Origin: Octadecabacter arcticus 238 | Lineage (GTDB): Bacteria; Pseudomonadota; Alphaproteobacteria; Rhodobacterales; Rhodobacteraceae | Reading direction: 5' to 3' | DNA: 64,000 nucleotides | NCBI RefSeq assembly: GCF_000155735.2 | Contig: NC_020908.1 | Coordinates: forward strand, 3,663,001-3,727,000 | Shown here: positions 1 to 64,000 of the stretch, piece by piece | How positions within the stretch are numbered: the first letter of the stretch is position 1 | Layout: every line of letters starts with the position of its first letter | Program-made: the position numbers and the translations under genes | Notes under the pieces: model-generated | Seen by the model: the letters and a program-made list of their open reading frames with translations, nothing else | What the model was told of the DNA's origin: nothing | Database searches by the model: none

Positions 1-1
1 T

Positions 2-556
2 GACGACGCAGCGTTTTTTGACAAGTCGGCAAAGCACGGCATGTCCGAGGTGATGTCGCATTACATGGCGGGATTGATTAAATATGCTCCCGATTACACC
101 TATTTCCTCGCGCCCTATGTGAACAGTTACAAGCGTTTTTCAAAAGGCACCTTTGCGCCGACCAAAACCGTATGGTCCGTGGACAACCGGACGGCGGGGT
201 TCCGTCTGTGTGGTGAAAACACCAAGGGCGTGCGGGTCGAATGCCGCATAGGGGGGGCCGATCTAAACCCTTATCTTACACAGGCAGTGATGATCGCTGC
301 AGGGATTAAGGGGATCGAAGAAAAGATGGAATTGGCCCCCGCAACGACAGGTGACGTCTATGAAGACGCCAAGGCCGCTGATATCCCGCAAACTCTGCGC
401 GCAGCCACAGAAACGTTGCGAGGCTCGCAATTCTTGCGCGAAGCCCTCGGAGATGATGTGGTGCACCACTACACCCGCGCCGCCGAGTGGGAACAAGAAG
501 AATTTGACCGCGCCGTGACCGATTGGGAAATCAAACGCGGCTTTGAAAGGGCTTAA
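2..556 (+). CDS. Glutamine synthetase family protein, C-terminal part (5' end outside window)
   Basis: The frame is open from base 2, so the gene begins upstream of the window and only about 184 C-terminal residues are present. The text matches the catalytic barrel of glutamine synthetases: a PTK-W-S-VDNR-x-AGFR stretch binding nucleotide and glutamate, then the VECRIGGADLNPY segment close to the metal and glutamate site. The family ATP-dependently condenses glutamate with ammonia or an amine. The next two genes, 5 nt apart each, encode an aldehyde dehydrogenase and an alcohol dehydrogenase, and a polyamine-type importer follows. I therefore infer a gamma-glutamyl-amide ligase (PuuA/IpuC-like) rather than the main ammonia-assimilating enzyme; the substrate is not shown by the sequence. 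Confidence 0.85.
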   Translation, partial: DDAAFFDKSAKHGMSEVMSHYMAGLIKYAPDYTYFLAPYVNSYKRFSKGTFAPTKTVWSVDNRTAGFRLCGENTKGVRVECRIGGADLNPYLTQAVMIAAGIKGIEEKMELAPATTGDVYEDAKAADIPQTLRAATETLRGSQFLREALGDDVVHHYTRAAEWEQEEFDRAVTDWEIKRGFERA

Positions 557-561
557 TTGTC

Positions 562-1935
562 ATGACAATCCAATGCATCTCACCCATCGACGGCTCAGTT
601 TATGCGACGCGCGAGACGCTGTCGCGGACGGACGCAGATGCCGCAGTAACACGCGCAAAAACCGCGCAGTCTGAATGGGCGGCGCGCCCCTTGGCGCAGC
701 GCATCGTGCTCGTTCAGGCAGGCGTTGCCGCTGTTGGTGCCATGAACGACGAAATCGTACCGGAAATCGCGCACCAAATGGGCCGACCAATCCGCTATGG
801 TGGTGAATTCGGCGGTTTTAGCGAACGCGCCAGTTACATGGCCGAAATCGCTGAAACGGCTTTGGCTGACATTGTGGTCGAGGACAGCGATGCATTCCGC
901 CGTGTGATCAAACGTGTGCCGCACGGGATCGTTCTTGTCGTGGCTCCGTGGAATTACCCCTATATGACGGCCATCAACACAGTCGCCCCTGCCCTCATCG
1001 CGGGTAATGCGGTCTTGCTGAAACATGCGTCACAAACGCCGCTGGTTGGCGAACGGATGGTCGCGGCGTTTCAGTCCGCGGGGGTCCCTAAGGATGTGTT
1101 CCAGAATGTGTTTCTGGATCACCAAACCACGTCAGACCTGATCGCAGATCGCGCTTTTGGCTTTGTGCATTTCACAGGGTCCGTCGGCGGAGGCAAGGCG
1201 ATGGAACGCGCCGCGGCGGGTACGTTCACCGGCATCGGGCTGGAACTTGGCGGCAAAGATCCGGGCTACGTGATGGACGATGCCAATCTGGACGCCGCAG
1301 TCGATACATTGATTGACGGTGCGATGTTCAATTCTGGCCAATGCTGTTGTGGGATCGAACGGATTTATGTCCACGAAAGCCTGTTCGATGCTTTTGTCGA
1401 AAAAGCCGTGGCGATCGTGAACGGCTATAAGCTTGGCAATCCACTGGACCCAGAAACGACCCTTGGTCCGATGGCCCATGTGCGCTTTGCCGATGAAGTG
1501 CGCGCGCAAACTGCGCAAGCTATCGCGGCGGGTGCCACGGCACAGATTGACCCAGCTCTTTTCCCGCAAGATGGTGGAGCCTATCTGATGCCGCAAATCC
1601 TGACAGACGTGACCCACGACATGCGGGTCATGCGCGACGAAAGTTTTGGTCCGGTGGTCGGCATCATGGCAGTCAAGGACGACGCCGAAGCGATCCGTCT
1701 GATGAATGACAGCAACTTTGGCCTCACCGCATCGTTGTGGACCCAAGATGCCAAACGCGCCGAAGACATTGCCGATCAGATCGAAACCGGCACCGTGTTT
1801 ATGAACCGCGCCGACTACCTCGATCCGGCGCTGTGCTGGACAGGATGCAAAGACACCGGACGCGGCGGCGGGCTATCCGTTATCGGCTATCACAACCTGA
1901 CCCGTCCAAAATCATACCACCTTAAGAAAGCCTAA
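562..1935 (+). CDS. NAD(P)-dependent aldehyde dehydrogenase
   Basis: A 457-residue ALDH superfamily protein that oxidises an aldehyde to the acid in the cytoplasm. Visible landmarks are the PWNYP oxyanion-hole segment (Asn near residue 131), the FTGS dinucleotide-binding turn near 204-207, the ELGGKDP general-base motif (Glu228) and the catalytic cysteine in GQCCC (Cys262 by position). It starts 5 nt after the ligase stop and ends 5 nt before the iron alcohol dehydrogenase, so the three are probably one transcript. In that setting it likely oxidises an aldehyde made by the adjacent alcohol dehydrogenase or by amine oxidation. Length is slightly short for the family but nothing essential is missing. 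Confidence 0.92.
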   Translation: MTIQCISPIDGSVYATRETLSRTDADAAVTRAKTAQSEWAARPLAQRIVLVQAGVAAVGAMNDEIVPEIAHQMGRPIRYGGEFGGFSERASYMAEIAETALADIVVEDSDAFRRVIKRVPHGIVLVVAPWNYPYMTAINTVAPALIAGNAVLLKHASQTPLVGERMVAAFQSAGVPKDVFQNVFLDHQTTSDLIADRAFGFVHFTGSVGGGKAMERAAAGTFTGIGLELGGKDPGYVMDDANLDAAVDTLIDGAMFNSGQCCCGIERIYVHESLFDAFVEKAVAIVNGYKLGNPLDPETTLGPMAHVRFADEVRAQTAQAIAAGATAQIDPALFPQDGGAYLMPQILTDVTHDMRVMRDESFGPVVGIMAVKDDAEAIRLMNDSNFGLTASLWTQDAKRAEDIADQIETGTVFMNRADYLDPALCWTGCKDTGRGGGLSVIGYHNLTRPKSYHLKKA

Positions 1936-1940
1936 AAACA

Positions 1941-3092
1941 ATGAACATTTCCGCAAACTGGTCCTACCCAGCCGCCATACGTTTCGGTGCGGGCCGTATT
2001 TCCGAAATCGCAGATGCCTGCGCCGTCGCTGGGATCACAAAACCCCTGTTGGTCACTGACCGTGGCCTCGCGAACATGGAGATCACGACCAGAACGCTTG
2101 GCCTGCTGGAAGCTGCGGGTCTTGGCCGTGCCATTTTCAGCGATGTTGATCCAAACCCGAACGAAAAGAACGCCGCCGCAGGCGTCAAAGCCTACAATGA
2201 GGGCGGCTATGATGGTGTCATCGCCTTTGGTGGCGGATCCGGTCTTGATCTGGGTAAATTGGTGGCGTTCCTCGCCGGACAGACCCGCCCTTTGTGGGAC
2301 TTTGAAGATGTTGGAGATTGGTGGACTCGCGCAGACGCCGACGCAATCGCACCGATTATTGCGGTTCCAACGACGGCTGGGACAGGGTCCGAAGTTGGAC
2401 GCGCATCGGTTATTACAAATTCTGTAACCGAAGAGAAAAAGATAATCTTTCACCCGAAATTCCTGCCCACAGTTGTCATCTGCGACCCAGAATTGACCAT
2501 CGGCATGCCGAACTTCATCACCGCAGGTACCGGCTTGGACGCCTTTGCCCATTGTGTGGAAGCGTTCAGTTCGCCACATTACCACCCGATGAGCCAAGGC
2601 ATGGCACTTGAGGGCATGCGTTTGGTCAAAGACTATCTGCCGCGGGCCTACGCCGATGGAACAGATATCGAAGCGCGATCCCATTTGATGTCAGCTGCCA
2701 TTATGGGTGCGACGGCATTTCAAAAAGGCCTCGGCGCAATCCACGCCCTGTCACATCCCATCGGCGCGATTTATCACACACACCACGGCACGACGAACGC
2801 GGTGTGTATGCCAGCCATTCTTCAATTCAATAAAGCCCCGATTACCGGCGTAATTGGGCAGGCTGCCGACTACCTTGGCATTTCCGGCGGTTTTGACGGC
2901 TTTTGCGCCTATGTCGATGGTCTAAATGCGTCACTTGGCATCCCCAAAAACCTCGCGGGGCTTGGGATCGAAAACCCCGATATTGACCGCATTGTGAACG
3001 GTGCACTGAAAGACCCTAGCACAGGCGGAAATCCTGTTAAGATGACGCAGGAAAACACGACTCGGCTTCTGCTCGATATTATCAATGCATGA
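1941..3092 (+). CDS. Iron-containing alcohol dehydrogenase
   Basis: A 383-residue group III (Fe-type) alcohol dehydrogenase. The N-terminal half has the GGGSGLDLGK nucleotide-binding loop (residues 97-106). The metal ligands fit Asp200 and His204 (GLDAFAH), His268 (GAIHALSH) and His282 (HHG), with the family's 14-residue spacing between the last two. It would interconvert an alcohol and an aldehyde using NAD(P). It is last in the tight ligase-ALDH-ADH run; about 145 nt separate it from the solute-binding protein gene. ADH plus ALDH beside a GS-like ligase suggests stepwise oxidation of an amino-alcohol or diol substrate, which is inference. Confidence 0.92.
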   Translation: MNISANWSYPAAIRFGAGRISEIADACAVAGITKPLLVTDRGLANMEITTRTLGLLEAAGLGRAIFSDVDPNPNEKNAAAGVKAYNEGGYDGVIAFGGGSGLDLGKLVAFLAGQTRPLWDFEDVGDWWTRADADAIAPIIAVPTTAGTGSEVGRASVITNSVTEEKKIIFHPKFLPTVVICDPELTIGMPNFITAGTGLDAFAHCVEAFSSPHYHPMSQGMALEGMRLVKDYLPRAYADGTDIEARSHLMSAAIMGATAFQKGLGAIHALSHPIGAIYHTHHGTTNAVCMPAILQFNKAPITGVIGQAADYLGISGGFDGFCAYVDGLNASLGIPKNLAGLGIENPDIDRIVNGALKDPSTGGNPVKMTQENTTRLLLDIINA

Positions 3093-3237
3093 CCTTTCAC
3101 AGCCGGCAATTTGGGCGTAAAGATTGCTTTTTCTGCTTGGTGATGTCGTAAATATTTCACGAAGGAACACTATGGACTCTCTTTAGACAGGTTGCCTCAA
3201 TGGCGGCTATCACCCCTCGATTAGATGGAGATTTACT

Positions 3238-4299
3238 ATGAAATTCGGACTGCTCTCAACGACAGCACTTGTCGTCGCTCTTGCTGCATCCTCGGCTTCC
3301 GCTGAAACTTTGCGCCTTTTGACCTGGGGCGGCTACGCACCCGAAGATGTTATTGAATTATTTGAGGCCGAAACTGGCCACACGGTTGAAGTCACAACAT
3401 CCAACAATGAAGAAATGATCGCAAAGCTGCGGGCCACAAACGGCGGCGGTTTTGACCTTGCGCAACCGAGCCAAGACCGGATCGCGAGCGCGCAAGAAGA
3501 ATTCGGTATCTACAAGCCGATCGACATGTCCCGCGTGGACGGCGCGCAATTCATCCCATCGATGCTCAGTGCGACAGCGACAAATACGACATTTGACGGC
3601 GAAGTCTTTGGCCTGCCCCACGTTTGGGGCACCAGTGGTCTGGTGGTTAACACCGCTGAGGCCAGCCAAGTTGTCGACTATACCGACCTATGCGATGAAT
3701 CTGTTGCGGGTGATGTATCCTACCGCTTGAAGCGTCCGACACTTATCGGATTTGCCCATGCAATGGGCCTTGATCCATTTGCGGCATATTCAGATCTGGA
3801 TGCCTATCAGGGCATTCTTGATCAAGTCGAGGAAACGCTTATCGCATGTAAGCCCAATGTAAAAACCTATTGGGACGGCGGCGATGAGATCAAGAACCTG
3901 TTGCGCTCCGGCGAAGTTGTCGCAGCAATGGCGTGGGATACCGGCGGTTGGCAGCTGAATGCGGACAATGCAGACATCACGTTTGTTGCGCCTGCGTCCG
4001 GTGCGCTTGGCTGGATCGACACCTTCGTTTTGCCGTCACGTGGTCGGGCTGATGATGCAGCCTACGACTGGATCAACTTCGTCATGCGCCCTGACATCGC
4101 AGCAATGATCACCAATACGGCTGGCAATTTTACAGCCGCAGTTGACGGTGACGCGGGTGTAAATGCAGACTTGAAAGCGCGCTACCAAGCGAGCTTTGAT
4201 CAGGCGTCCATCGACAACATTAAATGGTATCCGCCAGTGCCAGCTGGTCTGGAAGCCTTGGAAGGTGCCACCCTAGATCGCATTAATGCTGCGAACTAA
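3238..4299 (+). CDS. Periplasmic polyamine-type solute-binding protein
   Basis: A 353-residue PotD/PotF-like extracellular binding protein with a Sec signal peptide (about residues 1-22, ending SASA before ETLRLLTWGGY). The opening LTWGGY and later EIKNLLRSGE and AMAWDTGG text are typical of spermidine/putrescine-class receptors. It captures substrate in the periplasm and delivers it to the two permeases encoded downstream. It is separated from the ATPase gene by a strong hairpin (4319-4345), an arrangement that often lets the receptor be made in excess of the membrane parts. The ligand is not determined; putrescine, another polyamine or an amino-alcohol are candidates. Confidence 0.88.
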   Translation: MKFGLLSTTALVVALAASSASAETLRLLTWGGYAPEDVIELFEAETGHTVEVTTSNNEEMIAKLRATNGGGFDLAQPSQDRIASAQEEFGIYKPIDMSRVDGAQFIPSMLSATATNTTFDGEVFGLPHVWGTSGLVVNTAEASQVVDYTDLCDESVAGDVSYRLKRPTLIGFAHAMGLDPFAAYSDLDAYQGILDQVEETLIACKPNVKTYWDGGDEIKNLLRSGEVVAAMAWDTGGWQLNADNADITFVAPASGALGWIDTFVLPSRGRADDAAYDWINFVMRPDIAAMITNTAGNFTAAVDGDAGVNADLKARYQASFDQASIDNIKWYPPVPAGLEALEGATLDRINAAN

Positions 4300-4318
4300 A
4301 TACCTGTCTTGAACCAAT

Positions 4319-4345
4319 AAGAAGGGCGCAGATCGCGCCCTTCTT
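4319..4345 (+). terminator. Intra-operon hairpin after the solute-binding protein gene
   Basis: An 11-bp perfect stem (AAGAAGGGCGC / GCGCCCTTCTT) with a 5-nt loop lies 20 nt after the stop of the binding protein and before the ATPase start. It probably acts as a partial terminator or 3'-end stabiliser. The downstream T run is short, so termination should be incomplete. Confidence 0.6.
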
Positions 4346-4369
4346 TGTGACTTTGAAAGGTCCAGATCG

Positions 4370-5476
4370 ATGGCCCAAACAGCCGACCTTGAATGCCGCG
4401 ATCTGACCAAAGATTTTGATGATTTCCGCGCAGTCGATCATGTCAACTTCGACGTACCGCAAGGCTCGTTTTTCTCGATCCTCGGGCCGTCTGGCTGTGG
4501 TAAGACCACGCTGCTGCGGATGATTGCAGGATTTCAATTTCCAACCAGTGGCGACCTTTTGATCAAGGGCAATTCGATGATTGGCGTCGGACCCAATAAG
4601 CGTCCGGTTTCGATGGTGTTCCAACATCTGGCGCTGTTCCCAATGATGAACATCGGGAAAAATATCGGCTTCGGGTTGCGCCAGCGCGGTGTATCCACGT
4701 CAGACATTAAAACGCGTGTTGGGCGGGTGCTTGAACGGGTCGGATTGCCCGGTATTGAAGACCGCCGCATTGACCAGCTGTCAGGTGGGCAGAAACAACG
4801 TGTGGCAATTGCACGCTGCATGGTGCTGGAACCGGATGTTCTGCTTTTGGATGAGCCCCTCGGCGCACTTGATTTGAAACTGCGTGAACACATGAAAATT
4901 GAACTGAAAACCCTACAGGCCGAATTCAACACGACCTTCGTTTACATCACTCACGACCAATCCGAAGCTTTGGTGATGAGCGATAAAATCGCCGTTATGA
5001 ACAAGGGTCGTTTTGACCAAATCGGCACGGCCAAAGACCTTTATTATGACCCCGCCAATGCCTTCGTCGCGGGGTTTGTTGGCGACTCGAACCGGTTTGA
5101 GGGCAAGGTGAAAGCCCTAAACGGGCAGATTGTCTCGCTCATCACTGACGGCGGTGTCGAACTTCACGGACAGGCCACAACGCGGGTTCCTAAAATTGGG
5201 CAGCGCGCGCAAATCTTCGTGCGGCCAGAAGCAATCCAGCTGTCCAAAGATCCAGTTCAAGGCGGCGGCCCCCCGAACGCAAGCGAACGTGTCGTAGACA
5301 GCGTATTGTTTAATGGCGCCAATAGTATGGTCATTCTGCGCGACCCAAAATCAGGCGAAACGATCCAAGTCACCCTGCCCCAGACTGGCGAATTTCTTAG
5401 TCTTTCGAAGGGTGAAACCGTTTACACCAGCTGGAACCCCACACAGGCGCGCTGTTTTGCGACCGAGGGTCAATAG
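4370..5476 (+). CDS. Polyamine-type ABC transporter ATP-binding protein (PotA/PotG-like)
   Basis: A 368-residue ATPase: Walker A GPSGCGKTT (residues 39-47), Q-loop near 85, signature LSGGQ (137-141), Walker B LLLLDEP followed by a D-loop near 156-168, switch His in ITHD near 199. A C-terminal TOBE-like regulatory domain starts around residue 270, which explains the length. It energises import through the two permeases that follow; its stop is directly abutted by the first permease start at 5477. The ligand is inferred only from family and neighbours. Confidence 0.93.
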   Translation: MAQTADLECRDLTKDFDDFRAVDHVNFDVPQGSFFSILGPSGCGKTTLLRMIAGFQFPTSGDLLIKGNSMIGVGPNKRPVSMVFQHLALFPMMNIGKNIGFGLRQRGVSTSDIKTRVGRVLERVGLPGIEDRRIDQLSGGQKQRVAIARCMVLEPDVLLLDEPLGALDLKLREHMKIELKTLQAEFNTTFVYITHDQSEALVMSDKIAVMNKGRFDQIGTAKDLYYDPANAFVAGFVGDSNRFEGKVKALNGQIVSLITDGGVELHGQATTRVPKIGQRAQIFVRPEAIQLSKDPVQGGGPPNASERVVDSVLFNGANSMVILRDPKSGETIQVTLPQTGEFLSLSKGETVYTSWNPTQARCFATEGQ

Positions 5477-6340
5477 ATGGTGTCTGACAAATCAAAGCTC
5501 GGATTTTACCTGCTCTTGTCGCCGCTGCTGCTGTGGCTGGTGACATTGATCATCCTGCCCCACATCGGTCTGTTCTTCGTCTCGATCAGCGAAAAGGTGG
5601 GCGTGCGAGAATATGAAACCGGTCTTGGCAACTACGCCGTTTTCTTCAATGAACCCCTGTATTGGCGCACATTTGCGCGCACGGCATATATGTCCATCTT
5701 CACAACGGTCCTGACATTGCTATTGGGATTTCCGATTGCCTATTATATCGCAAAGCTGATTCGCGGCCGCGCGAAAACTACATTGTTTTTGATGTGCCTG
5801 ATCCCGTTCTGGGTGTCTGAATTGGTCCGCACTTTTGGTTGGATGATCCTGCTGCGCGAAACCGGCGTATTGTCCAGTTTCCTGCAATATACCGGCGTTA
5901 TCGATGGTCCAGTCGAATTTTTGTATAATGACGGTGCCATCATGGTTGGCCTTGTCTACACATCGATCCTGTTCATGATTGTGCCCTTGGTGACGACCCT
6001 CGATAGCCTTGACGACAGTTTGATCGAGGCTGGATATGACTTGGGCGGGTCTGGCTGGTCCATCCTGCGCGAGATCGTGATCCCACACGCCATGCCAGGA
6101 ATTGTGTCCGGCTGTATTGTGGTATTCATGCTGTCGCTCGGCAACTATCTGACGCCGATCCTGCTGGGGGGCAAAGACAGCCTGTGGTTCACCGGCCTGA
6201 TCTACACCCAGTTTATCACCCGCTTTAACTGGGAACTCGGCTCGGCTTTTGGCTTCCTCCTGTTGGGCCTGTCATCGACGATTGTATTCCTTGGGCTAAA
6301 GCTGTCACGTCAATCCCTGTCCGACACGTTAGGACGATAA
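5477..6340 (+). CDS. Polyamine-type ABC transporter permease (PotB/PotH-like)
   Basis: A 287-residue inner-membrane protein with about six hydrophobic segments and the EAGYDLGGSGW cytoplasmic EAA-type loop near residues 187-197 that contacts the ATPase. It starts at the base after the ATPase stop and is followed immediately by the second permease, so translation is probably coupled. Together with the next protein it forms the heteromeric transport channel. Confidence 0.92.
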   Translation: MVSDKSKLGFYLLLSPLLLWLVTLIILPHIGLFFVSISEKVGVREYETGLGNYAVFFNEPLYWRTFARTAYMSIFTTVLTLLLGFPIAYYIAKLIRGRAKTTLFLMCLIPFWVSELVRTFGWMILLRETGVLSSFLQYTGVIDGPVEFLYNDGAIMVGLVYTSILFMIVPLVTTLDSLDDSLIEAGYDLGGSGWSILREIVIPHAMPGIVSGCIVVFMLSLGNYLTPILLGGKDSLWFTGLIYTQFITRFNWELGSAFGFLLLGLSSTIVFLGLKLSRQSLSDTLGR

Positions 6341-7192
6341 ATGATCCCCACCGTTCCACAGTCTTCTGCCCTAAAATGGTCCTACCGTGCCTATGTGACA
6401 TTGTTCTTCATCTATCTCGCATTGCCGCTCACGGTCGTCTGCGTCTTCGCATTCAACAACAGCGTTTTCCCGTCACTGCCGTGGGAAGGCTTCACCATGA
6501 AATGGTTCTTCGGGACCGAAGCGCCATTCATCGGGGTGTTTCACGAACGCTCAATTTTGCGCTCAATCGGGACGTCAGCGTTTGTTGCAGTCTGGGTTGC
6601 CGGACTCGCTGTCGTCGTTGGTACCTGCAACGCGTTTCTGTTCGTACGGCATGATTTCCGCGGCAAAGGCCTTTTGTACATATTGATGCTACTGCCTTTG
6701 ATCATACCGGGTGTCATCCTTGGCATCTCAATCCTGGTTTTTGCCAGCTCAGTCGCAAACACGCTTGAAGACGCGACCGGCCTTTGGTTTGACGGGTTAC
6801 GCCCCGGTTTGATCCTCGTGATCTTAGGCCAATTTTCGTTCATCACGACCTTCGCAACATTGGTGATCCTAGCGCGATTGCAAAAGTTCGATCTTAGCCT
6901 TGAAGAAGCCGCGCTGAACCTCGGGGCGACCAAATGGGGCGCTATCCGTCAAGTCACTTTGCCGTTCTTGATGCCCGCGATCGTCGGCGCTGGCGTCGTC
7001 GCCGTGTTGATGAGCTTTGAAAACTTCAACACAACTCTGATGCTCGTCGGGTCGGATTCGCCTTTGACAATTACCATGTTTGACAAACTCAAGCACGGCT
7101 CGACACCAGTTCTAAACGCAGTATCGCTGCTGTTGATTATTGTATCCGCCGCGCTTGGATTGCTGTCGCTGATGTTCCAAAAGTCAAAATAA
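6341..7192 (+). CDS. Polyamine-type ABC transporter permease (PotC/PotI-like)
   Basis: A 283-residue membrane protein with about six transmembrane segments and the EEAALNLGATKW loop near residues 187-198, the coupling helix of this permease class. It starts directly after the PotB-like stop and is the last gene of the importer. Downstream there is only a short spacer before the IS66 element, so any further genes of the original operon may have been separated by transposons. Confidence 0.92.
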   Translation: MIPTVPQSSALKWSYRAYVTLFFIYLALPLTVVCVFAFNNSVFPSLPWEGFTMKWFFGTEAPFIGVFHERSILRSIGTSAFVAVWVAGLAVVVGTCNAFLFVRHDFRGKGLLYILMLLPLIIPGVILGISILVFASSVANTLEDATGLWFDGLRPGLILVILGQFSFITTFATLVILARLQKFDLSLEEAALNLGATKWGAIRQVTLPFLMPAIVGAGVVAVLMSFENFNTTLMLVGSDSPLTITMFDKLKHGSTPVLNAVSLLLIIVSAALGLLSLMFQKSK

Positions 7193-7928
7193 AGGGGCGT
7201 CGCGTCAACCCGACCAATGCCAGATCAAGTGTCGGCATAATCTTTTCAGGAACGACTAACCGCGAACAGGTGTAACCGCACCATTGATACCGCAGCTTGA
7301 CTGTTCTCGGCTCCGGCTGGTGCCCAGTTCCGCGGTAGCAATTCATCCAGCCTGTTAATCTAGTGTTCATGGATACCGTCGAGGATGTCGGCGATATACG
7401 CCTGTGGATCGATGCCATTCAGCTTGGCGGTCACAATTATGGTCATGGCGCGGGCGAGTGTCCCAGCCCCGGTATCGGCCCCTGCAAATAGCCAATTCTT
7501 CCGCCCTATTCCAATCGGACGCAGGGCCCGCTCGGCTGGATTGTTGTCGATAGCAACACGGCCATCGGCCGGGAACAAGCTGAAGGCATCCTGCCGACTG
7601 AGGCCATATCGGAAAGCTTTGGCGAGAACGCCCTTGCCCGGAATGCGCAGGAGTTGTTGTTCGGACCGGGCAAAGAAGGCCGTGACCTTTGACTGGCTCA
7701 GTTTTTGACGCGCGGCATGGCGGACGTCGGCAGACTGGCCGTTGATGTTACGCTCAACATCATAGAGCTTGCCAATCCGATCAAGCGCCTCGCGGGCGAT
7801 CTCGGATTTGGTTGAGGTCCAAAAATCATGGAAGTCGCGCCGCAGATGGGCCCTACAAGCCGCTTCGCGCAAACGCGGCACACCACCCTGTTCAGGAGCG
7901 TAGAGTTTGGCATGGCCCTTGTAACCAT

Positions 7929-7971
7929 CCATTGCCCTGCAGGGCATCGCACCGCGATGTCCCGAGAGGGG
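7929..7971 (+). repeat. Hairpin micro-insertion, copy A
   Basis: Left flank CATTGCCCTGCAG, stem GGCATCGC with loop ACC and GCGATGTCC (one G-T wobble), right flank CGAGAGGGG. It lies in IS66 tnpC, antisense to the gene, between codons reading ILQA and DGYKG. Removing 40 nt rejoins them in frame at a site reading ATC|GGC. Confidence 0.85.
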
Positions 7972-8217
7972 CCTGAAGGATGCCACGTGCATTGGCCAGA
8001 TGGCTCAGGACGTGCTCTTCCTTCCAGTTGGGCGCAAACCGATAGACGGCACCGGGTGGAGATGATCCCGCCCGTCCGCCATTGGCCCTCGAACCGATGG
8101 CGGCCACATGGCGAATGGTCTTGTCACGCACATAGGCCCAGATCCGGCCTTGTTTGCCCCCTTTGCCAAGCCCCTTGTCGCGTAAGGAGCGATCCAGCAC
8201 CCGGATTGGCGTATCGT

Positions 8218-8257
8218 CCACTGCCCGGCAGGGCATGTTTACATGCCCGAGAGGGGG
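8218..8257 (+). repeat. Hairpin micro-insertion, copy B
   Basis: Left flank CACTGCCCGGCAG, perfect stem GGGCATGT / ACATGCCC with a 2-nt loop, right flank CGAGAGGGG. It is inserted in IS66 tnpC between NLLNA and DDTPIR; removing 37 nt restores the frame at GTC|GGC. Confidence 0.87.
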
Positions 8258-8333
8258 CATTCAGCAGATTGCTGCCCATGATGTCGGCCTCGATCCTCTC
8301 AATCAGCGGTGACAGGGTTTTCATGGCGCGGCC

Positions 8334-8405
8334 ACCCGGGGCTCTGCCCGTTCTCACCTCAGACTGTCCACCGGACAGTCTGTCGCTTCGCGAACCGGCG
8401 TTCAC
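8334..8405. repeat. Second-type palindromic insertion in tnpC (TCCACCGGA core)
   Basis: About 70 nt containing GGGGCTCTGCCCG, then stem AGACTGTCC / GGACAGTCT around ACC, then CGCTTCGCG. It replaces about two residues between STLVGW and RAMKTLSPL of IS66 TnpC and stays in frame, adding roughly 23 residues. The same architecture occurs at 12951-13014 and 52632-52712. Confidence 0.7.
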
Positions 8406-8528
8406 CCAACCGACAAGTGTACTCTCGGGGATGTCCGCGCCCATGCGCGCGAAGATTTCGTGTTGGCGATATAAAGGAAGGTGATCGTCAAACTTCGAGA
8501 CGAGAATGTGGGCCAGCAGGTTTGGGTC

Positions 8529-8567
8529 CCACTGCCCGGCAGGGCATGTTTACATGCCCGAGAGGGG
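8529..8567 (+). repeat. Hairpin micro-insertion, copy C
   Basis: Identical stem to copy B (GGGCATGT / ACATGCCC) with flanks CCACTGCCCGGCAG and CGAGAGGGG. It sits in IS66 tnpC between IPGSMA and DPNLLAHILV; excising 37 nt rejoins GTC|GGC in frame. Confidence 0.87.
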
Positions 8568-8710
8568 CCATGCTGCCGGGGATGGGGCGGCTTGGTGCGG
8601 GCTCCTGCAGCATCTTTTCGCAGCGGCGGCAGGACTTCTTGATGCGGGCGACCTGGATCACCTTCATCTGCGCGGCGATCATATCAAACAGTTCACTGAC
8701 ATCCTCGCCC

Positions 8711-8759
8711 ATCGCACCAGAGGTGCGTGATAAATTATGCACGCCTGTGTCGCGACACG
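8711..8759. repeat. Compound palindromic insertion in tnpC
   Basis: About 48 nt not expected in TnpC, between the GGDLR and GEDVSELF codons. It contains CGCACC-AGA-GGTGCG, then GCGTG/CACGC around an AT-rich loop, then the perfect palindrome GTGTCGCGACAC. The last motif recurs at 32804-32817. Exact ends are uncertain. Confidence 0.5.
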
Positions 8760-8852
8760 TAAATCGCCGCCGCAGTCAGGGCAGCAGGTGCCAGGATCAA
8801 GCTCAAGGCGCTCGCGCAGGGTTGCGTCAAAGACACGTGGACGGCGGCGCAG

Positions 8853-10289
8853 GGGGATGTCCCGTACGATGTTGAAAATCGGGCGAGTGGCGCTGCTTGA
8901 TTGATGGTTAGGCGACGTCCTTGATTTGGTCAAGCGTTACGGTATTGCGATGATCTAGCAAAGCTTGCTTGAGAATGGGGAGTTGCTTGTAGGCCTTTAG
9001 GCGGCGGAAGCCTTTCGCGGCTTCCAGCATACCAGCCCCTGTCCAGCGCAGCGCCATTTTTGCATCGCGCCAGCGTTTGACGTTTCGACAGACCTGTCGG
9101 ATCACGCTGTTCATAGATTCAATGATGTTGGTGCTGGCCAATGAGCGTCTCAATTCCACAGGTAGCCCCAACCTAACAACAGTTAGAATTTCGTCTAGGC
9201 CCTCAAGGATCGACTTTGAAACGTCCGGAGCCTCAAGCTCTAGTCGCTGGGCAAGATTCCGCATCAACCGCTCGGCTTTGTCGGCATCATCAAGCTCCCA
9301 TGCTTGCTTCAGCGCGCGGCGTACGGAGGCGTGCAGCTTTGGAGGAAGCCTGTCAGTTATGTTGCGGGCCTTGTGTATCTGGCATCTTTGGATGGGAATA
9401 TCGGCACCAAATGTGCGCCGAATTGCCTTGGTCAGTGCCTTAGCCCCATCTACGATGAACAAATAGCAGCCCGCTGGATCGAGCCCACGCTCTATCAGAT
9501 TGTCCAAAAGCGCCTGAACCGTCGCGGCGTTCTCGGTCGCCCCTTCAATGACGCCCAGAGGGTGCTTTTCGCCTGAAACCTCCACACCCACGGCCGCAAG
9601 CACCAACAAATGATCGTCCAAATGCAGCCCGTCGATCTGGATCGCTACAAGGTCAAGCTCCGATAGATCAGATGACATCCACTCATCCAGGCGCGCTTGG
9701 GTGAGTGCTTTGAAGCGACGCGAAACTGCTGACCTGGACAGCCCGCTCCCTGCCTTATTAGGCACCTTCGCTTCGGGCAGCCGTACAGCTCGGTCATACT
9801 TACGGGTGGAAACATTCATCAACATTAGGCTCATTGCCCATTGTTCAAGGAAGCCACCCGAGGAGGCCTCTTCCCAGCTCGGCAGGACAATCTCTTTACC
9901 GGTCACTTTATCGCGCACACGGGCGCGCTCCAGCTCAATCTTCCCACCATGGAACCCAACCTGACCTTTCGCGGTGCCCCATCTGTGGCCAGGCTTGTCA
10001 GTGCAATGCTCGTATCGGCCACCCGCCAGCGTATCTGCGTCCTCACCAAACATCTGAACCAGACTGGCGACGCCCGCCGTCAGGCAGAACTGCTCGAAGC
10101 TCTCGCCAACTTTGTCCCAGGCTGTTTCCACGAGTTGATGAACATTCGACGCGCTGGCAAGTCCAGCGCTTGCTGTGATAGTCTTCTTCATGGTGTTGCT
10201 TCCTTTTGCGATTAAACACCCAGAGCCTACGGCTCAGGGGAAGCAACGCCACCCTAAATTAAAATTTCAACATTCTTCGGGACATTCCC
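8853..10289 (-). mobile_element. IS256 family element inserted in IS66 tnpC
   Basis: A 1437-bp element with imperfect terminal inverted repeats beginning GGGGATGTCCCG on the left and, on the opposite strand, GGGAATGTCCCG on the right. It is flanked by the direct repeat CGGCGCAG (8845-8852 and 10290-10297), the 8-bp target duplication expected for this family. Rejoining across the duplication restores the TnpC frame (APTLRR then RPRVFD). Confidence 0.9.
8908..10191 (-). CDS. IS256 (mutator-type) transposase
   Basis: A 427-residue uninterrupted DDE transposase. The core begins with VAIQIDGLHLDD (first Asp near residue 190), has FIVDGAKALTKAI (second Asp near 250) with the QRCQIHKARN segment typical of mutator-type enzymes, and STNIIESMNS carrying the catalytic Glu near 365. 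Nothing appears broken, and the clean target duplication and inverted repeats suggest it is one of the younger elements in this stack. Confidence 0.9.
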   Translation of the reverse strand: MKKTITASAGLASASNVHQLVETAWDKVGESFEQFCLTAGVASLVQMFGEDADTLAGGRYEHCTDKPGHRWGTAKGQVGFHGGKIELERARVRDKVTGKEIVLPSWEEASSGGFLEQWAMSLMLMNVSTRKYDRAVRLPEAKVPNKAGSGLSRSAVSRRFKALTQARLDEWMSSDLSELDLVAIQIDGLHLDDHLLVLAAVGVEVSGEKHPLGVIEGATENAATVQALLDNLIERGLDPAGCYLFIVDGAKALTKAIRRTFGADIPIQRCQIHKARNITDRLPPKLHASVRRALKQAWELDDADKAERLMRNLAQRLELEAPDVSKSILEGLDEILTVVRLGLPVELRRSLASTNIIESMNSVIRQVCRNVKRWRDAKMALRWTGAGMLEAAKGFRRLKAYKQLPILKQALLDHRNTVTLDQIKDVA

Positions 10290-10861
10290 CGGCGCAGTGT
10301 GGGGGCAGACACCTCATCGAGTTTTGGCTCGTCCTGACCTTCATCTATGAGGTCATCGTCCCCTTCGGCGACAGCAACAAGCAAGTCTTCCAGTGCCAGC
10401 TCCAGCTGCTCGATCTCACGCTCAATCTTTTCCGATGATTTGCCAAAGGCCAGTTTCTGGAGTTTGGCGATCCGCAGACGCAGCGCCTGAACAAGTTGGT
10501 CATGGACCCGCAAACTGGCCGATATCTTGACATTCTCGGCCTGCAACGCAGTAATCATCGCCTTCAAAACGGCGGGGTCGTTGGGGAGATTTTGGACATC
10601 AACGGCCATACGCCTGATTGCTAAAAAGCAGGTATAAACGCCATATAAATAGCACTAATCAGGCGTATAATTCACCCAACTCGAGCCGGTGGTGCGCCCC
10701 AATCTGGCCTGCGCCAATCCATACCCTGCCACAACATCGCCAGTTGCGCACAGGTCAGTCGCGCCGCGCCTTCTGATGCTGTCGGCCAAGCAAAGCGGCC
10801 CCGTTCAAGCACCTTGTAGTAAAGGCAAAAACCCTGGCCATCCCAATAAAGCAGCTTGATC

Positions 10862-10900
10862 CCCCTCTCACACATGTAAACATGTGTTGCTGGGCAATGA
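10862..10900 (-). repeat. Hairpin micro-insertion, copy E
   Basis: On the - strand: TCATTGCCCAGCAA, perfect stem ACACATGT / ACATGTGT with a TT loop, then TGAGAGGGG. Compared with copy B the stem changes on both arms together. It lies in sense orientation in IS66 tnpB between GRRGD and IKLLYWDG. Confidence 0.85.
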
Positions 10901-11012
10901 ATCACCGCGTCGTCCCCGTAACGCAAACACCGCACCACTGGCAGGCTTCTGACGCAGAAGCATCTTGGGTCAATGCCGCTAAGCCAGCAATCCCCTTGCG
11001 CATATCAGTCAC

Positions 11013-11060
11013 GGTGAACCATTTCGCGCCATTGGTCCGAGCGACCATGGCGAGCGGCCA
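11013..11060. repeat. Third-type hairpin insertion, copy 1 (GGTCCGAGCGAC loop)
   Basis: Core CGCCATTGGTCCGAGCGACC then ATGGCG: a CGCCAT/ATGGCG stem around a loop shared with 25693-25735. It is embedded in extra codons between MIGPGTGV and VTDMRKG of IS66 TnpB. Confidence 0.6.
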
Positions 11061-11136
11061 GATAAACCCAAACCCCAGTGCCCGGACCCCAGTGCCCGGA
11101 CCGATCATGCGGCGACTACCGCACGGATCAGGGCCG

Positions 11137-11484
11137 TCAGCGAGACCGGGTCCATTGTGCTGTCAAAATGCAGACAACGACTATATAGCAAGCGCAACTC
11201 AACTGCGGCCGGGGTGGCGTTTCGCTGGCACGGCACTGCGGCAACGGATTCCCGCCTGCCATGGGACTATCCAATGGATAAAAAAGGGCCCCAGCGTCAG
11301 GCGACCAAAGCCCTTTCTGCTTCAGGTCATGCCGCCACGCATAAATTTGTTGCCACCTAATCTCATGACGCTGCGCTACCTGCGTCACGCTCGCCCCGCT
11401 GACACCAACCGACATGACAATCTCGAGCTTGTCGTCGTCATACCAGAAGCGTCGCCGCTCCACCCCAAGAAATTGGCCCCGCAT
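11137..11484 (-). CDS. IS66 TnpA (Orf1), helix-turn-helix protein
   Basis: Reads MRGQFLGVERRRFWYDDDKL and then VSVTQVAQRHEIRWQQIYAW-like text, the helix-turn-helix of IS66 Orf1 proteins. The frame can be extended upstream to 11529, but the ATG at 11484 (115 residues) matches the family's usual length better. It binds element ends or assists the TnpC transposase. This is the only IS66 gene here that looks intact, but it has no working partners in this copy. Confidence 0.7.
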   Translation of the reverse strand: MRGQFLGVERRRFWYDDDKLEIVMSVGVSGASVTQVAQRHEIRWQQIYAWRHDLKQKGLWSPDAGALFYPLDSPMAGGNPLPQCRASETPPRPQLSCACYIVVVCILTAQWTRSR

Positions 11485-11771
11485 CGCACACCCCACATAA
11501 GACATGTCGCTAATGACGTCATTAAACACGTGTCTTAAAACAAAGCTCCAAGCTCAGGCAGGCGAGGCCAATCGCGCGGTTCCGTTAGTTTGAGCGAATG
11601 AGCAGCTGCACACCAACAACATACAAGACCTGGAACTGGTCTGGTCTTGTCTCGGTTTAGTTTCGGTCTCTTTCGAGCAATGTTTGCTATGAAGGAGATA
11701 TGGAATGGCAACGAGATATACAGACGCGTTTCGGCGTGATGCGGTGCGCATCGCGATCAGCAGTGGCTTAA

Positions 11772-11810
11772 CCCTTGCCCGACAGTCGATACGCAGTATC
11801 GATGAGAGGG
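11772..11810 (+). repeat. Hairpin micro-insertion, copy F
   Basis: CCTTGCCCGACAG, perfect stem TCGATAC / GTATCGA with loop GCA, TGAGAGGG. Located in IS3 orfA. The related relic at 26182 has the uninterrupted text at this point, so the insertion of about 38 nt is seen by comparison. Confidence 0.83.
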
Positions 11811-11880
11811 ACGACCGCAGGTATCATCAGATTTGGGCGTTGGCCTTTCGACGCTAAACAAGTGGGTTCAGCAACATCCG

Positions 11881-11921
11881 GCGCCCGTCAGGGTATTGCG
11901 CAGCAATGTCCCGAGAGGGGG
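11881..11921 (+). repeat. Hairpin micro-insertion, copy G
   Basis: Degenerate left flank CGCCCGTCAG, stem GGGTATTGC / GCAATGTCC with loop GCA (two G-T wobbles), right flank CGAGAGGGG. It marks the junction where IS3 orfA jumps into orfB, so it may lie at a deletion end point. Confidence 0.7.
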
Positions 11922-12087
11922 CAATCACACATTCAACATCGCGCCTCATCTGCTGGATCAGGATTTCTCAGCGGATGGCCCCAACCAGAAATGGGCTGGC
12001 GACATGTCCAATATCTGGACCAGTGAAGGGTGGCTGTATCTGGCTATCATCTTTGATTTGCACTCCCGTCGCGTCATCGGATGGGCC

Positions 12088-12125
12088 CCCTCTCATCGAT
12101 ACTTTGTATCGACTGCCGGTCAGTG
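12088..12125 (-). repeat. Hairpin micro-insertion, copy H
   Basis: On the - strand: CACTGACCGGCAG, stem TCGATAC / GTATCGA with loop AAA, TGAGAGGG. The arms equal those of copy F but the loop differs. Removing 38 nt restores VIGWA-VSNRMK of IS3 OrfB. Confidence 0.85.
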
Positions 12126-12560
12126 GTCAGTAACCGCATGAAACGGGATCTGGCGATCCGGGCGTTAGATATGGCCGTCGCTTTGCGACAGCCGCCCGAA
12201 GGCTGCATTCACCATACGGATCGCGGGTCGCAATATTGTTCCAACGAGTATCAACGCCGCCTATCAAAGCACGGCTTCAAGGCTTCGATCAGTGGTAAGG
12301 GCAATTGTTACGACAATTCCATGGTTGAAACGTTCTTCAAATCCATTAAGGCTGATCTTATTTGGCGTAACCGCTGGAAAACACGCCGTCAGGCCGAGTG
12401 TGCGATCTTCCAATATATCAATGGGTTCTATAACCCGCGCCGCCGCCACTCATCACTAGGCGGCAAAAGCCCCTTGGCATTTGAGCGAAAGGCCGCATAA
12501 ATGAGTTCAGGGACCGGAACGTAAGCGTGACAAGACCAGATTGAAATCCCGCGCGATCGC

Positions 12561-12598
12561 CCCTCTCATCGAAACTGCGTCTCGACTGCCGGGCAATG
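12561..12598 (-). repeat. Hairpin micro-insertion, copy I
   Basis: On the - strand: CATTGCCCGGCAG, stem TCGAGAC / GTTTCGA with loop GCA and one G-T wobble, TGAGAGGG. Removing 38 nt restores PRDR-DGSFEP of the IS256 transposase. Confidence 0.85.
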
Positions 12599-12670
12599 GA
12601 TGGCAGTTTTGAGCCGGAGCTGATCCAGAAAGGCCAGACCCGGATCGATGGGATGGATAACAAGATCATT

Positions 12671-12711
12671 CACTGCCCGGCAGGCGATTGCACGGCAATC
12701 TGCCGAGAGGG
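12671..12711 (+). repeat. Hairpin micro-insertion, copy J
   Basis: CACTGCCCGGCAG, stem GGCGATTGC / GCAATCTGCC with loop ACG and a single bulged T, CGAGAGG. Located in the IS256 transposase between DNKII and LYAAGLS. Confidence 0.83.
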
Positions 12712-12872
12712 TGGCTTTATGCGGCGGGCCTGTCGACCCGCGACATTCGCGCGCATCTCGAAGAGGTTTACGGCCTGAATGTGTCTGCCGACCTTATCAG
12801 CCGTGTCACCGACGCTGTTCTGGCTGAGGTGTCTGACTGGCAAAACCGCGCCTTAGAACCGATGTTTCCTGT

Positions 12873-12890
12873 CCACTGCCGGGCAATGGA
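12873..12890. repeat. Collapsed hairpin element at a deletion junction, copy K
   Basis: CCACTGCCGGGCAATGGA consists of two left flanks of the element facing each other, with no variable stem. It sits exactly where several hundred bases of the IS256 transposase are missing. This fits recombination or slippage between two opposed copies. Confidence 0.6.
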
Positions 12891-12950
12891 CGGTCTCAAG
12901 GGTTTTCCTGACGCCATCAACGCAGCCTTCCCGGAGACCACAGTCCAAGC

Positions 12951-13014
12951 TGGGGCGCCGCCCGTTCAGGGCTGAATTGGTCCACTGGGCCAATTCCAGG
13001 ACGCGCCTCACCCT
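12951..13014. repeat. Second-type palindromic insertion in IS256 (TCCACTGGG core)
   Basis: About 62 nt between the codons for TTVQ and CIVHLVR. It contains GGGGCGCCGCCCG then a 10-bp stem GAATTGGTCC / GGGCCAATTC around ACT. The layout matches 8334-8405 and 52632-52712. Confidence 0.7.
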
Positions 13015-13228
13015 GCATCGTGCATCTGGTGCGCCACTCGCTGAACGTCTGCGGCTGGAAGGATCGCAAGGCTGTGGCTAAAGACCTGAAGCGAGTTTAT
13101 CAGGCCACGGATGATTTCGAGACTGAATGGGGCCAGAAACACCTCTCAATCGCACCCTCATAGCGACGGGCATGGCAGGAGATCATCCCGTTCTTTGCCT
13201 TCCCACCAGCGGTGCGGAAAATCATCTA

Positions 13229-14421
13229 TACTCCCGCGCCTGAATTGACCTGAGGTTTTCCCCTCAAATCACTTTGTATTCCTTGAGCGATATGACGCGG
13301 AAGTTGTCGGTGACGGTGTCGCGGAACTCTGGCTATTTTTCTGGCAGGGTCTTGCGGAAGAAGTCGAAAATGGCCTCTGTGAATTGGTTGAACGTTGCAT
13401 AGTGCCGATTGTGGGTGACCCATTTGTGCATAACACCCCAAAGACGCTCGATCGGGTTGAGGTGCGGGGCATATGCTGGCAAGAAATGCAACTTCACCCG
13501 ACGTTCTGGGCTGTCCAGCCATGGCTGTAGTATCTTGGCATGATGATAGCGGGCATTGTCGACAAAGACGTGGATGGCCGTCTTGGTTTGGTTGTTGCGT
13601 TCCAACTTTTCCAGCATCTGTCGGGTTGTCTGGGCATTGATCTTCTCGCCTTCCACAAAGGTGAACTGGAAAGTCTCAAGGTCAAGCGCGCCCTGAATGT
13701 TGAGCCGCTTGCGCCCTGATGTCGCCTTCAGGGCCGTCTTTTGTCCCTTGGGGAACCAACCATGGGCGGGGCGGCTCTGGTGTTCGGGGTGGACAGCGTC
13801 CGAAAAGACAACCATCTCATCTGCGGCCAACCCGTTCATCAGGGCCTCATATTTGGCAATAAACGCAGCCTGCTTGGCTTCATCGGCCTGTGCAGGCAGC
13901 AATTGTGGTTTCTTATACGCGAACCCCAGGCGGCGCATCAGCTTGGCGGCTCCCGACGTGCTGTAGTTTTGGTCGCACTCGGCTAGAACATAGGCACAGA
14001 CCTCATCGGCATTGCGGGCAGGCTGCGCGGTGAAATGGGCTCTCACCGCCTGCTCTTGCACGACGGACAAATGACCCTGACGCTGGCTGTAGTCCTTCAG
14101 ACCGAAAAACGATAGTCCCGCACCGGCAAAGGCAAATCGCCACTCCGTCAAAACTGTCGGGCCAATATCCAAAATCCGGCAAACCGTTCCGGCGTCTTCT
14201 CCTGCGTCCCAAAGAAGAAACGCGCGCGCCCGTTTCCAAACAAGGGCGTCAACTTTGCGGCGGCGGCAAAGCGCTTCAAGTGCTATGCGCTGCTCGTCGG
14301 ATAAGGAGACTGTTTTGTAATGCTTGCTCATAAACTCAAAATACAGACTGAACCGCCTTTGGCCATGCGACGAAGTGAATCGCAGGCCCAAAATCGTCAG
14401 GTCAATTCAGGCGAAGGAGTA
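13229..14421 (-). mobile_element. IS630 family element, copy 1
   Basis: 1193 bp with ends TACTCC(C/T)GCGCCTGAATTGACC and its inverted counterpart. TA duplicates lie outside (13227-13228, 14422-14423), as expected for IS630/Tc1. It interrupts the IS256 transposase at codons IIY-TTN. One of five near-identical copies in the window. Confidence 0.93.
13264..14331 (-). pseudogene. IS630 transposase, copy 1 (premature stop)
   Basis: Same protein as the intact copies (start MSKHYKTVSLSDEQRIAL), but the Trp codon after KTLPEK has become TAG at 13333, removing the last 23 residues. The catalytic residues lie upstream, so partial activity cannot be excluded, although the missing tail is conserved in the other four copies. 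Confidence 0.85.
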
Positions 14422-14677
14422 TACACCACAAATGCGATTGAAAGCTTGAACCGAGTGATCCGAAAACCCACCAAAACGCGCGGCAGCTTTCCAACAGACG
14501 ATGCCGCAACCAAGCTAATCTATCTCGCGATCCGCAGTTTCGAGAAGGCTAGCAGATGCGTCAGAGAATGGGCCGCTGCCCGCAATCAGTTCGCTATCCT
14601 ATACCCAGAACGGTTCAACAGATGACCCATCAAATCAGCATCGGCGAAGCCTCATACACAGAACTTCGGATACTCCC

Positions 14678-14990
14678 ACGAGATCGCAGATCATCCCCGC
14701 TTCACACTGGCAACTGATGTTGATGTCTACTTTTGCGACCCGCAATCACCCCTCTCGGCAGATTGCTACGCAATCGCCTGCCGGGCAATGCGTGGCAACG
14801 CAGCTCAAATGAAAATACCAACCGGCTTTTGAGGCAGTATTTGCCAAGAGGCACCGACTTATCCGTCCATTCCCAAGCAAAACTCAGCGCAATGGCAAGG
14901 CAACTCAACGAACGCCCGCGCAAGACCTTGTAATATCACTTTCCAGCAGAGAAGTTCGTTGAGTGTGTTGCGTCGATCGGTTGAGTTCGC
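14678..14990 (+). pseudogene. IS30 family transposase C-terminal fragment
   Basis: Reads [19 protein letters not shown], then hairpin copy L, then [30 protein letters not shown], and after a TAA (Glu codon changed) YHFPAEKFVECVASIG. The N-terminal helix-turn-helix half is missing, cut near the end of the IS256 relic. It is a different IS30 lineage from the copies at 31972 and 34722. Confidence 0.82.
14749..14790 (-). repeat. Hairpin micro-insertion, copy L
   Basis: On the - strand: CATTGCCCGGCAG, stem GGCGATTGC / GCAATCTGCC with loop GTA, CGAGAGGGG. The arms are the same as in copy J but the loop differs and the host is an IS30 gene. Removal restores [15 protein letters not shown]. Confidence 0.85.
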
Positions 14991-15166
14991 CGGACAAAGC
15001 TGCGATTCAATTGCACCATCCCAATTGACGTTCTTTTGCGTGTTAATACTGCAGCACGGCCAGCGGGAGGAGAGCTTAAACGGTGCCGTTAGTGGTACCC
15101 TTTTGTGCAAACACAGTTTCACTACGCTGCTGCCGTTCATCGGTCCAATCGAAATTACTTAGAGTA

Positions 15167-16359
15167 TACTCCCGCGCCTGAATTGACCTGAGGTTTTCCC
15201 CTCAAATCACTTTGTATTCCTTGAGCGATATGACGCGGAAGTTGTCGGTGACGGTGTCGCGGAACTCTGGCCATTTTTCTGGCAGGGTCTTGCGGAAGAA
15301 GTCGAAAATGGCCTCTGTGAATTGGTTGAACGTTGCATAGTGCCGATTGTGGGTGACCCATTTGTGCATAACACCCCAAAGACGCTCGATCGGGTTGAGG
15401 TGCGGGGCATATGCTGGCAAGAAATGCAACTTCACCCGACGTTCTGGGCTGTCCAGCCATGGCTGTAGTATCTTGGCATGATGATAGCGGGTATTGTCGA
15501 CAAAGACGTGGATGGCCGTCTTGGTTTGGTTGTTGCGTTCCAACTTTTCCAGCATCTGTCGGGTTGTCTGGGCATTGATCTTCTCGCCTTCCACAAAGGT
15601 GAACTGGAAAGTCTCAAGGTCAAGCGCGCCCTGAATGTTGAGCCGCTTGCGCCCTGATGTCGCCTTCAGGGCCGTCTTTTGTCCCTTGGGGAACCAACCA
15701 TGGGCGGGGCGGCTCTGGTGTTCGGGGTGGACAGCGTCCGAAAAGACAACCATCTCATCTGCGGCCAACCCGTTCATCAGGGCCTCATATTTGGCAATAA
15801 ACGCAGCCTGCTTGGCTTCATCGGCCTGTGCAGGCAGCAATTGTGGTTTCTTATACGCGAACCCCAGGCGGCGCATCAGCTTGGCGGCTCCCGACGTGCT
15901 GTAGTTTTGGTCGCACTCGGCTAGAACATAGGCACAGACCTCATCGGCATTGCGGGCAGGCTGCGCGGTGAAATGGGCTCTCACCGCCTGCTCTTGCACG
16001 ACGGACAAATGACCCTGACGCTGGCTGTAGTCCTTCAGACCGAAAAACGATAGTCCCGCACCGGCAAAGGCAAATCGCCACTCCGTCAAAACTGTCGGGC
16101 CAATATCCAAAATCCGGCAAACCGTTCCGGCGTCTTCTCCTGCGTCCAAAAGAAGAAACGCGCGCGCCCGTTTCCAAACAAGGGCGTCAACTTTGCGGCG
16201 GCGGCAAAGCGCTTCAAGTGCTATGCGCTGCTCGTCGGATAAGGAGACTGTTTTGTATTGCTTGCTCATAAACTCAAAATACAGACTGAACCGCCTTTGG
16301 CCATGCGACGAAGTGAATCGCAGGCCCAAAATCGTCAGGTCAATTCAGGCGCAGAAGTA
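15167..16359 (-). mobile_element. IS630 family element, copy 2
   Basis: 1193 bp, same ends as copy 1, flanked by TA at 15165-15166 and 16360-16361. It lies next to an unassigned 175-nt spacer (14991-15164) in which I see no gene. Confidence 0.93.
15202..16269 (-). CDS. IS630 transposase, copy 2
   Basis: 355 residues from MSKQYKTVSLSDEQR. An upstream start in the same frame would add 20 residues read from the terminal repeat, which I consider untranslated. There is an N-terminal helix-turn-helix region, then the DDE core: VVFSDAVHPEHQ, HVFVDNARYHHAK (here HVFVDNTRYHHAK) and YAPHLNPIERLW. No frame defects, so it is probably active. Confidence 0.92.
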   Translation of the reverse strand: MSKQYKTVSLSDEQRIALEALCRRRKVDALVWKRARAFLLLDAGEDAGTVCRILDIGPTVLTEWRFAFAGAGLSFFGLKDYSQRQGHLSVVQEQAVRAHFTAQPARNADEVCAYVLAECDQNYSTSGAAKLMRRLGFAYKKPQLLPAQADEAKQAAFIAKYEALMNGLAADEMVVFSDAVHPEHQSRPAHGWFPKGQKTALKATSGRKRLNIQGALDLETFQFTFVEGEKINAQTTRQMLEKLERNNQTKTAIHVFVDNTRYHHAKILQPWLDSPERRVKLHFLPAYAPHLNPIERLWGVMHKWVTHNRHYATFNQFTEAIFDFFRKTLPEKWPEFRDTVTDNFRVISLKEYKVI

Positions 16360-16380
16360 TAAATGCGAAAAAAGCTGTAT

Positions 16381-17503
16381 AGGTTCAGGTGTTTTGAGAC
16401 TCACACGACTTTGGCCTGAGTGATTCGAATTTACTCCATTGGTGTCTTGCCTTTCAAGGCATGATGAGGCCTGAATGTGTTGTATTTATCGACGGCTTTT
16501 CGAAGTTCAAACCGCATCGCTCCTATGCTGTCGGCAATGAGATCACGACATGCATAGAACTCTTCGCGGAAGGTGCGGTTACCGCGCTCGACACCACCGT
16601 TGTATTTTGGCCTTGCTGGCGGCAGCACAATGAGCGGGATCTCCATCTGTTCGCACGCTGTCTCAAAATCGGCCATAAACTCAGACCCGCCATCGACTTG
16701 AATTGAGATGATCTTATAGGGAGCTATTTCCACGAGTTCTTGCAAAAACCGTTTGGCAGAGCGTGCCGTGGCATTCGAATAAACTTGCGCGTGGATATGC
16801 TTGCTACACCTCTCCCAGGCTTGAAAGTGTTTGCACGTGACGCCGTTCTTCGTGGCAGTCATATGATCGATCTGCACACGCTCGCCAACCACAATATCTT
16901 TGTAATCCCTATATTTCCATCCCTTGGCATGCCCCTTGGAAAAATTACGCTTGCGCTTTTGGGGCGCAGATCTTGATCGTGTGATCAGGCCTTTTTTCCT
17001 TAGAAAGCTCAAAATGCGCCCCACGGTGCTATCGCTCATGGTTTGCTTTTTGTCGCGACGCAAGATGGCCCCTATTTTCTCCTTACCGTAGGTTTCATTG
17101 TCGCGGCGGGCCTCAAGCACCAATTGCTTTTCTGCCTCGCCCCACTGTGACTTGTTGCAGCGTTTGGGAGCCTTTGAAGGCGGTATGATTGCCTGCGCCA
17201 AATCCTTCAAAATACGCTTGTGACGGTAATATGTCGCGCGCGAGATGCCGACGAATTCAGCGCACTTTGATAGAGAAACGCCCTCTGTACGTAAGTCGTC
17301 CCATTGCCGAACCTGACCTTCGTATTTGATACGGTACACGTCCAAACATTCTTGTGTCCGCGCCCAAGCATAAAGTTTATAAACGTTCTTGTGCAGTCCG
17401 ATGATTTGCATATTGGCCTCGTGAGCTGGTTTCTTTCAATTCTCAGTCTCCGAGGTCGCCTAAATCTTGGCAACAAAATTTTGTCTCACATCTATCTGAA
17501 CTT
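16381..17503 (-). mobile_element. IS481-like insertion element
   Basis: About 1.1 kb bounded by imperfect inverted repeats (left GGTTCAGGTGTTTTGAGAC, right on the opposite strand AGTTCAGATAGATGTGAGAC). It sits between IS630 copy 2 and the cytosine deaminase gene. Family naming is by its integrase text only. Confidence 0.65.
16431..17411 (-). CDS. Integrase-core (DDE) transposase, IS481-like
   Basis: 326 residues. The N-terminal part carries a helix-turn-helix (SLSKCAEFVGISRATYYRHK, near residues 45-65). The rve core has VQIDHMTATKNG (first Asp near 182), SIQVDGGSEF (second Asp near 240) and PKYNGGVERGNRTF (Glu near 276). No interruption is visible. It could also be assigned to an unclassified IS3/IS481-related group. 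Confidence 0.8.
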   Translation of the reverse strand: MQIIGLHKNVYKLYAWARTQECLDVYRIKYEGQVRQWDDLRTEGVSLSKCAEFVGISRATYYRHKRILKDLAQAIIPPSKAPKRCNKSQWGEAEKQLVLEARRDNETYGKEKIGAILRRDKKQTMSDSTVGRILSFLRKKGLITRSRSAPQKRKRNFSKGHAKGWKYRDYKDIVVGERVQIDHMTATKNGVTCKHFQAWERCSKHIHAQVYSNATARSAKRFLQELVEIAPYKIISIQVDGGSEFMADFETACEQMEIPLIVLPPARPKYNGGVERGNRTFREEFYACRDLIADSIGAMRFELRKAVDKYNTFRPHHALKGKTPME

Positions 17504-17520
17504 ATTCATAGCATAACGCT

Positions 17521-18804
17521 TTAGCCTTTGTCGAATGTGTGTCGCCTACGCGATGTTTGAGGCCGGCCCGGTAGGCTAAGCGCAGCGTTCGCACGCGGGG
17601 TTTGGCTTATGACGCGGCCATTCGCAATGACGCATAGTCGGGTTGCGCGCAGGCGCAGGGCCTCAATTGGGTCGCCTGCGTCTAGTATGACCAACGACGC
17701 CTTTGAACCGACATGCAGCCCATAATCGGTTAGCCCCATTGTTGTGGCGTTGTTCACGGTGACCATATCAAAACAAGTTCGCATATCTTTAGGGCTGGTC
17801 ATCTGTGCCACATGCAGCCCCATAAAGGCCACATCAAGCATATCGGCGGTGCCGAGTGAGTACCATGGGTCAAGAACACAATCCTGCCCCCAACCGACGT
17901 TAATGCCCATAGCCAGCATTTCCTTTACACGCGTCAGCCCACGTCGTTTGGGGTAAGTGTCATGACGTCCTTGAAGGACGATATTGATCAGCGGGTTTGG
18001 GATGACGTTGATGTCTGCCTCAGCGATAAGTGGCAGCAGTTTGGACACGTAGTAATTGTCCATCGAATGCATCGAAGTCAAATGTGACCCTGCTACACGG
18101 CCCTGCAAACCAAGGCGCTGTGTTTCATACGCAAGGGTTTCGATGTGGCGTGAATGGGGGTCGTCGCTTTCGTCGCAATGCATATCGACCGACAATCCAC
18201 GCGCGGCGGCAATTTCGCAAAGCTCGCGCACTGAGGCCGCACCATCCGCCATTGTGCGCTCGAAGTGGGGGATGCCGCCCACAACATCAACGCCCATATC
18301 CAGAGCCCGGATCGTATTTTCACGTGCTGTCGGGTCACGATAGAATCCGTCTTGCGGGAACGCTACGAGCTGTAAATCAATGTAGTCTTTGACGCGATCA
18401 CGGACCTCGATCAGCGCCTCGACACCCAACAATCGATCGTCACATGTGTCGACATGGCTGCGGATCGCCAACACTCCCATACTTGCTGCCCAATCGCAGT
18501 ATTTCAGCGCGCGGTTAACAACCTCGTCCTGTGTCATGATTTGTTTGAGCTCACCCCAAAGCCCGATCCCCTCAAGCAGCGTACCAGACGTGTTGATGCG
18601 CGGCAGACCGTAGGACAAAGTTGCATCCATATGGAAATGGGGGTCCACAAAAGGCGGGCTGACCAGATCGCCAGTCGCGTCTATGATCTGTCCTGCCTGC
18701 GCATCGCTCAGATCGGCTAAGGCGGCTATTTTTGAACCTTTTATGCCAATGTCCACAACCTGCCCATCCGGCAGCGTTCCGCCTTTGACGATCAAATCAA
18801 ACAT
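17521..18804 (-). CDS. Cytosine deaminase / amidohydrolase family protein
   Basis: 427-residue metal-dependent amidohydrolase. Metal-binding text: DPHFHMD (near residue 57), SVDMHCDES (near 208), GSHLTSMHS (near 240) and GQDCVLDPW with the catalytic Asp near 316, the pattern of CodA-type cytosine deaminases. The C-terminus has the usual beta-sandwich segment (GSKASLVILDAGDPIEALR). It overlaps the upstream permease stop by one base and is the last gene of a - strand operon for a BMP-type importer, so imported cytosine or a related nucleobase is the likely substrate. Isocytosine- or triazine-type amidohydrolases are alternatives. Confidence 0.85.
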   Translation of the reverse strand: MFDLIVKGGTLPDGQVVDIGIKGSKIAALADLSDAQAGQIIDATGDLVSPPFVDPHFHMDATLSYGLPRINTSGTLLEGIGLWGELKQIMTQDEVVNRALKYCDWAASMGVLAIRSHVDTCDDRLLGVEALIEVRDRVKDYIDLQLVAFPQDGFYRDPTARENTIRALDMGVDVVGGIPHFERTMADGAASVRELCEIAAARGLSVDMHCDESDDPHSRHIETLAYETQRLGLQGRVAGSHLTSMHSMDNYYVSKLLPLIAEADINVIPNPLINIVLQGRHDTYPKRRGLTRVKEMLAMGINVGWGQDCVLDPWYSLGTADMLDVAFMGLHVAQMTSPKDMRTCFDMVTVNNATTMGLTDYGLHVGSKASLVILDAGDPIEALRLRATRLCVIANGRVISQTPRANAALSLPGRPQTSRRRHTFDKG

Positions 18805-19748
18805 CAGCGTTCTCCTTTGTTGAATGGCACCATCAGGGCGGCGGGCACTTCGGCGCGGCGTGACATCAAAACAAGGGCCACGATGGATAGTATATAGGGC
18901 ATCATTAGGAAAATCTGGTATGGTACCAGTGAGCCCAAGCTCGTTTGTTGCACTCGGATTTGAAGTGCATCAAATGCTGCAAACAGTATTGCGCCCAAGA
19001 GGGCCTTTCCCGGCCTCCACGACCCGAACACGACAAGTGCAATGCAGATCCAGCCGCGACCGTTGACCATTTCGAAAAAGAAGCTGTCAAATGCGGACAT
19101 TGTCAAAAATGCGCCGCCCATCGCCATGAACCCGCTGCCGACAACGACAGCCCCCATGCGGATTGCATTGACCGACAGGCCCTGTGCCGCAACCGCTGCG
19201 GGGTTTTCGCCCGCGGCACGCACTGCAAGCCCGAGCGGCGTGCGGTACAGAATAACCGCCACAACCGCAACCAATACAAAGGCCAGATACGTAAACGGCG
19301 TTTGCGAAAACAGCGCGGGCCCAATCAATGGAATGTCCGACAGGATCGGGATTTCGAACGGTTGGAAGGCTTCGATCTTTGGCGGGCTCGTGACCTCCGG
19401 CAAAGCGAGGCGGTAGGCATAATATGTCGATGACGTCGCCAACAGCGTCACGCCTAGGCCGACTACGTGCTGGGACAGCCCAAACGGTACCGTCAGGATG
19501 CTGTGAAGCAACCCGAACAGCATGCCCACAAGCATAGCAACACCTACCCCAACCCATAGCCCCGTGCCGGAATAAACCGCCATCCAGCCCGCAAATGCTC
19601 CCGCAACCATGATCCCTTCGATCCCCAGATTCAGGACGCCCGCACGTTCGCAGATCAATTCCCCCAATGTCGCAAAGATCAACGGGCTAGCGATGCGGAT
19701 CGCGGCCGCCCAAAAGCTGGCGGTGAACAGGATATCGATGATTTCCAT
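18804..19748 (-). CDS. ABC transporter permease, nucleoside/nucleobase (BMP) type
   Basis: 314-residue membrane protein with about eight to nine hydrophobic segments and text typical of BPD_transp_2 permeases: LGELICERAGVLNLGIEGIM near residues 27-46 and AAGENPAAVAAQGL near 175-190. It pairs with the permease upstream (19753-20802), 4 nt away. The last codon overlaps the start of the deaminase gene. Confidence 0.9.
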   Translation of the reverse strand: MEIIDILFTASFWAAAIRIASPLIFATLGELICERAGVLNLGIEGIMVAGAFAGWMAVYSGTGLWVGVGVAMLVGMLFGLLHSILTVPFGLSQHVVGLGVTLLATSSTYYAYRLALPEVTSPPKIEAFQPFEIPILSDIPLIGPALFSQTPFTYLAFVLVAVVAVILYRTPLGLAVRAAGENPAAVAAQGLSVNAIRMGAVVVGSGFMAMGGAFLTMSAFDSFFFEMVNGRGWICIALVVFGSWRPGKALLGAILFAAFDALQIRVQQTSLGSLVPYQIFLMMPYILSIVALVLMSRRAEVPAALMVPFNKGER

Positions 19749-19752
19749 AGCG

Positions 19753-20802
19753 TTAATCCCTCACCACACGAAACCGCGTCAGCATGATGGCGAGAACCAT
19801 CAACAACAGCGCGGTCGCAAGCATGATGTCGGCCAGATAGGTTGGTACACCAGCGGCGCGGCTCATGCTATCAGCGCCCACAAATATTCCCGCGACAAAC
19901 AAGGCCGCGACAATCACACCAAGCGGATGCAGCAAGGCCAGCATTGCGACAATGATGCCTGTGTAGCCAAAGCCGGGGGACAGATCGAGGGTCAGGCTGG
20001 CCTTTACTCCCGCCACCTCCGAAAATCCGGCAAGCGCTGCCAGACCTCCAGACAAAAGCGCGGTCTTAACTAAGACGAGGTTCACTGGAATACCTGCAAA
20101 CGCGGCGGCCTGTTTGTTCAAACCGACGGCGCGCATTTCATACCCCAGCGTGCTTCGGGTCTGGATGATCCAGATGACAAAGGCTGATAGAATTGCGAGC
20201 CCAAAACCCCAATGTAAACGCAGGCCGTCGACCAGCCGTGGCAATCGCGCCTCGTCGATCAAACGCGCCGATTTGGGCCAGCCCATGCCCATTGGGTCTT
20301 TCAATGGCCCCTCAAGAAGCATCGAGATAAACAGCAGGAATATGAAGTTGAACAGCAAAGTCGTCACAACCTCGTCTACGCCGAATCGAGTTTTGAGCAG
20401 CGCAGGTATTAACAAGACGAACGCACCCGCTAAGATTGAAAACACAACGAGTGTTGGCAGAAGCGCGAAGCTGGGCCAAGGCAAAACGCCGGTGCCAAGC
20501 ATGACCGTCAGTAACGCACCTGCGTAAAGCTGCGCCTCTGCGCCGATGTTCCAGAATTTGGCACGGAACGCGACTGCGGCTGCAAGGCCTGTGAAAATCA
20601 AAGGGGTGGCGCGGTTCAGCGTTTCAAGCAGCGCAAATTGTGACCCGAACGCGCCGCGCAGGATCAACCCAAAAACTGAAAACGGGTTTGCCCCCGCGGC
20701 CATTGCCAGAAGCGAGGCAATTACCACAGTCGCGCCCAGTGCAATCGTAGGCGGCAACACGCTTCGCGCCAGTGACGGGTTTTTGATAGGTTCAAGACGC
20801 AT
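19753..20802 (-). CDS. ABC transporter permease, nucleoside/nucleobase (BMP) type
   Basis: 349 residues from ATG at 20802 (MRLEPIKNPSLARS); this start overlaps the ATPase gene by 11 nt. A longer frame up to 20847 would read into the ATPase and is less likely. It is a multi-pass BPD_transp_2 permease with AAAVAFRAKFWNIGAEAQLY and the cytoplasmic loop EMRAVGLNKQAAAFAGI. It forms the channel with the next gene's product. Confidence 0.88.
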   Translation of the reverse strand: MRLEPIKNPSLARSVLPPTIALGATVVIASLLAMAAGANPFSVFGLILRGAFGSQFALLETLNRATPLIFTGLAAAVAFRAKFWNIGAEAQLYAGALLTVMLGTGVLPWPSFALLPTLVVFSILAGAFVLLIPALLKTRFGVDEVVTTLLFNFIFLLFISMLLEGPLKDPMGMGWPKSARLIDEARLPRLVDGLRLHWGFGLAILSAFVIWIIQTRSTLGYEMRAVGLNKQAAAFAGIPVNLVLVKTALLSGGLAALAGFSEVAGVKASLTLDLSPGFGYTGIIVAMLALLHPLGVIVAALFVAGIFVGADSMSRAAGVPTYLADIMLATALLLMVLAIMLTRFRVVRD

Positions 20803-22333
20803 GGGCCACCACGTCGTCAAATCCTTGACCTGCCATCCAGATTCCAAGCTGCGCTGGTGTCATTTCAGCGCGTCCAAATGCAGGCGACAAACGCCCACCC
20901 ACAATCACGTGGATAACATCTGACAGGGCCATAACCTCGTCCAGATCTTCCGAAATCAAAAGCACGGCCGCACCCCGATCGCGCGCCGCAAGCAGCTGGC
21001 CATGCACATAATTGACGGCACCAATATCAAGGCCGCGCACGGGTTGGTTGGCTAGAATGATCTGCGGGTCGGCTTCAAGTACGCGACCCAAGATCAGCTT
21101 TTGCATGTTGCCGCCTGAAAGCAGCCGGATCGGCGTATCTGTACCTGGACAACGCACATCGTATTTGTCGATAATACTTTGCGCAAATAAGCGCGATTTT
21201 CGCCAGTCGAGCCACCCACTCGTGCTAAACGCCGCAGTCTTGTAGCGTTCTAGGATAGCGTTTTCAGTGAGATCGAAATCCGCGATCGTGCCCGTTTTGT
21301 GCCGGTCTTCGGGTATCCGCGCGACCCCACTTTGAACGGCTCTCCGCGGGCTCCATTTTTGGATACGGGTGCCGTTCAGCGCAACATATCCACTGGACGG
21401 GCTGCGCAATCCACCCACAACATCCGCCATGGCCGCTTGACCGTTGCCGGACACTCCCGCAAGACCAATAATCTGACCCGCGCGCAGCGCCAGTGACACT
21501 GATTTCAGACCAGGGGCACTGGCGATATTCGGGGTGGTAACGTCCTGCAACTCAAGAAGTGGCGGACCGGGATTGGCGGGTGCAACTTGCGGCGCGGTCG
21601 CTTCTGTCCCCATCATCATTGCGGCGAGGGCGTGCTTGTCAGTATCTTGCGTCCGTGCTCCCCCGATCATCTTACCATGCCGCAGCACGACGACGCGGTC
21701 GGCAATCGCCATGACCTCGTGCAATTTGTGCGAAATAAAGATGATCGAAAGGCCGCTCTCGATAGCCAGTCTAAGTGTGGCAAACAAATCATCGGTTTCT
21801 TGTGGGGTAAGCACGGCAGTCGGTTCGTCCAAGATCAAGATACGCACGTCTCGGTATAGCGCCTTGAGGATTTCCACACGTTGTCGCTCCCCCACCGTCA
21901 AGCTGCCAACACGGGCATCGGGCGACACGACAAGGTGGAATTTCGTGGATAAATCAATGATCTTGGCACGCGCGGCGGCGCGCCCCGATCGTAGGCTGAA
22001 TAAGCTGCGCACCCCGAGGGTAATGTTCTCTTGGACGGTTAGATTGTCGGCTAACGCAAAGTGTTGATGCACCATGCCGACGCCTGCATCCAACGCCGCG
22101 CGTGAATTCCCGGGCGGCAGGGTTTTCCCGAATACCGCCACGGTCCCGCTGTCAGCCGTGTATTGGCCGAAGAGAATGTTCATGAGCGTCGTTTTGCCCG
22201 CACCGTTTTCACCCAAAAGCGCAACAACTTCGCCTTTGTCCACGGAAAAGCTGACCGCATCGTTTGCGGTCAACTCTCCAAAGCGTTTGGTTATGGCGTT
22301 CAGGCTTAGGGCCTCAACAGGGGCATCTGCCAT
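20792..22333 (-). CDS. ABC transporter ATP-binding protein, two ATPase domains (BMP-type importer)
   Basis: 513 residues with tandem ATPase domains as in sugar/nucleoside importers. The first domain has Walker A GENGAGKTT (near 39-47), signature LTVGERQRVEILKALYRD and Walker B ILILDEPTAVL. The second has a degenerate Walker A (GVSGNGQA), signature LSGGNMQKLIL and ILANQPVRGLDIGA, where the usual Walker B Glu is replaced as is common in this class. Located between the binding-protein and permease genes. Confidence 0.92.
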   Translation of the reverse strand: MADAPVEALSLNAITKRFGELTANDAVSFSVDKGEVVALLGENGAGKTTLMNILFGQYTADSGTVAVFGKTLPPGNSRAALDAGVGMVHQHFALADNLTVQENITLGVRSLFSLRSGRAAARAKIIDLSTKFHLVVSPDARVGSLTVGERQRVEILKALYRDVRILILDEPTAVLTPQETDDLFATLRLAIESGLSIIFISHKLHEVMAIADRVVVLRHGKMIGGARTQDTDKHALAAMMMGTEATAPQVAPANPGPPLLELQDVTTPNIASAPGLKSVSLALRAGQIIGLAGVSGNGQAAMADVVGGLRSPSSGYVALNGTRIQKWSPRRAVQSGVARIPEDRHKTGTIADFDLTENAILERYKTAAFSTSGWLDWRKSRLFAQSIIDKYDVRCPGTDTPIRLLSGGNMQKLILGRVLEADPQIILANQPVRGLDIGAVNYVHGQLLAARDRGAAVLLISEDLDEVMALSDVIHVIVGGRLSPAFGRAEMTPAQLGIWMAGQGFDDVVAHAS

Positions 22334-22339
22334 AATCGG

Positions 22340-23347
22340 TTAGGAAGACGTCGGTTCGTCGTCGTTGACCGTTACCGTAAATGCTCCTGACATGATTTCA
22401 GCCTGACGGGTCGCGACCAATTCCATGGCATTGGCAGGAACCTTACCTTCAAAAGTACCCAGCGGCGCCAATTCGTTCCCACCTTGGTTCATGAAGGAAT
22501 AGACTCCGTAATCCGCTGCCGTAAAGTCGCCTGCCTGCACAGAGGCGATCGCCATATCCAGAGTTGGTTCAAAATTCCAGATTGCAGACGCAACAACCGT
22601 TTCGGGATAATCGGATTGCGTGTCGATCACATTACCAATGGCCAGAACGCCCTTTTCTTGCGCGGCATCAGAAACGCCAAAGCGTTCTGCATAAAGGACA
22701 TCAGCACCATTTTCGATCATCGCAAACGCAGTCTCTTTGGCCTTGGGCGGATCAAACCAGCTGCCGATAAAGCTGACTTGGAACTCAATGTCAGGGTTCA
22801 TTTCAAGTGCGCCTGCCATGAACGCATTCATCAGACGATTGACTTCGGGGATTGGAAAGCCGCCAACCATACCGATATTATTCGTTGCGGTCATGGATCC
22901 TGCTATGATGCCGGACAGGTATGCCGCATCTTGGATATAGTTGTCGAACACTGAAAAGTTCGGCAGCCCGGCATCTTCTTTGAAACTGGAGCCCATCAAA
23001 AATGCGACGTTGGGGTAATCAGCTGCGACCTCGCGCGCCTCTTGTTCGGCGCCAAAGACTTCGCCGATTATCAATGTGTTACCAGCCTCGGCGTATTCAC
23101 GCATCACGCGGGCGTAGTCTGTATTGCTGACATTCTCGGAGAACGAATATTCGATTTCACCACGTTCTTGTGCCGTCATTGCGGCTTTATGAATCCGGCT
23201 GACCCACTGCTGTTCGACAGGCACCGTATAGATGCCCGCCGTTTTTATAGGCTCCGCCGCTGCGGCGCGGCCAGCTCCTAGCATCAGCGATGTTGCTGCC
23301 GTAGACGCCATAAAGTGGCGGCGATTGAAAATTACTCTGTCAAACAT
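22340..23347 (-). CDS. BMP family substrate-binding protein
   Basis: 335 residues from ATG at 23347, preceded by AAGGGGATTCACA as ribosome-binding site. The longer frame to 23401 lacks such a site. A twin-arginine-like leader (FNRRHFMASTAATSLM, cleavage after GRAAAA) indicates export to the periplasm. The body resembles Med/BMP nucleoside receptors (NVSNTDYARVMREYAEAGNT, IGMVGGFPIPEVNRLMNAF, DVLYAERFG). It is the first gene of the - strand operon ending in cytosine deaminase. Confidence 0.9.
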   Translation of the reverse strand: MFDRVIFNRRHFMASTAATSLMLGAGRAAAAEPIKTAGIYTVPVEQQWVSRIHKAAMTAQERGEIEYSFSENVSNTDYARVMREYAEAGNTLIIGEVFGAEQEAREVAADYPNVAFLMGSSFKEDAGLPNFSVFDNYIQDAAYLSGIIAGSMTATNNIGMVGGFPIPEVNRLMNAFMAGALEMNPDIEFQVSFIGSWFDPPKAKETAFAMIENGADVLYAERFGVSDAAQEKGVLAIGNVIDTQSDYPETVVASAIWNFEPTLDMAIASVQAGDFTAADYGVYSFMNQGGNELAPLGTFEGKVPANAMELVATRQAEIMSGAFTVTVNDDEPTSS

Positions 23348-23760
23348 TGTGAATCCCCTTGGTTGCGAGCCAATTAACGCCATTTTCGACCAAATGATCA
23401 AGAAATGAATTTCAGCTCACTGCTTCAACGTTCGCTTGCTCAAAGAATCCGATACAAAACAATGCAGCGCACATATTTTGATCGTTAAGCAAATCAATCA
23501 AGCGATCAATCACATCCGCGAAGACAACCCTGTCCGAGAGATCACCAGCACATTCGTCCACGTTGAGGTCGTTTTCGCAGAGATGGGCTGACCTGCTCCC
23601 CGAGGCTCCCTCATTCATAACGAGAGTTTGCGGGTTTGGATTTCATATTCTTCGTCGTCAGTTTGAGCAAGCGCGTCATGCGCGGAGCCCTCAAATTGCT
23701 CAAGCGCTCGGCTGGTCTTGCCCCGTTTAAGTTCCGGTCTCTTTCGAGAAATGTTTGCTA
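23348..23760. other. Non-coding spacer and IS3 leader remnant
   Basis: About 410 nt without a convincing gene; the promoter of the BMP operon should lie within roughly the first 80 nt. From about 23700 the sequence (CCGGTCTCTTTCGAGAAATG) matches the leader of the IS3 copy at 11668-11700, so the left part of a second IS3 element begins here and is cut by IS630 copy 3. Confidence 0.6.
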
Positions 23761-24953
23761 TACTCCCGCGCCTGGATTGACCTGAGGTTTTCCCCTCAAA
23801 TCACTTTGTATTCCTTGAGCGATATGACGCGGAAGTTGTCGGTGACGGTGTCGCGGAACTCTGGCCGTTTTTCTGGCAGGGTCTTGCGGAAGAAGTCGAA
23901 AATGGCCTCTGTGAATTGGTTGAACGTTGCATAGTGCCGATTGTGGGTGACCCATTTGTGCATAACACCCCAAAGACGCTCGATCGGGTTGAGGTGCGGG
24001 GCATATGCTGGCAAGAAATGCAACTTCACCCGACGTTCTGGGCTGTCCAGCCATGGCTGTAGTATCTTGGCATGATGATAGCGGGCATTGTCGACAAAGA
24101 CGTGGATGGCCGTCTTGGTTTGGTTGTTGCGTTCCAACTTTTCCAGCATCTGTCGGGTTGTCTGGGCATTGATCTTCTCGCCTTCCACAAAGGTGAACTG
24201 GAAAGTCTCAAGGTCAAGCGCGCCCTGAATGTTGAGCCGCTTGCGCCCTGATGTCGCCTTCAGGGCCGTCTTTTGTCCCTTGGGGAACCAACCATGGGCG
24301 GGGCGGCTCTGGTGTTCGGGGTGGACAGCGTCCGAAAAGACAACCATCTCATCTGCGGCCAACCCGTTCATCAGGGCCTCATATTTGGCAATAAACGCAG
24401 CCTGCTTGGCTTCATCGGCCTGTGCAGGCAGCAATTGTGGTTTCTTATACGCGAACCCCAGGCGGCGCATCAGCTTGGCGGCTCCCGACGTGCTGTAGTT
24501 TTGGTCGCACTCGGCTAGAACATAGGCACAGACCTCATCGGCATTGCGGGCAGGCTGCGCGGTGAAATGGGCTCTCACCGCCTGCTCTTGCACGACGGAC
24601 AAATGACCCTGACGCTGGCTGTAGTCCTTCAGACCGAAAAACGATAGTCCCGCACCGGCAAAGGCTAATCGCCACTCCGTCAAAACTGTCGGGCCAATAT
24701 CCAAAATCCGGCAAACCGTTCCGGCGTCTTCTCCTGCGTCCAAAAGAAGAAACGCGCGCGCCCGTTTCCAAACAAGGGCGTCAACTTTGCGGCGGCGGCA
24801 AAGCGCTTCAAGTGCTATGCGCTGCTCGTCGGATAAGGAGACTGTTTTGTATTGCTTGCTCATAAACTCAAAATACAGACTGAACCGCCTTTGGCCATGC
24901 GACGAAGTGAATCGCAGGCCCAAAATCGTCAGGTCAATTCAGGCGCAGGAGTA
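23761..24953 (-). mobile_element. IS630 family element, copy 3
   Basis: 1193 bp flanked by TA at 23759-23760 and 24954-24955. It is inserted in an IS3 leader: the intact leader at 11690 reads TTTGCTATGAAGGAGA across the insertion point. Confidence 0.93.
23796..24863 (-). CDS. IS630 transposase, copy 3
   Basis: 355 residues from MSKQYKTVSLSDEQR, full length. It differs from copies 2 and 5 by TEWRLAF in place of TEWRFAF, a change shared with copy 4, and by Arg in place of Trp after KTLPEK. DDE motifs are intact. Confidence 0.92.
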   Translation of the reverse strand: MSKQYKTVSLSDEQRIALEALCRRRKVDALVWKRARAFLLLDAGEDAGTVCRILDIGPTVLTEWRLAFAGAGLSFFGLKDYSQRQGHLSVVQEQAVRAHFTAQPARNADEVCAYVLAECDQNYSTSGAAKLMRRLGFAYKKPQLLPAQADEAKQAAFIAKYEALMNGLAADEMVVFSDAVHPEHQSRPAHGWFPKGQKTALKATSGRKRLNIQGALDLETFQFTFVEGEKINAQTTRQMLEKLERNNQTKTAIHVFVDNARYHHAKILQPWLDSPERRVKLHFLPAYAPHLNPIERLWGVMHKWVTHNRHYATFNQFTEAIFDFFRKTLPEKRPEFRDTVTDNFRVISLKEYKVI

Positions 24954-25105
24954 TATGAAGGAGAAAGGCTTATCCCTTTTAGTCCGGTTGCCCCACATGT
25001 TGACGCGGCGCAGAATCTTGCCCTTGTGGCTTTAGAGGCGGATCGGATCAGTTTGTAACGTCTGGTGGGTTTATAGGGCGTGGCTTTTGCCGTGAACGAG
25101 GCCCT

Positions 25106-26082
25106 TCAGGCGCGCTGTTCAACAAAATCACGATATGTCGCTGGCCCGAGACCAACACCGATCCCCAGCAGCGTGTCGAAGGCGCTTCGCATGTGTCGCC
25201 GTCGGTTCCAGCGGAACACGAATTCGTCGAGATAGCGTTGTAGATGGCACTTTCTGAGGCCGTGGAAGACGCCTTTTGCCCACGTTTTTAGGTTGGAGAA
25301 CACGCGGTGGACCCAGTGGAGTATGTCGTGTGCCTTCTTGCCGCTGACGACCTTTGCCTCATGCGTGTTTGCAGGAGGATTTTCGTAACCGAGCCAGCCA
25401 TCCGTGATGATGTGAGCGCCAGGCTCTACAGCCTGACCAATGAACCCGTGCAGCGTCTTTGACGCGCCGTCGGGAATGTGTTTCATCCTGATACGGCGCG
25501 GATGTCCGTCACTTGATAACTCGACGGCACAGACGACAAACATCTTTCCAACCGGGCTGCGCCCACCCTTTGGCCGGTCCTCGGGATCATGCCGGGACCG
25601 GAACGGCATCTCTGTTTCATCGATTTCGACAAGGTCTTTCAGGGGGTTGCGGTCAGGGTTGACCATCGACCGCCGCAGCTTTTGCAAGAGGAGGTCGCCG
25701 AGAAGCGCCATCGGTCCGAGCGACGATGGCGACCCGTCTTGTAGCTGCCAAGGCCAAGTTGCGCCTGAAGTTGCAGCGCTGACATGCCGTTGGAATGGCT
25801 GGTGATGATGTGCGCGGCAAGAAACCAAATTCGCAACGGCAAATGGCTGCTGTGCATTACCGTGCCAGCCGTCACGGATGTCTGCCGTGCGCAACCGGCA
25901 CATTCCCAAGTCGCGCGATTTCGCTTTAACGGCCAGCCCTTGCAGGTGCCACAGGAAGGACAGACGAAGCCCTCAGGCCAACGATGTTCCACCAGATAAT
26001 GCGAACACGCTTCCTCATCAGAAAACCTGGCGTCGAACGCGGGGCGGGACATGGGTTTGTCGTTTTTCCATCTGGCTGGCAT
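25106..26082 (-). pseudogene. IS1595 (ISXO2-like) transposase, broken by a hairpin insertion
   Basis: The N-terminus has the zinc-ribbon typical of the family (CPSCGTCKGWPLKR and WECAGCARQTSVTAGTVMH), continuing to MSALQLQAQLGLGSYKT. A third-type hairpin (25693-25735) then shifts the frame. The rest reads LLLQKLRRSMV, VEIDETEMPFRSR (first Asp), IITDGWLGYENP (second Asp), HWVHRVFSNLKTWAKGV and the C-terminal DEFVFRWNRR. Removing the insertion would restore a protein of about 320 residues. Confidence 0.85.
25693..25735. repeat. Third-type hairpin insertion, copy 2 (GGTCCGAGCGAC loop)
   Basis: 43 nt with outer arms GGTCGCC / GGCGACC and inner stem CGCCATCG / CGATGGCG around a loop TCCGAGCGA-like segment shared with 11013-11060. 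It replaces about 8 nt between the codons for GSYKT and LLLQKLRR. Confidence 0.65.
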
Positions 26083-26181
26083 GGGAAGAACAATACCAGA
26101 ACATTCTAGATTGGCAAGCCGCTTCGCACTACATCAGGTGCCGCCGGAGCAAAGGGGATAAGCCTTTGAAGGAGATATGGA

Positions 26182-26319
26182 ATGGCAAAGCGATACACAG
26201 ACTAGTTTCGGCGTGATGCTGTGCGAATGGCGACGACCAACGGCTTAACGCGCCCGCAGCTTTCATCGGATTTAGGGGTTGGCGTCTCTACGCTGAACAA
26301 GTGGGTTCAGCGACGCTAA
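26182..26319 (+). pseudogene. IS3 OrfA remnant
   Basis: Reads MAKRYTD, stop, FRRDAVRMATTNGLTRPQLSSDLGVGVSTLNKWVQRR, stop. It is preceded by the same GAAGGAGATATGGA ribosome-binding region as the IS3 copy at 11705 and shows what that copy looked like before hairpin F. OrfB is absent. Confidence 0.75.
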
Positions 26320-26694
26320 TTCCTCGCCCTGCCCGCCTCAACAAGTATTCTTCTGATAGTGCCCGCAGGGGAGCTTGTCGCATGTGCAGAGAATTGCGCC
26401 GCTGACTTGACCGTTGCGGGCTGCCATGGTTTGGGGGCGTTTCTGGGCCTTCATTCAAGGGAGCACATCCCTGAAGGTCAACCATCTGGCAAAATGCGCC
26501 TGTCTGACGGTTGTATGACGATCAGTTTCTGACCCTCGGTTAGGCAAAACCACGATCCCTCAGATACGGCCCTTTCTGGGCCTATCAAAACTCAAAAAAG
26601 CAATGCCGCGATTGCGGCGTTGTCGGGCTTTTGCGGGTGCAGCCTTCGATGGCATGTGCCCGATAAAATACGATAAACTAAGGAGAGACGCGAT
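26320..26694. other. Non-coding region upstream of the betaine importer
   Basis: About 375 nt with no credible gene. It holds a 9-bp hairpin at 26601-26622 (CAATGCCGC / GCGGCGTTG) and the expected promoter of the importer; the start at 26695 is preceded by AAGGAGAG. Confidence 0.5.
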
Positions 26695-27666
26695 ATGAAG
26701 AGAATTATTATTGGTGCCGCATTCGCAGCACTCGCAGCCCCAACGGCCGCCTTGGCGCAGGATCAATGTGGCGAAGTCACAATCACCCAGATGAACTGGG
26801 ATTCAGCCGCCATTGTAACGGCCGTCTCAAAATTCTTGATGGAACAGGGGTATGGCTGCGACGTAACGGTGGTGCCGTCCGATACCACACCGGCGATGAC
26901 ATCCCTGTCTGAAAACAACGAGCCCGACATCGTGACCGAACTATGGGTTAATTCTGCGGGCGAGGCTTACACAAAGCTGCGCGAAGACGGCATGATCGAA
27001 GAGTTGGGCAGCGTGCTTGACCCCGGCGGTGTCGAGGGCTGGTGGCTACCGACCTATCTGATCGAGGCGCATCCAGAACTTGCGACAATCGACGGCATTA
27101 TGGCCAATCCTGAACTGGTCGGTGGCATGTTCAACAACTGCCCAGACGGTTGGGGCTGCCGCATCGTCAACGACAACCTGATCCGCGCGCTCGACCTTGA
27201 GGACAGCGGGATCGAGGTCTTTAATCACGGGTCCGGCGAAACACTGGCAACGTCAATGGCAGCGGCCTACCAAAGCGAAGAACCTTGGTTCGGCTACTAT
27301 TGGGGTCCAACGACGCCGCTTGGCATGTTTGACATGACAAGCATTGATCTTGGCGAATACGACGAAGCCGTTCATGCGGCCAACCAGAACGCCGACGCGC
27401 CAGATCCGGGCGTATCGGCATTTCCGGCAGCACCCGTGCTGACGATCGTGACCAAGGACTTCATGGAAACCCGTCCCGACGTCGCAGAACTGATGGGCAA
27501 TGTGACCTTCAAGACGGACACGATGAGCCAGCTTCTGGCATGGAAAGAAGACAACAACGCTTCCAACGAGGAAGCGGCTGTGTATTTCCTGAGCAACAAT
27601 CCTGACGAATGGAGCGGCTGGATCAACGATGCCGCGCGCGAAAAGCTGGCCACGCTGCTGCAATAA
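26695..27666 (+). CDS. Glycine betaine/proline-type periplasmic binding protein (ProX-like)
   Basis: 323 residues with a Sec signal peptide (1-22, ending ALAQ). The mature protein fits OpuAC/ProX type II receptors, with the ITQMNWDSAAIVTAVSKFLM opening and aromatic-rich WWLPTYL and YYWGPTTPLGMFDM stretches that form a cation-pi box for quaternary amines. Cys residues near 133 and 139 (NCPDGWGC) may form a disulfide. It supplies the permease and ATPase encoded next; choline, betaine or a related osmolyte is the likely ligand. Confidence 0.87.
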   Translation: MKRIIIGAAFAALAAPTAALAQDQCGEVTITQMNWDSAAIVTAVSKFLMEQGYGCDVTVVPSDTTPAMTSLSENNEPDIVTELWVNSAGEAYTKLREDGMIEELGSVLDPGGVEGWWLPTYLIEAHPELATIDGIMANPELVGGMFNNCPDGWGCRIVNDNLIRALDLEDSGIEVFNHGSGETLATSMAAAYQSEEPWFGYYWGPTTPLGMFDMTSIDLGEYDEAVHAANQNADAPDPGVSAFPAAPVLTIVTKDFMETRPDVAELMGNVTFKTDTMSQLLAWKEDNNASNEEAAVYFLSNNPDEWSGWINDAAREKLATLLQ

Positions 27667-27675
27667 ACTCGATCA

Positions 27676-27699
27676 GGGCGGTGCTTTTGGCGCCGCCCC
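27676..27699 (+). terminator. Hairpin after the ProX-like gene
   Basis: GGGCGGTGC / GCGCCGCCC stem (one T-G wobble) with a TTTTG loop 10 nt after the stop. No T run follows, so it more likely protects the mRNA end or causes partial termination before the permease gene. Confidence 0.5.
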
Positions 27700-27841
27700 T
27701 TGATTGCTGCAAACGCCCGCCAAGGGCGTGCCATCTACCAAGGCAGACCAACAAACGGGGCCCAGGTCAAATGATCCGGCCCTGTCATTGAATTAGAGAA
27801 ATAAAAAAAGGGCCGCACTATTATGCCCGGATGAGGGACAC

Positions 27842-28879
27842 ATGGCGACTTACGATTTCATTTTCGACGGGCTGGGACTGCGCAATTGGTGCGGCACCAG
27901 CGGTGAAAACAGCGGTGACATGACGTCTATGGCGCAGCTTCTGGCGGAAACTTCAGGCGACGACATTGTCGTGACGAGCTGGGAAACACCGTTTCCATCC
28001 ATGGACGCGCTCCATGAGGCCTGCCCGTCATTTCCACAATCGCGCGAACTGACGAGCGGTTTGGAGGAAGGTTTTTTGGCAATCAAAGACGGCCTGAAAG
28101 TGGTCGTCGACCCGCTGACCCAACCGCTTAGCTGGGCGCTGAACGAAGCATTGTGGGTAATGCAGGCCGTGCCTTGGTTCATCATGATCCCGCTGCTGAT
28201 GCTGGTTGCTTGGGTGGTAAGCCGCCAGTTGCAACTGGTCGCACTGGTCGCGGTCTGTTTCGGGTTCCTTGGCTTCGTTGACTATTATTCCTACACCATG
28301 CAGACGCTCGCAATCATCTTTGTGTGCGCGCTGACTTGTGTTGTATTGGGCATCCCCATCGGGATTGCCATGGCACGTAGTGACCGCGTGCAGCGCATCA
28401 TGATACCCATTCTGGATATGCTTCAGACCCTCCCGCCCTTCGTTTATCTGATCCCCTTGATCTTCCTGTTCTCAGTGACGGAACCGAAACTCTACGGTAT
28501 CGCGATCATCCTTTATGCGATTGTGCCGGTGGTGCGCCTGACCGATCTGGGTATCAGACTTGTGGATCCTGACGTGACCGAAGCCGCAGACGCCTTTGGC
28601 ATGACCAAACGGCAAAAACTGCTGAACGTGCAAATCCCGCTCGCGCTGCCCAACATCATGGCAGGCGTGAACCAAACCATCATGATGAGCCTTGCGATGG
28701 TCGTGATTGCATCGCTGGTGTCGGCCCCCGGTTTGGGTGTGTTGGTGCTGCGCGGCATCCGCTCATTAGAGCTTGGCGTCGGTTTGCTGTCCGGTCTGGG
28801 GATCGTTCTTCTCGCAGTCATTCTCGACCGCGTGACCAAAGCTGCCCTCGCCCGCATCAATGTAAGCCAATCGAAATAG
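27842..28879 (+). CDS. Glycine betaine/proline-type ABC permease (ProW-like)
   Basis: 345 residues: a soluble N-terminal extension of about 100 residues, then about six membrane segments with PIGIAMARSDRVQRIM and the EAADAFGMTKRQKL coupling loop. It starts 175 nt after the receptor gene and ends 12 nt before the ATPase start. It forms the membrane channel of the betaine-type importer. Confidence 0.9.
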   Translation: MATYDFIFDGLGLRNWCGTSGENSGDMTSMAQLLAETSGDDIVVTSWETPFPSMDALHEACPSFPQSRELTSGLEEGFLAIKDGLKVVVDPLTQPLSWALNEALWVMQAVPWFIMIPLLMLVAWVVSRQLQLVALVAVCFGFLGFVDYYSYTMQTLAIIFVCALTCVVLGIPIGIAMARSDRVQRIMIPILDMLQTLPPFVYLIPLIFLFSVTEPKLYGIAIILYAIVPVVRLTDLGIRLVDPDVTEAADAFGMTKRQKLLNVQIPLALPNIMAGVNQTIMMSLAMVVIASLVSAPGLGVLVLRGIRSLELGVGLLSGLGIVLLAVILDRVTKAALARINVSQSK

Positions 28880-28891
28880 AAGGTGACGGAT

Positions 28892-29959
28892 ATGAACGAT
28901 ACAGACATAAAAATTTCGATCCGCAATCTCTATAAGATTTTCGGAAACGATCCAGATACGGCCCTGCAACTTGTGAAAGACGGCATGAGCAAGACTGAGC
29001 TGCTGGAAAAGCACAATCAGGTGCTGGGCCTGAACGACATCAATGTCGATGTCCGCGCCGGAAAAACGACGGTGATCATGGGGCTGTCGGGGTCGGGCAA
29101 ATCGACGCTGATCCGCCACCTTAATCGCCTGATTGAACCGACAGCGGGCGAGGTTTTGGTCGCAGGCGAAAATATCCTGCAATACAATGAAAAGCAGTTG
29201 CGCGATTTGCGGCAACACGAAATGTCGATGGTGTTCCAGAAATTCGCACTGCTGCCGCACCGGACCGTATTGCAAAACGCCGGTCTCGCACCTTTCATCG
29301 ACGGCCAGAAAGAGCGCAAATATGCCGATGAGGCCCGCAAATGGCTTGACCGTGTCGGGCTGCAGGGGCAAAGCGAACAATATCCACACCAGCTATCTGG
29401 CGGAATGCAGCAGCGGGTCGGCATTGCCCGCGCGCTGACCAGCAATTCCGACATCATGCTGATGGACGAGGCGTTCTCTGCTCTTGACCCGTTGATCCGC
29501 ACCGACATGCAAAACCTGTTGAACGAATTGCAGGCAGAATTGCAAAAGACCGTGGTGTTTATTACCCACGATCTGGACGAGGCGCTGAAACTGGCGGATC
29601 ATCTGGTCATCCTCAAAGACGGTTTTGTTGTCCAACAAGGCGAACCGCAGCACATATTACTCAATCCGGCGGACCCCTACATCGAAGATTTCGTGAGCGA
29701 TATCAACCGCGCACGTGTGCTTAGGGTCCGTTCCGTTATGGTTAAGACACCAAACGCGTCGGGCGAACAGGCGGGCGAGATCGATCATAACGATACGCTG
29801 GAGTCCGTGATTGCAAAATCCGAAGGTGACACCGCCCTGTGTTACCGGGTGATGAAGAACGGCACGCCAGTTGGTGAGCTGGACATGCGCAAACTGGTAC
29901 GCGCACTGGTCCCTTCAGAACAATCAGACGACCCCGAAAGTGCCCGTCTGAGCGGCTGA
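28892..29959 (+). CDS. Glycine betaine/proline-type ABC ATP-binding protein (ProV-like)
   Basis: 355 residues from ATG at 28892, preceded by AGAAGGTGACGGAT; a GTG three codons earlier is in frame but lies within the ribosome-binding site. The unusually long N-terminal ProV segment before the ATPase fold is present (IFGNDPDTALQLVKDGMSKT). Then Walker A GLSGSGKST, signature LSGGMQQRVGIARAL, Walker B IMLMDEAFSALDP and ITHDLDEA. The C-terminal part is a short CBS-like regulatory region. Last gene of the importer. Confidence 0.92.
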   Translation: MNDTDIKISIRNLYKIFGNDPDTALQLVKDGMSKTELLEKHNQVLGLNDINVDVRAGKTTVIMGLSGSGKSTLIRHLNRLIEPTAGEVLVAGENILQYNEKQLRDLRQHEMSMVFQKFALLPHRTVLQNAGLAPFIDGQKERKYADEARKWLDRVGLQGQSEQYPHQLSGGMQQRVGIARALTSNSDIMLMDEAFSALDPLIRTDMQNLLNELQAELQKTVVFITHDLDEALKLADHLVILKDGFVVQQGEPQHILLNPADPYIEDFVSDINRARVLRVRSVMVKTPNASGEQAGEIDHNDTLESVIAKSEGDTALCYRVMKNGTPVGELDMRKLVRALVPSEQSDDPESARLSG

Positions 29960-30387
29960 TTGGACAACCCGCTTAAGGTGGCCCTAACGATTAATGGCGC
30001 GCGATCAGCGCGTCATATCCAATCGCCCGTATGCCACCTTGGCAGTCCTAGCAGGCCGAAGAACCATCTCGCGTCGCAGGTAAACTGGACGCCAACACTG
30101 TGGGGCAAAGCAACCAACAATCTAGGGGCGGTGAGGACCGAGTATCAACACACGTTTCTGCGTGAATTGGCACGCGCCCTCGCCCCAACCTTAACTCCCG
30201 CCCGACGTCCGCAAGCTCTTGTTGGTGCTCCAAGCGTTCCAGGCTTAGCGTGTCAGAGTGATTTGCCCGACGGGACCGATTGAACCGACCGTAAAAGACA
30301 CTGCAGTGCCACGGCTCTACTTTTGTTCGTATTCGATCCATTCTTTTGGAACCATCACACCTGCGTCCCGGAACGTGTCAACGACTT
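29960..30387. other. Non-coding spacer
   Basis: About 430 nt between the betaine importer and an IS3 element. I see no gene, RNA or clear repeat; short open frames lack family resemblance or ribosome-binding sites. Confidence 0.5.
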
Positions 30388-30408
30388 TGAGACAGTGGCT
30401 TTTGGACT

Positions 30409-31422
30409 TTAGGCTTGGGTTTCTTCGGTTGGTTTTGGTGGGTTGATCCAGACGGCGGTCGGGATTTGAGGCGGTTTTGGTGGTTTGTGTACGAAGCGTT
30501 CGGGCGTGGCGAGGAATGCCGCGTCTAGTGTTGCTTGTCGCGCGGTGTAGATTTCTTGGGCCTGCCCAAAATGGATTTGGTCGGGCGTCATCAGACCAAT
30601 CCCGGCGTTATGATGGTCTTGGTTATACCATGCAAAGAACCTGCGGCAGAATGCGCGAGCCTGCTCGATGGTTTCAAAGTTCTTGGGGAACTCTGGCTGA
30701 TATTTCAGTGTTTTGAAGTGGGCTTCGGAGAACGGGTTGTCGTTTGAGGTGTGGGGCCGACTGTGGGACTTGAGCACACCAAGATCAACCAGCATCAGGG
30801 CTGTCGTCTTTGCCTTCATGGGCCCACCGCGATCTGCATGCAATGTCAGCTGATCGCGTGGAACCTCGTGTTTTTCCATCGCGTCGATGAACAGCTCTTT
30901 GAACTGGCTGGCGCTCTCCGCGTGCTCGACGCGCCAGCCAACAACGCGGCGGCTGAAGATGTCGAGGATGACATAGAGATAGAAGTAGGACCATTTCACC
31001 GGGCCCCTCAGCTTGGTGATGTCCCAAGACCAGACCTGATTGGGGGCTTCAGCTAGAAGTTCAGGCTTTTGATAGACGGGATGTGTGCGCTGTCGGCGGC
31101 GTTCGCCAACTTCGCCCTGCGCGGCCAATATCCGATACATCGTGCGGATTGAACACAGATAGGTGCCTTCATCCAGCAAGGTGGCAAAGACCTCTGTGGG
31201 CGTCTGATCCGCAAAGCGGGGTTCGCGCAGGTGGTGCAATACCTGGTCTCTTTCCCTTTCCGGCAGAGCCCGCGAAGACGCTGCGCGCGGTGGGCGTGTG
31301 CGTGGTGGTGCCGTCAGCGCCGCACGCTGTCGAAGAACGCTCGCGCGCGATAATGATAGCGCGGCGCAGACAGCCGAGGTCAAGCCGCTGCCGGTGGGCA
31401 ATGCAATCGCGACGGCCATCAT
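30409..31422 (-). CDS. IS3 OrfB (integrase-core transposase)
   Basis: 337 residues with an HTH_21-type segment and the rve core: [12 protein letters not shown] (first Asp), LHADRGGPM (second Asp), [16 protein letters not shown] (Glu), and a [12 protein letters not shown]-terminal motif. Its start overlaps the orfA stop by 4 bp, typical of translationally coupled or frameshift-fused IS3 genes. Intact. Confidence 0.9.
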
Positions 31423-31901
31423 GATTTGCCGCTGCGCTCTTGCGTCTGCTCCATCTCGTCCAGAAGTCCCGCCACTTTTTTTTGGATGGCAATGATGGCT
31501 TCCGCCTGATCCAGACGGCGCCGCAAGGCTGTCACCTCACGGTTGGCCTTAGCCAGCTCAGCTTGCAATGGATTGGCAGGTGCCTTTTGTGGGCCACGGC
31601 GCATTGGCTGCAATGCACCCAATGTGCCGGCCGCCCGCGCACGGCGCCAATCGGTCAGTGCAGAGGAATAAAGCCCCTCCCGCCGTAGAATGGCGGAAAC
31701 CCCGCCAGTGTCTGCCACTTGGTCCGTCTCATCCAGAATGCGCAGTTTGTATTTGGCTGTGAAGTTGCGTCGCTTCGGGATGCTCGTCAGTTCCGCTGTG
31801 GGAGCCAACGGCGCATTAACAACGCGGGGAGGCGACGTCGGGGCCAAAACGGCTCCAGATCCAGCATCTGGCGAAAGTGGTGATTGTGAAGGCATAACCA
31901 T
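31419..31901 (-). CDS. IS3 OrfA (DNA-binding leucine-zipper protein)
   Basis: 160 residues: a proline-rich N-terminus, then a helix-turn-helix ([35 protein letters not shown]) and a C-terminal coiled coil ([20 protein letters not shown]) through which OrfA and the OrfAB fusion dimerise. Intact. Confidence 0.85.
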
Positions 31902-31971
31902 GGGTTCGTTCTCCTACGCCCTCAAGTGTAAACTTTAGCCAGTCAATTGTCTCACGCTTATTGGCACGGAG

Positions 31972-32569
31972 GGGGCAGTGCTATGGTCCCGGAATAATTG
32001 CGCATTATCAATCGCCCTGACGAGATCGAGGCGCGATTGGTGCCAGGCCACTGGGAGGGTGATCTGATCAAGGGCGCGTTCAATCGCTCGTCAGTGGGCA
32101 CCTTGGTCGAGCGCAAGACACGCTTTGTCATTCTTTGCAAAATGGACGGCAATGGGGCCGAGGCCGCGCTCGACAGCTTCACCCGCCAGATGGGACTACT
32201 ACCCGCTGCTTTGCGCAAGAGCATGACCTATGACCGTGGCTCCGACCCTCTCATGGTTTGCGAGCAAACCACTGCCAGGCAGTGGATGGCCTGCCACCCC
32301 GAACTGGCCAGACGGTTGAAGATCGATATCTGGTTCTGCGATCCGCATGCGCCGTGGCAGCGTGGCAGCAACGAGAACACCAACGGACTGCTGCGTCAGT
32401 ACATGCCCAAAGGAACTGACCTGAACGGTGCAAGCCAAACATGGCTGAACGACGTTGCAAACCTGATGAACAACCGTCCGAGAAAAACCCTCGGATGGAG
32501 AACACCCGCTGAAGCCATGGCCGACGAAATAGCGGCTTTCAAATCAACCGTTGCACTTGATGTTTGAAT
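31972..32569 (+). pseudogene. IS30 transposase, 5'-truncated and interrupted by hairpin copy M
   Basis: Homology to the intact copy at 34722 begins at GCAGTGCTATGGTCCCGGAA; a TCA to TAA change gives a stop just after, then LRIINRPDEIEARLVPGHWEGD follows. A 13-residue insertion encoded by copy M lies between DRGS and MACHPELARRL without breaking the frame. The C-terminal half with SNENTNGLLRQYMPKG is otherwise complete. The first half is missing, cut beside the IS3 element. The right end at about 32569 lies inside a dienelactone hydrolase gene. Confidence 0.87.
32246..32285 (-). repeat. Hairpin micro-insertion, copy M
   Basis: On the - strand: CACTGCCTGGCAG, perfect 8-bp stem TGGTTTGC / GCAAACCA with loop TC, TGAGAGGG. 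The intact paralogue (34722-35747) has a single base here, so the 39-nt net insertion is shown by direct comparison within the window. Confidence 0.92.
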
Positions 32570-32757
32570 CTAAGGACTTGTTCGACCAAGGCATAGTTGG
32601 GCGACCTCAGGCCTAGAATTGTTGTTGCCGTCATACCCGCAACTGCAAACTTCGCAGCACCGTCCACAAATTCACGCTTGGTGATTTTGCCATGATCATA
32701 AAAATCGTACAGTTCCAAAAGCTTAGGATCAAAGTCTTTTGCGGTGAGCCTTGTCAT
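32570..32757 (-). pseudogene. Dienelactone hydrolase family protein, N-terminal stub
   Basis: Starts at 32757 and reads MTRLTAKDFDPKLLELYDFY, then GKITKREFVDGAAKFAVAGM and SPNYALVEQV, the Tat-like leader seen in a common dienelactone hydrolase/carboxymethylenebutenolidase family. After about 60 residues the gene is cut by IS30. The catalytic alpha/beta-hydrolase domain is absent from the window. Confidence 0.7.
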
Positions 32758-32803
32758 TGTTGGTCCTCCAGAATGGGAAATTACAAAATAAGCGATCCTA
32801 ACA

Positions 32804-32817
32804 GGTGTCGCGACACC
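32804..32817. promoter_or_regulatory. Perfect 14-bp palindrome upstream of the truncated hydrolase
   Basis: GGTGTCGCGACACC lies 47 nt upstream of the stub's start codon. It could be a regulator operator. Its 12-bp core also occurs in the insertion at 8711-8759, so it may instead be part of a dispersed repeat. Confidence 0.4.
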
Positions 32818-32841
32818 CTTCTTTGTTAAAAAAATAGTGTA

Positions 32842-34034
32842 TACTCCTGCGCCTGAATTGACCTAACGATTTTGGGCCTGCGATTCACTTCGTCGCATGG
32901 CCAAAGGCGGTTCAGTCTGTATTTTGAGTTTATGAGCAAGCAATACAAAACAGTCTCCTTATCCGACGAGCAGCGCATAGCACTTGAAGCGCTTTGCCGC
33001 CGCCGCAAAGTTGACGCCCTTGTTTGGAAACGGGCGCGCGCGTTTCTTCTTTTGGACGCAGGAGAAGACGCCGGAACGGTTTGCCGGATTTTGGATATTG
33101 GCCCGACAGTTTTGACGGAGTGGCGATTAGCCTTTGCCGGTGCGGGACTATCGTTTTTCGGTCTGAAGGACTACAGCCAGCGTCAGGGTCATTTGTCCGT
33201 CGTGCAAGAGCAGGCGGTGAGAGCCCATTTCACCGCGCAGCCTGCCCGCAATGCCGATGAGGTCTGTGCCTATGTTCTAGCCGAGTGCGACCAAAACTAC
33301 AGCACGTCGGGAGCCGCCAAGCTGATGCGCCGCCTGGGGTTCGCGTATAAGAAACCACAATTGCTGCCTGCACAGGCCGATGAAGCCAAGCAGGCTGCGT
33401 TTATTGCCAAATATGAGGCCCTGATGAACGGGTTGGCCGCAGATGAGATGGTTGTCTTTTCGGACGCTGTCCACCCCGAACACCAGAGCCGCCCCGCCCA
33501 TGGTTGGTTCCCCAAGGGACAAAAGACGGCCCTGAAGGCGACATCAGGGCGCAAGCGGCTCAACATTCAGGGCGCGCTTGAACTTGAGACTTTCCAGTTC
33601 ACCTTTGTGGAAGGCGAGAAGATCAATGCCCAGACAACCCGACAGATGCTGGAAAAGTTGGAACGCAACAACCAAACCAAGACGGCCATCCACGTCTTTG
33701 TCGACAATGCCCGCTATCATCATGCCAAGATACTACAGCCATGGCTGGACAGCCCAGAACGTCGGGTGAAGTTGCATTTCTTGCCAGCATATGCCCCGCA
33801 CCTCAACCCGATCGAGCGTCTTTGGGGTGTTATGCACAAATGGGTCACCCACAATCGGCACTATGCAACGTTCAACCAATTCACAGAGGCCATTTTCGAC
33901 TTCTTCCGCAAGACCCTGCCAGAAAAATGGCCAGAGTTCCGCGACACCGTCACCGACAACTTCCGCGTCATATCGCTCAAGGAATACAAAGTGATTTGAG
34001 GGGAAAACCTCAGGTCAATTCAGGCGCGGGAGTA
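32842..34034 (+). mobile_element. IS630 family element, copy 4
   Basis: 1193 bp in the opposite orientation to the other four, flanked by TA at 32840-32841 and 34035-34036. It sits between the hydrolase stub and the PEBP pseudogene. Confidence 0.93.
32932..33999 (+). CDS. IS630 transposase, copy 4
   Basis: 355 residues from MSKQYKTVSLSDEQR. Same DDE motifs as copy 2. Differences are confined to a few residues (TEWRLAF; GALELETF in place of GALDLETF). Intact. Confidence 0.92.
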   Translation: MSKQYKTVSLSDEQRIALEALCRRRKVDALVWKRARAFLLLDAGEDAGTVCRILDIGPTVLTEWRLAFAGAGLSFFGLKDYSQRQGHLSVVQEQAVRAHFTAQPARNADEVCAYVLAECDQNYSTSGAAKLMRRLGFAYKKPQLLPAQADEAKQAAFIAKYEALMNGLAADEMVVFSDAVHPEHQSRPAHGWFPKGQKTALKATSGRKRLNIQGALELETFQFTFVEGEKINAQTTRQMLEKLERNNQTKTAIHVFVDNARYHHAKILQPWLDSPERRVKLHFLPAYAPHLNPIERLWGVMHKWVTHNRHYATFNQFTEAIFDFFRKTLPEKWPEFRDTVTDNFRVISLKEYKVI

Positions 34035-34113
34035 TAGCAGGAAATACTTTCAACATTTTGACCGCGATCTGGCGTATTGCGCAATTCTACCCCAACCGGT
34101 CATTCACAGAATT

Positions 34114-34671
34114 TCAGTTCAGGAATGAGATGGCGGATGATGCCATGATCATTCCGTCCATCGCCACCGTTATTGCCAGCCAATCCACCTGCCGGTCGTT
34201 CGAAGACGGCAGATCAATGAGCGGGCTATTCAAAGAATAAAGCGTGATTGTGTATTCATGCCGCGCGCCGGGGGGCGAACAGGGTGGCGTATATCCCGTG
34301 CGTCGGCCGTCCTTGTCCGCGCCCTCAACCCCCAAATGACGCGGGATTGCCACGGGAATGTCGGTGGAGTCTGCGGAAATATTCTACAAAAGCCAATATT
34401 GGCTGTACGCATCCACGCCAGCAACAGTGCCGCGCGGATAATGGTGCATGATAATGGCCAAACTTTCGGTCCCTTAGGGAACCCCAGTCCATGCAAGCGG
34501 CGGCGTCAAACCATCGCCGCCGTCACGGGTGCATTTCAGATCGGCGGGCAGCGTGGCACAGTCGGTAAACGCGGGGCTGGACAGGGCAAACCCGTCCTGC
34601 GCCCAAGACGGTCCAGCCAAGGCCCCAAAGACAAGGGCAGCAATCGACCACGAAACAGCCGCATGCCTCAT
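34114..34671 (-). pseudogene. PEBP / YbhB-YbcL family secreted protein with two nonsense codons
   Basis: From ATG at 34671 a signal peptide (MRHAAVSWSIAALVFGALAG, cut near SWAQ) leads into FALSSPAFTDCATLPADLKC and TPPLAWTGVP. TAA then replaces a Lys codon, the frame continues GTESLAIIMHHYPRGTVAGV and YSQYWLL, and TAG replaces a Trp codon. It ends TGYTPPCSPPGARHEYTITL and ASSAISFLN. No indels, so inactivation is recent. Its partner, a YHYH protein (35796-36758), is separated from it by IS30; the two families are often neighbours. Confidence 0.85.
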
Positions 34672-34719
34672 CTGCAATATTTCCCTGTGGCGATATCCCC
34701 ACCGTTGGTGACTTCTTGG

Positions 34720-35795
34720 ATTCAAACATCAAGTGCAACGGTTGATTTAAAGGCCACGATTTCGTCGGCCATGGCTTCAGCGGGTGTTCTCCATCCGAGG
34801 GTTTTTCTTGGACGGTTGTTCATCAGGTTTGCAACGTCGTTGAGCCATGTTTGGCTTGCACCGTTCAGGTCAGTTCCTTTGGGCATGAACTGACGCAGCA
34901 GTCCGTTGGTGTTCTCGTTGCTGCCGCGCTGCCAGGGAGCATGCGGATCGCAGAACCAGATATCAATTTTCAATCGTCGCGCCAATTCACGATGGCAGGC
35001 CATTTCGGAGCCACGGTCATAGGTCATGCTCTTGCGCAAATCAGCGGGTAGTCGTCTCATCTGGCGGGTGAAGCTGTCAAGCGCGGCCTCGGCCCCATTG
35101 CCATCCATTTTGCAAAGAATGACAAAGCGTGTCTTGCGCTCGACCAAGGTCCCCACTGACGAGCGATTGAATGCGCCCTTGATGAGGTCGCCCTCCCAAT
35201 GGCCTGGTACCAGTCGTGCTTCGATCTCTTCAGGGCGATTGATAATGCGCAATGATTCCGGGACCATAGCACTGCCCGCCGCTGTCCTGCGCTTGAGCCC
35301 ACGCTTAGGCTTCGCTTGACGCAACGCCTCGATCATCGCCGCCTTCAGCCCGCCACGTGGCTGCGCGTAAATCGCGGCATAGATGGTCTTATGGCTCACA
35401 TAGGCGGATGGATCATCAGGCTTCATGAGACGCAGTCTCTGCGCAATCTGCTCAGGCGACCAGTGCAGATGTACGAGCTTGCCATGAACGAAACGATTAA
35501 GATCGCTCCCCTCCACAAGCTTGCGCTTGCGGCGGCAGCGCGCGCGCCGGGCATCATAGGCCTGCCGCGCCGCTTGCGGGCAATAGCTGCCGTCTTCCTG
35601 CCGACCTCGCGCCAGCTCACGGCAGATCGTGCTCGCCGGGCGATGCAAAAGCTGGCCGATCAACCGCGGACTGCTGCCCCTATTATGCTCGGCTAATATC
35701 ACGCCACGGTCCTCGCTGCTGAGGTGCTTGCTTCGTATGTCCATCACAACATCCTATGCCCAAAGGGCTCTGAGTGTTGCATTTGAAACTTGAGT
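34720..35795 (-). mobile_element. IS30 family element, complete
   Basis: About 1.08 kb with imperfect inverted ends (TTCAAACATCAAGTGCAAC on the left, CTCAAGTTTCAAATGCAAC on the opposite strand at the right). It lies directly after the YHYH gene stop and before the PEBP gene. Confidence 0.85.
34722..35747 (-). CDS. IS30 transposase
   Basis: 341 residues with an N-terminal helix-turn-helix (LSSEDRGVILAEHNRGSSPR, then IGQLLHRPASTICRELARG) and the IS30 DDE core: GHWEGDLIKG (first Asp), SMTYDRGSEM (second Asp), SNENTNGLLRQFMPKG with the Glu. Intact; it serves as the uninterrupted reference for the copy carrying hairpin M. Confidence 0.93.
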   Translation of the reverse strand: MMDIRSKHLSSEDRGVILAEHNRGSSPRLIGQLLHRPASTICRELARGRQEDGSYCPQAARQAYDARRARCRRKRKLVEGSDLNRFVHGKLVHLHWSPEQIAQRLRLMKPDDPSAYVSHKTIYAAIYAQPRGGLKAAMIEALRQAKPKRGLKRRTAAGSAMVPESLRIINRPEEIEARLVPGHWEGDLIKGAFNRSSVGTLVERKTRFVILCKMDGNGAEAALDSFTRQMRRLPADLRKSMTYDRGSEMACHRELARRLKIDIWFCDPHAPWQRGSNENTNGLLRQFMPKGTDLNGASQTWLNDVANLMNNRPRKTLGWRTPAEAMADEIVAFKSTVALDV

Positions 35796-36758
35796 CTAAG
35801 CTGTCCGTGTCTCATAGGTATAGCAATTGGGTGTCTGCGACGGTGTGTAGCGCATGTAATACGCCTCGCCCTCATAGGAATAATCCATACTGCGCAGGCC
35901 GGATGCATCTTGGGTGAAGGTCAGTCCATCAACACCGCCACGTGGTGGCCTGCTCGGCTCCATCCCTCTGCCGCCTACAGCGGGCGTCAACGGTGCAACA
36001 CGGGGCAATTGTTCCATGTTTGCAACCCCACCCATCAAACATTGGACAATATAGGGGGCATCAGTCGACGTATGGTAGCGATAACCAAACCTACCATCGG
36101 GCTGTCCGTTGCAGTCGTCCAAAACAGCGGCGGCGATTGGTGTACCATCAGGATTGTTGTCGCCATAAATGGGGAAACCGTCATAGGCCCAGCCGATGAT
36201 CGCGTCGTCGCCCGCATTTTTCATCTGTGCAATCATGCAGACCGGTTTGACGTGGTAGTGGTAATCATCACCCCGCCCCGCATGACCGCCACATACGTCA
36301 AGCTGCTGGGTTAACAACGTGTCGTTCTGCGCCTGATGATCGGACAGGTCTGCGATGCTCATCTCACCGCCGCCTGTATAGTCGTAGATCGGCACACCAT
36401 TCACGGCGACACCCAGCGCGGCATCACGAGTCTGCGGCGTTGTACCAAGGACAGGTTGCAAAGGGATCGGCGCTGCATAGGCGTTGGCAGGCACCGGAAT
36501 TTGTTCGTTCGTTCCCACAATGCCAGTCATCAAATCATGATCGGGATACGTGTACGAGGTCAGGACCGCCTGCCCGGACTCACACTCAACAGCGACCTCA
36601 TCTGCAAATCCCGCCTCCGCAACCGAGGCTATAACCGCAGCGCAGTGCAGGTCGTCTTCATGTGCGACAGCACCCGTCGGTATAATCGCTGCCGAGCCGA
36701 GCACCAAGGCGAGTGATGCCGCCCCACAGACTGACAGTAGAAGGTTCTCTAATCGCAA
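35796..36758 (-). CDS. YHYH domain secreted protein
   Basis: 320 residues with a Sec signal peptide (about 1-32, ending GAVAH) and the diagnostic GRGDDYHYHVKPVC motif near residues 157-170, followed by IIGWAYDGFPIYG and GYRYHTSTDAPY. The family's biochemical role is not established; several conserved His and Cys residues suggest metal binding in the periplasm. Its usual downstream partner, a PEBP protein, is here separated by IS30 and carries stops. Confidence 0.85.
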   Translation of the reverse strand: MRLENLLLSVCGAASLALVLGSAAIIPTGAVAHEDDLHCAAVIASVAEAGFADEVAVECESGQAVLTSYTYPDHDLMTGIVGTNEQIPVPANAYAAPIPLQPVLGTTPQTRDAALGVAVNGVPIYDYTGGGEMSIADLSDHQAQNDTLLTQQLDVCGGHAGRGDDYHYHVKPVCMIAQMKNAGDDAIIGWAYDGFPIYGDNNPDGTPIAAAVLDDCNGQPDGRFGYRYHTSTDAPYIVQCLMGGVANMEQLPRVAPLTPAVGGRGMEPSRPPRGGVDGLTFTQDASGLRSMDYSYEGEAYYMRYTPSQTPNCYTYETRTA

Positions 36759-37139
36759 AACAGATTTCCTAACTTAGGGGATCACACCCCAGCGGAGATG
36801 TGAGTGGTTTCAAACTGTATCTTTGTATTTGTACGTTTGGGCCTGCGGCTTCCGTCGTACCACCTTCAAACTTATTCCGGATGGACGCGGCGGGTCACTC
36901 TTTGAGGGGTGACCCACGAAGCAACACAGCTCTGGCTACGTAACTGTTCCGCGAAAGGCGAACGACGCCGGTGTTGAATTTGGTGCAGAACAACGGACCG
37001 GTTGCCAAAAGATCGCAGGATCTTACGGATCAAAATAGTCCGCATGCGCGGTTAAGACCGCGGCGATCGCATCATCAAGGCGCGACAAATGACGCACGCC
37101 AGCGGCCACAGCGCCGGCCGCATCGTGGGCTTTTTTGCG
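36759..37139. other. Non-coding spacer between the YHYH and urea importer genes
   Basis: About 380 nt with no credible gene. It contains the hairpin at 36892-36915 and, near its left end, the YHYH promoter region. Confidence 0.5.
36892..36915. terminator. Hairpin in the spacer, possible terminator of the urt operon
   Basis: GGGTCAC / GTGACCC stem with a 10-nt loop. Its position about 225 nt beyond the urtE stop makes terminator function plausible but unproven; no long T run follows. Confidence 0.35.
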
Positions 37140-37835
37140 CTACACTGAAACCAGCTCCAACAGCTCGCTGCGCGTCACCTTTGAAGACGGTTGATCAAGC
37201 GTCACGCTGCCACGGTTCATGGCCACGAACCGATCACCGAGATCGAAGGCAAAATCGAAGTATTGTTCAACCAGCACAATCGCGATTTCGCCCTGTTCAC
37301 GCAGTGTGGCGATCACATCGCCGATGTGTTTGATGATGTTGGGCTGGATGCCTTCGGTCGGCTCGTCCAGCAGTAGCACCTTTGGCTTGGCGATCAACGC
37401 ACGAGCGATGGCCAGTTGCTGTTGCTGCCCACCCGATAAATCACCGCCGCGACGGTTCGACATTTCGCGCAACACGGGGAACAGATTATAGATGTGATCG
37501 GGAACCGTGTGCCCGCTACCCGCCAGACAGGCAAATCCGGTTTCAAGGTTTTCCGTGACGGTCATCATCGGAAACACTTCGCGGCCTTGCGGCACATAGC
37601 CGATGCCCGCCTTGGCCGCGTTGACGGGCGCGTTCGACCCGAGCGGTTTGGCGTCTACCGTGATCGTACCACTCGCAAACGGATGGCGCCCCGCGATGGC
37701 CTTAAGAAGGGAGGTCTTTCCCACACCGTTGGTGCCCATCACCGCCGTCACCTCACCGCGTTTTGCAGTCAGGCTGATCCCGTTCAAAATTTGGCTTTCG
37801 CCATATTTCAAGGTCAGATCATTGATTTCCAGCAT
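37140..37835 (-). CDS. urtE: Urea ABC transporter ATP-binding protein UrtE
   Basis: 231-residue LivF-type ATPase: Walker A GTNGVGKTS (near 34-42), signature LSGGQQQQLAIARAL, Walker B VLLLDEPTEGIQPN, then EQYFDFAFDLGDRF. The GIQPN wording is characteristic of UrtE. Two nt separate it from urtD. It powers high-affinity urea uptake together with UrtD. Confidence 0.93.
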   Translation of the reverse strand: MLEINDLTLKYGESQILNGISLTAKRGEVTAVMGTNGVGKTSLLKAIAGRHPFASGTITVDAKPLGSNAPVNAAKAGIGYVPQGREVFPMMTVTENLETGFACLAGSGHTVPDHIYNLFPVLREMSNRRGGDLSGGQQQQLAIARALIAKPKVLLLDEPTEGIQPNIIKHIGDVIATLREQGEIAIVLVEQYFDFAFDLGDRFVAMNRGSVTLDQPSSKVTRSELLELVSV

Positions 37836-37837
37836 CG

Positions 37838-38578
37838 CTATCGCCCCAGATAGACGTCGATGACGTCTTGATTTTTGGTGACATGATCAAGGCTGCCTTC
37901 GGCCAAAACTGCGCCTTCGTGCAGCACAGTCACCTTGCAATTCAAACGGCGCACAAATTCCATATCGTGTTCCACAACCACCACCGCGCGGGTTTTGGCG
38001 GCACGCACCAGCAGGTTGGTAGTGTGTTCGCGTTCAGCGGGCGTCATGCCAGCTGCTGGCTCGTCGACCAACAACAATCGCGGGTCTTGCGCCAGCAGCA
38101 TCCCGATCTCAAGCCATTGCTTTTGCCCGTGCGACAATGCGCCCGACGCCTGGTCAAGCGCGTCTGTCAGGCCAATCTCATCGCTCACCTCGCGGATGCG
38201 TTCCTCACGATTGTCCGCGCGGCGCCCGAACAAAACATCAAACGGTCCGCGCGTGTTTTTCAGCGCCATTGCGATGTTTTCACGCACGCTTTGCGCCTCA
38301 AACACTGTGGGTTTCTGGAATTTGCGACCAATGCCAGCCTGTGCGATCTGGCTTTCAGACATGCCGAGCAACGACACCGACTTTTCGCCAAATATCACGC
38401 GACCTTCGTCCGGCTTGGTTTTACCGGTGACAATATCCATAAACGTGGTTTTGCCTGCACCATTCGGGCCAATAACCGCACGCAATTCAGGTTCCGCGAT
38501 CTGGATCGACAGATTGTTAATCGCGCGAAAACCATCAAATGTGACAGACACGCCAGAGACTTCTAAAAGGGTCGTCAT
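37838..38578 (-). CDS. urtD: Urea ABC transporter ATP-binding protein UrtD
   Basis: 246-residue LivG-type ATPase: Walker A GPNGAGKTT (near 37-45), the longer LivG insert, signature LSHGQKQWLEIGMLLAQ (HGQKQWLEI is typical of UrtD) and Walker B LLLVDEPAAGMTPAE. The start overlaps the urtC stop by 4 bp. Confidence 0.94.
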   Translation of the reverse strand: MTTLLEVSGVSVTFDGFRAINNLSIQIAEPELRAVIGPNGAGKTTFMDIVTGKTKPDEGRVIFGEKSVSLLGMSESQIAQAGIGRKFQKPTVFEAQSVRENIAMALKNTRGPFDVLFGRRADNREERIREVSDEIGLTDALDQASGALSHGQKQWLEIGMLLAQDPRLLLVDEPAAGMTPAEREHTTNLLVRAAKTRAVVVVEHDMEFVRRLNCKVTVLHEGAVLAEGSLDHVTKNQDVIDVYLGR

Positions 38579-39813
38579 GATGGTTTCCCTTCGTCGTTAC
38601 GCCATGCACCCTTGTCAGGTCCATAGTCTCCCTGCCGCTCCACCGCTGTCTCACGGACAAGCGCGTCGAATATCCCACCAACGCCTTTAGGAAAATACAG
38701 TGTGACCAAAACGAACGACACGCCAAGCAGCACAAGCCACCAGTCGGTCCATTTGATCTCATAAAATCCAAGGTTGATGTTGGGCGCCGATCCACCGGTG
38801 AACCACGACGACATCAGCGATACCAACGCCGCGCCAATCACCGCACCATACAGCCGCCCCCTCCCCCCAATAGCCACCCAGACCGCCAGATATATTGACG
38901 CGATGGGCGCGATCTCGGTGGGGTTGATGATGCCCGCTTGCGGGTAATACAGCGCCCCCGCAACGCCTGCGACCATGGCCGTCAGCGTAAAGATGAACAG
39001 TTTGTAATGTTCGACATGATAGCCCAAAAACCGCACGCGGGCTTCGTTGTCTCGGATCGCGCGGATGACCGATCCGAACTTGCCGGACACGACATAGGCG
39101 AACAAAACATAACCCATGCCCAGCGCCAGTGCGGATGCCCAAAAGAACCAAAGCGACACCACTGCTTGGCCGCGCGCCTCAAGTCCAGGGATGTTTTGTA
39201 GGCCCGACAGCCCGTTGTTGCCGCGCAATCCGGTGTCGTTCTGGAAGAAATACAGCGACAGGGCCAATGTCATGGCTTGCGTCAGGATCGACAGATAAAC
39301 ACCCGTGACGCGGCTGCGAAAGGCCAGCCAGCCGAACACCAGCGCCAAAAGGCCGGGGGCCAAAACCACGGCCAACAGTTGCAACGGCAAGCTGTGGGAA
39401 AACGCCCAGAGCGCGGGAAAGTCCGAACTGCCGACCACTCCAAAGATCTGACTGCCAATCGCGTCAGTTATTTCTTGCGGCGTCGGGGGCAATGCTGCGG
39501 ACTCCAGCGACGTTGCCACGATCCCTTCGGTGCGCGCATACATCAACCACATGCCAATGGAGTAGCCACCGATCCCAAAGAACGCGAAATGCCCAAGGCT
39601 CAGGATGCCGCAATAGCCCCAGACCACGTCCATCGCGATGGCAACCAGACACAGGCACAGCGTTTTGCCCAACGTCTTGAGGAACGAGGTCGAGATCATA
39701 TCGACCCCTGCAGCTTCGCTCATGAAGGTCACACCAAGGGTGAAGATCGCAAGACCCGCAAGGAACCACAACACCGACGGGTTTTGGGCGATGAACGATT
39801 TGCGCATGATCAA
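38575..39813 (-). CDS. urtC: Urea ABC transporter permease UrtC
   Basis: 412-residue LivM-type permease with about ten hydrophobic segments, the CGILSLGHFAFFGIGGYSIG segment and GWLAFRSRVTGVYLSILTQA. It overlaps urtB by 4 bp and urtD by 4 bp, indicating tight translational coupling. Confidence 0.94.
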   Translation of the reverse strand: MIMRKSFIAQNPSVLWFLAGLAIFTLGVTFMSEAAGVDMISTSFLKTLGKTLCLCLVAIAMDVVWGYCGILSLGHFAFFGIGGYSIGMWLMYARTEGIVATSLESAALPPTPQEITDAIGSQIFGVVGSSDFPALWAFSHSLPLQLLAVVLAPGLLALVFGWLAFRSRVTGVYLSILTQAMTLALSLYFFQNDTGLRGNNGLSGLQNIPGLEARGQAVVSLWFFWASALALGMGYVLFAYVVSGKFGSVIRAIRDNEARVRFLGYHVEHYKLFIFTLTAMVAGVAGALYYPQAGIINPTEIAPIASIYLAVWVAIGGRGRLYGAVIGAALVSLMSSWFTGGSAPNINLGFYEIKWTDWWLVLLGVSFVLVTLYFPKGVGGIFDALVRETAVERQGDYGPDKGAWRNDEGKPS

Positions 39814-41753
39814 TCCCCCGCCGCCCGAGCCTTGAGGGCGACGATGCCTTTAGGTCGGAACTGAATGAACAGGATCACAAACAAAATCATGTAGGTTTGC
39901 GCCGCCAGCGTGTTGGACGGATTGAAAAACTCGATCCCCTTTTGCGTAAACCCGATCAGGGAAGCGCCCGCGAGCGTCCCCCAAACGTTACCGACGCCGC
40001 CAACCACAACCGTCATGAACGATTGCACGATGTAATCTGCACCCATTTCGGACGTGACCTTGGCATACAGCCCAATCGCAACGCCAGCGATGCCCGCAAT
40101 GCCCGATCCCAGCCCGAAGGTCAGCATGTTGATGCGGTCAGGGTTGATCCCCATGGACGCCGCCATGCCAGGGTTTTGCGTCACCGCGCGGACCTCAAGC
40201 CCAAGCCGTGTGCGTTTCAGGATATACAAGATAAGGCACAGAAACAGCAGTGCCAGCGCGAAAATCGCGATGCGGATTGTGCTGATCTGGACCACATCGT
40301 TCACCACCCATGCGCCTGCCAGCCAGTCGGGCGACGTCAGCGGGCGGGCCTGCGTGCCAAAGATGTTCTTGGCGAGCTGTTGTAGAACGATAGCGATACC
40401 GAACGTCGCCAATAATGTCTCAAGCGGACGGTGATAAAGGTGCCGGATCACCAGCCGCTCCATTGCCACCCCTGCCGCAAACGTGACGGCAAAGGCCATC
40501 GGCAGGGCAATGATGATCGACAGGGTGTAATCCGGCACGATCTGCTGCACCACATAGCCGGTGTAGGCACCCATCATGATGAATTCGCCATGCGCCATAT
40601 TGATGACGCCCATGACCCCGAATGTGATCGCAAGACCAATCGCTGCCAAGAAATAGATCGACGCAAGCGACAGTGCATCCAACGTCAGATCAAGGGTTTT
40701 GCCCACATTAAGTTGCATTGCAATCGCGGCCTCAGCGTCTTCGGCGGCGGCGGTGATGTCGGTGTTCACTTCGGTGTAGGCGAGGTAGAATGTATGTGCA
40801 TCAAGGGCCGACGCGCGGTCCTCGGGTGCGATAAATGGCGCAGCATCACCCCTTGTGACCAGCATGTCATAGGCCGCAATGCGGGCAGCGTCCGTGCCCA
40901 ACGTCGACACATCAACGCCTGCCACTTGCCCGTCTTCGATTTGCGCGGTGAGTGTCGCAACAATATCGTCTGGCGTAACCGTCGCAGGCACGAGGTCTGC
41001 GTCGACCAACAACTGATAGGCCTCGACCTCATTCAGATCGTCCCCGATCTCCATGATTTGCGCCACGTTGGTGCCTTCGGGAATTGAAATGCCGACGAAT
41101 TGCCGCGTCGTCAGGATTTGGCTGATCACGCCACGCACCTCAACGCTCAGGTCGCCAGACAAAAAATTAATCGCGGCGACGCGTTCTTGCATGCTGTCGC
41201 CGAATCGCGCTGTCAATTGGCGTTCCAACTGGACTTTCCGCGCAAGGATCGACGTATCCGGTTCACCGGGAATGGATTGGCGCAGCGGCACAAGCTGGTC
41301 CGCAGCCGGATCACGGCTAATCGCGTCAAGTGCTGCAATGCGGCGGGTCACATCGGCATCTGACAATTGAAATTGCACAAGGGCGGCGTTGATGACGCGG
41401 CGTACTCCTGCGTTGGGTCTGATTTGATCGAAACCGTCGTCATCGGCCACCGTGGTCTGTACGCCAGTGTCCAGATTGGTCAGAACCAACCCATCACCAT
41501 CCTCAGCCGCGCTAAAGAAAATGCCATCGCTTAACCGCACCCAGATTGCCTTGTCGCGCCAATCCTCAAGAAACCTGGGCGAACCCTCTACCGGGGCCTC
41601 CGCAAGCGCCCTGACAACGACGTCAACCGTGCTTCGCGACGGGTTTGCGACGGCGTCGGCATTGTCTTGCAACAGGGATTGAAGGGATTGGGCATGGACC
41701 ACAGGGGCTACAAAAATCAGGCAAAGGCAGACGAGCATGAGGCGCAGCATCAC
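39810..41753 (-). CDS. urtB: Urea ABC transporter permease UrtB with periplasmic N-terminal extension
   Basis: 647 residues. After a signal peptide (about 1-22, HAQS) there is a soluble region of about 330 residues, as found in many proteobacterial UrtB proteins. The LivH-type membrane domain begins near residue 355 (LDALSLASIYFLAAIGLAIT, GVMGVINMAHGEFIMMGAYT) and contains LYHRPLETLLATFGI and RAVTQNPGMAASMGI. It forms the channel with UrtC. Confidence 0.94.
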   Translation of the reverse strand: MMLRLMLVCLCLIFVAPVVHAQSLQSLLQDNADAVANPSRSTVDVVVRALAEAPVEGSPRFLEDWRDKAIWVRLSDGIFFSAAEDGDGLVLTNLDTGVQTTVADDDGFDQIRPNAGVRRVINAALVQFQLSDADVTRRIAALDAISRDPAADQLVPLRQSIPGEPDTSILARKVQLERQLTARFGDSMQERVAAINFLSGDLSVEVRGVISQILTTRQFVGISIPEGTNVAQIMEIGDDLNEVEAYQLLVDADLVPATVTPDDIVATLTAQIEDGQVAGVDVSTLGTDAARIAAYDMLVTRGDAAPFIAPEDRASALDAHTFYLAYTEVNTDITAAAEDAEAAIAMQLNVGKTLDLTLDALSLASIYFLAAIGLAITFGVMGVINMAHGEFIMMGAYTGYVVQQIVPDYTLSIIIALPMAFAVTFAAGVAMERLVIRHLYHRPLETLLATFGIAIVLQQLAKNIFGTQARPLTSPDWLAGAWVVNDVVQISTIRIAIFALALLFLCLILYILKRTRLGLEVRAVTQNPGMAASMGINPDRINMLTFGLGSGIAGIAGVAIGLYAKVTSEMGADYIVQSFMTVVVGGVGNVWGTLAGASLIGFTQKGIEFFNPSNTLAAQTYMILFVILFIQFRPKGIVALKARAAGD

Positions 41754-41791
41754 GGGTCTTCTTTCATAGGGATATCTCGGACGTCATTTGG

Positions 41792-41818
41792 AAGCGGGCA
41801 AGGCACACTGCCCCGCCC
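41792..41818 (-). terminator. GC-rich hairpin between urtA and urtB
   Basis: GCGGGC / GCCCGC stem with a pairing-rich interior, 21 nt after the urtA stop. It is probably an mRNA-stabilising or partially terminating hairpin that favours expression of the binding protein. Confidence 0.4.
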
Positions 41819-41838
41819 GCCAGCCGATGAGAAGCAGC

Positions 41839-43143
41839 TTAGTAGTTGGACGTCAGCTGCACACAAGTCTCGGTTTCGGTGTTGTACATCCCACAACCGA
41901 GGTCTTTCCAATCTGATGTCAGGACGGCGGATTCTGGGAGGAAATCCGTCCATGCATCGCCGGGAACCTCAGATGTCTGGCTGATGATATCAAACTGACC
42001 ATCAGCAGTAATTTCACCGATCAAAACAGGCTTCGAAAGGTGGTGGTTGGGGAGCATGACGGCAGTGCCACCTGTCAGGTTCGGGAACTCCTGACCATAC
42101 ATTGCGGCGCGAACTGCATCGACCTCAACGGAACCCGCTTCAGTCGCGGCGTTGATCCACATGTTAAAGCCAATGTAGTGCGCCTCCATCGGATCATTGG
42201 TCACACGCATATCGTCGCCCGTGTAGGCCTGCCATCTTTCGATGAACGCGGCGTTGGCTTCGGTGTCTGCCGACATAAAGTAGTTCCATGCCGCCAGGTG
42301 ACCGACCAATTCGGACGTATCGAAGCCTGACAGTTCTTCCTCACCTACAGAAAACGCAATAACGGGGATGTCATCCGCGGACACGCCAGCGGCCGCGAGC
42401 TCTTTGTAGAAACCGACGTTCGCATCACCATTGATGGTCGACACAACACCGACCTGATTGCCACCCGCACCCAAGGCCGCGACATCACTCACAATCGTCG
42501 CCCAGTCGGACTGACCGAACGGCGTGTAGTTGACGAAAATGTTCTCTGGCGCGATGCCTTTTTCGATCAGGTAGGCTTCCAGGATATTATTGGTGGTGCG
42601 AGGATAGACATAGTCCGTCCCCAAGAGCGCAAATTGCTCAACGCCCAGCTCTTCGAGAAAATAATCGACAGCCGGAATGGCCTGCTGGTTTGGTGCGGCA
42701 CCGGTATAGAAAACGTTACGCGAGGATTCTTCGCCCTCGTATTGCACCGGATAGAACATCAAACCGTTTAATTCTTCGAGAACTGGCAGCGCGGACTTAC
42801 GCGACACTGACGTCCAAGCACCGAAAATCACATCGACCTCTTCGACGGTCAGAAGTTCGCGGGTCTTTTCTGCAAACAGCGGCCAGTCGGACGCCGGATC
42901 AACGACAACGGCTTCAAGGTCACAACCCAACAGGCCGCCAGCTTCGTTTTGACCCTCAACGAGCATCTGCATCGTGTCAGCCAGCGTCGTCTCTGAGATC
43001 GCCATGGTGCCGGACAGAGAATGCAGCACACCAACTTTGATGGTGCAGTCTTGCGCGGCAGCCCCGGAACCCGCAGCAATCAGCGTGGTTACGGACAGTG
43101 TAGACAAAAGGTTTTTCGACAGTTTCAAGGATACGTCCCCCAT
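41839..43143 (-). CDS. urtA: Urea ABC transporter substrate-binding protein UrtA
   Basis: 434 residues with a signal peptide (about 1-30, ending GAAAQ). The mature protein begins CTIKVGVLHSLSGTMAISE, the standard UrtA opening, and contains VIFGAWTSVSRKSALPVLEE, GLMFYPVQYEGEE, LLGTDYVYPRTTN and the C-terminal CGMYNTETETCVQ with paired cysteines. First gene of the operon; no urease genes are visible in the window. Confidence 0.95.
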   Translation of the reverse strand: MGDVSLKLSKNLLSTLSVTTLIAAGSGAAAQDCTIKVGVLHSLSGTMAISETTLADTMQMLVEGQNEAGGLLGCDLEAVVVDPASDWPLFAEKTRELLTVEEVDVIFGAWTSVSRKSALPVLEELNGLMFYPVQYEGEESSRNVFYTGAAPNQQAIPAVDYFLEELGVEQFALLGTDYVYPRTTNNILEAYLIEKGIAPENIFVNYTPFGQSDWATIVSDVAALGAGGNQVGVVSTINGDANVGFYKELAAAGVSADDIPVIAFSVGEEELSGFDTSELVGHLAAWNYFMSADTEANAAFIERWQAYTGDDMRVTNDPMEAHYIGFNMWINAATEAGSVEVDAVRAAMYGQEFPNLTGGTAVMLPNHHLSKPVLIGEITADGQFDIISQTSEVPGDAWTDFLPESAVLTSDWKDLGCGMYNTETETCVQLTSNY

Positions 43144-43471
43144 TTATGTTCATCTGCGGGCCGCACCAAAATGCCGCCTATGCGTGGCGCAATCATTATG
43201 ATATTGGAACTACCGCAGCTTATTGTTGCAGCCATGCGAGGGTTATTTTCTTCCACGATCACGCCCTCGCGTGGCACTCATCGCCTCGATCTTTAAGGCA
43301 AGGGTAACGTCAGCGCCCAGCGCCGTGTTTGCAACTGCAGCATTTATATTTGAGGTGGATGCGCTGGATATGCTTGCTTTAGCGCCATTTTAAATGCCGA
43401 CTGCCTACTAATCAGGCATTAGACTCTCTGCGTCGGGTTATTTTAACGGTTCAATCAGTGAAGATCAGGCC
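43144..43471. other. Spacer holding the urtA promoter
   Basis: About 330 nt between the divergent-side urtA start and the trmL stop. No gene found; a nitrogen-responsive promoter is expected near urtA, but I cannot point to a specific site. Confidence 0.4.
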
Positions 43472-43945
43472 TCAACCGCCCAACTGGGTGCGCATCGCCT
43501 GATAGATCACGGCCGTGGCCACGTTTGCGAGGTTGAGGGACCGCACAAGCGGATTGCGCATCGGCAAATGAAAGACGCGATCATCCATGCCATCCAAAAC
43601 AGTCGCCGGCAGACCTTTGGATTCGCACCCGAAGACCAAATAAGCATCGTGTTGATAGTCGGGTGCGTAAACGCTCTGCGCGCCGTGTTCTTCAAAGAAA
43701 TACAGACTGTCGCGCGGTGGCTTTCGATCATCCATAAAATCTTGCCAACTGTCATACTCGCTAAGCTGAACATGCTTCCAGTAATCCTGTCCAGCACGCC
43801 GCACAGCCTTTTCGTCAAGCGAAAACCCGTAAGGTCTGATCAAGATCAGCTCCAGTTCCAGCGCCACACAGGTCCGACCGATCGCGCCGGTATTGTACGG
43901 AATTTCAGGCGTCACCAAAACCAGTTTCATGCGCGGATCAGACAT
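43472..43945 (-). CDS. trmL: tRNA (cytidine/uridine-34-2'-O)-methyltransferase
   Basis: 157-residue SPOUT methyltransferase. It has the N-terminal PEIPYNTGAIGRTC, the central LVFGCESKGLP and the C-terminal knot PMRNPLVRSLNLANVATAVIYQ, which bind S-adenosylmethionine. TrmL methylates the wobble ribose of leucine tRNAs using SAM. Length is normal. It stands alone, without operon partners here. Confidence 0.92.
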   Translation of the reverse strand: MSDPRMKLVLVTPEIPYNTGAIGRTCVALELELILIRPYGFSLDEKAVRRAGQDYWKHVQLSEYDSWQDFMDDRKPPRDSLYFFEEHGAQSVYAPDYQHDAYLVFGCESKGLPATVLDGMDDRVFHLPMRNPLVRSLNLANVATAVIYQAMRTQLGG

Positions 43946-44218
43946 CGGATGTTCAGGCTTTCAAAAACACGGGCGCAGGATAAGCCCGTTATCCTATCCT
44001 GTTATCGTGATCAAAGGAGGCTTAACACCGCCTATTTCGACGTCCCATGTGCGAACAATCTGCGACTTAGCTGACATCGTCCGATCAAATAATCGCAACA
44101 TCTCCAACGATGCCACAATCACGTCGCGCAAGACAGGACGCATTAACAATTTCAAATGCGCGGTCGCGATCCGGTTTAGAAACACCAAAGTTCAATGCAA
44201 TCGGCCCACTTTGGTTAT

Positions 44219-45058
44219 GCTCAGGACTCATAACCAAAATATGACGGTTGCGGCGAGAGCGATTGCGGAGAGGAAGACTGTTGGTGATCTGTCGTAGCGA
44301 GTTGCGACGCGGCGCCAATCTTTGAGCCTTCCGAACATTCTCTCGATACGGTTGCGTCGTTTGTAACGGCGCTTGTCGTACTTGACGGTCTTTTTGCGCG
44401 ACTTGCGACCGGGGATGCAGGGCGTTGTGCCCTTGTCTACAAGGGTTTCACGGAACCAATCAGCATCGTACCCTCTGTCAGCGAGGAGCCAGTCAGCCTC
44501 AGGCAGATTATTCATCAAGGCGGCTGCACCAGGGTAATCACTGACTTGTCCTGCTGTGATGAAGAGGCGGATTGGTCGTCCGCTGGTGTCTGTGACAGCA
44601 TGTAGCTTTGTATTCATACCGCCCTTGGTCAACCCGATCAGGCGTCCTCGCCCCCCTTTTTTAACCGCAGGCTGGCGGCCGTACGATGTGCTTTGAGGTA
44701 GGTGGCGTCGATTGAGATGGTTTTGTTGTCGGGGGCCTGCTCGGCCAGCCCCATCAAGATTTGGGCAAATATGCCCATATCACTCCAGCGCTTCCATCGA
44801 TTATATAGCGTCTTCGGCGGTCCATACTCGGAAGGTGCATCACACCACCTTAAACCATTGCGATTGATGAAGATAATGCCACTCAAAACACGACGGTCAT
44901 CCACACGAGCACGACCTCGGCTCTTTGGAGAGTACGGCCGGAGACGCTCCATCTGCGCCTCAGTCAGCCAATACAAATTGCTCATAATACCCCCCTACAA
45001 TTGAAGACTATGAATCACCACAACGCGACAAACTCAATCAATTAATGGGTCCTGACCC
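44219..45058 (-). mobile_element. IS5 family element, IS427 group
   Basis: About 840 bp with imperfect inverted ends (left TCAGGACTCATAACC; right, opposite strand, TCAGGACCCATTAAT). It carries two overlapping-frame orfs with a slippery run between them. Inserted between trmL and an IS630 copy. Confidence 0.82.
44228..44985 (-). CDS. IS5/IS427 transposase made from two frames by -1 frameshifting
   Basis: The first frame (44985-44638, 115 residues) reads MSNLYWLTEAQMERLRPYSP through SIDATYLKAHRTAASLRLKK. The second (from about 44650 down to 44228) reads RGRLIGLTKGGMNTKLHAVT, LLADRGYDADWFRE and RNRIERMFGRLKDWRR. The join lies at A6G6 (AAAAAAGGGGGGC); a -1 shift on this heptamer-like run gives one continuous DDE protein of about 250 residues. 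Programmed frameshifting is known in this IS group, so the gene is probably functional. Confidence 0.82.
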
Positions 45059-45344
45059 TAGGACCAAACCGAAGGCGCATTACCAAGCGGCGACACCCGT
45101 TAGGGCCGGAATTTCGCTCCAAAAACCAACATCCGCTCCATCACATTTATCTAAAGATACCTCGTCGCACCCTAAGATAGTGCGCATTTAAGATGAGTGT
45201 GCCGTATACTTAAGAGTGTATTATTTAGTGGAGTAGTTCGATGTTCTTGACGATTTCGTGGGGATCCCACAAGGCTTGCCGTTTCGGTTTGAGCGATTTC
45301 ATGTTTGACATTCATTCCAGAAATCGAGCTTGAAATGGATACTA
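45059..45344. other. Non-coding spacer
   Basis: About 285 nt of relatively AT-rich sequence between IS5 and IS630 copy 5, with no recognisable gene. Confidence 0.4.
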
Positions 45345-46537
45345 TACTCCCGCGCCTGAATTGACCTGAGGTTTTCCCCTCAAATCACTTTGTATTCCTT
45401 GAGCGATATGACGCGGAAGTTGTCGGTGACGGTGTCGCGGAACTCTGGCCATTTTTCTGGCAGGGTCTTGCGGAAGAAGTCGAAAATGGCCTCTGTGAAT
45501 TGGTTGAACGTTGCATAGTGCCGATTGTGGGTGACCCATTTGTGCATAACACCCCAAAGACGCTCGATCGGGTTGAGGTGCGGGGCATATGCTGGCAAGA
45601 AATGCAACTTCACCCGACGTTCTGGGCTGTCCAGCCATGGCTGTAGTATCTTGGCATGATGATAGCGGGCATTGTCGACAAAGACGTGGATGGCCGTCTT
45701 GGTTTGGTTGTTGCGTTCCAACTTTTCCAGCATCTGTCGGGTTGTCTGGGCATTGATCTTCTCGCCTTCCACAAAGGTGAACTGGAAAGTCTCAAGGTCA
45801 AGCGCGCCCTGAATGTTGAGCCGCTTGCGCCCTGATGTCGCCTTCAGGGCCGTCTTTTGTCCCTTGGGGAACCAACCATGGGCGGGGCGGCTCTGGTGTT
45901 CGGGGTGGACAGCGTCCGAAAAGACAACCATCTCATCTGCGGCCAACCCGTTCATCAGGGCCTCATATTTGGCAATAAACGCAGCCTGCTTGGCTTCATC
46001 GGCCTGTGCAGGCAGCAATTGTGGTTTCTTATACGCGAACCCCAGGCGGCGCATCAGCTTGGCGGCTCCCGACGTGCTGTAGTTTTGGTCGCACTCGGCT
46101 AGAACATAGGCACAGACCTCATCGGCATTGCGGGCAGGCTGCGCGGTGAAATGGGCTCTCACCGCCTGCTCTTGCACGACGGACAAATGACCCTGACGCT
46201 GGCTGTAGTCCTTCAGACCGAAAAACGATAGTCCCGCACCGGCAAAGGCAAATCGCCACTCCGTCAAAACTGTCGGGCCAATATCCAAAATCCGGCAAAC
46301 CGTTCCGGCGTCTTCTCCTGCGTCCAAAAGAAGAAACGCGCGCGCCCGTTTCCAAACAAGGGCGTCAACTTTGCGGCGGCGGCAAAGCGCTTCAAGTGCT
46401 ATGCGCTGCTCGTCGGATAAGGAGACTGTTTTGTATTGCTTGCTCATAAACTCAAAATACAGACTGAACCGCCTTTGGCCATGCGACGAAGTGAATCGCA
46501 GGCCCAAAATCGTCAGGTCAATTCAGGCGCAGAAGTA
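45345..46537 (-). mobile_element. IS630 family element, copy 5
   Basis: 1193 bp, same ends as the other copies, with TA on both sides. Its right end cuts a conserved Rhodobacteraceae-type gene whose fragment follows. Confidence 0.92.
45380..46447 (-). CDS. IS630 transposase, copy 5
   Basis: 355 residues from MSKQYKTVSLSDEQR. Its protein matches copy 2 except at the Asn/Thr position in FVDNARYHH. All DDE motifs are present; intact. Confidence 0.92.
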   Translation of the reverse strand: MSKQYKTVSLSDEQRIALEALCRRRKVDALVWKRARAFLLLDAGEDAGTVCRILDIGPTVLTEWRFAFAGAGLSFFGLKDYSQRQGHLSVVQEQAVRAHFTAQPARNADEVCAYVLAECDQNYSTSGAAKLMRRLGFAYKKPQLLPAQADEAKQAAFIAKYEALMNGLAADEMVVFSDAVHPEHQSRPAHGWFPKGQKTALKATSGRKRLNIQGALDLETFQFTFVEGEKINAQTTRQMLEKLERNNQTKTAIHVFVDNARYHHAKILQPWLDSPERRVKLHFLPAYAPHLNPIERLWGVMHKWVTHNRHYATFNQFTEAIFDFFRKTLPEKWPEFRDTVTDNFRVISLKEYKVI

Positions 46538-46540
46538 TAC

Positions 46541-46790
46541 ATGTAAGACTCTGACCGTTTCATACGGCGCCTTCTCGTTCACATTGGAAAAACTTTCCGA
46601 CCCCGTTGAAGCGCTGAAATTGATCACGGACAATTTCAGAGATTTGGTCGCCGGTGATCGATATTTTGGGTCGGAGCCACGGACCCCAAATGATCAAGGG
46701 TTAGCCAAAACTGTCGAACGCGACACCGCGAACAGCGATGACGCTGTCGCACTCCATCCAGACTCTGAAACCACTTCTGTCAAATTACAG
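46541..46790 (+). pseudogene. Fragment of a conserved alphaproteobacterial protein, N-terminal domain
   Basis: Reads CKTLTVSYGAFSFTLEKLSD then PVEALKLITDNFRDLVAGDR and YFGSEPRTPNDQGLAK. I recognise this pattern (VSYGTFSCTLEGFDxPFxTM and FRDLAADDRYFGAEPP) from a Rhodobacteraceae hypothetical protein, but no function is known to me. The start is cut by IS630 and the C-terminal part is missing, ending against the opposed cytochrome peroxidase fragment. Confidence 0.55.
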
Positions 46791-47124
46791 GCAGCGCAGG
46801 CGCGTTGCGCGGGATGCGTTCTTCTGGCGGATTGTCAGTATCAACGATGCGGTCCGGTCCCAACCCGATACCACCGTCACCGATGGCCAAAGACACCCCG
46901 TCCGCTGTGCCCAGCGTCGGATGGTGGCACGTCGCGCAGGCGATGTTCTGGTTGCCGGACAGGATTGCGTCGTAAAACAACAATTGACCCAAACGAACCT
47001 CTGCGGGGTTTGTGACTTCATAATCAGCGTCCACCGCCGCGTCCGGCAACACTTGTGCTGCCACAGGTCCTGCCAATGAAAACGCGATCAAACTTAGAAC
47101 TGCACAGATTTTCCTCGTCGTCAT
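46780..47124 (-). pseudogene. Di-heme cytochrome c peroxidase / MauG-like, N-terminal fragment
   Basis: 114 residues: signal peptide (about 1-23, ending VAAQ), VRLGQLLFYDAILSGNQNIA, then the heme c motif CATCH with the following HP, and IGLGPDRIVDTDNPPEERIP. It stops after RNAPALPVI, where the family normally continues for about 300 residues including a second heme motif, so it is truncated. The join with the opposed fragment at 46541-46790 marks a deletion or rearrangement. Confidence 0.8.
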
Positions 47125-47208
47125 ACTTGATCCCCTCGCGCTGCCCTCCCATTGATGGGCGCAACGGCAGCGCGATGCAATCGCCAGATTAACGTCGGGA
47201 AGTATCGC

Positions 47209-47988
47209 CTAGACAGTCCCGCCGAGCGACCCTTCAAGCGTCGCCATCTCTTGGCCACCCGCCATCATATCCTGCAATTTTTCCGGCGTAATTTCGCCTT
47301 TCAACGCAGTGCCCAGCGTTTTGCCACGGTTCAGCACCGTGAACCGATCCCCCACCGCCATCGCATGGCGCACGTTGTGGGTGATAAACACAACCGCGAT
47401 GCCCTGTTTGCGCACCTTGTCGATGGTCGCCAGAACATTCGCCGTCTGGCGCACGCCCAGCGCGGATGTCGGCTCATCCAAAATCAGCACTTTGGCGCCA
47501 AAATGCACCGCGCGGGCAATCGCAACAGTCTGACGTTCACCACCAGACAAGGTGCCAACCGCCTGATCGGGGCCGCGCAGATTGATGCCCATCTTGCGCA
47601 TCTCGGCCATGGCAACGTCGTTGGCATAGTCATGATCAAACATCTTGATCGGTCCAAATTTTTTGATCGGCTCATTGCCCATAAAAAAGTTCCGGCTCAC
47701 GCTCATCAATGGGATCATCCCGAGGTGCTGGTGCACCGTCGCAATCCCAGCGGTAATCGCATCGCGCGGGTTGGCGAAATTCATCGCCTTGCCCTCAAAC
47801 ACGATCTCGCCTTTTGTGGGTTTATGCACCCCCGACATGGTCTTGATGAACGTCGACTTTCCGGCGCCGTTGTCACCCAATAGGCAATGACATTCGCCTG
47901 CTTGGACATCGACAGACACCCCTGCCAGCGCAATCACGCTGCCAAAATGTTTTTCGATATTCTTCATCTGGATAATAGGATCAGACAT
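47209..47988 (-). CDS. Sugar ABC transporter ATP-binding protein (FrcA-like)
   Basis: 259-residue single-domain ATPase as in fructose/inositol importers: Walker [10 protein letters not shown] (near 37-45), signature [15 protein letters not shown], Walker [22 protein letters not shown]. It is 1-2 nt from the permease gene. Encoded beside inositol catabolic genes and a shared operator, it probably imports an inositol or related sugar. Confidence 0.9.
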
Positions 47989-47989
47989 A

Positions 47990-49102
47990 TCAACGCTCCC
48001 CCGTGATGGTGCGACGAATATAGGTGTTCAGGATTACCGCCGCGAGAAGGATGACACCAAGGAACACCCGGAACAGGCTTGATTCGACGTTGGCAAAGAA
48101 CAACCCCTGCTGCACGACACCAAAGATCAACGCGCCCAAGGCCGCGCCGATCACAGACCCATAACCACCCGTCAACAACGCGCCGCCGATGACGACCGCG
48201 ATGATCGCCTCAAACTCTTTCAGGATGCCGCGATCCGCACCTGCGGACCCGAATTCCATCACCTGACAGACCGCAAAGACTGTGGCGCAAAAGGCTGTGA
48301 ACATGAACATTCTGATCTTCACACTGTTTACGGGAACACCGGCATTGCGCGCTGCATCGGCGTCACCACCAGCGGCGTAAATCCAATTACCGAACCGCGT
48401 GCGGGTCAAAATAAAATGCCCGACAATCACCAGACCAAGCGCCCAGACAATCAGCATCGGTATGCCATTTACAACAGGTTCGCCCGCGCGATTACCGCGT
48501 TCAAAAACATTGATAATGCCCCTGTCGCCCAGCCATACAAAAATTGGCCCACCGATCTCGGCCCCGAAAATCGGTGCCAGCCAGTCGCCTTCAGCCGCCT
48601 CGCGGATGCCACCGATAATGGTTTTACGTTCCAGCGTCTGCGGAATGAAAATCGTAAATCCGCGCAGGATGAACAATGTCGCCAGCGTGACAATAAAACT
48701 AGGCAATCCAGTCTTCACCACGATGTAGCCATTCAACGCCCCGAACGCGACGCAGATCACAAAGGTGATCAGAATTGCTATCCACATCGGCCAACCCAAC
48801 GTCACCCCGAAAATGGCGATCATCATCCCCGCAAAACCGATCATTGACCCGACGGACAAATCAAACTCGCCCGCGATCATCAAAAGACACGCACCCACTG
48901 CGATAATCATGAATTGCGCAGAGACCACGGACCAGTTCATCACGCCTTGTGAATTGAACATGCCGCTATCGAAAGCAAACAAACCAAAGAACACAAAAAC
49001 CGCGACCGTACCAACCATGCCACCCAATTCAGGGCGCATCAGGGCTTGTCGAAACTTCGACGTTTCTTTGATTCTTTCGTCACCATTTGAGACGTCAGAC
49101 AT
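47990..49102 (-). CDS. Sugar ABC transporter permease (FrcC-like)
   Basis: 370-residue BPD_transp_2 permease with about nine to ten hydrophobic segments. Landmarks: [36 protein letters not shown] and [18 protein letters not shown], the coupling-loop region. Located between the ATPase and the binding-protein gene, downstream of a strong hairpin. Confidence 0.92.
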
Positions 49103-49144
49103 CGGGATTTCCTTTAGTCAGATTGAGAAAAATTGGATAAAAAA

Positions 49145-49172
49145 GGCGGCCACAGCGCTTGCCACGGCCGCC
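49145..49172 (-). terminator. Hairpin with U-run between binding-protein and permease genes
   Basis: On the - strand GGCGGCC / GGCCGCC is followed by TTTTTT, a standard intrinsic terminator 23 nt after the binding-protein stop. Read-through would give lower expression of the permease and ATPase. Confidence 0.75.
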
Positions 49173-49194
49173 CATTTTTTTTCAGACGCTAAGT

Positions 49195-50154
49195 CTAGCG
49201 GTATTCGCCTGCGAACTTTTCTACCAACTCAAGGCCGTCAGCTGTCACAAAGCCCGGACCGGAGTTGATGTTGTTGCCTGGCAGAACGCCCAAGCGGTGG
49301 TAGTTGGCCATCACGACAACCGGCAGGTAGGCCTGCAGGAACGGCTGCTGGTCGATGCCCCATTCAATGGTGCCCGCCTTGATGCCCGCCACGATGTTTT
49401 CACCGAGGTCAAACGTGCCAAAGTAGATCGCGCCAGCCATGCCGTTTTCGTCCAGCGCCAGAAGCGTCGGATCAGCCGAGGTTGGCCCAAGCGTCAGGAT
49501 CGCATCGGTTTCCGGATTGGCCGAAAGGTAGGCCATAACACGGTTCTTGACCTCGGACGGGTCTTGACCGGAATCGATCATCTGGTTGCCCAGTTCGATG
49601 CCCAGACCATCGGCGAAACCTTGGCAACGCTCAGTGGACGACGGGCTTGAGATGTAGTGGTTAACGCAAAGGAACGACCCAACGCCGTCACCGGATGCAC
49701 GCAGACCAGCCGCAAAGCCAGCATCGTATTCAGGCTGACCAACATACATCAGCGCACCAACTTCACGTGCTTGCGCAGGCGAGCCGGAGTTCATGATGAT
49801 CACATCAACACCGCTATCAACAGCAGCCCTGATTGGGCCACTTAGAACATCATAATCTGCCAGTGTCGTAATGATACCGTCTGGCTGGGATGCGGCCGCT
49901 TGTTCGATGATGCGGGCCATATCAGCCAAGTCACCTGTTGGCGGGTTGCGGTATTCAACGTTCACGTCCATCTGCTCACCCGCGAGGGCGATGCCGTTTT
50001 TGACAGTGTTCCACCAGCTGTCCGAATCAGGTGCGTGGCTGACCAGAATATAGGTCAAATCATCGCCGTGGCCGTCCGCAATCGCAGTGCTCGCCATAAA
50101 TGGCGCCGCAAAGATCGCAGCCGTCGCAAAGAGCGTGGCTTTCGAAAATTTCAT
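49195..50154 (-). CDS. Periplasmic sugar-binding protein (FrcB-like)
   Basis: 319 residues from ATG at 50154 (MKFSKATLFATAAIF), preceded by TTGGGAGGAAAAC; a longer frame to 50229 lacks a ribosome site. Signal peptide about 1-26 (ending AIADG). Peripla_BP_4 fold: ILVSHAPDSDSWWNTVKNGI, GIITTLADYDVL, VDVIIMNSGSP, CVNHYISSPSSTERCQGF. A 24-bp operator lies upstream, shared with the divergent LacI-type regulator. Ligand inferred from the adjacent inositol genes. Confidence 0.9.
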   Translation of the reverse strand: MKFSKATLFATAAIFAAPFMASTAIADGHGDDLTYILVSHAPDSDSWWNTVKNGIALAGEQMDVNVEYRNPPTGDLADMARIIEQAAASQPDGIITTLADYDVLSGPIRAAVDSGVDVIIMNSGSPAQAREVGALMYVGQPEYDAGFAAGLRASGDGVGSFLCVNHYISSPSSTERCQGFADGLGIELGNQMIDSGQDPSEVKNRVMAYLSANPETDAILTLGPTSADPTLLALDENGMAGAIYFGTFDLGENIVAGIKAGTIEWGIDQQPFLQAYLPVVVMANYHRLGVLPGNNINSGPGFVTADGLELVEKFAGEYR

Positions 50155-50238
50155 GTTTTCCTCCCAAGGAATTTCAATTCTGAAACGTAAAGGGGGTTCA
50201 CACACCCCCTTCTGCACAGATTGAAGCATGAGTCGTTT

Positions 50239-50262
50239 CTTTTTGCAACCGGTTGCAAAAAG
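50239..50262. promoter_or_regulatory. LacI-type operator 1
   Basis: A perfect 24-bp palindrome centred on TTTGCAACCGGTTGCAAA, with the central CG typical of LacI-family sites. It lies between the divergent importer operon (start 50154) and the regulator gene (start 50357). The same 18-bp core recurs at 54754-54771. Confidence 0.88.
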
Positions 50263-50356
50263 AAGTTACAAAGTTCAGGCTGCAATCCACGTGAAAGCTG
50301 GATAAACACGGTGGACCCGACTGCGGGACAGATTGCGAAAATGGACCAATAAACCA

Positions 50357-51373
50357 ATGCCAATGATGACCAGACCCGTCACCCTGAAAGATGTCGCGAA
50401 CCGAGCGGGCGTTTCGACCTCCGCCGTGTCGCGCGCCTTTACCGATGGCGCGTCCGTGTCTGAAAAAATGCGCCGCAAGGTTGAAAAGGCCGCGTCGGAC
50501 TTGGGATACTCGCCCAACGCCTTGGCCTCGTCCCTGACCACGGGGCGCACCAAATTGATCGGGCTGGTGTCCAACAACTTTCACAACCCGATTTTTTTGC
50601 AAGTCTTCGATCTGTTCACCCGCAAACTTCAGGACAAGGGCCTGCGTCCGCTGCTGATGAACCTGAGTGATGAACAAGACGCGCTGACCTCCGTGCGCCG
50701 CTTAAAACAATATTCCGTCGACGGCGTCATCGTCGCGTCTTCTACCTTGCCGCCAGAATTCTCCAAGGCATTTCGCGACGCAGGCGTGCCCGTAGTCAAC
50801 AGTTTTGGGCGCTTTTCAACCACACCGGACGTCCATGTTGTCGGCGTCGACAATTCCGAATGTGGTCGCATGGCGGCGCGCGAACTGGTGGCGCGCGGCT
50901 ATGCCTCTGTTGGTTTTATGGGCGGTCCGGAAACCGCCACGTCGACGCAAGACCGCTTTCGCGGCTTCTCGCAAGAACTCGCCAAACACCCCGACGTCGC
51001 GCGGCGCCATTCATTTGCCAGTGATTATTCTTTCGACGCAGGCCGCGCTGAAATGCAGCGCCTCATCGCAGACAGCCCCCTCGCAGAGGCTTATTTTTGC
51101 GGCGACGACGTGCTGTCCATCGGCGCACTCTCCGCACTTGCGGACGCAGGCCTGAACGTGCCGCGCGACATCGGCATTATCGGGTTCAACGACATGGAAA
51201 TGGCACGCTGGGAGAACATCAACCTGACCACAATCGGCCAGCCAATCGAACAGATCATCCATTCTTCCGTCGAACTGATCGTTGCGATGCTGGATGATCC
51301 CGACCGCTACCCCGAGGTCCGCTTGTTCCCGTGCAAAATGGTAGAACGGGGCACCCTGCGCCCCGCTCCATAG
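50357..51373 (+). CDS. LacI family transcriptional regulator of the inositol region
   Basis: About 338 residues from ATG at 50357 (MPMMTRPVTLKDVA); further ATGs at 50363 and 50366 are also possible, and a TTG at 50333 is less likely. The N-terminal helix-turn-helix VTLKDVANRAGVSTSAVSRA is followed by a hinge (NALASSLTTGRT) and a sugar-binding domain ending in IGIIGFNDMEMARWENINL. The 18-bp palindromes at 50245 and 54754 fit it, and their positions define a regulon of importer and iol genes. Likely a repressor released by an inositol intermediate. Confidence 0.88.
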   Translation: MPMMTRPVTLKDVANRAGVSTSAVSRAFTDGASVSEKMRRKVEKAASDLGYSPNALASSLTTGRTKLIGLVSNNFHNPIFLQVFDLFTRKLQDKGLRPLLMNLSDEQDALTSVRRLKQYSVDGVIVASSTLPPEFSKAFRDAGVPVVNSFGRFSTTPDVHVVGVDNSECGRMAARELVARGYASVGFMGGPETATSTQDRFRGFSQELAKHPDVARRHSFASDYSFDAGRAEMQRLIADSPLAEAYFCGDDVLSIGALSALADAGLNVPRDIGIIGFNDMEMARWENINLTTIGQPIEQIIHSSVELIVAMLDDPDRYPEVRLFPCKMVERGTLRPAP

Positions 51374-51449
51374 CCTTAACACCTTGTTAATAAACGATAA
51401 CCTTACCCGCGGATAAGGTCACCTCAGATACGTTCATCTGAACAACGCG

Positions 51450-52583
51450 TCATCTAAACATAGGCGGCCTTGCGTCCACCCATTCACCATCCGCCTTGGC
51501 CGATGCCACTGCCTGATGCACCGCCGCCATGGATCGCAATCCGTCCTCAGCTGTCGGCAACCCGTCGCGGACCTCGCCACGGATCGAGGCGGCCAGATCA
51601 ACGTAGATATTGGCCACCGCCAACGGGAATCCTTCGGGGTGCGCAATCGCGACACGCGACAGGCGCGATGCCTCATCCGACAGCCCGCCTTCGCCCTTTT
51701 CCATGATCTGCGTGCGCCCGCCAACGGGCGTGTAATAGACTTGGTTGGGCTGCTCGGACGCCCAACGCATGCCGCCGGTTTCACCAAACACCTGAATGTC
51801 GAACCCGTGCTGGCGACCAATCGCCACCGAACTTGTCCAAAGCCGCCCAACCGTGCCGCCCTCAAGCCGAAAGTTCACCATCGCGTCGTCTTCCAACGTG
51901 CGGCTGTCAATGGTCGACGCGAAATCCGCCGACAGCTTGCGCACGTGGTCGCCTGCGATAAACGAAGCCATGTGCAGCGCATGAATTCCGCAATCGGCAA
52001 ATTGGCCAGACACACCCGCTATGGCCGGATCATAGCGCCACCTTACCCGCGGGTTATCCGCATCGCTCGCGTCACCGTGGTGTCCATGACTAAAGTTCGT
52101 CACAATCAAACGCACCTTGCCGACCTGCCCCGTATGCACGATCTCTCGCATTTCGCGCACCATCGGATAGGCGGAATAACAGTAGTTCACAGCACAAATT
52201 TTACCAGCTTTCGCGGCGACCTTCACGATCTCCTCGCCTTCTTCCACGCTCATCGTCATCGGCTTTTCGCACAGCACATTGAACCCACCCTCAAGGAAGG
52301 CCTTGGTGATCTCAAAATGCGTCGAGTTGGGAGTTGCGACGGTCACAAGATCGACGCGGTCGTCGCGCGCGGATTCCCCCGCCAACATCTCACGCCAATC
52401 GCCGTAAGCGCGGTCTGCATCCACGCCCAAAGACTGCGCGTAGGCGCGCCCCTTGCCGGCGTCGTGATCCAGCGCACCGGCAGCCAAAACAAAATTGCCA
52501 TCAGCTTGCGCGCCCAACCGGTGCGCGGGGCCGATCTGGCTGCCTTCGCCGCCACCAATCATTCCCCAATTCAATCTCTTCAT
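51450..52583 (-). CDS. Gfo/Idh/MocA oxidoreductase 1
   Basis: 377 residues from ATG at 52583 (MKRLNWGMIGGGEGSQIGPA), preceded by GGGAGAACATTG. The frame extends 10 codons upstream, but those codons come from a spacer. Rossmann fold GxGxxG-like MIGGGEGS at the N-terminus, VATPNSTHFEI, and the CEKPMTMS motif near residue 112 with the conserved Lys. NAD(P)-dependent dehydrogenation of an inositol, inosose or sugar is expected. Last gene of a - strand trio with iolE and a second dehydrogenase. Confidence 0.88.
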   Translation of the reverse strand: MKRLNWGMIGGGEGSQIGPAHRLGAQADGNFVLAAGALDHDAGKGRAYAQSLGVDADRAYGDWREMLAGESARDDRVDLVTVATPNSTHFEITKAFLEGGFNVLCEKPMTMSVEEGEEIVKVAAKAGKICAVNYCYSAYPMVREMREIVHTGQVGKVRLIVTNFSHGHHGDASDADNPRVRWRYDPAIAGVSGQFADCGIHALHMASFIAGDHVRKLSADFASTIDSRTLEDDAMVNFRLEGGTVGRLWTSSVAIGRQHGFDIQVFGETGGMRWASEQPNQVYYTPVGGRTQIMEKGEGGLSDEASRLSRVAIAHPEGFPLAVANIYVDLAASIRGEVRDGLPTAEDGLRSMAAVHQAVASAKADGEWVDARPPMFR

Positions 52584-52631
52584 CAATGTTCTCCCGACTG
52601 GGGCTCCCCCCATGTTTCATCTTTATTCCAG

Positions 52632-52712
52632 ACCAGGGCTCCGCCCGTCTTGGGCTAAAACGATCCAAAGGACCGTTTCTTTTCCGCCCGCGACACTCTC
52701 CCCGAAGGGCCG
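52632..52712. repeat. Intergenic second-type palindromic repeat
   Basis: Contains GGGCTCCGCCCG followed by a hairpin AAACGATCC / GGACCGTTT with loop AAA (one mismatch). Same layout as the insertions at 8334-8405 and 12951-13014, here in a gene spacer rather than a transposase. Confidence 0.6.
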
Positions 52713-52718
52713 GTTGGC

Positions 52719-53606
52719 CTAAAACCCTATGCTTTGCAGGTATTCTCGGTTGGCTTTCGCGTCTTCCATCGGCGTCCCCGGCATGCTGGGATCACAGTCC
52801 TGTTCGACCGTGCACCAACCCTCGAACCCAGCGTCGATCAACACCTGACGCACGGCTGCAAAGTCCACATCGCCCTGTCCTAGATTGCAGAAAATCCCCT
52901 GCCCGCACGCGGTGTAAAAATCAGTGCGCTTGGCCACAACATCGGCCTTCACGACCGGATCAATATCCTTGAAATGCATGTAGCTGATGCGATCCATATG
53001 GCGCTTCATGAACGCCACCGGATCAAAGCCCGCGTAGGAATGGTGGCCCGTGTCGAAACATATTTTCAGGATGCTGTCATCGACCTCATCCAGAAGGCGT
53101 TCAAGTTCAGGCTCAAAATCCATGAACCCCGCCGCATGGGCGTGTATGCCAACCGTCAGCCCGTGATCGACACCGATCCTGGCGGTCTCGGCGATGCGGT
53201 CGCGGTAGGCGGTCCATTCCGCCTTGTCCATCTGTTCGGCCTCATTCACTCGGCCCGCCGTCGGGGCACGACGCGGTGAAATTGAGTCGATTAAAACCAG
53301 ATGTTGCGCACCATGTGCTGCCAACGCCTTGCAGGTTCGCACGGTGCCATCCAGCACGTCGCCCCACGCATCAGGGTCATGATAGGGGCGAAACACCACG
53401 CCGCCGATTAGTTCGAGATCGTGTTCAGCCAGACCCTCTCCCAGCTCGACAGGGTCTTCGGGCATGAAGCCGACAGGCCCCAGTTCAATCCCCTTATATC
53501 CGGCGTCAGCGCATTGCTTCAGCACCGATTTCCACGTGGGATACGCAGGATCGGACGCGAATTCGATGCCCCAAGAACAGGGCGCATTGCCGATACGAAT
53601 TGTCAT
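52719..53606 (-). CDS. iolE: Inosose dehydratase-like sugar isomerase/epimerase
   Basis: 295-residue AP-endonuclease-2-type TIM barrel. The opening GNAPCSWGIEF and GYKGIELGPVGFMPED are typical of IolE. Metal-binding residues fit CFDTGHHSYAG, MHFKDID and EQDCDPSMPG. IolE dehydrates scyllo-inosose to the trihydroxycyclohexane-dione, the substrate of IolD, encoded divergently nearby. It is 4 nt from the upstream dehydrogenase gene. A 2-keto-myo-inositol epimerase role (IolH/IolI type) is an alternative. Confidence 0.82.
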   Translation of the reverse strand: MTIRIGNAPCSWGIEFASDPAYPTWKSVLKQCADAGYKGIELGPVGFMPEDPVELGEGLAEHDLELIGGVVFRPYHDPDAWGDVLDGTVRTCKALAAHGAQHLVLIDSISPRRAPTAGRVNEAEQMDKAEWTAYRDRIAETARIGVDHGLTVGIHAHAAGFMDFEPELERLLDEVDDSILKICFDTGHHSYAGFDPVAFMKRHMDRISYMHFKDIDPVVKADVVAKRTDFYTACGQGIFCNLGQGDVDFAAVRQVLIDAGFEGWCTVEQDCDPSMPGTPMEDAKANREYLQSIGF

Positions 53607-53610
53607 ATTT

Positions 53611-54729
53611 TTAGCCTTTCGGATGGATGTTCAGCCAGCTGCGCGTCTGCGCAGAGGCCAGTGCAGTATGGACAATACGGGCCACATCAAGCCCGTCGCG
53701 AAACGTTGGCCAAACTGGTTGGCCGCTGTGAATTGCATCCAGAAAATCGCGCGCTTCGATGATGATCTGGTCTTGATAGCCGGTGCCATGGCCGGGGCCT
53801 TGGCAAAACGGTTCATAATCAGGATGCGCAGGTCCAGTCAGTATTTTGCGAAAGCCGCGCTCGGCTTCATCATCGCTCATCTTATAAAGCCAAATCGCAT
53901 TCTGGTCTTCTTGGTCAAACCTGATCGCGCCTTTGGTGCCCGTGATCTCATAGGCATAGCCCATTTTACGGCCCGTCGCGATGCGGCTGAAAAACATATG
54001 TCCCATAGTGCCATTCGCAAAGCGGCACATGATTTGGGCGTGATCATCATTCGTAACCTCCCCACCAGGGCGGGTCTTGTGAACGGTCTCTGCTTCGGCA
54101 ATCAGGCTGTCAATCGGGCCGATCAGCGCCAAGGCCGCGTTGATCATATGCGGCGCAAGGTCGCCCATCGTGCCGTTCGCCATCCCATCCGTGCGCCACG
54201 TCGCCGGGGCCTTTGGATCGGCTAGAAAATCCTCGGTATGTTCACCACGAAACCACGTCACATCACCGATCACACCGTCCGAAATCAGCTTGCGGGCGAA
54301 CTGCGATGCGGGCGTGCGGATGTAATTATAACCGACCATATTGGCGGTGCCGCTGCCTTCGGCGGCTGCGACCATCGCCTCAGCATCAGCCAGATCAGCG
54401 CCCATAGGCTTTTCACACAGGACCGGCTTGCCCAAAGCAAACGCGGCCTCTGCAATCTCGCGGTGGGTCAATTGTGGCGTCGCGATGACAATCGCCTCAA
54501 CCTGCGGATCTTGCACCAACACGCGCCAATCATCCGTCGCACGCACAAACCCGAATGCGGCACGGTACCGTTCAGCCGATTCAGGCGTCGAGGCACAGAT
54601 CATTTCCAATCGCGGGCGCAGCGCCGTGTCGAACACAGCGCCAACGGATGCCATGGCGACCGAATGGGCCTTGCCCATGTAGCCCCCACCCAAAATTCCG
54701 ATGCCTATTTCTGTGCTTGGCTCTGTCAC
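53611..54729 (-). CDS. Gfo/Idh/MocA oxidoreductase 2
   Basis: 372 residues from GTG at 54729, preceded by AAAGGAGCAGTC; the same frame runs open for 940 nt further upstream, but that part is antisense to iolD and not a gene. Rossmann motif GIGILGGGYMGKAHS at the N-terminus, VIATPQLTHREIAE, CEKPMGADLADAEAM near 105, and EHTEDFLADPKAP. Probably an inositol or inosose dehydrogenase. First gene of the - strand trio, with operator 2 about 25 nt upstream of its start. Confidence 0.88.
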   Translation of the reverse strand: MTEPSTEIGIGILGGGYMGKAHSVAMASVGAVFDTALRPRLEMICASTPESAERYRAAFGFVRATDDWRVLVQDPQVEAIVIATPQLTHREIAEAAFALGKPVLCEKPMGADLADAEAMVAAAEGSGTANMVGYNYIRTPASQFARKLISDGVIGDVTWFRGEHTEDFLADPKAPATWRTDGMANGTMGDLAPHMINAALALIGPIDSLIAEAETVHKTRPGGEVTNDDHAQIMCRFANGTMGHMFFSRIATGRKMGYAYEITGTKGAIRFDQEDQNAIWLYKMSDDEAERGFRKILTGPAHPDYEPFCQGPGHGTGYQDQIIIEARDFLDAIHSGQPVWPTFRDGLDVARIVHTALASAQTRSWLNIHPKG

Positions 54730-54753
54730 GACTGCTCCTTTTCTGAAAACCGG

Positions 54754-54771
54754 TTTGCAACCGGTTGCAAA
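54754..54771. promoter_or_regulatory. LacI-type operator 2
   Basis: TTTGCAACCGGTTGCAAA, an 18-bp perfect palindrome identical to the core of operator 1. It lies in the divergent promoter region between the dehydrogenase (start 54729) and iolD (start 54844), so one site can control both directions. Confidence 0.88.
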
Positions 54772-54843
54772 ACGGTTATCGTCTGAGTCTGAAACCTGCA
54801 AGTCGCAATCGATGTCACTAACTATTCTAGGGAACACACCACC

Positions 54844-56709
54844 ATGACCGACGCAACCATCCGCCTGACCACGGCGCAAGCGATCATTCGCTATCTCGAC
54901 AATCAATTCATTGAAATTGATGGCGAAGAATTGCGCGTTTGCGGCGGTGGGTTCGGCATTTTCGGCCACGGCAATGTCACCTGTCTGGGTGAAGCGCTGT
55001 ATGGCGTGCAGGACACCCTGCCGCTGTATCGTGGGCAAAATGAACAAGGCATGGGGTTCGCGGCTGCGGCCTACGCCAAGCAATGGCTGCGCCAACGGTT
55101 CATGTTTTGCACGGCCTCCGCTGGCCCTGGCACGGCGAACCTGTTGACCAGCGCCGCGCTCGCTCATGCGAACCGTTTGCCCGCGTTGATGTTGTGCGGT
55201 GACACGTTCCTGACCCGCTTGCCAGATCCGGTATTGCAGCAGCTTGAACACTTCGGAAATCCGACATTGGGCGTGAATGATGCGTTCAAATCGGTCAGCC
55301 GTTATTGGGATCGCATCACCCATCCGGCGCAGATTATTCAATCGCTGCCGAACGCTTTGGCGACAATGCTGGACCCCGCCGATTGCGGGCCAGCCTTCAT
55401 CGGTCTGCCGCAAGACGTGCAGGGTTGGGCCTTTGATTATCCCGAAGCGTTCTTTGCCAAACGCGTCCATAAAATTCGCCGCCAACGTCCCTGCGAGGAC
55501 GAGATCGCAGCGGCGCGCGCAATTATCATGTCGGCCAAGCGTCCGGTGATTATCGCAGGCGGCGGCGTACAATATTCGCGGGCCGTGACGGAGCTGACCG
55601 CGCTGGCAGAGGAGTTCAATATCCCTGTGATTGAAACCATCGCGGGTCGCGCGAATATGTTGGCCGATCATCCGCTGAATATCGGGCCAGTTGGTGTAAC
55701 CGGATCAGACAGCGCCAATGCAGTGGCGGCCAAGGCCGACGTGATTATCGCCGTCGGGACCCGCTTGCAGGACTTTACCACCGGATCGTGGACGGCGTTT
55801 GCCAAGGACGCCAAGATTGTCGGCGTCAACGTCGGGCGCCACGATGCGATGAAACACATGTCCGCACCCGTGGTCGGCGACGCCAAGGTCGCACTGACAG
55901 ACCTGCAACGCGCGTTGAAATCATTTGCCGTGGACCCAACATGGACCGAATTTGCGCAATCCGAACGCGTCAAATGGGACGCCTATGTCGCCAAGAACGT
56001 GGCATCCGGCAACCGTGTAAACTCCTACGCGCAAGCCATCGGCGTGGTGAATGATATGTGCGACCCGCGTGACCGTGTGGTCGCGGCGGCGGGTGGTTTG
56101 CCTGCCGAAGTCACCGCCAACTGGCGCACCAAGGATATCGGCACCGTGGACGTTGAATTCGGCTTCTCGTGTATGGGCTATGAAATAGCCGGCGGCTGGG
56201 GCGCGCGCATCGCACAAAGCCAGCGCGAACCGGACAAGGACACGATCGTATTTTGCGGTGACGGGTCGTACATGCTGATGAACAGCGACATCTATTCGTC
56301 CGTCTTGACCCGCAAAAAACTGATCGTTCTTGTGCTGGACAACGGCGGTTTCGCCGTCATCAACAAGCTGCAAAACAACACCGGAAATGAGTCCTTCAAT
56401 AACCTGATCGCGGACACACCGACGGCTGTTGATCCTTTCACCGTGGATTTCGAAGCGCACGCCGCGGCCATGGGTGCAAACGCTGAAACCGTCGCCAACC
56501 CAGCGGAACTGGCTGAGGCATTCAAGCGCGCCAAAGCAGCCGACAAAACCAGTGTCATCGTCATGAAGGTCGACCCTTACGAGGGCTGGACCACCGAGGG
56601 ACACACCTGGTGGGAGGTCGGCACACCAGAAGTGTCCGACAGCGCATCCGTGATGGAAAAGCACGCCGAAATCGAAGCGACCCGCACCAAACAACGCCGC
56701 GGACTGTAA
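54844..56709 (+). CDS. iolD: 3D-(3,5/4)-trihydroxycyclohexane-1,2-dione hydrolase
   Basis: 621-residue thiamine-diphosphate enzyme that opens the inositol ring, giving 5-deoxyglucuronate. N-terminal PYR domain with the catalytic Glu in QNEQGMGFAA (Glu67), a central domain (VIIAGGGVQYSRA, IGPVGVTGSDSANAVA), and a PP domain with GDGSYMLMNSD followed by DNGGFAVINKLQ, the Mg/ThDP motif. First gene of a seven-gene + strand run to 62909. Length and motifs are normal for IolD. Confidence 0.94.
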   Translation: MTDATIRLTTAQAIIRYLDNQFIEIDGEELRVCGGGFGIFGHGNVTCLGEALYGVQDTLPLYRGQNEQGMGFAAAAYAKQWLRQRFMFCTASAGPGTANLLTSAALAHANRLPALMLCGDTFLTRLPDPVLQQLEHFGNPTLGVNDAFKSVSRYWDRITHPAQIIQSLPNALATMLDPADCGPAFIGLPQDVQGWAFDYPEAFFAKRVHKIRRQRPCEDEIAAARAIIMSAKRPVIIAGGGVQYSRAVTELTALAEEFNIPVIETIAGRANMLADHPLNIGPVGVTGSDSANAVAAKADVIIAVGTRLQDFTTGSWTAFAKDAKIVGVNVGRHDAMKHMSAPVVGDAKVALTDLQRALKSFAVDPTWTEFAQSERVKWDAYVAKNVASGNRVNSYAQAIGVVNDMCDPRDRVVAAAGGLPAEVTANWRTKDIGTVDVEFGFSCMGYEIAGGWGARIAQSQREPDKDTIVFCGDGSYMLMNSDIYSSVLTRKKLIVLVLDNGGFAVINKLQNNTGNESFNNLIADTPTAVDPFTVDFEAHAAAMGANAETVANPAELAEAFKRAKAADKTSVIVMKVDPYEGWTTEGHTWWEVGTPEVSDSASVMEKHAEIEATRTKQRRGL

Positions 56710-56722
56710 AAAGGGGCACCTG

Positions 56723-57562
56723 ATGAAAAGCTACACTGCACAGACAGCCACGCCAGATGCGATCGTTGATGAACTTCTTAACGGCGATGGCGCGGTAAAG
56801 ATCAGCGGCTTGTTCACACCCGAACAGATTGCCGATGCGCGGGCAATTATTATGGAACATTCTGAACAAGCGTCAGAAAAGGTCACGCATTTTCAGGGGG
56901 CTGCGGAACAGAGCGGCAAGATCGATCTGCAACGCCGCGTCTGGAACCTGCTTGCCAAGGGGGATGTTTTCTCGGATATGGCCGCACATCCGGTCTTGAT
57001 GGATATCCTGCGCAAATTTCTTGGCACCGAATTTATCATGGGGTCCATCGCCGCGAACCGCATCTTGCCCGGCGGGCCAGGGCAGGAACCGCATGTGGAT
57101 TACCCATACTGGGACTATCACAAGCCGGAATCGCACCCCATCGGGTTCAACTGCTCCTTCCCGATGAACGCACAAGTGTCCGTCATTCTTGATCCGTTTA
57201 CCGTTGAAAGCGGCGCAACTGGTTACATGCCCGGAAGCCAGAAAGAATTGCGTTACCCAACCGCAGAGGACAAGTTTTATGACACCTGCTCCCAGATGAT
57301 TGGCGAACCGGGCGATGTGGTGCTGTTTTATGGCGTCACGTGGCACTGCGCGATGCCCAACAAATCTGACCACGACCGCAATGCTGTCCTGATCCAGTAC
57401 TTACCCAAATGGGTGAAGCCGATGGAAGACATGCCTGCAGCGTTGCCGCAATCGTTCATTGACGCTGCAAGCCCAGATATCCGTCAACTTTTGGGCCTGA
57501 ATTACCCCTATCCTGAGGTCTTGGACGCTGCCAAAGCTGGCAACACGGAGGGTCGTAAATGA
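56723..57562 (+). CDS. Phytanoyl-CoA dioxygenase family (Fe(II)/2-oxoglutarate) protein
   Basis: 279 residues with the facial triad: His124-x-Asp126 (EPHVDYPYWDY) and the distal His208 (VTWHCAMPN), plus Arg219 as probable 2-oxoglutarate anchor. Such enzymes hydroxylate or demethylate using O2 and 2-oxoglutarate. It sits 13 nt after iolD and overlaps iolC by 4 bp, so it is co-translated with core inositol enzymes. It is not part of the standard pathway. I infer that it prepares a modified inositol, for example by oxidative O-demethylation, but the substrate is unknown. Confidence 0.85.
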   Translation: MKSYTAQTATPDAIVDELLNGDGAVKISGLFTPEQIADARAIIMEHSEQASEKVTHFQGAAEQSGKIDLQRRVWNLLAKGDVFSDMAAHPVLMDILRKFLGTEFIMGSIAANRILPGGPGQEPHVDYPYWDYHKPESHPIGFNCSFPMNAQVSVILDPFTVESGATGYMPGSQKELRYPTAEDKFYDTCSQMIGEPGDVVLFYGVTWHCAMPNKSDHDRNAVLIQYLPKWVKPMEDMPAALPQSFIDAASPDIRQLLGLNYPYPEVLDAAKAGNTEGRK

Positions 57563-58530
57563 ACGCCATCGACGGCATCAAAGCGGGGCGGTTCATTGTT
57601 GTGGGGCGGGTCGGAATGGACCTGTCACCAACCCATCAAGCGCGCATCGAAGACGCCGCTGAAATGACTGTGGCCATGGGCGGGTCATCCGCCAATATCG
57701 CCGCTGGCTTGGTCAAACTCGGCTTGTCGGCGGATTTGCTGACCTGCGTGTCTGATGACGCTGTCGGGCGTTACTGCTTGACCCAATTGGATAACTACGG
57801 TGTTGGTCGCAGCCATGTGCGCACCATTCAAGGCGAAGAGCGCACATCGCTCGCCGTGTATGAAACCCGCGTGGAAGACCACCAATCGGTGATCTATCGC
57901 AACAACGCTGCTGATTTCCAGATAACGGTGGCGGACGTTGAAGGCGTGGATTACAGTCAGTTTTCCGCCCTGATCACGGCTGGGACGGTGTTTGCCGCAG
58001 ACCCGTCCCGCGAGGCGGCGTTTCGCGCGTTTGAACTTGCCAAGGCCGCGGGCATCCCGATCATTTTCGATGTCGATTATCGCCCTTATTCATGGCCCTC
58101 TGCGGCTGTTGCCGCCGACGTATTGTCGCGTGCAGGGGCGCTGTCGGACGTGATCGTCGGCAACGACGAAGAATTTGGCTTCATGGCGGGCCACATCGAC
58201 AAAGGACTGGACAAAGCCCGCGAACTGGCCACGACCAGCGCGCAAATTGTCGTCTACAAGATGGGCCAGAACGGGGCCGTCACCTTTGCCGATGGGGTCG
58301 AAATCCCCACCGGCATCTACCCCGTCGATGCAATCAAACCGACAGGCGCGGGCGACAGTTTTATGGCTGGCTTTCTGGCGGCGCTGGCGCAAGGACGCCC
58401 CATGCGCGACGCCATCCTGCGCGGCTCTGCCTGTGCGTCAATCGTCGTCGCACAACCTGGCTGCGCCCCCGCAATGCCTGATACCGACCAACTTGAAATG
58501 TTCCTCCTCGACCATCCCGGACACACCTGA
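57559..58530 (+). CDS. iolC: 5-dehydro-2-deoxygluconokinase
   Basis: 323-residue PfkB-type kinase: N-terminal IVVGRVGMDL, MGGSSANIAAGLVKLG substrate-loop text near 40-55, and GAGDSF with the catalytic Asp266. It phosphorylates 2-deoxy-5-keto-gluconate before aldol cleavage. The C-terminal DUF2090 extension found fused to IolC in some alphaproteobacteria is absent; a separate aldolase gene follows at 59396. It overlaps the dioxygenase gene by 4 bp. Confidence 0.92.
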   Translation: MNAIDGIKAGRFIVVGRVGMDLSPTHQARIEDAAEMTVAMGGSSANIAAGLVKLGLSADLLTCVSDDAVGRYCLTQLDNYGVGRSHVRTIQGEERTSLAVYETRVEDHQSVIYRNNAADFQITVADVEGVDYSQFSALITAGTVFAADPSREAAFRAFELAKAAGIPIIFDVDYRPYSWPSAAVAADVLSRAGALSDVIVGNDEEFGFMAGHIDKGLDKARELATTSAQIVVYKMGQNGAVTFADGVEIPTGIYPVDAIKPTGAGDSFMAGFLAALAQGRPMRDAILRGSACASIVVAQPGCAPAMPDTDQLEMFLLDHPGHT

Positions 58531-58544
58531 TTAAGGACGACGCA

Positions 58545-59399
58545 ATGCACATCGCCCCCCATGACAACCAAAATAAACCAATCGTTGATGCAGATGATCC
58601 AACGGTGCCGCTGAACTATTTCAACATCGTAAAGTTGAAGAGCGGTGAGGCGTTTGAATACCAAGTGCCCGGCTATGAAACCTGCATCGTACCAGCCACC
58701 GGCACCGTGCATGTGGACGTCGAAGGTGTGCACTTCGCCTCCTTAGGCAATCGCGGCACAGACGTTTGGGACGGAGAGCCCGAAGGAGTCTATGCGCCCG
58801 TCGGTGCCAAGGTCACGATTGTGACCGGGAACGACACTGAGGTCTTCATCGCAGGGGCGCGCTACGACAAAGTTCTCGACCCGTTCGATGTCCGCGTTGG
58901 CGGCATCGACAAAGTGCAATACGGGTCCGACGACACGAAAACCCACCGTAAAATCAAACACATCCTTGGCCAACAGCAGCACGACAAGGTTGGCCGTCTG
59001 CTCGTGTCGGAACTGTTCACCGTCGGTCAAGGCGGCTGGTCAGGATTTCCCGCCCACAAGCACGACACAGACCGCAAAGACGACGCAGGCAACATCATTG
59101 AGACCCGCCACGACGAGACATATAATTTCCGCTTTCGCCCAAATCACGGGTCGGGCGTGCAGATCTTACAGCGGACCGAAGGCGAGACAGGCGATGCCTA
59201 TCAACTGATGGATCGGTCAACCATTTGCATCGACAACGGCTATCACCCCTGCGCCGTCATGCCGGGATATGAGATGTATTATTTCACCATTTTGGGCGGA
59301 CTATCACAGCGCAGTCTGGTGCAGTTTTTCCAACCAACCCATGCCTATCAGGTCGAAACCATTCCCGGCATCAAAGACATGGTGGCGAAGTTTAAATGA
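58545..59399 (+). CDS. iolB: 5-deoxy-glucuronate isomerase
   Basis: 284-residue bicupin protein. The family wording LNYFNIVKLKSGEAFEYQVP, FPAHKHDTDR (metal His cluster near 165-172), ETRHDETYNFRF and HPCAVMPGYEMYYFTILGG is all present. It isomerises 5-deoxyglucuronate to 2-deoxy-5-keto-gluconate for IolC. Its stop overlaps the aldolase start by 4 bp. Confidence 0.94.
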   Translation: MHIAPHDNQNKPIVDADDPTVPLNYFNIVKLKSGEAFEYQVPGYETCIVPATGTVHVDVEGVHFASLGNRGTDVWDGEPEGVYAPVGAKVTIVTGNDTEVFIAGARYDKVLDPFDVRVGGIDKVQYGSDDTKTHRKIKHILGQQQHDKVGRLLVSELFTVGQGGWSGFPAHKHDTDRKDDAGNIIETRHDETYNFRFRPNHGSGVQILQRTEGETGDAYQLMDRSTICIDNGYHPCAVMPGYEMYYFTILGGLSQRSLVQFFQPTHAYQVETIPGIKDMVAKFK

Positions 59400-60232
59400 C
59401 TCTGGCAACGCTTAGGGATGTGCTCCAGCCCGCGATGACGGGCGGCTACGCTGTCGCCGGTCTGGTTACACTTGGCTGGGAAGATATGCGCGCCTACGTC
59501 GCCGCTGCAGAGGCTGAGAACTGTCCGGTGATCTTGCAGGCTGGACCGGGATGTCGTGAACACACACCGCTGCCGATCTTGGGCAAGATGATGCGCCACT
59601 TGGCCGAACGCGCATCGGTGCCCGTTGTCGCACATTTGGACCACGGATATACATTTGAAGAGTGCCGCGAGGCGCTAGAGTCTGGTTTCACATCGCTTAT
59701 GTTTGACGGATCGCGCAAACCGTTGCAGCAAAACATCGACGAAACCGCAGCGATTGCTGAAATGGCCCATGCAGCGGGCATTTCGTGTGAAGGTGAGATT
59801 GGCTTTGTCGGCTATTCCGGTGGTGAAAATTCGGCCGGAACCGACCCCGCAGAGGCGGCACAATTTGCCGCCGAAACCGGCGTCGATGCCATGGCGATTT
59901 CCGTCGGCAACGTTCATTTGCAAACCGACAAGGATGGTGGCCTCGATGAGCCGCAAATCCGCGCGATTGAAGCCGTCACAGATATTCCCTTGGTCATTCA
60001 CGGCGGATCAGGGGTCCCGATTGCGCAACGCACTTCCCTCGCGCGCGGATCAAATGTGTGCAAATTTAACATTGGAACTGAATTACGAATGGCTTTCGGT
60101 GCTGCATTGCGTGCGTCGGTGAACAGTAACGCAGATCGCTTTGATCGCGTGCAAATCCTCAAAGACACGCATGACCCGCTGGTCACTGCAACCCGCGGCG
60201 TGCTGCGGGCATTTATGGCAAAGGACAACTGA
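59396..60232 (+). CDS. iolJ: Class II fructose-bisphosphate-type aldolase (probable DKGP aldolase)
   Basis: 278-residue zinc aldolase: AHLDHGYTFEECREAL (zinc His near 81-84), EGEIGFVGYSGGEN, HGGSGVPIAQR and FNIGTELRMAF phosphate-binding text. In this context it most likely cleaves 2-deoxy-5-keto-gluconate 6-phosphate to dihydroxyacetone phosphate and malonate semialdehyde. Functional assignment over fructose-1,6-bisphosphate or tagatose-bisphosphate aldolase rests on neighbours. Confidence 0.8.
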   Translation: MTLATLRDVLQPAMTGGYAVAGLVTLGWEDMRAYVAAAEAENCPVILQAGPGCREHTPLPILGKMMRHLAERASVPVVAHLDHGYTFEECREALESGFTSLMFDGSRKPLQQNIDETAAIAEMAHAAGISCEGEIGFVGYSGGENSAGTDPAEAAQFAAETGVDAMAISVGNVHLQTDKDGGLDEPQIRAIEAVTDIPLVIHGGSGVPIAQRTSLARGSNVCKFNIGTELRMAFGAALRASVNSNADRFDRVQILKDTHDPLVTATRGVLRAFMAKDN

Positions 60233-60233
60233 T

Positions 60234-61226
60234 ATGGTGCGGATCGGAATTTTGGGCTGCGGACGGATCGGGCAAGTCCACGCAGGCACGCTGCGCAATA
60301 TGGACAGCGCGACGGTCGTGGCTGTGTCGGATTTCATGCCCGCGGCGGCCGAACGCTTGGCAAAAATATGCAACGCAGATGTGCGCACGACGGATGACAT
60401 CATCAACAGCACCGACATCGACGCGGTGATCATCGGCACGCCGACAGACACGCATTTCGACATTATCCAAGCGGCGGCCAAGGCTGGCAAAGCGATCTTT
60501 TGCGAAAAGCCTGTCGATATGTCGGCGGACAACATCCGCAAGCTAATCTCGGTTGTGACATCATCGGGCGTCGCATTCTTCACCGCGTTCAACCGCCGTT
60601 TTGACCCCAACTTTGCCAATGTGCAAAAGTGCATCGTTGCGGGTGAAATCGGAAGCGTTGAGATCGTTACGATCCTGTCGCGCGACCCCTCCCCACCACC
60701 AATCAGCTACATCAAATCATCGGGCGGAATTTTTCGCGATATGATGATCCACGACTTTGACATGGCGCGTTTCCTGCTCGGGGAGGACCCGATCAGCGTG
60801 TTTGCAGTTGGATCAGCCTTGGTCGATCCAGCAATCGGAGAGGCCGGCGATGTCGACACCGCTGCCGTGACCCTGACCACGGCGTCAGGCAAAATTTGCC
60901 AGATCAGCAACTCACGCCGCGCCACCTATGGGTATGATCAGCGCATCGAGGTACATGGGTCTGGCGGCATGTTAAGGGCGGCAAATGTGTTGGAAAACAC
61001 CGTGGATGTGGCAACAGCAGAGGGATTCCGCGCAGCCCCAACGATGAACTTTTTCCTGGAACGCTACGAGGCCGCCTACCGCATCGAAATGCAGACTTTC
61101 GTGGCCCATCTGGGCGACAAATCCATCGCCATTCCAGGCATTGAAGACGGGCTTCGTGCACAAGTCATGGCAGACGGCGCTGCAAAATCACTGGAAACCG
61201 GTCTGCCTGTCAGCCTTGACTTCTAA
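60234..61226 (+). CDS. iolG: Gfo/Idh/MocA oxidoreductase 3 (inositol 2-dehydrogenase-like)
   Basis: 330 residues from ATG at 60234, one base after the aldolase stop. MVRIGILGCGRIGQVHAGTL Rossmann opening, VIIGTPTDTHFDII, FCEKPVDMSADNIR with catalytic Lys near 95, FNRRFDPNF and IHDFDMARFLLGEDP with the Asp/His pair near 175-180. This is the closest of the three dehydrogenases to IolG, which oxidises myo-inositol to scyllo-inosose with NAD; the name is tentative. Confidence 0.8.
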   Translation: MVRIGILGCGRIGQVHAGTLRNMDSATVVAVSDFMPAAAERLAKICNADVRTTDDIINSTDIDAVIIGTPTDTHFDIIQAAAKAGKAIFCEKPVDMSADNIRKLISVVTSSGVAFFTAFNRRFDPNFANVQKCIVAGEIGSVEIVTILSRDPSPPPISYIKSSGGIFRDMMIHDFDMARFLLGEDPISVFAVGSALVDPAIGEAGDVDTAAVTLTTASGKICQISNSRRATYGYDQRIEVHGSGGMLRAANVLENTVDVATAEGFRAAPTMNFFLERYEAAYRIEMQTFVAHLGDKSIAIPGIEDGLRAQVMADGAAKSLETGLPVSLDF

Positions 61227-61264
61227 CCTACCGATCTGGGTCGTTGCCGTCTAAGGTTGGCCAC

Positions 61265-62909
61265 ATGAACATCCTCTACATCATGTTTGATCAACTGCGG
61301 TTCGACTATCTGGGCTGTGCCGGACACCCGACGCTCAAGACTCCGAATATCGACCGGATTGCCGCGATGGGCGTGCGTTTCAGCAATGCCTACACCCAAT
61401 CGCCCGTGTGCGGCGCCGCGCGAATGTCGGCCTATACGGGGCGCTATTTCAGCAGCCACGGCGCGCAATGGAACGGCCACCCCTTGCGCGTCGGCGAACC
61501 CACGTTAGGCGACCACTTGCGCGATATTGACGTGGGCTGCTGGCTGATCGGCAAGACCCACATGAACGCAGATGCGGCAGGCATGGCGCGGTTGGGGCTG
61601 GCGCCGGACAGCATTATCGGCGCACGACAGGCAGAATGCGGGTTTGACGTCTGGTGTCGTGATGACGGGCTTTGGGCGCAGGGACCGGACGGATTTTATG
61701 ACCGCAAGCGCAGCCCGTATAACGAATTCCTCAAATCCAAGGGCTATGGTGGCAACAGCCCTTGGGCGGATTTTGCCAACGCAGGATCGAACGGTGATGA
61801 CATGGCAAGCGGTTGGTTCATGACCAATGCCGCCAAGCCCGCGAACATCGCCGAACATCGCCGAACAAGACAGCGAAACGCCGTGGCTGACCACCCAAGC
61901 GATTGAATTTATGGAACAAGCAACAGGCAACTGGTGCGCCCATATCAGCTACATCAAACCCCATTGGCCCTACATCGTGCCCGCGCCCTATCACGATATG
62001 TACAGCGTCAAAGACATCAAACCCGTGGTGCGCAGCGATGGTGAGCGGGCCGACCCGCACCCGATTTATGGCGCGTTCATGCAAGGTCGCGTCGGCCAAA
62101 CGTTCAGCCGCGACGACGTGCGCAACACCGTCGTGCCCGCCTACATGGGGCTGATCAAACAATGCGACAACCAGATCGGGCGTCTGCTGGCGTATCTGGA
62201 AGGCGCGGGCACTTTGGACGACACGATGATCATCCTCACGTCGGATCATGGTGATTATTTGGGCGATCATTGGATGGGTGAAAAGGATCTGTTTCATGCG
62301 CCCTCCGTGAAGGTCCCGTTGATTATCTACGACCCTCGCGGCAGCGCCAACAGCACCCGCGCAACCACTTGCGATGCCTTGGTTGAGGCGATCGACGTCA
62401 CCGCAAGCATCATCGACGCATCCGGTGGAGAGGTTCCCGAACACATCGTTGAGGGGCGATCATTGCTGCCCTATCTTGCGGGGCGCGTGCCAGACACTGC
62501 GCGCACCTTTGCGATCAGTGAATATGATTATTCCAAACATCCGGTCTGTAGCGCCTTGCGCACCGCGCCACGCGATGCGCGTCTGTTCATGGTCGCAACC
62601 CACAACTGGAAACTGATCCACGCGGAAGGCGGTTTTCCCCCGATGTTGTTCGACCTCACCAATGATCCTGATGAGCTTTGCGATCTTGGGCTTGATCCGG
62701 CCTACGCAGTCCAACGCGGCGCGCTTTACAAACATCTACACGCGTGGGGCCTACGCATGTCCCAGCGCATCACGATTTCGGATGCTGATATCGTGCATCA
62801 ACGCGAACGTGGTGGCGACACAGGCGTCATTCTGGGCGTGTATTACCAAGATGAGGTCGATGCGCATGAAGCCGCAGCATATGTGGGAAAGGTCCCGCCG
62901 CGCCGTTAA
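61265..62909 (+). pseudogene. Sulfatase/phosphonate monoester hydrolase, frameshifted by a 10-bp duplication
   Basis: Frame 1 (from 61265) has the metal Asp in IMFDQLRFDY (Asp9) and the nucleophile region SPVCGAARMSAYTG (Cys49, Arg53), then runs out after AAKPANIAEH. Frame 2 resumes IAEQDSETPWLTTQAIEFME, ILTSDHGDYLGDH (metal site) and GEKDLFHAPSVKVPLIIYDP to 62909. The shift is caused by a tandem copy of GAACATCGCC (61843-61862); deleting one copy gives about 545 continuous residues. The CGAAR sequence departs from the usual C-x-(P/A)-S-R used for formylglycine formation. Co-located with iol genes. Confidence 0.88.
61843..61862. repeat. 10-bp tandem duplication causing the sulfatase frameshift
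   Basis: Two direct copies of GAACATCGCC followed by GAACA. One copy fits the conserved reading ANIAEQD; the second shifts the frame by +1. Slippage between the copies could revert the gene. Confidence 0.9.
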
Positions 62910-64000
62910 GTGACGCGACCCTTGGCTTTGTATGCCGGATCATCCCAAAGCCGATTGTCCAGCACATCGGCCAGAATATCCACCGCACCAATGACATCGG
63001 CCTCGTCGATATACAGCGGCGTAAACCCGAACCGGATCAGGTTTGGCGCGCGGAAATCACCAATGACGTTGCGGGCAATCAGCGCCTGCATCACGGCATA
63101 GCCGTTGTCGGACGCGAACGACACTTGGCTGCCGCGATCCGCCCCATTGCGCGGCGAAAACAACGTCAGCGACGGACAGCGCTTTTCGACCTGCTTGATG
63201 AACAAATCCGTCAGCCGGATCGACGCTGCGCGCACGTCGGCCATATCCACACCGTTCCAGACGGCCAGCGCGGATTCCAGCGCGGTTAATTGCAAGACAG
63301 GTGGCGTTCCAACGCGCATCCGTTCAATCCCCATAGCGGGGCGATAGGTCTGTTCAAACGCAAACGGCGCATCGTGGCCAAGCCATCCGGACAGCGCCGG
63401 TTTGATGGATTCGATCACGTCAGGGCGCACGTAAATAAACGCAGGCGCACCCGGCCCGCCGTTAAGATATTTGTACGTGCAACCGACAGCGAATTCACAA
63501 TTACAGGCTGCGAGATCAACGGGAACAGCCCCTGCCGAATGTGCCAAGTCCCATATCATCACCGCGCCTGCGTCGTGCGCTTTTGCGGTGATTGCGGCCA
63601 TATCGTGCATCCGGCCCGACCGATAATCCACCTGCGTGATCATCACTGCAGCGACGTCATCTGTTATGGCGTCCATCACGTCAAGCGGGTCCACGATACG
63701 CAGTTCATGACCTTGATCCAGCTGTGCAATCAGCCCCTGTGCCATGTATAAATCAGACGGGAAATTACCGCTGTCAGACAGGATCACGCTGCGATCAGGG
63801 CGCATCTGCACGGCCGCCGACAGCGCCTGATAGACCTTCACCGACAAGGTATCGCCCATGGTCACTGAACTGTCGGGCGCGCCAATCAGCTTTCCAACCA
63901 TATTGCCAATCCGCATCGGCTGGCCCATCCAATCATCGACATTCCAACCTTTGATCAGATGCGCCCCCCATTGATCCGTGACCATAGACGAAAGCGCGGC
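62906..64000 (-). CDS. kynU: Kynureninase, N-terminus outside window
   Basis: At least 365 residues; the frame is still open at the right edge, so about 30-40 N-terminal residues are missing. Pyridoxal-phosphate aminotransferase-V fold with FPSDLYMAQGL, VMITQVDYRSGRMHDM, IWDLAHSAGAVPVDL and the Schiff-base Lys in GCTYKYLNGGPGAPAF near the middle, all typical of kynureninase. It hydrolyses kynurenine to anthranilate and alanine. Convergent with the sulfatase gene (4-bp overlap of ends), so not part of the iol operon. Confidence 0.9.
   Translation of the reverse strand, partial: AALSSMVTDQWGAHLIKGWNVDDWMGQPMRIGNMVGKLIGAPDSSVTMGDTLSVKVYQALSAAVQMRPDRSVILSDSGNFPSDLYMAQGLIAQLDQGHELRIVDPLDVMDAITDDVAAVMITQVDYRSGRMHDMAAITAKAHDAGAVMIWDLAHSAGAVPVDLAACNCEFAVGCTYKYLNGGPGAPAFIYVRPDVIESIKPALSGWLGHDAPFAFEQTYRPAMGIERMRVGTPPVLQLTALESALAVWNGVDMADVRAASIRLTDLFIKQVEKRCPSLTLFSPRNGADRGSQVSFASDNGYAVMQALIARNVIGDFRAPNLIRFGFTPLYIDEADVIGAVDILADVLDNRLWDDPAYKAKGRVT

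Follow-up and report, generated by a model that had tools for sequence, protein, structure and literature searches.

Copies in the window

The window, that is, the whole stretch of DNA analysed here, covers 64,000 nt of Octadecabacter arcticus 238 (contig NC_020908.1, positions 3,663,001–3,727,000 of the forward strand). Scanning it with relaxed flanks and a pairing requirement recovers 11 full copies of a short unit in which constant flanks enclose a variable hairpin (one remnant stands beside them), against only scattered matches, each with 5–6 flank mismatches, in the reversed window; the exact pattern TGCCCGGCAGN{10,30}GAGAGGG occurs 5 times, against a mean of 0.00 in 100 shuffles. Rfam 15 gives no match at the gathering threshold within the window.

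All full copies described below were found by the window scan. The first, on the plus strand at 7930–7970, is 41 nt long, belongs to a class with a bulged T and lies at the target CCATC|G; an empty homologue (L194) places its junction 1 base off. Two 37-nt plus-strand copies, both also matching the exact pattern, carry the same hairpin at different sites 311 bp apart: that at 8219–8255 has the stem GGGCATGT/ACATGCCC and the target CGTC|G, and that at 8530–8566 again has its empty homologue in L194. A further 37-nt copy, with the stem ACACATGT/ACATGTGT, lies on the minus strand at 10863–10899. Empty homologues are available for two 38-nt copies, at 11773–11810 (plus strand, stem TCGATAC/GTATCGA) and at 12088–12125 (minus strand), the latter combining the stem TCGATAC with a loop unlike that at 11773; between them stands a 41-nt plus-strand copy with a decayed left flank (11879–11919). 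The exact pattern also finds the 38-nt minus-strand copy at 12561–12598 (stem TCGAGAC/GTTTCGA) and two of 41 nt that share their arms and differ in the loop, namely 12671–12711 (plus strand, stem GGCGATTGC/GCAATC-T-GCC), whose site is shared with a Transposase_mut host (L037), and 14750–14790 (minus strand). The last full copy, of 39 nt with the stem TGGTTTGC/GCAAACCA, occupies 32246–32284 on the minus strand, a site that is empty in host copies 91–99% identical elsewhere in the same genome. Direct reading of 12876–12888 (minus strand) shows a 13-nt remnant, CATTGCCCGGCAG only, lacking hairpin and right flank; the same genome has this remnant again in another, 90% identical copy of the host region (L183/L293). 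An earlier sequence-only reading had listed twelve copies, and all twelve places hold what it described, with coordinates within about 2 bases; the copy at 12873, which it called collapsed, is this remnant.

Structure of the unit and pairing of its arms

Comparison of occupied with empty sites resolves the unit into CAYTGCCCGGCAG, a hairpin of 7–10 base pairs and GAGAGGG, so that flanks of 13 nt and 7 nt are constant and the stems are variable. With CAY and GAGAGGG counted in, its length is 37–43 nt, which widens the 37–41 nt first proposed, and the base 3' of GAGAGGG is assigned to the target and not to the unit.

The arms vary widely in sequence yet covary, with pairing conserved, as the sequence-only reading had described for its unrelated stems. 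Two alignments were made, one of 41-mers (44 of the 60 distinct ones, repeats of included hairpins and several decayed or odd ones being left out, a choice that favours pairing) and one of all 27 37-mers; paired cells make up 96.2% and 97.7% in the two, all rows having been preselected by a pairing filter. The covariation score was reached by none of 500 shuffles; of five covariation measures, however, two were reached by shuffles in the 97.7% alignment (36 and 98 of 500), and one was reached by a single shuffle of 500 in the 96.2% alignment. Under a filter that treats both kinds of pair alike, G.T outnumbers A.C by 58 to 10, an excess that sits mainly at the basal pair and falls to 25 to 11 (p = 0.03) when that pair is left aside. 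The large excess of G.T over A.C suggests, indirectly, that it is the strand as written which folds in single-stranded form.

Insertion sites

Insertion is exact, with neither duplication nor loss of target bases, in 123 of 159 occupied/empty junction pairs, and a separate comparison found 53 of 65 sites exact; the ends of the unit are thereby defined. The unit favours C(A/G)TC|G as its target and enters between C and G; over 193 sites the −1 base is C in 74% and the +1 base G in 71%, for a total of about 3.2 bits. Neither a fold nor an inverted repeat was found at the target sites, and the occupied/empty junction comparisons show neither the terminal inverted repeats nor the target duplication of a MITE mobilized by a DDE transposase.

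Sites are reoccupied: in 18 site families one site holds different hairpins. Recent events are documented by near-identical occupied and empty host copies within one genome. At shared sites the left flank looks better conserved than the right, by 35 to 6 when counted in pairs, but the count by site family is 12 to 4 (p = 0.08), and no weight is placed on the difference. Gene conversion as a means of exchanging stems was weighed and set aside: in the IS5-type host, sequence differences come to within about 3 nt of the element on either side, so that a conversion tract would need to be about 44 bp. Exact ends, empty sites, unrelated hosts and covarying arms together bear out the proposal that this is a mobile, non-autonomous palindrome whose stem is free to vary.

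Hosts, abundance and distribution

Most hosts are insertion sequences, drawn from many families and entered in both orientations. All 23 Pfam families found beside copies in the O. arcticus genome (23 being a count of families, from 83 fragments) are of transposase, integrase or helix-turn-helix type, against 94 Pfam families at random positions, where only 4 of the 25 shown are transposase families. The initial claim that copies occur only in transposase genes thus describes this genome well and is too narrow elsewhere, where copies lie inside a phage DNA methylase and some stand beside a few other genes. Orientation to the host frame is 26 to 24 in the IS3-type cluster and 53 sense to 79 antisense over all clustered sites (p = 0.03, with an uncertain choice of frame). 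Neighbouring copies occur in both orientations, and among 36 exact copies in the O. arcticus genome no replichore bias was found (18 to 18), the replichores being set from dnaA at the start of contig C1, with weak GC skew, and the count leaving out two copies on contig C3 and six at 2.3–2.6 Mb, which cannot be assigned with certainty to one side of the terminus.

In the whole genome the exact pattern matches 44 times and its reverse not once, and 13 regularly spaced 20-kb stretches of it hold 5 copies in 260 kb. The loci collected amount to 182 copies with 144 distinct hairpins, again with 0 in the reversed control, and neither reversed nor shuffled controls give anything comparable, which answers the concern that random sequence might yield equal numbers of matches. 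Among 295 genomes of Rhodobacteraceae, 93 match, about 5 of them expected by chance (the matches listed by the contig-wide pattern scan include chance ones from unrelated phyla), and of 70 matching viral stretches about 13 have a hairpin convincing by eye. The distribution of the unit is wide across Rhodobacteraceae, insertion sequences and phage DNA.

A model for movement

Searches of an open-access library gave no earlier account of the unit, which seems to be a hitherto undescribed type of mobile DNA of extremely small size. Our preferred reading, to which we give a probability of roughly 0.6 on the sequence comparisons above, is that the copies belong to one non-autonomous family of mobile DNA, 37–43 nt in length, each a REP-like hairpin that would move as folded single-stranded DNA. 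The strand as written would fold, and an enzyme supplied in trans would cut it at both ends and insert it into a single-stranded target, after the fashion of IS200/IS605 and REP hairpins. The genome sequences analysed showed no excision product. Such an enzyme would read the two constant flanks and only the shape of the stem, which would leave the stem to drift by paired changes; surviving copies would mostly be those in dispensable DNA, that is, in insertion sequences, which would in turn ferry the unit between replicons and species. Complementarity between guide and target after the IS608/REP rules was not found: GGCA fails, and although a GCAG guide would predict C|G or C|T, C still stands at −1 in three of the four copies in which A replaces G at position 13. 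More tentatively, and with rather more doubt than belief, the unit could be smaller than any other mobile DNA with precise bounds seen so far, a single hairpin of 37–43 nt recognised by two constant flanks and the mere shape of its stem. Its mover, acting on folded single-stranded DNA, would then be an enzyme other than a Y1 or Y2 transposase, and the unit would in practice be specialised as a parasite of insertion sequences throughout a bacterial family.

REP hairpins are regarded as mobile, but the way in which they move is still poorly understood (PMC8266576). With clear ends, a target and dozens of occupied/empty pairs, the movement of a bare hairpin becomes directly testable here, and a family whose stems are free serves as a natural experiment on the features that a single-strand recombinase recognises. 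Units in many transposase genes may also influence insertion-sequence activity in marine Rhodobacteraceae.

Relation to known systems and alternative explanations

REPs are among the closest known systems: palindromes of 20–40 nt with a constant tetranucleotide (GTAG) 5' of the hairpin, one active strand and some bulged stems (PMC8266576, PMC3116915, PMC3733652), in which IS110-family elements land (PMC1525189). The unit resembles these REP/REPIN elements, which are associated with RAYTs, in palindrome size, in its constant tetranucleotide, in some bulged stems and in receiving IS110-type landings, and this likeness of size, shape and strand asymmetry invites the explanation that it belongs to a conventional REP family whose mover is a RAYT or IS200-type Y1 transposase of the same genomes. 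Genomes with Y1 are indeed modestly enriched among element genomes (16/31 vs 77/264, odds ratio 2.6, p = 0.014), and the O. arcticus genome has 14 Y1 matches. However, GCAG and not GTAG stands directly 5' of the hairpin (195 of 217 copies, with GTAG in one), constant 13-nt and 7-nt flanks surround the variable stems, and the unit inserts as an exact monomer, chiefly inside genes, whereas REPs are marked by an extragenic location. Thirteen of the 14 Y1 matches score identically, and the ends of the five of these that were read, all IS200-type copies, are unrelated to the unit; among 10 Y1 loci scanned, two have an exact-type copy within about 0.6 kb, one of which lies outside the ends of its IS200-type element. 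Y1_Tnp was found in 4 of the 15 highest-copy genomes, thus without a match in 11, Y2_Tnp in 7 and neither in 6, a test of presence that is weak both ways because copy number may mirror multiplication of the host insertion sequences. We therefore set aside a Y1 transposase (16 of 93 element genomes), with it the RAYT suggested at the outset, and likewise Y2/IS91 (found in 7 of the 15 rich genomes and in 1 of 15 that lack the element), and judge the REP/Y1 explanation unlikely.

Two relatives of these systems deserve a separate word. CGTC-tagged REPs (PMC3733652) are chiefly alphaproteobacterial, without a known dedicated transposase and sometimes within genes, traits shared by the unit, which nevertheless has neither a CGTC, TGTC or CCTC tag nor a CCA tail and ends in CAYTGCCCGGCAG and GAGAGGG. 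IS200/IS605 elements such as IS608 (PMC5934647) insert precisely 3' of a short target and have a subterminal hairpin on one strand; the unit too inserts 3' of a short target without duplication, with a preference looser than the TTAC of IS608, but it consists of one hairpin in place of hairpins at both ends, has no coding DNA, does not fit the IS608 guide rule and occurs in many carriers in which no Y1 gene was found.

Precise and recurrent sites could also reflect a site-specific recombinase (tyrosine, serine or integron-like) that inserts a circular form. Integrons offer a precedent in single-stranded sites read by their structure, with the inverted R and L boxes of attC. The two junctions of the unit, however, share no repeated core sequence, and no inverted boxes of that kind are visible in its constant flanks, which makes this explanation improbable. 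Less probable still is movement by an IS110-type element and its guide RNA. In its favour, the same IS110-type sequence directly follows YGAG in four copies, each with a different hairpin (the gene was Pfam-checked in one of the four), but landing in the unit makes it a landing pad and not cargo, and the association is seen in 4 places only. These interrupted units came to light among the 76 TGCCCGGCAG places in the genome: of the 32 outside exact elements, the 31 that were read (all but 3484171, which was not singled out) comprise decayed units, chance matches and the four interrupted ones, and none of them proved to be an autonomous form sharing the left end and extending further.

That the hairpins were never inserted, but were present in these transposase families from their ancestors on and have changed slowly since, is hardly credible: sites are occupied in relatives of only 67–88% identity, one of them by an identical 38-mer, but closer relatives there are empty or have an unrelated stem, the hosts belong to unrelated families, and homologous transposase genes empty at the same base are common, each of which would require a precise loss. 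Rickettsia palindromic elements, as described in PMC3733652, are likewise palindromic insertions within genes of an alphaproteobacterium; the unit differs in that its hosts are chiefly transposase genes and its lengths do not favour the reading frame (multiples of 3 in 40 of 193, and in 34 of 179 within 37–43 nt), in-frame insertion in functional genes being limited to the phage methylases L211 and L249. An RNA-level element, such as a mini-intron or a translational bypass through which the host gene could still be read, would also fit the G.T pairing and is just as hard to credit, since copies stand in both orientations to the host frame, as the sequence-only reading had argued, and in the IS5-type host, reading the first frame across the 38-nt unit leads to a stop 15 codons later.

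Structure and Abundance of the Unit

Read in one orientation, the unit consists of CAYTGCCCGGCAG, a hairpin and a terminal GAGAGGG. It measures 37–43 nt at 179 of 193 distinct sites, most commonly 41 nt, the remaining 14 sites (34–36 and 44–52 nt) including decayed and chance entries. The window spans bases 3663001–3727000 of contig C1, and its nearest plasmid matches point to a Roseobacter-group alphaproteobacterium. It contains 11 full copies and one 13-nt remnant; the exact pattern matches 5 times there (shuffled mean 0.00) and 44 times in the whole 5.48 Mb source genome, where its reversed form matches 0 times. The first 15 kb of the window form a hot spot that holds 10 of the full copies; thirteen 20-kb stretches taken at regular intervals along the genome, 260 kb together, hold 5 copies and none of the reversed control. 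The remnant (window 12876–12888 and L183/L293) is common to two copies of one host region, so that loss of the hairpin and right flank probably preceded the copying of the host. At a further locus (L289, G000:C1:3066543-3066573, in the source genome) the left flank occurs twice in tandem, 21 bp apart; part of the unit has been duplicated here, next to the IS110-type insertion.

Insertion Geometry and Choice of Target

The ends of the unit were set by comparison with homologous unit-free host DNA. An IS5-type element in its empty form, found at L179 and in the window near 44700, has GGTGGCGTC joined directly to GATTGAG, and in its occupied form, present in several copies in the source genome, has 38 nt between the two. 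The same exact geometry was found at 53 of 65 sites having a close empty relative, and 159 pairs of element and empty site with flanks less than 88% identical gave 123 exact joins, with 20 at +1, 5 at −1 and 11 others. In clear cases the base 3' of GAGAGGG is the target's own (G, A or T). The target is neither duplicated nor lost.

Over the 193 distinct sites the target consensus is C-C-A/G-T-C before the insertion point and G after it, with C at −1 in 74%, G at +1 in 71% and a total of about 3.2 bits; in the fold of the target site no distinguishing feature was found. Sites are occupied repeatedly: 18 site families are occupied in relatives 67–88% alike. Every one of the 18 shows two or more hairpins, in some cases one base apart, and in at least 9, judged by eye, the arms are unrelated. 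At one IS5-type host site an identical 38-mer is present in L164 and in L001, L002, L004 and L012 (only 67–70% like L164 in their flanks), while L150 carries an unrelated hairpin and L165 and L179–L182 are empty, a pattern that inheritance or drift would explain poorly and independent insertion would explain well. Pair comparisons with relatives that carry a unit in the vicinity found the same site occupied in 51 cases and empty in 128 (the pairs not being independent). By informal comparison such reuse looks far above the expectation from a 3-bit target, and target choice may therefore include a component beyond the consensus.

Pairing, Covariation and the Probable Active Strand

The stems vary in a paired manner. 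The 41-mers (44 of 60 distinct sequences, after omission of repeats of included hairpins and several decayed or odd ones, a choice that favors pairing) have 96.2% of stem cells paired, two-sided changes at 8 of 9 pairs, and a covariation score matched by 0 of 500 shuffles. The 27 37-mers are 97.7% paired, their covariation score likewise matched by 0 of 500 shuffles, with two of five measures matched by 36 and 98 of 500. Preselection of the rows for pairing partly builds in the pairing level, though not the paired changes. The longer-stem class has an unpaired T three pairs above the base.

A hairpin working only as double-stranded DNA should give equal numbers of G.T and A.C pairs, whereas an even-handed filter (107 of 139 hairpins) gave 58 G.T against 10 A.C, and 25 against 11 with the basal pair excluded (109 hairpins), from which we infer that the strand as written folds by itself as a single strand.

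Hosts and Reading Frames

Fifty of the 188 sites that adjoin an open frame fall into a single cluster, represented by a sequence that matches an IS3-type integrase core (rve). The sequences representing other large clusters match IS5-type, IS110, IS66, mutator (IS256-type) and IS30-type genes, some of these IS names being presumed from the Pfam families; one matches a DNA methylase and one has no match. Each of the 23 Pfam families that lie next to copies in the source genome is of transposase, integrase or helix-turn-helix type; 60 random positions gave 94 families, with transposase families making up 4 of the 25 listed.

Copies lie in both orientations relative to the host frame, 26 to 24 at the IS3-type sites and 53 to 79 when every clustered site is counted, and this mixture speaks strongly against a role in sense-strand RNA. 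Lengths divisible by three are under-represented (40/193, p = 2e-4), so the unit usually breaks the host frame; the first frame of the IS5-type host, continued across the unit, runs into a stop 15 codons on. Since this broken element exists in several copies in the source genome, it was presumably moved in trans. In three phage contigs (L211, L238 and L249) the unit occupies one shared place in a gene for a cytosine methylase, its hairpin differing from contig to contig; reading across it, the frame stays open in L211 and L249 but not in L238, and other phage methylases align across this place without a unit.

Distribution across Genomes

The pattern matches in 93 of 295 Rhodobacteraceae genomes, with 0 or 1 reversed matches per genome. 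In five of the 93 (G028, G030, G040, G134 and G229) the sole match lies where no hairpin exists, and these are chance matches. A search across Alphaproteobacteria matched 13 of 385 genomes, comprising four family members, G487 and G409 with hairpins, six with a conserved unpaired stretch and one without a hairpin. In those six (G349, G359, G389, G523, G625 and G634) a stretch like TGCCCGGCAGCTTGCGCCACAGCACCGGCGAGAGGG, probably a coding motif, fits the pattern by chance. Carriers among the matches listed include Ruegeria, Roseobacter, Sagittula and Sulfitobacter and, outside the order, Cohaesibacter marisflavi and Vreelandella neptunia.

Candidate Movers and Relation to Known Systems

The transposase Y1_Tnp occurs in 31 of the 295 genomes, 16 of which carry the unit (p = 0.014), but gave no match in 11 of the 15 richest; Y2_Tnp occurs in 7 of the 15 richest versus 1 of 15 element-free genomes, and neither was found in 6 of the 15 richest. 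Copy number reflects activity imperfectly, since host insertion sequences multiply whatever they carry, and these tests therefore weaken both enzymes as movers without excluding them. In the source genome, 75 of the 76 matches to the left flank were inspected, and none of them belongs to a longer, autonomous form of the unit. An IS200-type element is present there in 13 copies with identical Y1 scores; its ends, TTTACTTTCC... and ...CGTTCAGT, read in five copies (L326–L330), are unrelated to the unit.

In having what is probably a single active strand, a short target 5' of the insertion and no duplication, the unit would appear to work like a REP or IS200-type hairpin. Its constant tetranucleotide 5' of the hairpin is GCAG, that of REPs being GTAG (PMC8266576). 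Several tests that define the REP and IS200-type families came out negative, and we therefore do not count the unit as a member. No earlier description was found in a search of open-access literature. The unit also serves as a landing pad for an IS110-type element: in four units (L316–L319; G000:C1 near 364800, 1276107, 3066564 and 3455250) this element immediately follows YGAG. The four hairpins are different, so the stem cannot be what the element uses to choose its target. The gene checked in one of the four (L318) matches PF02371 and PF01548. In receiving such insertions the unit resembles the REPs of other bacteria, in which IS110 elements also land (PMC1525189).
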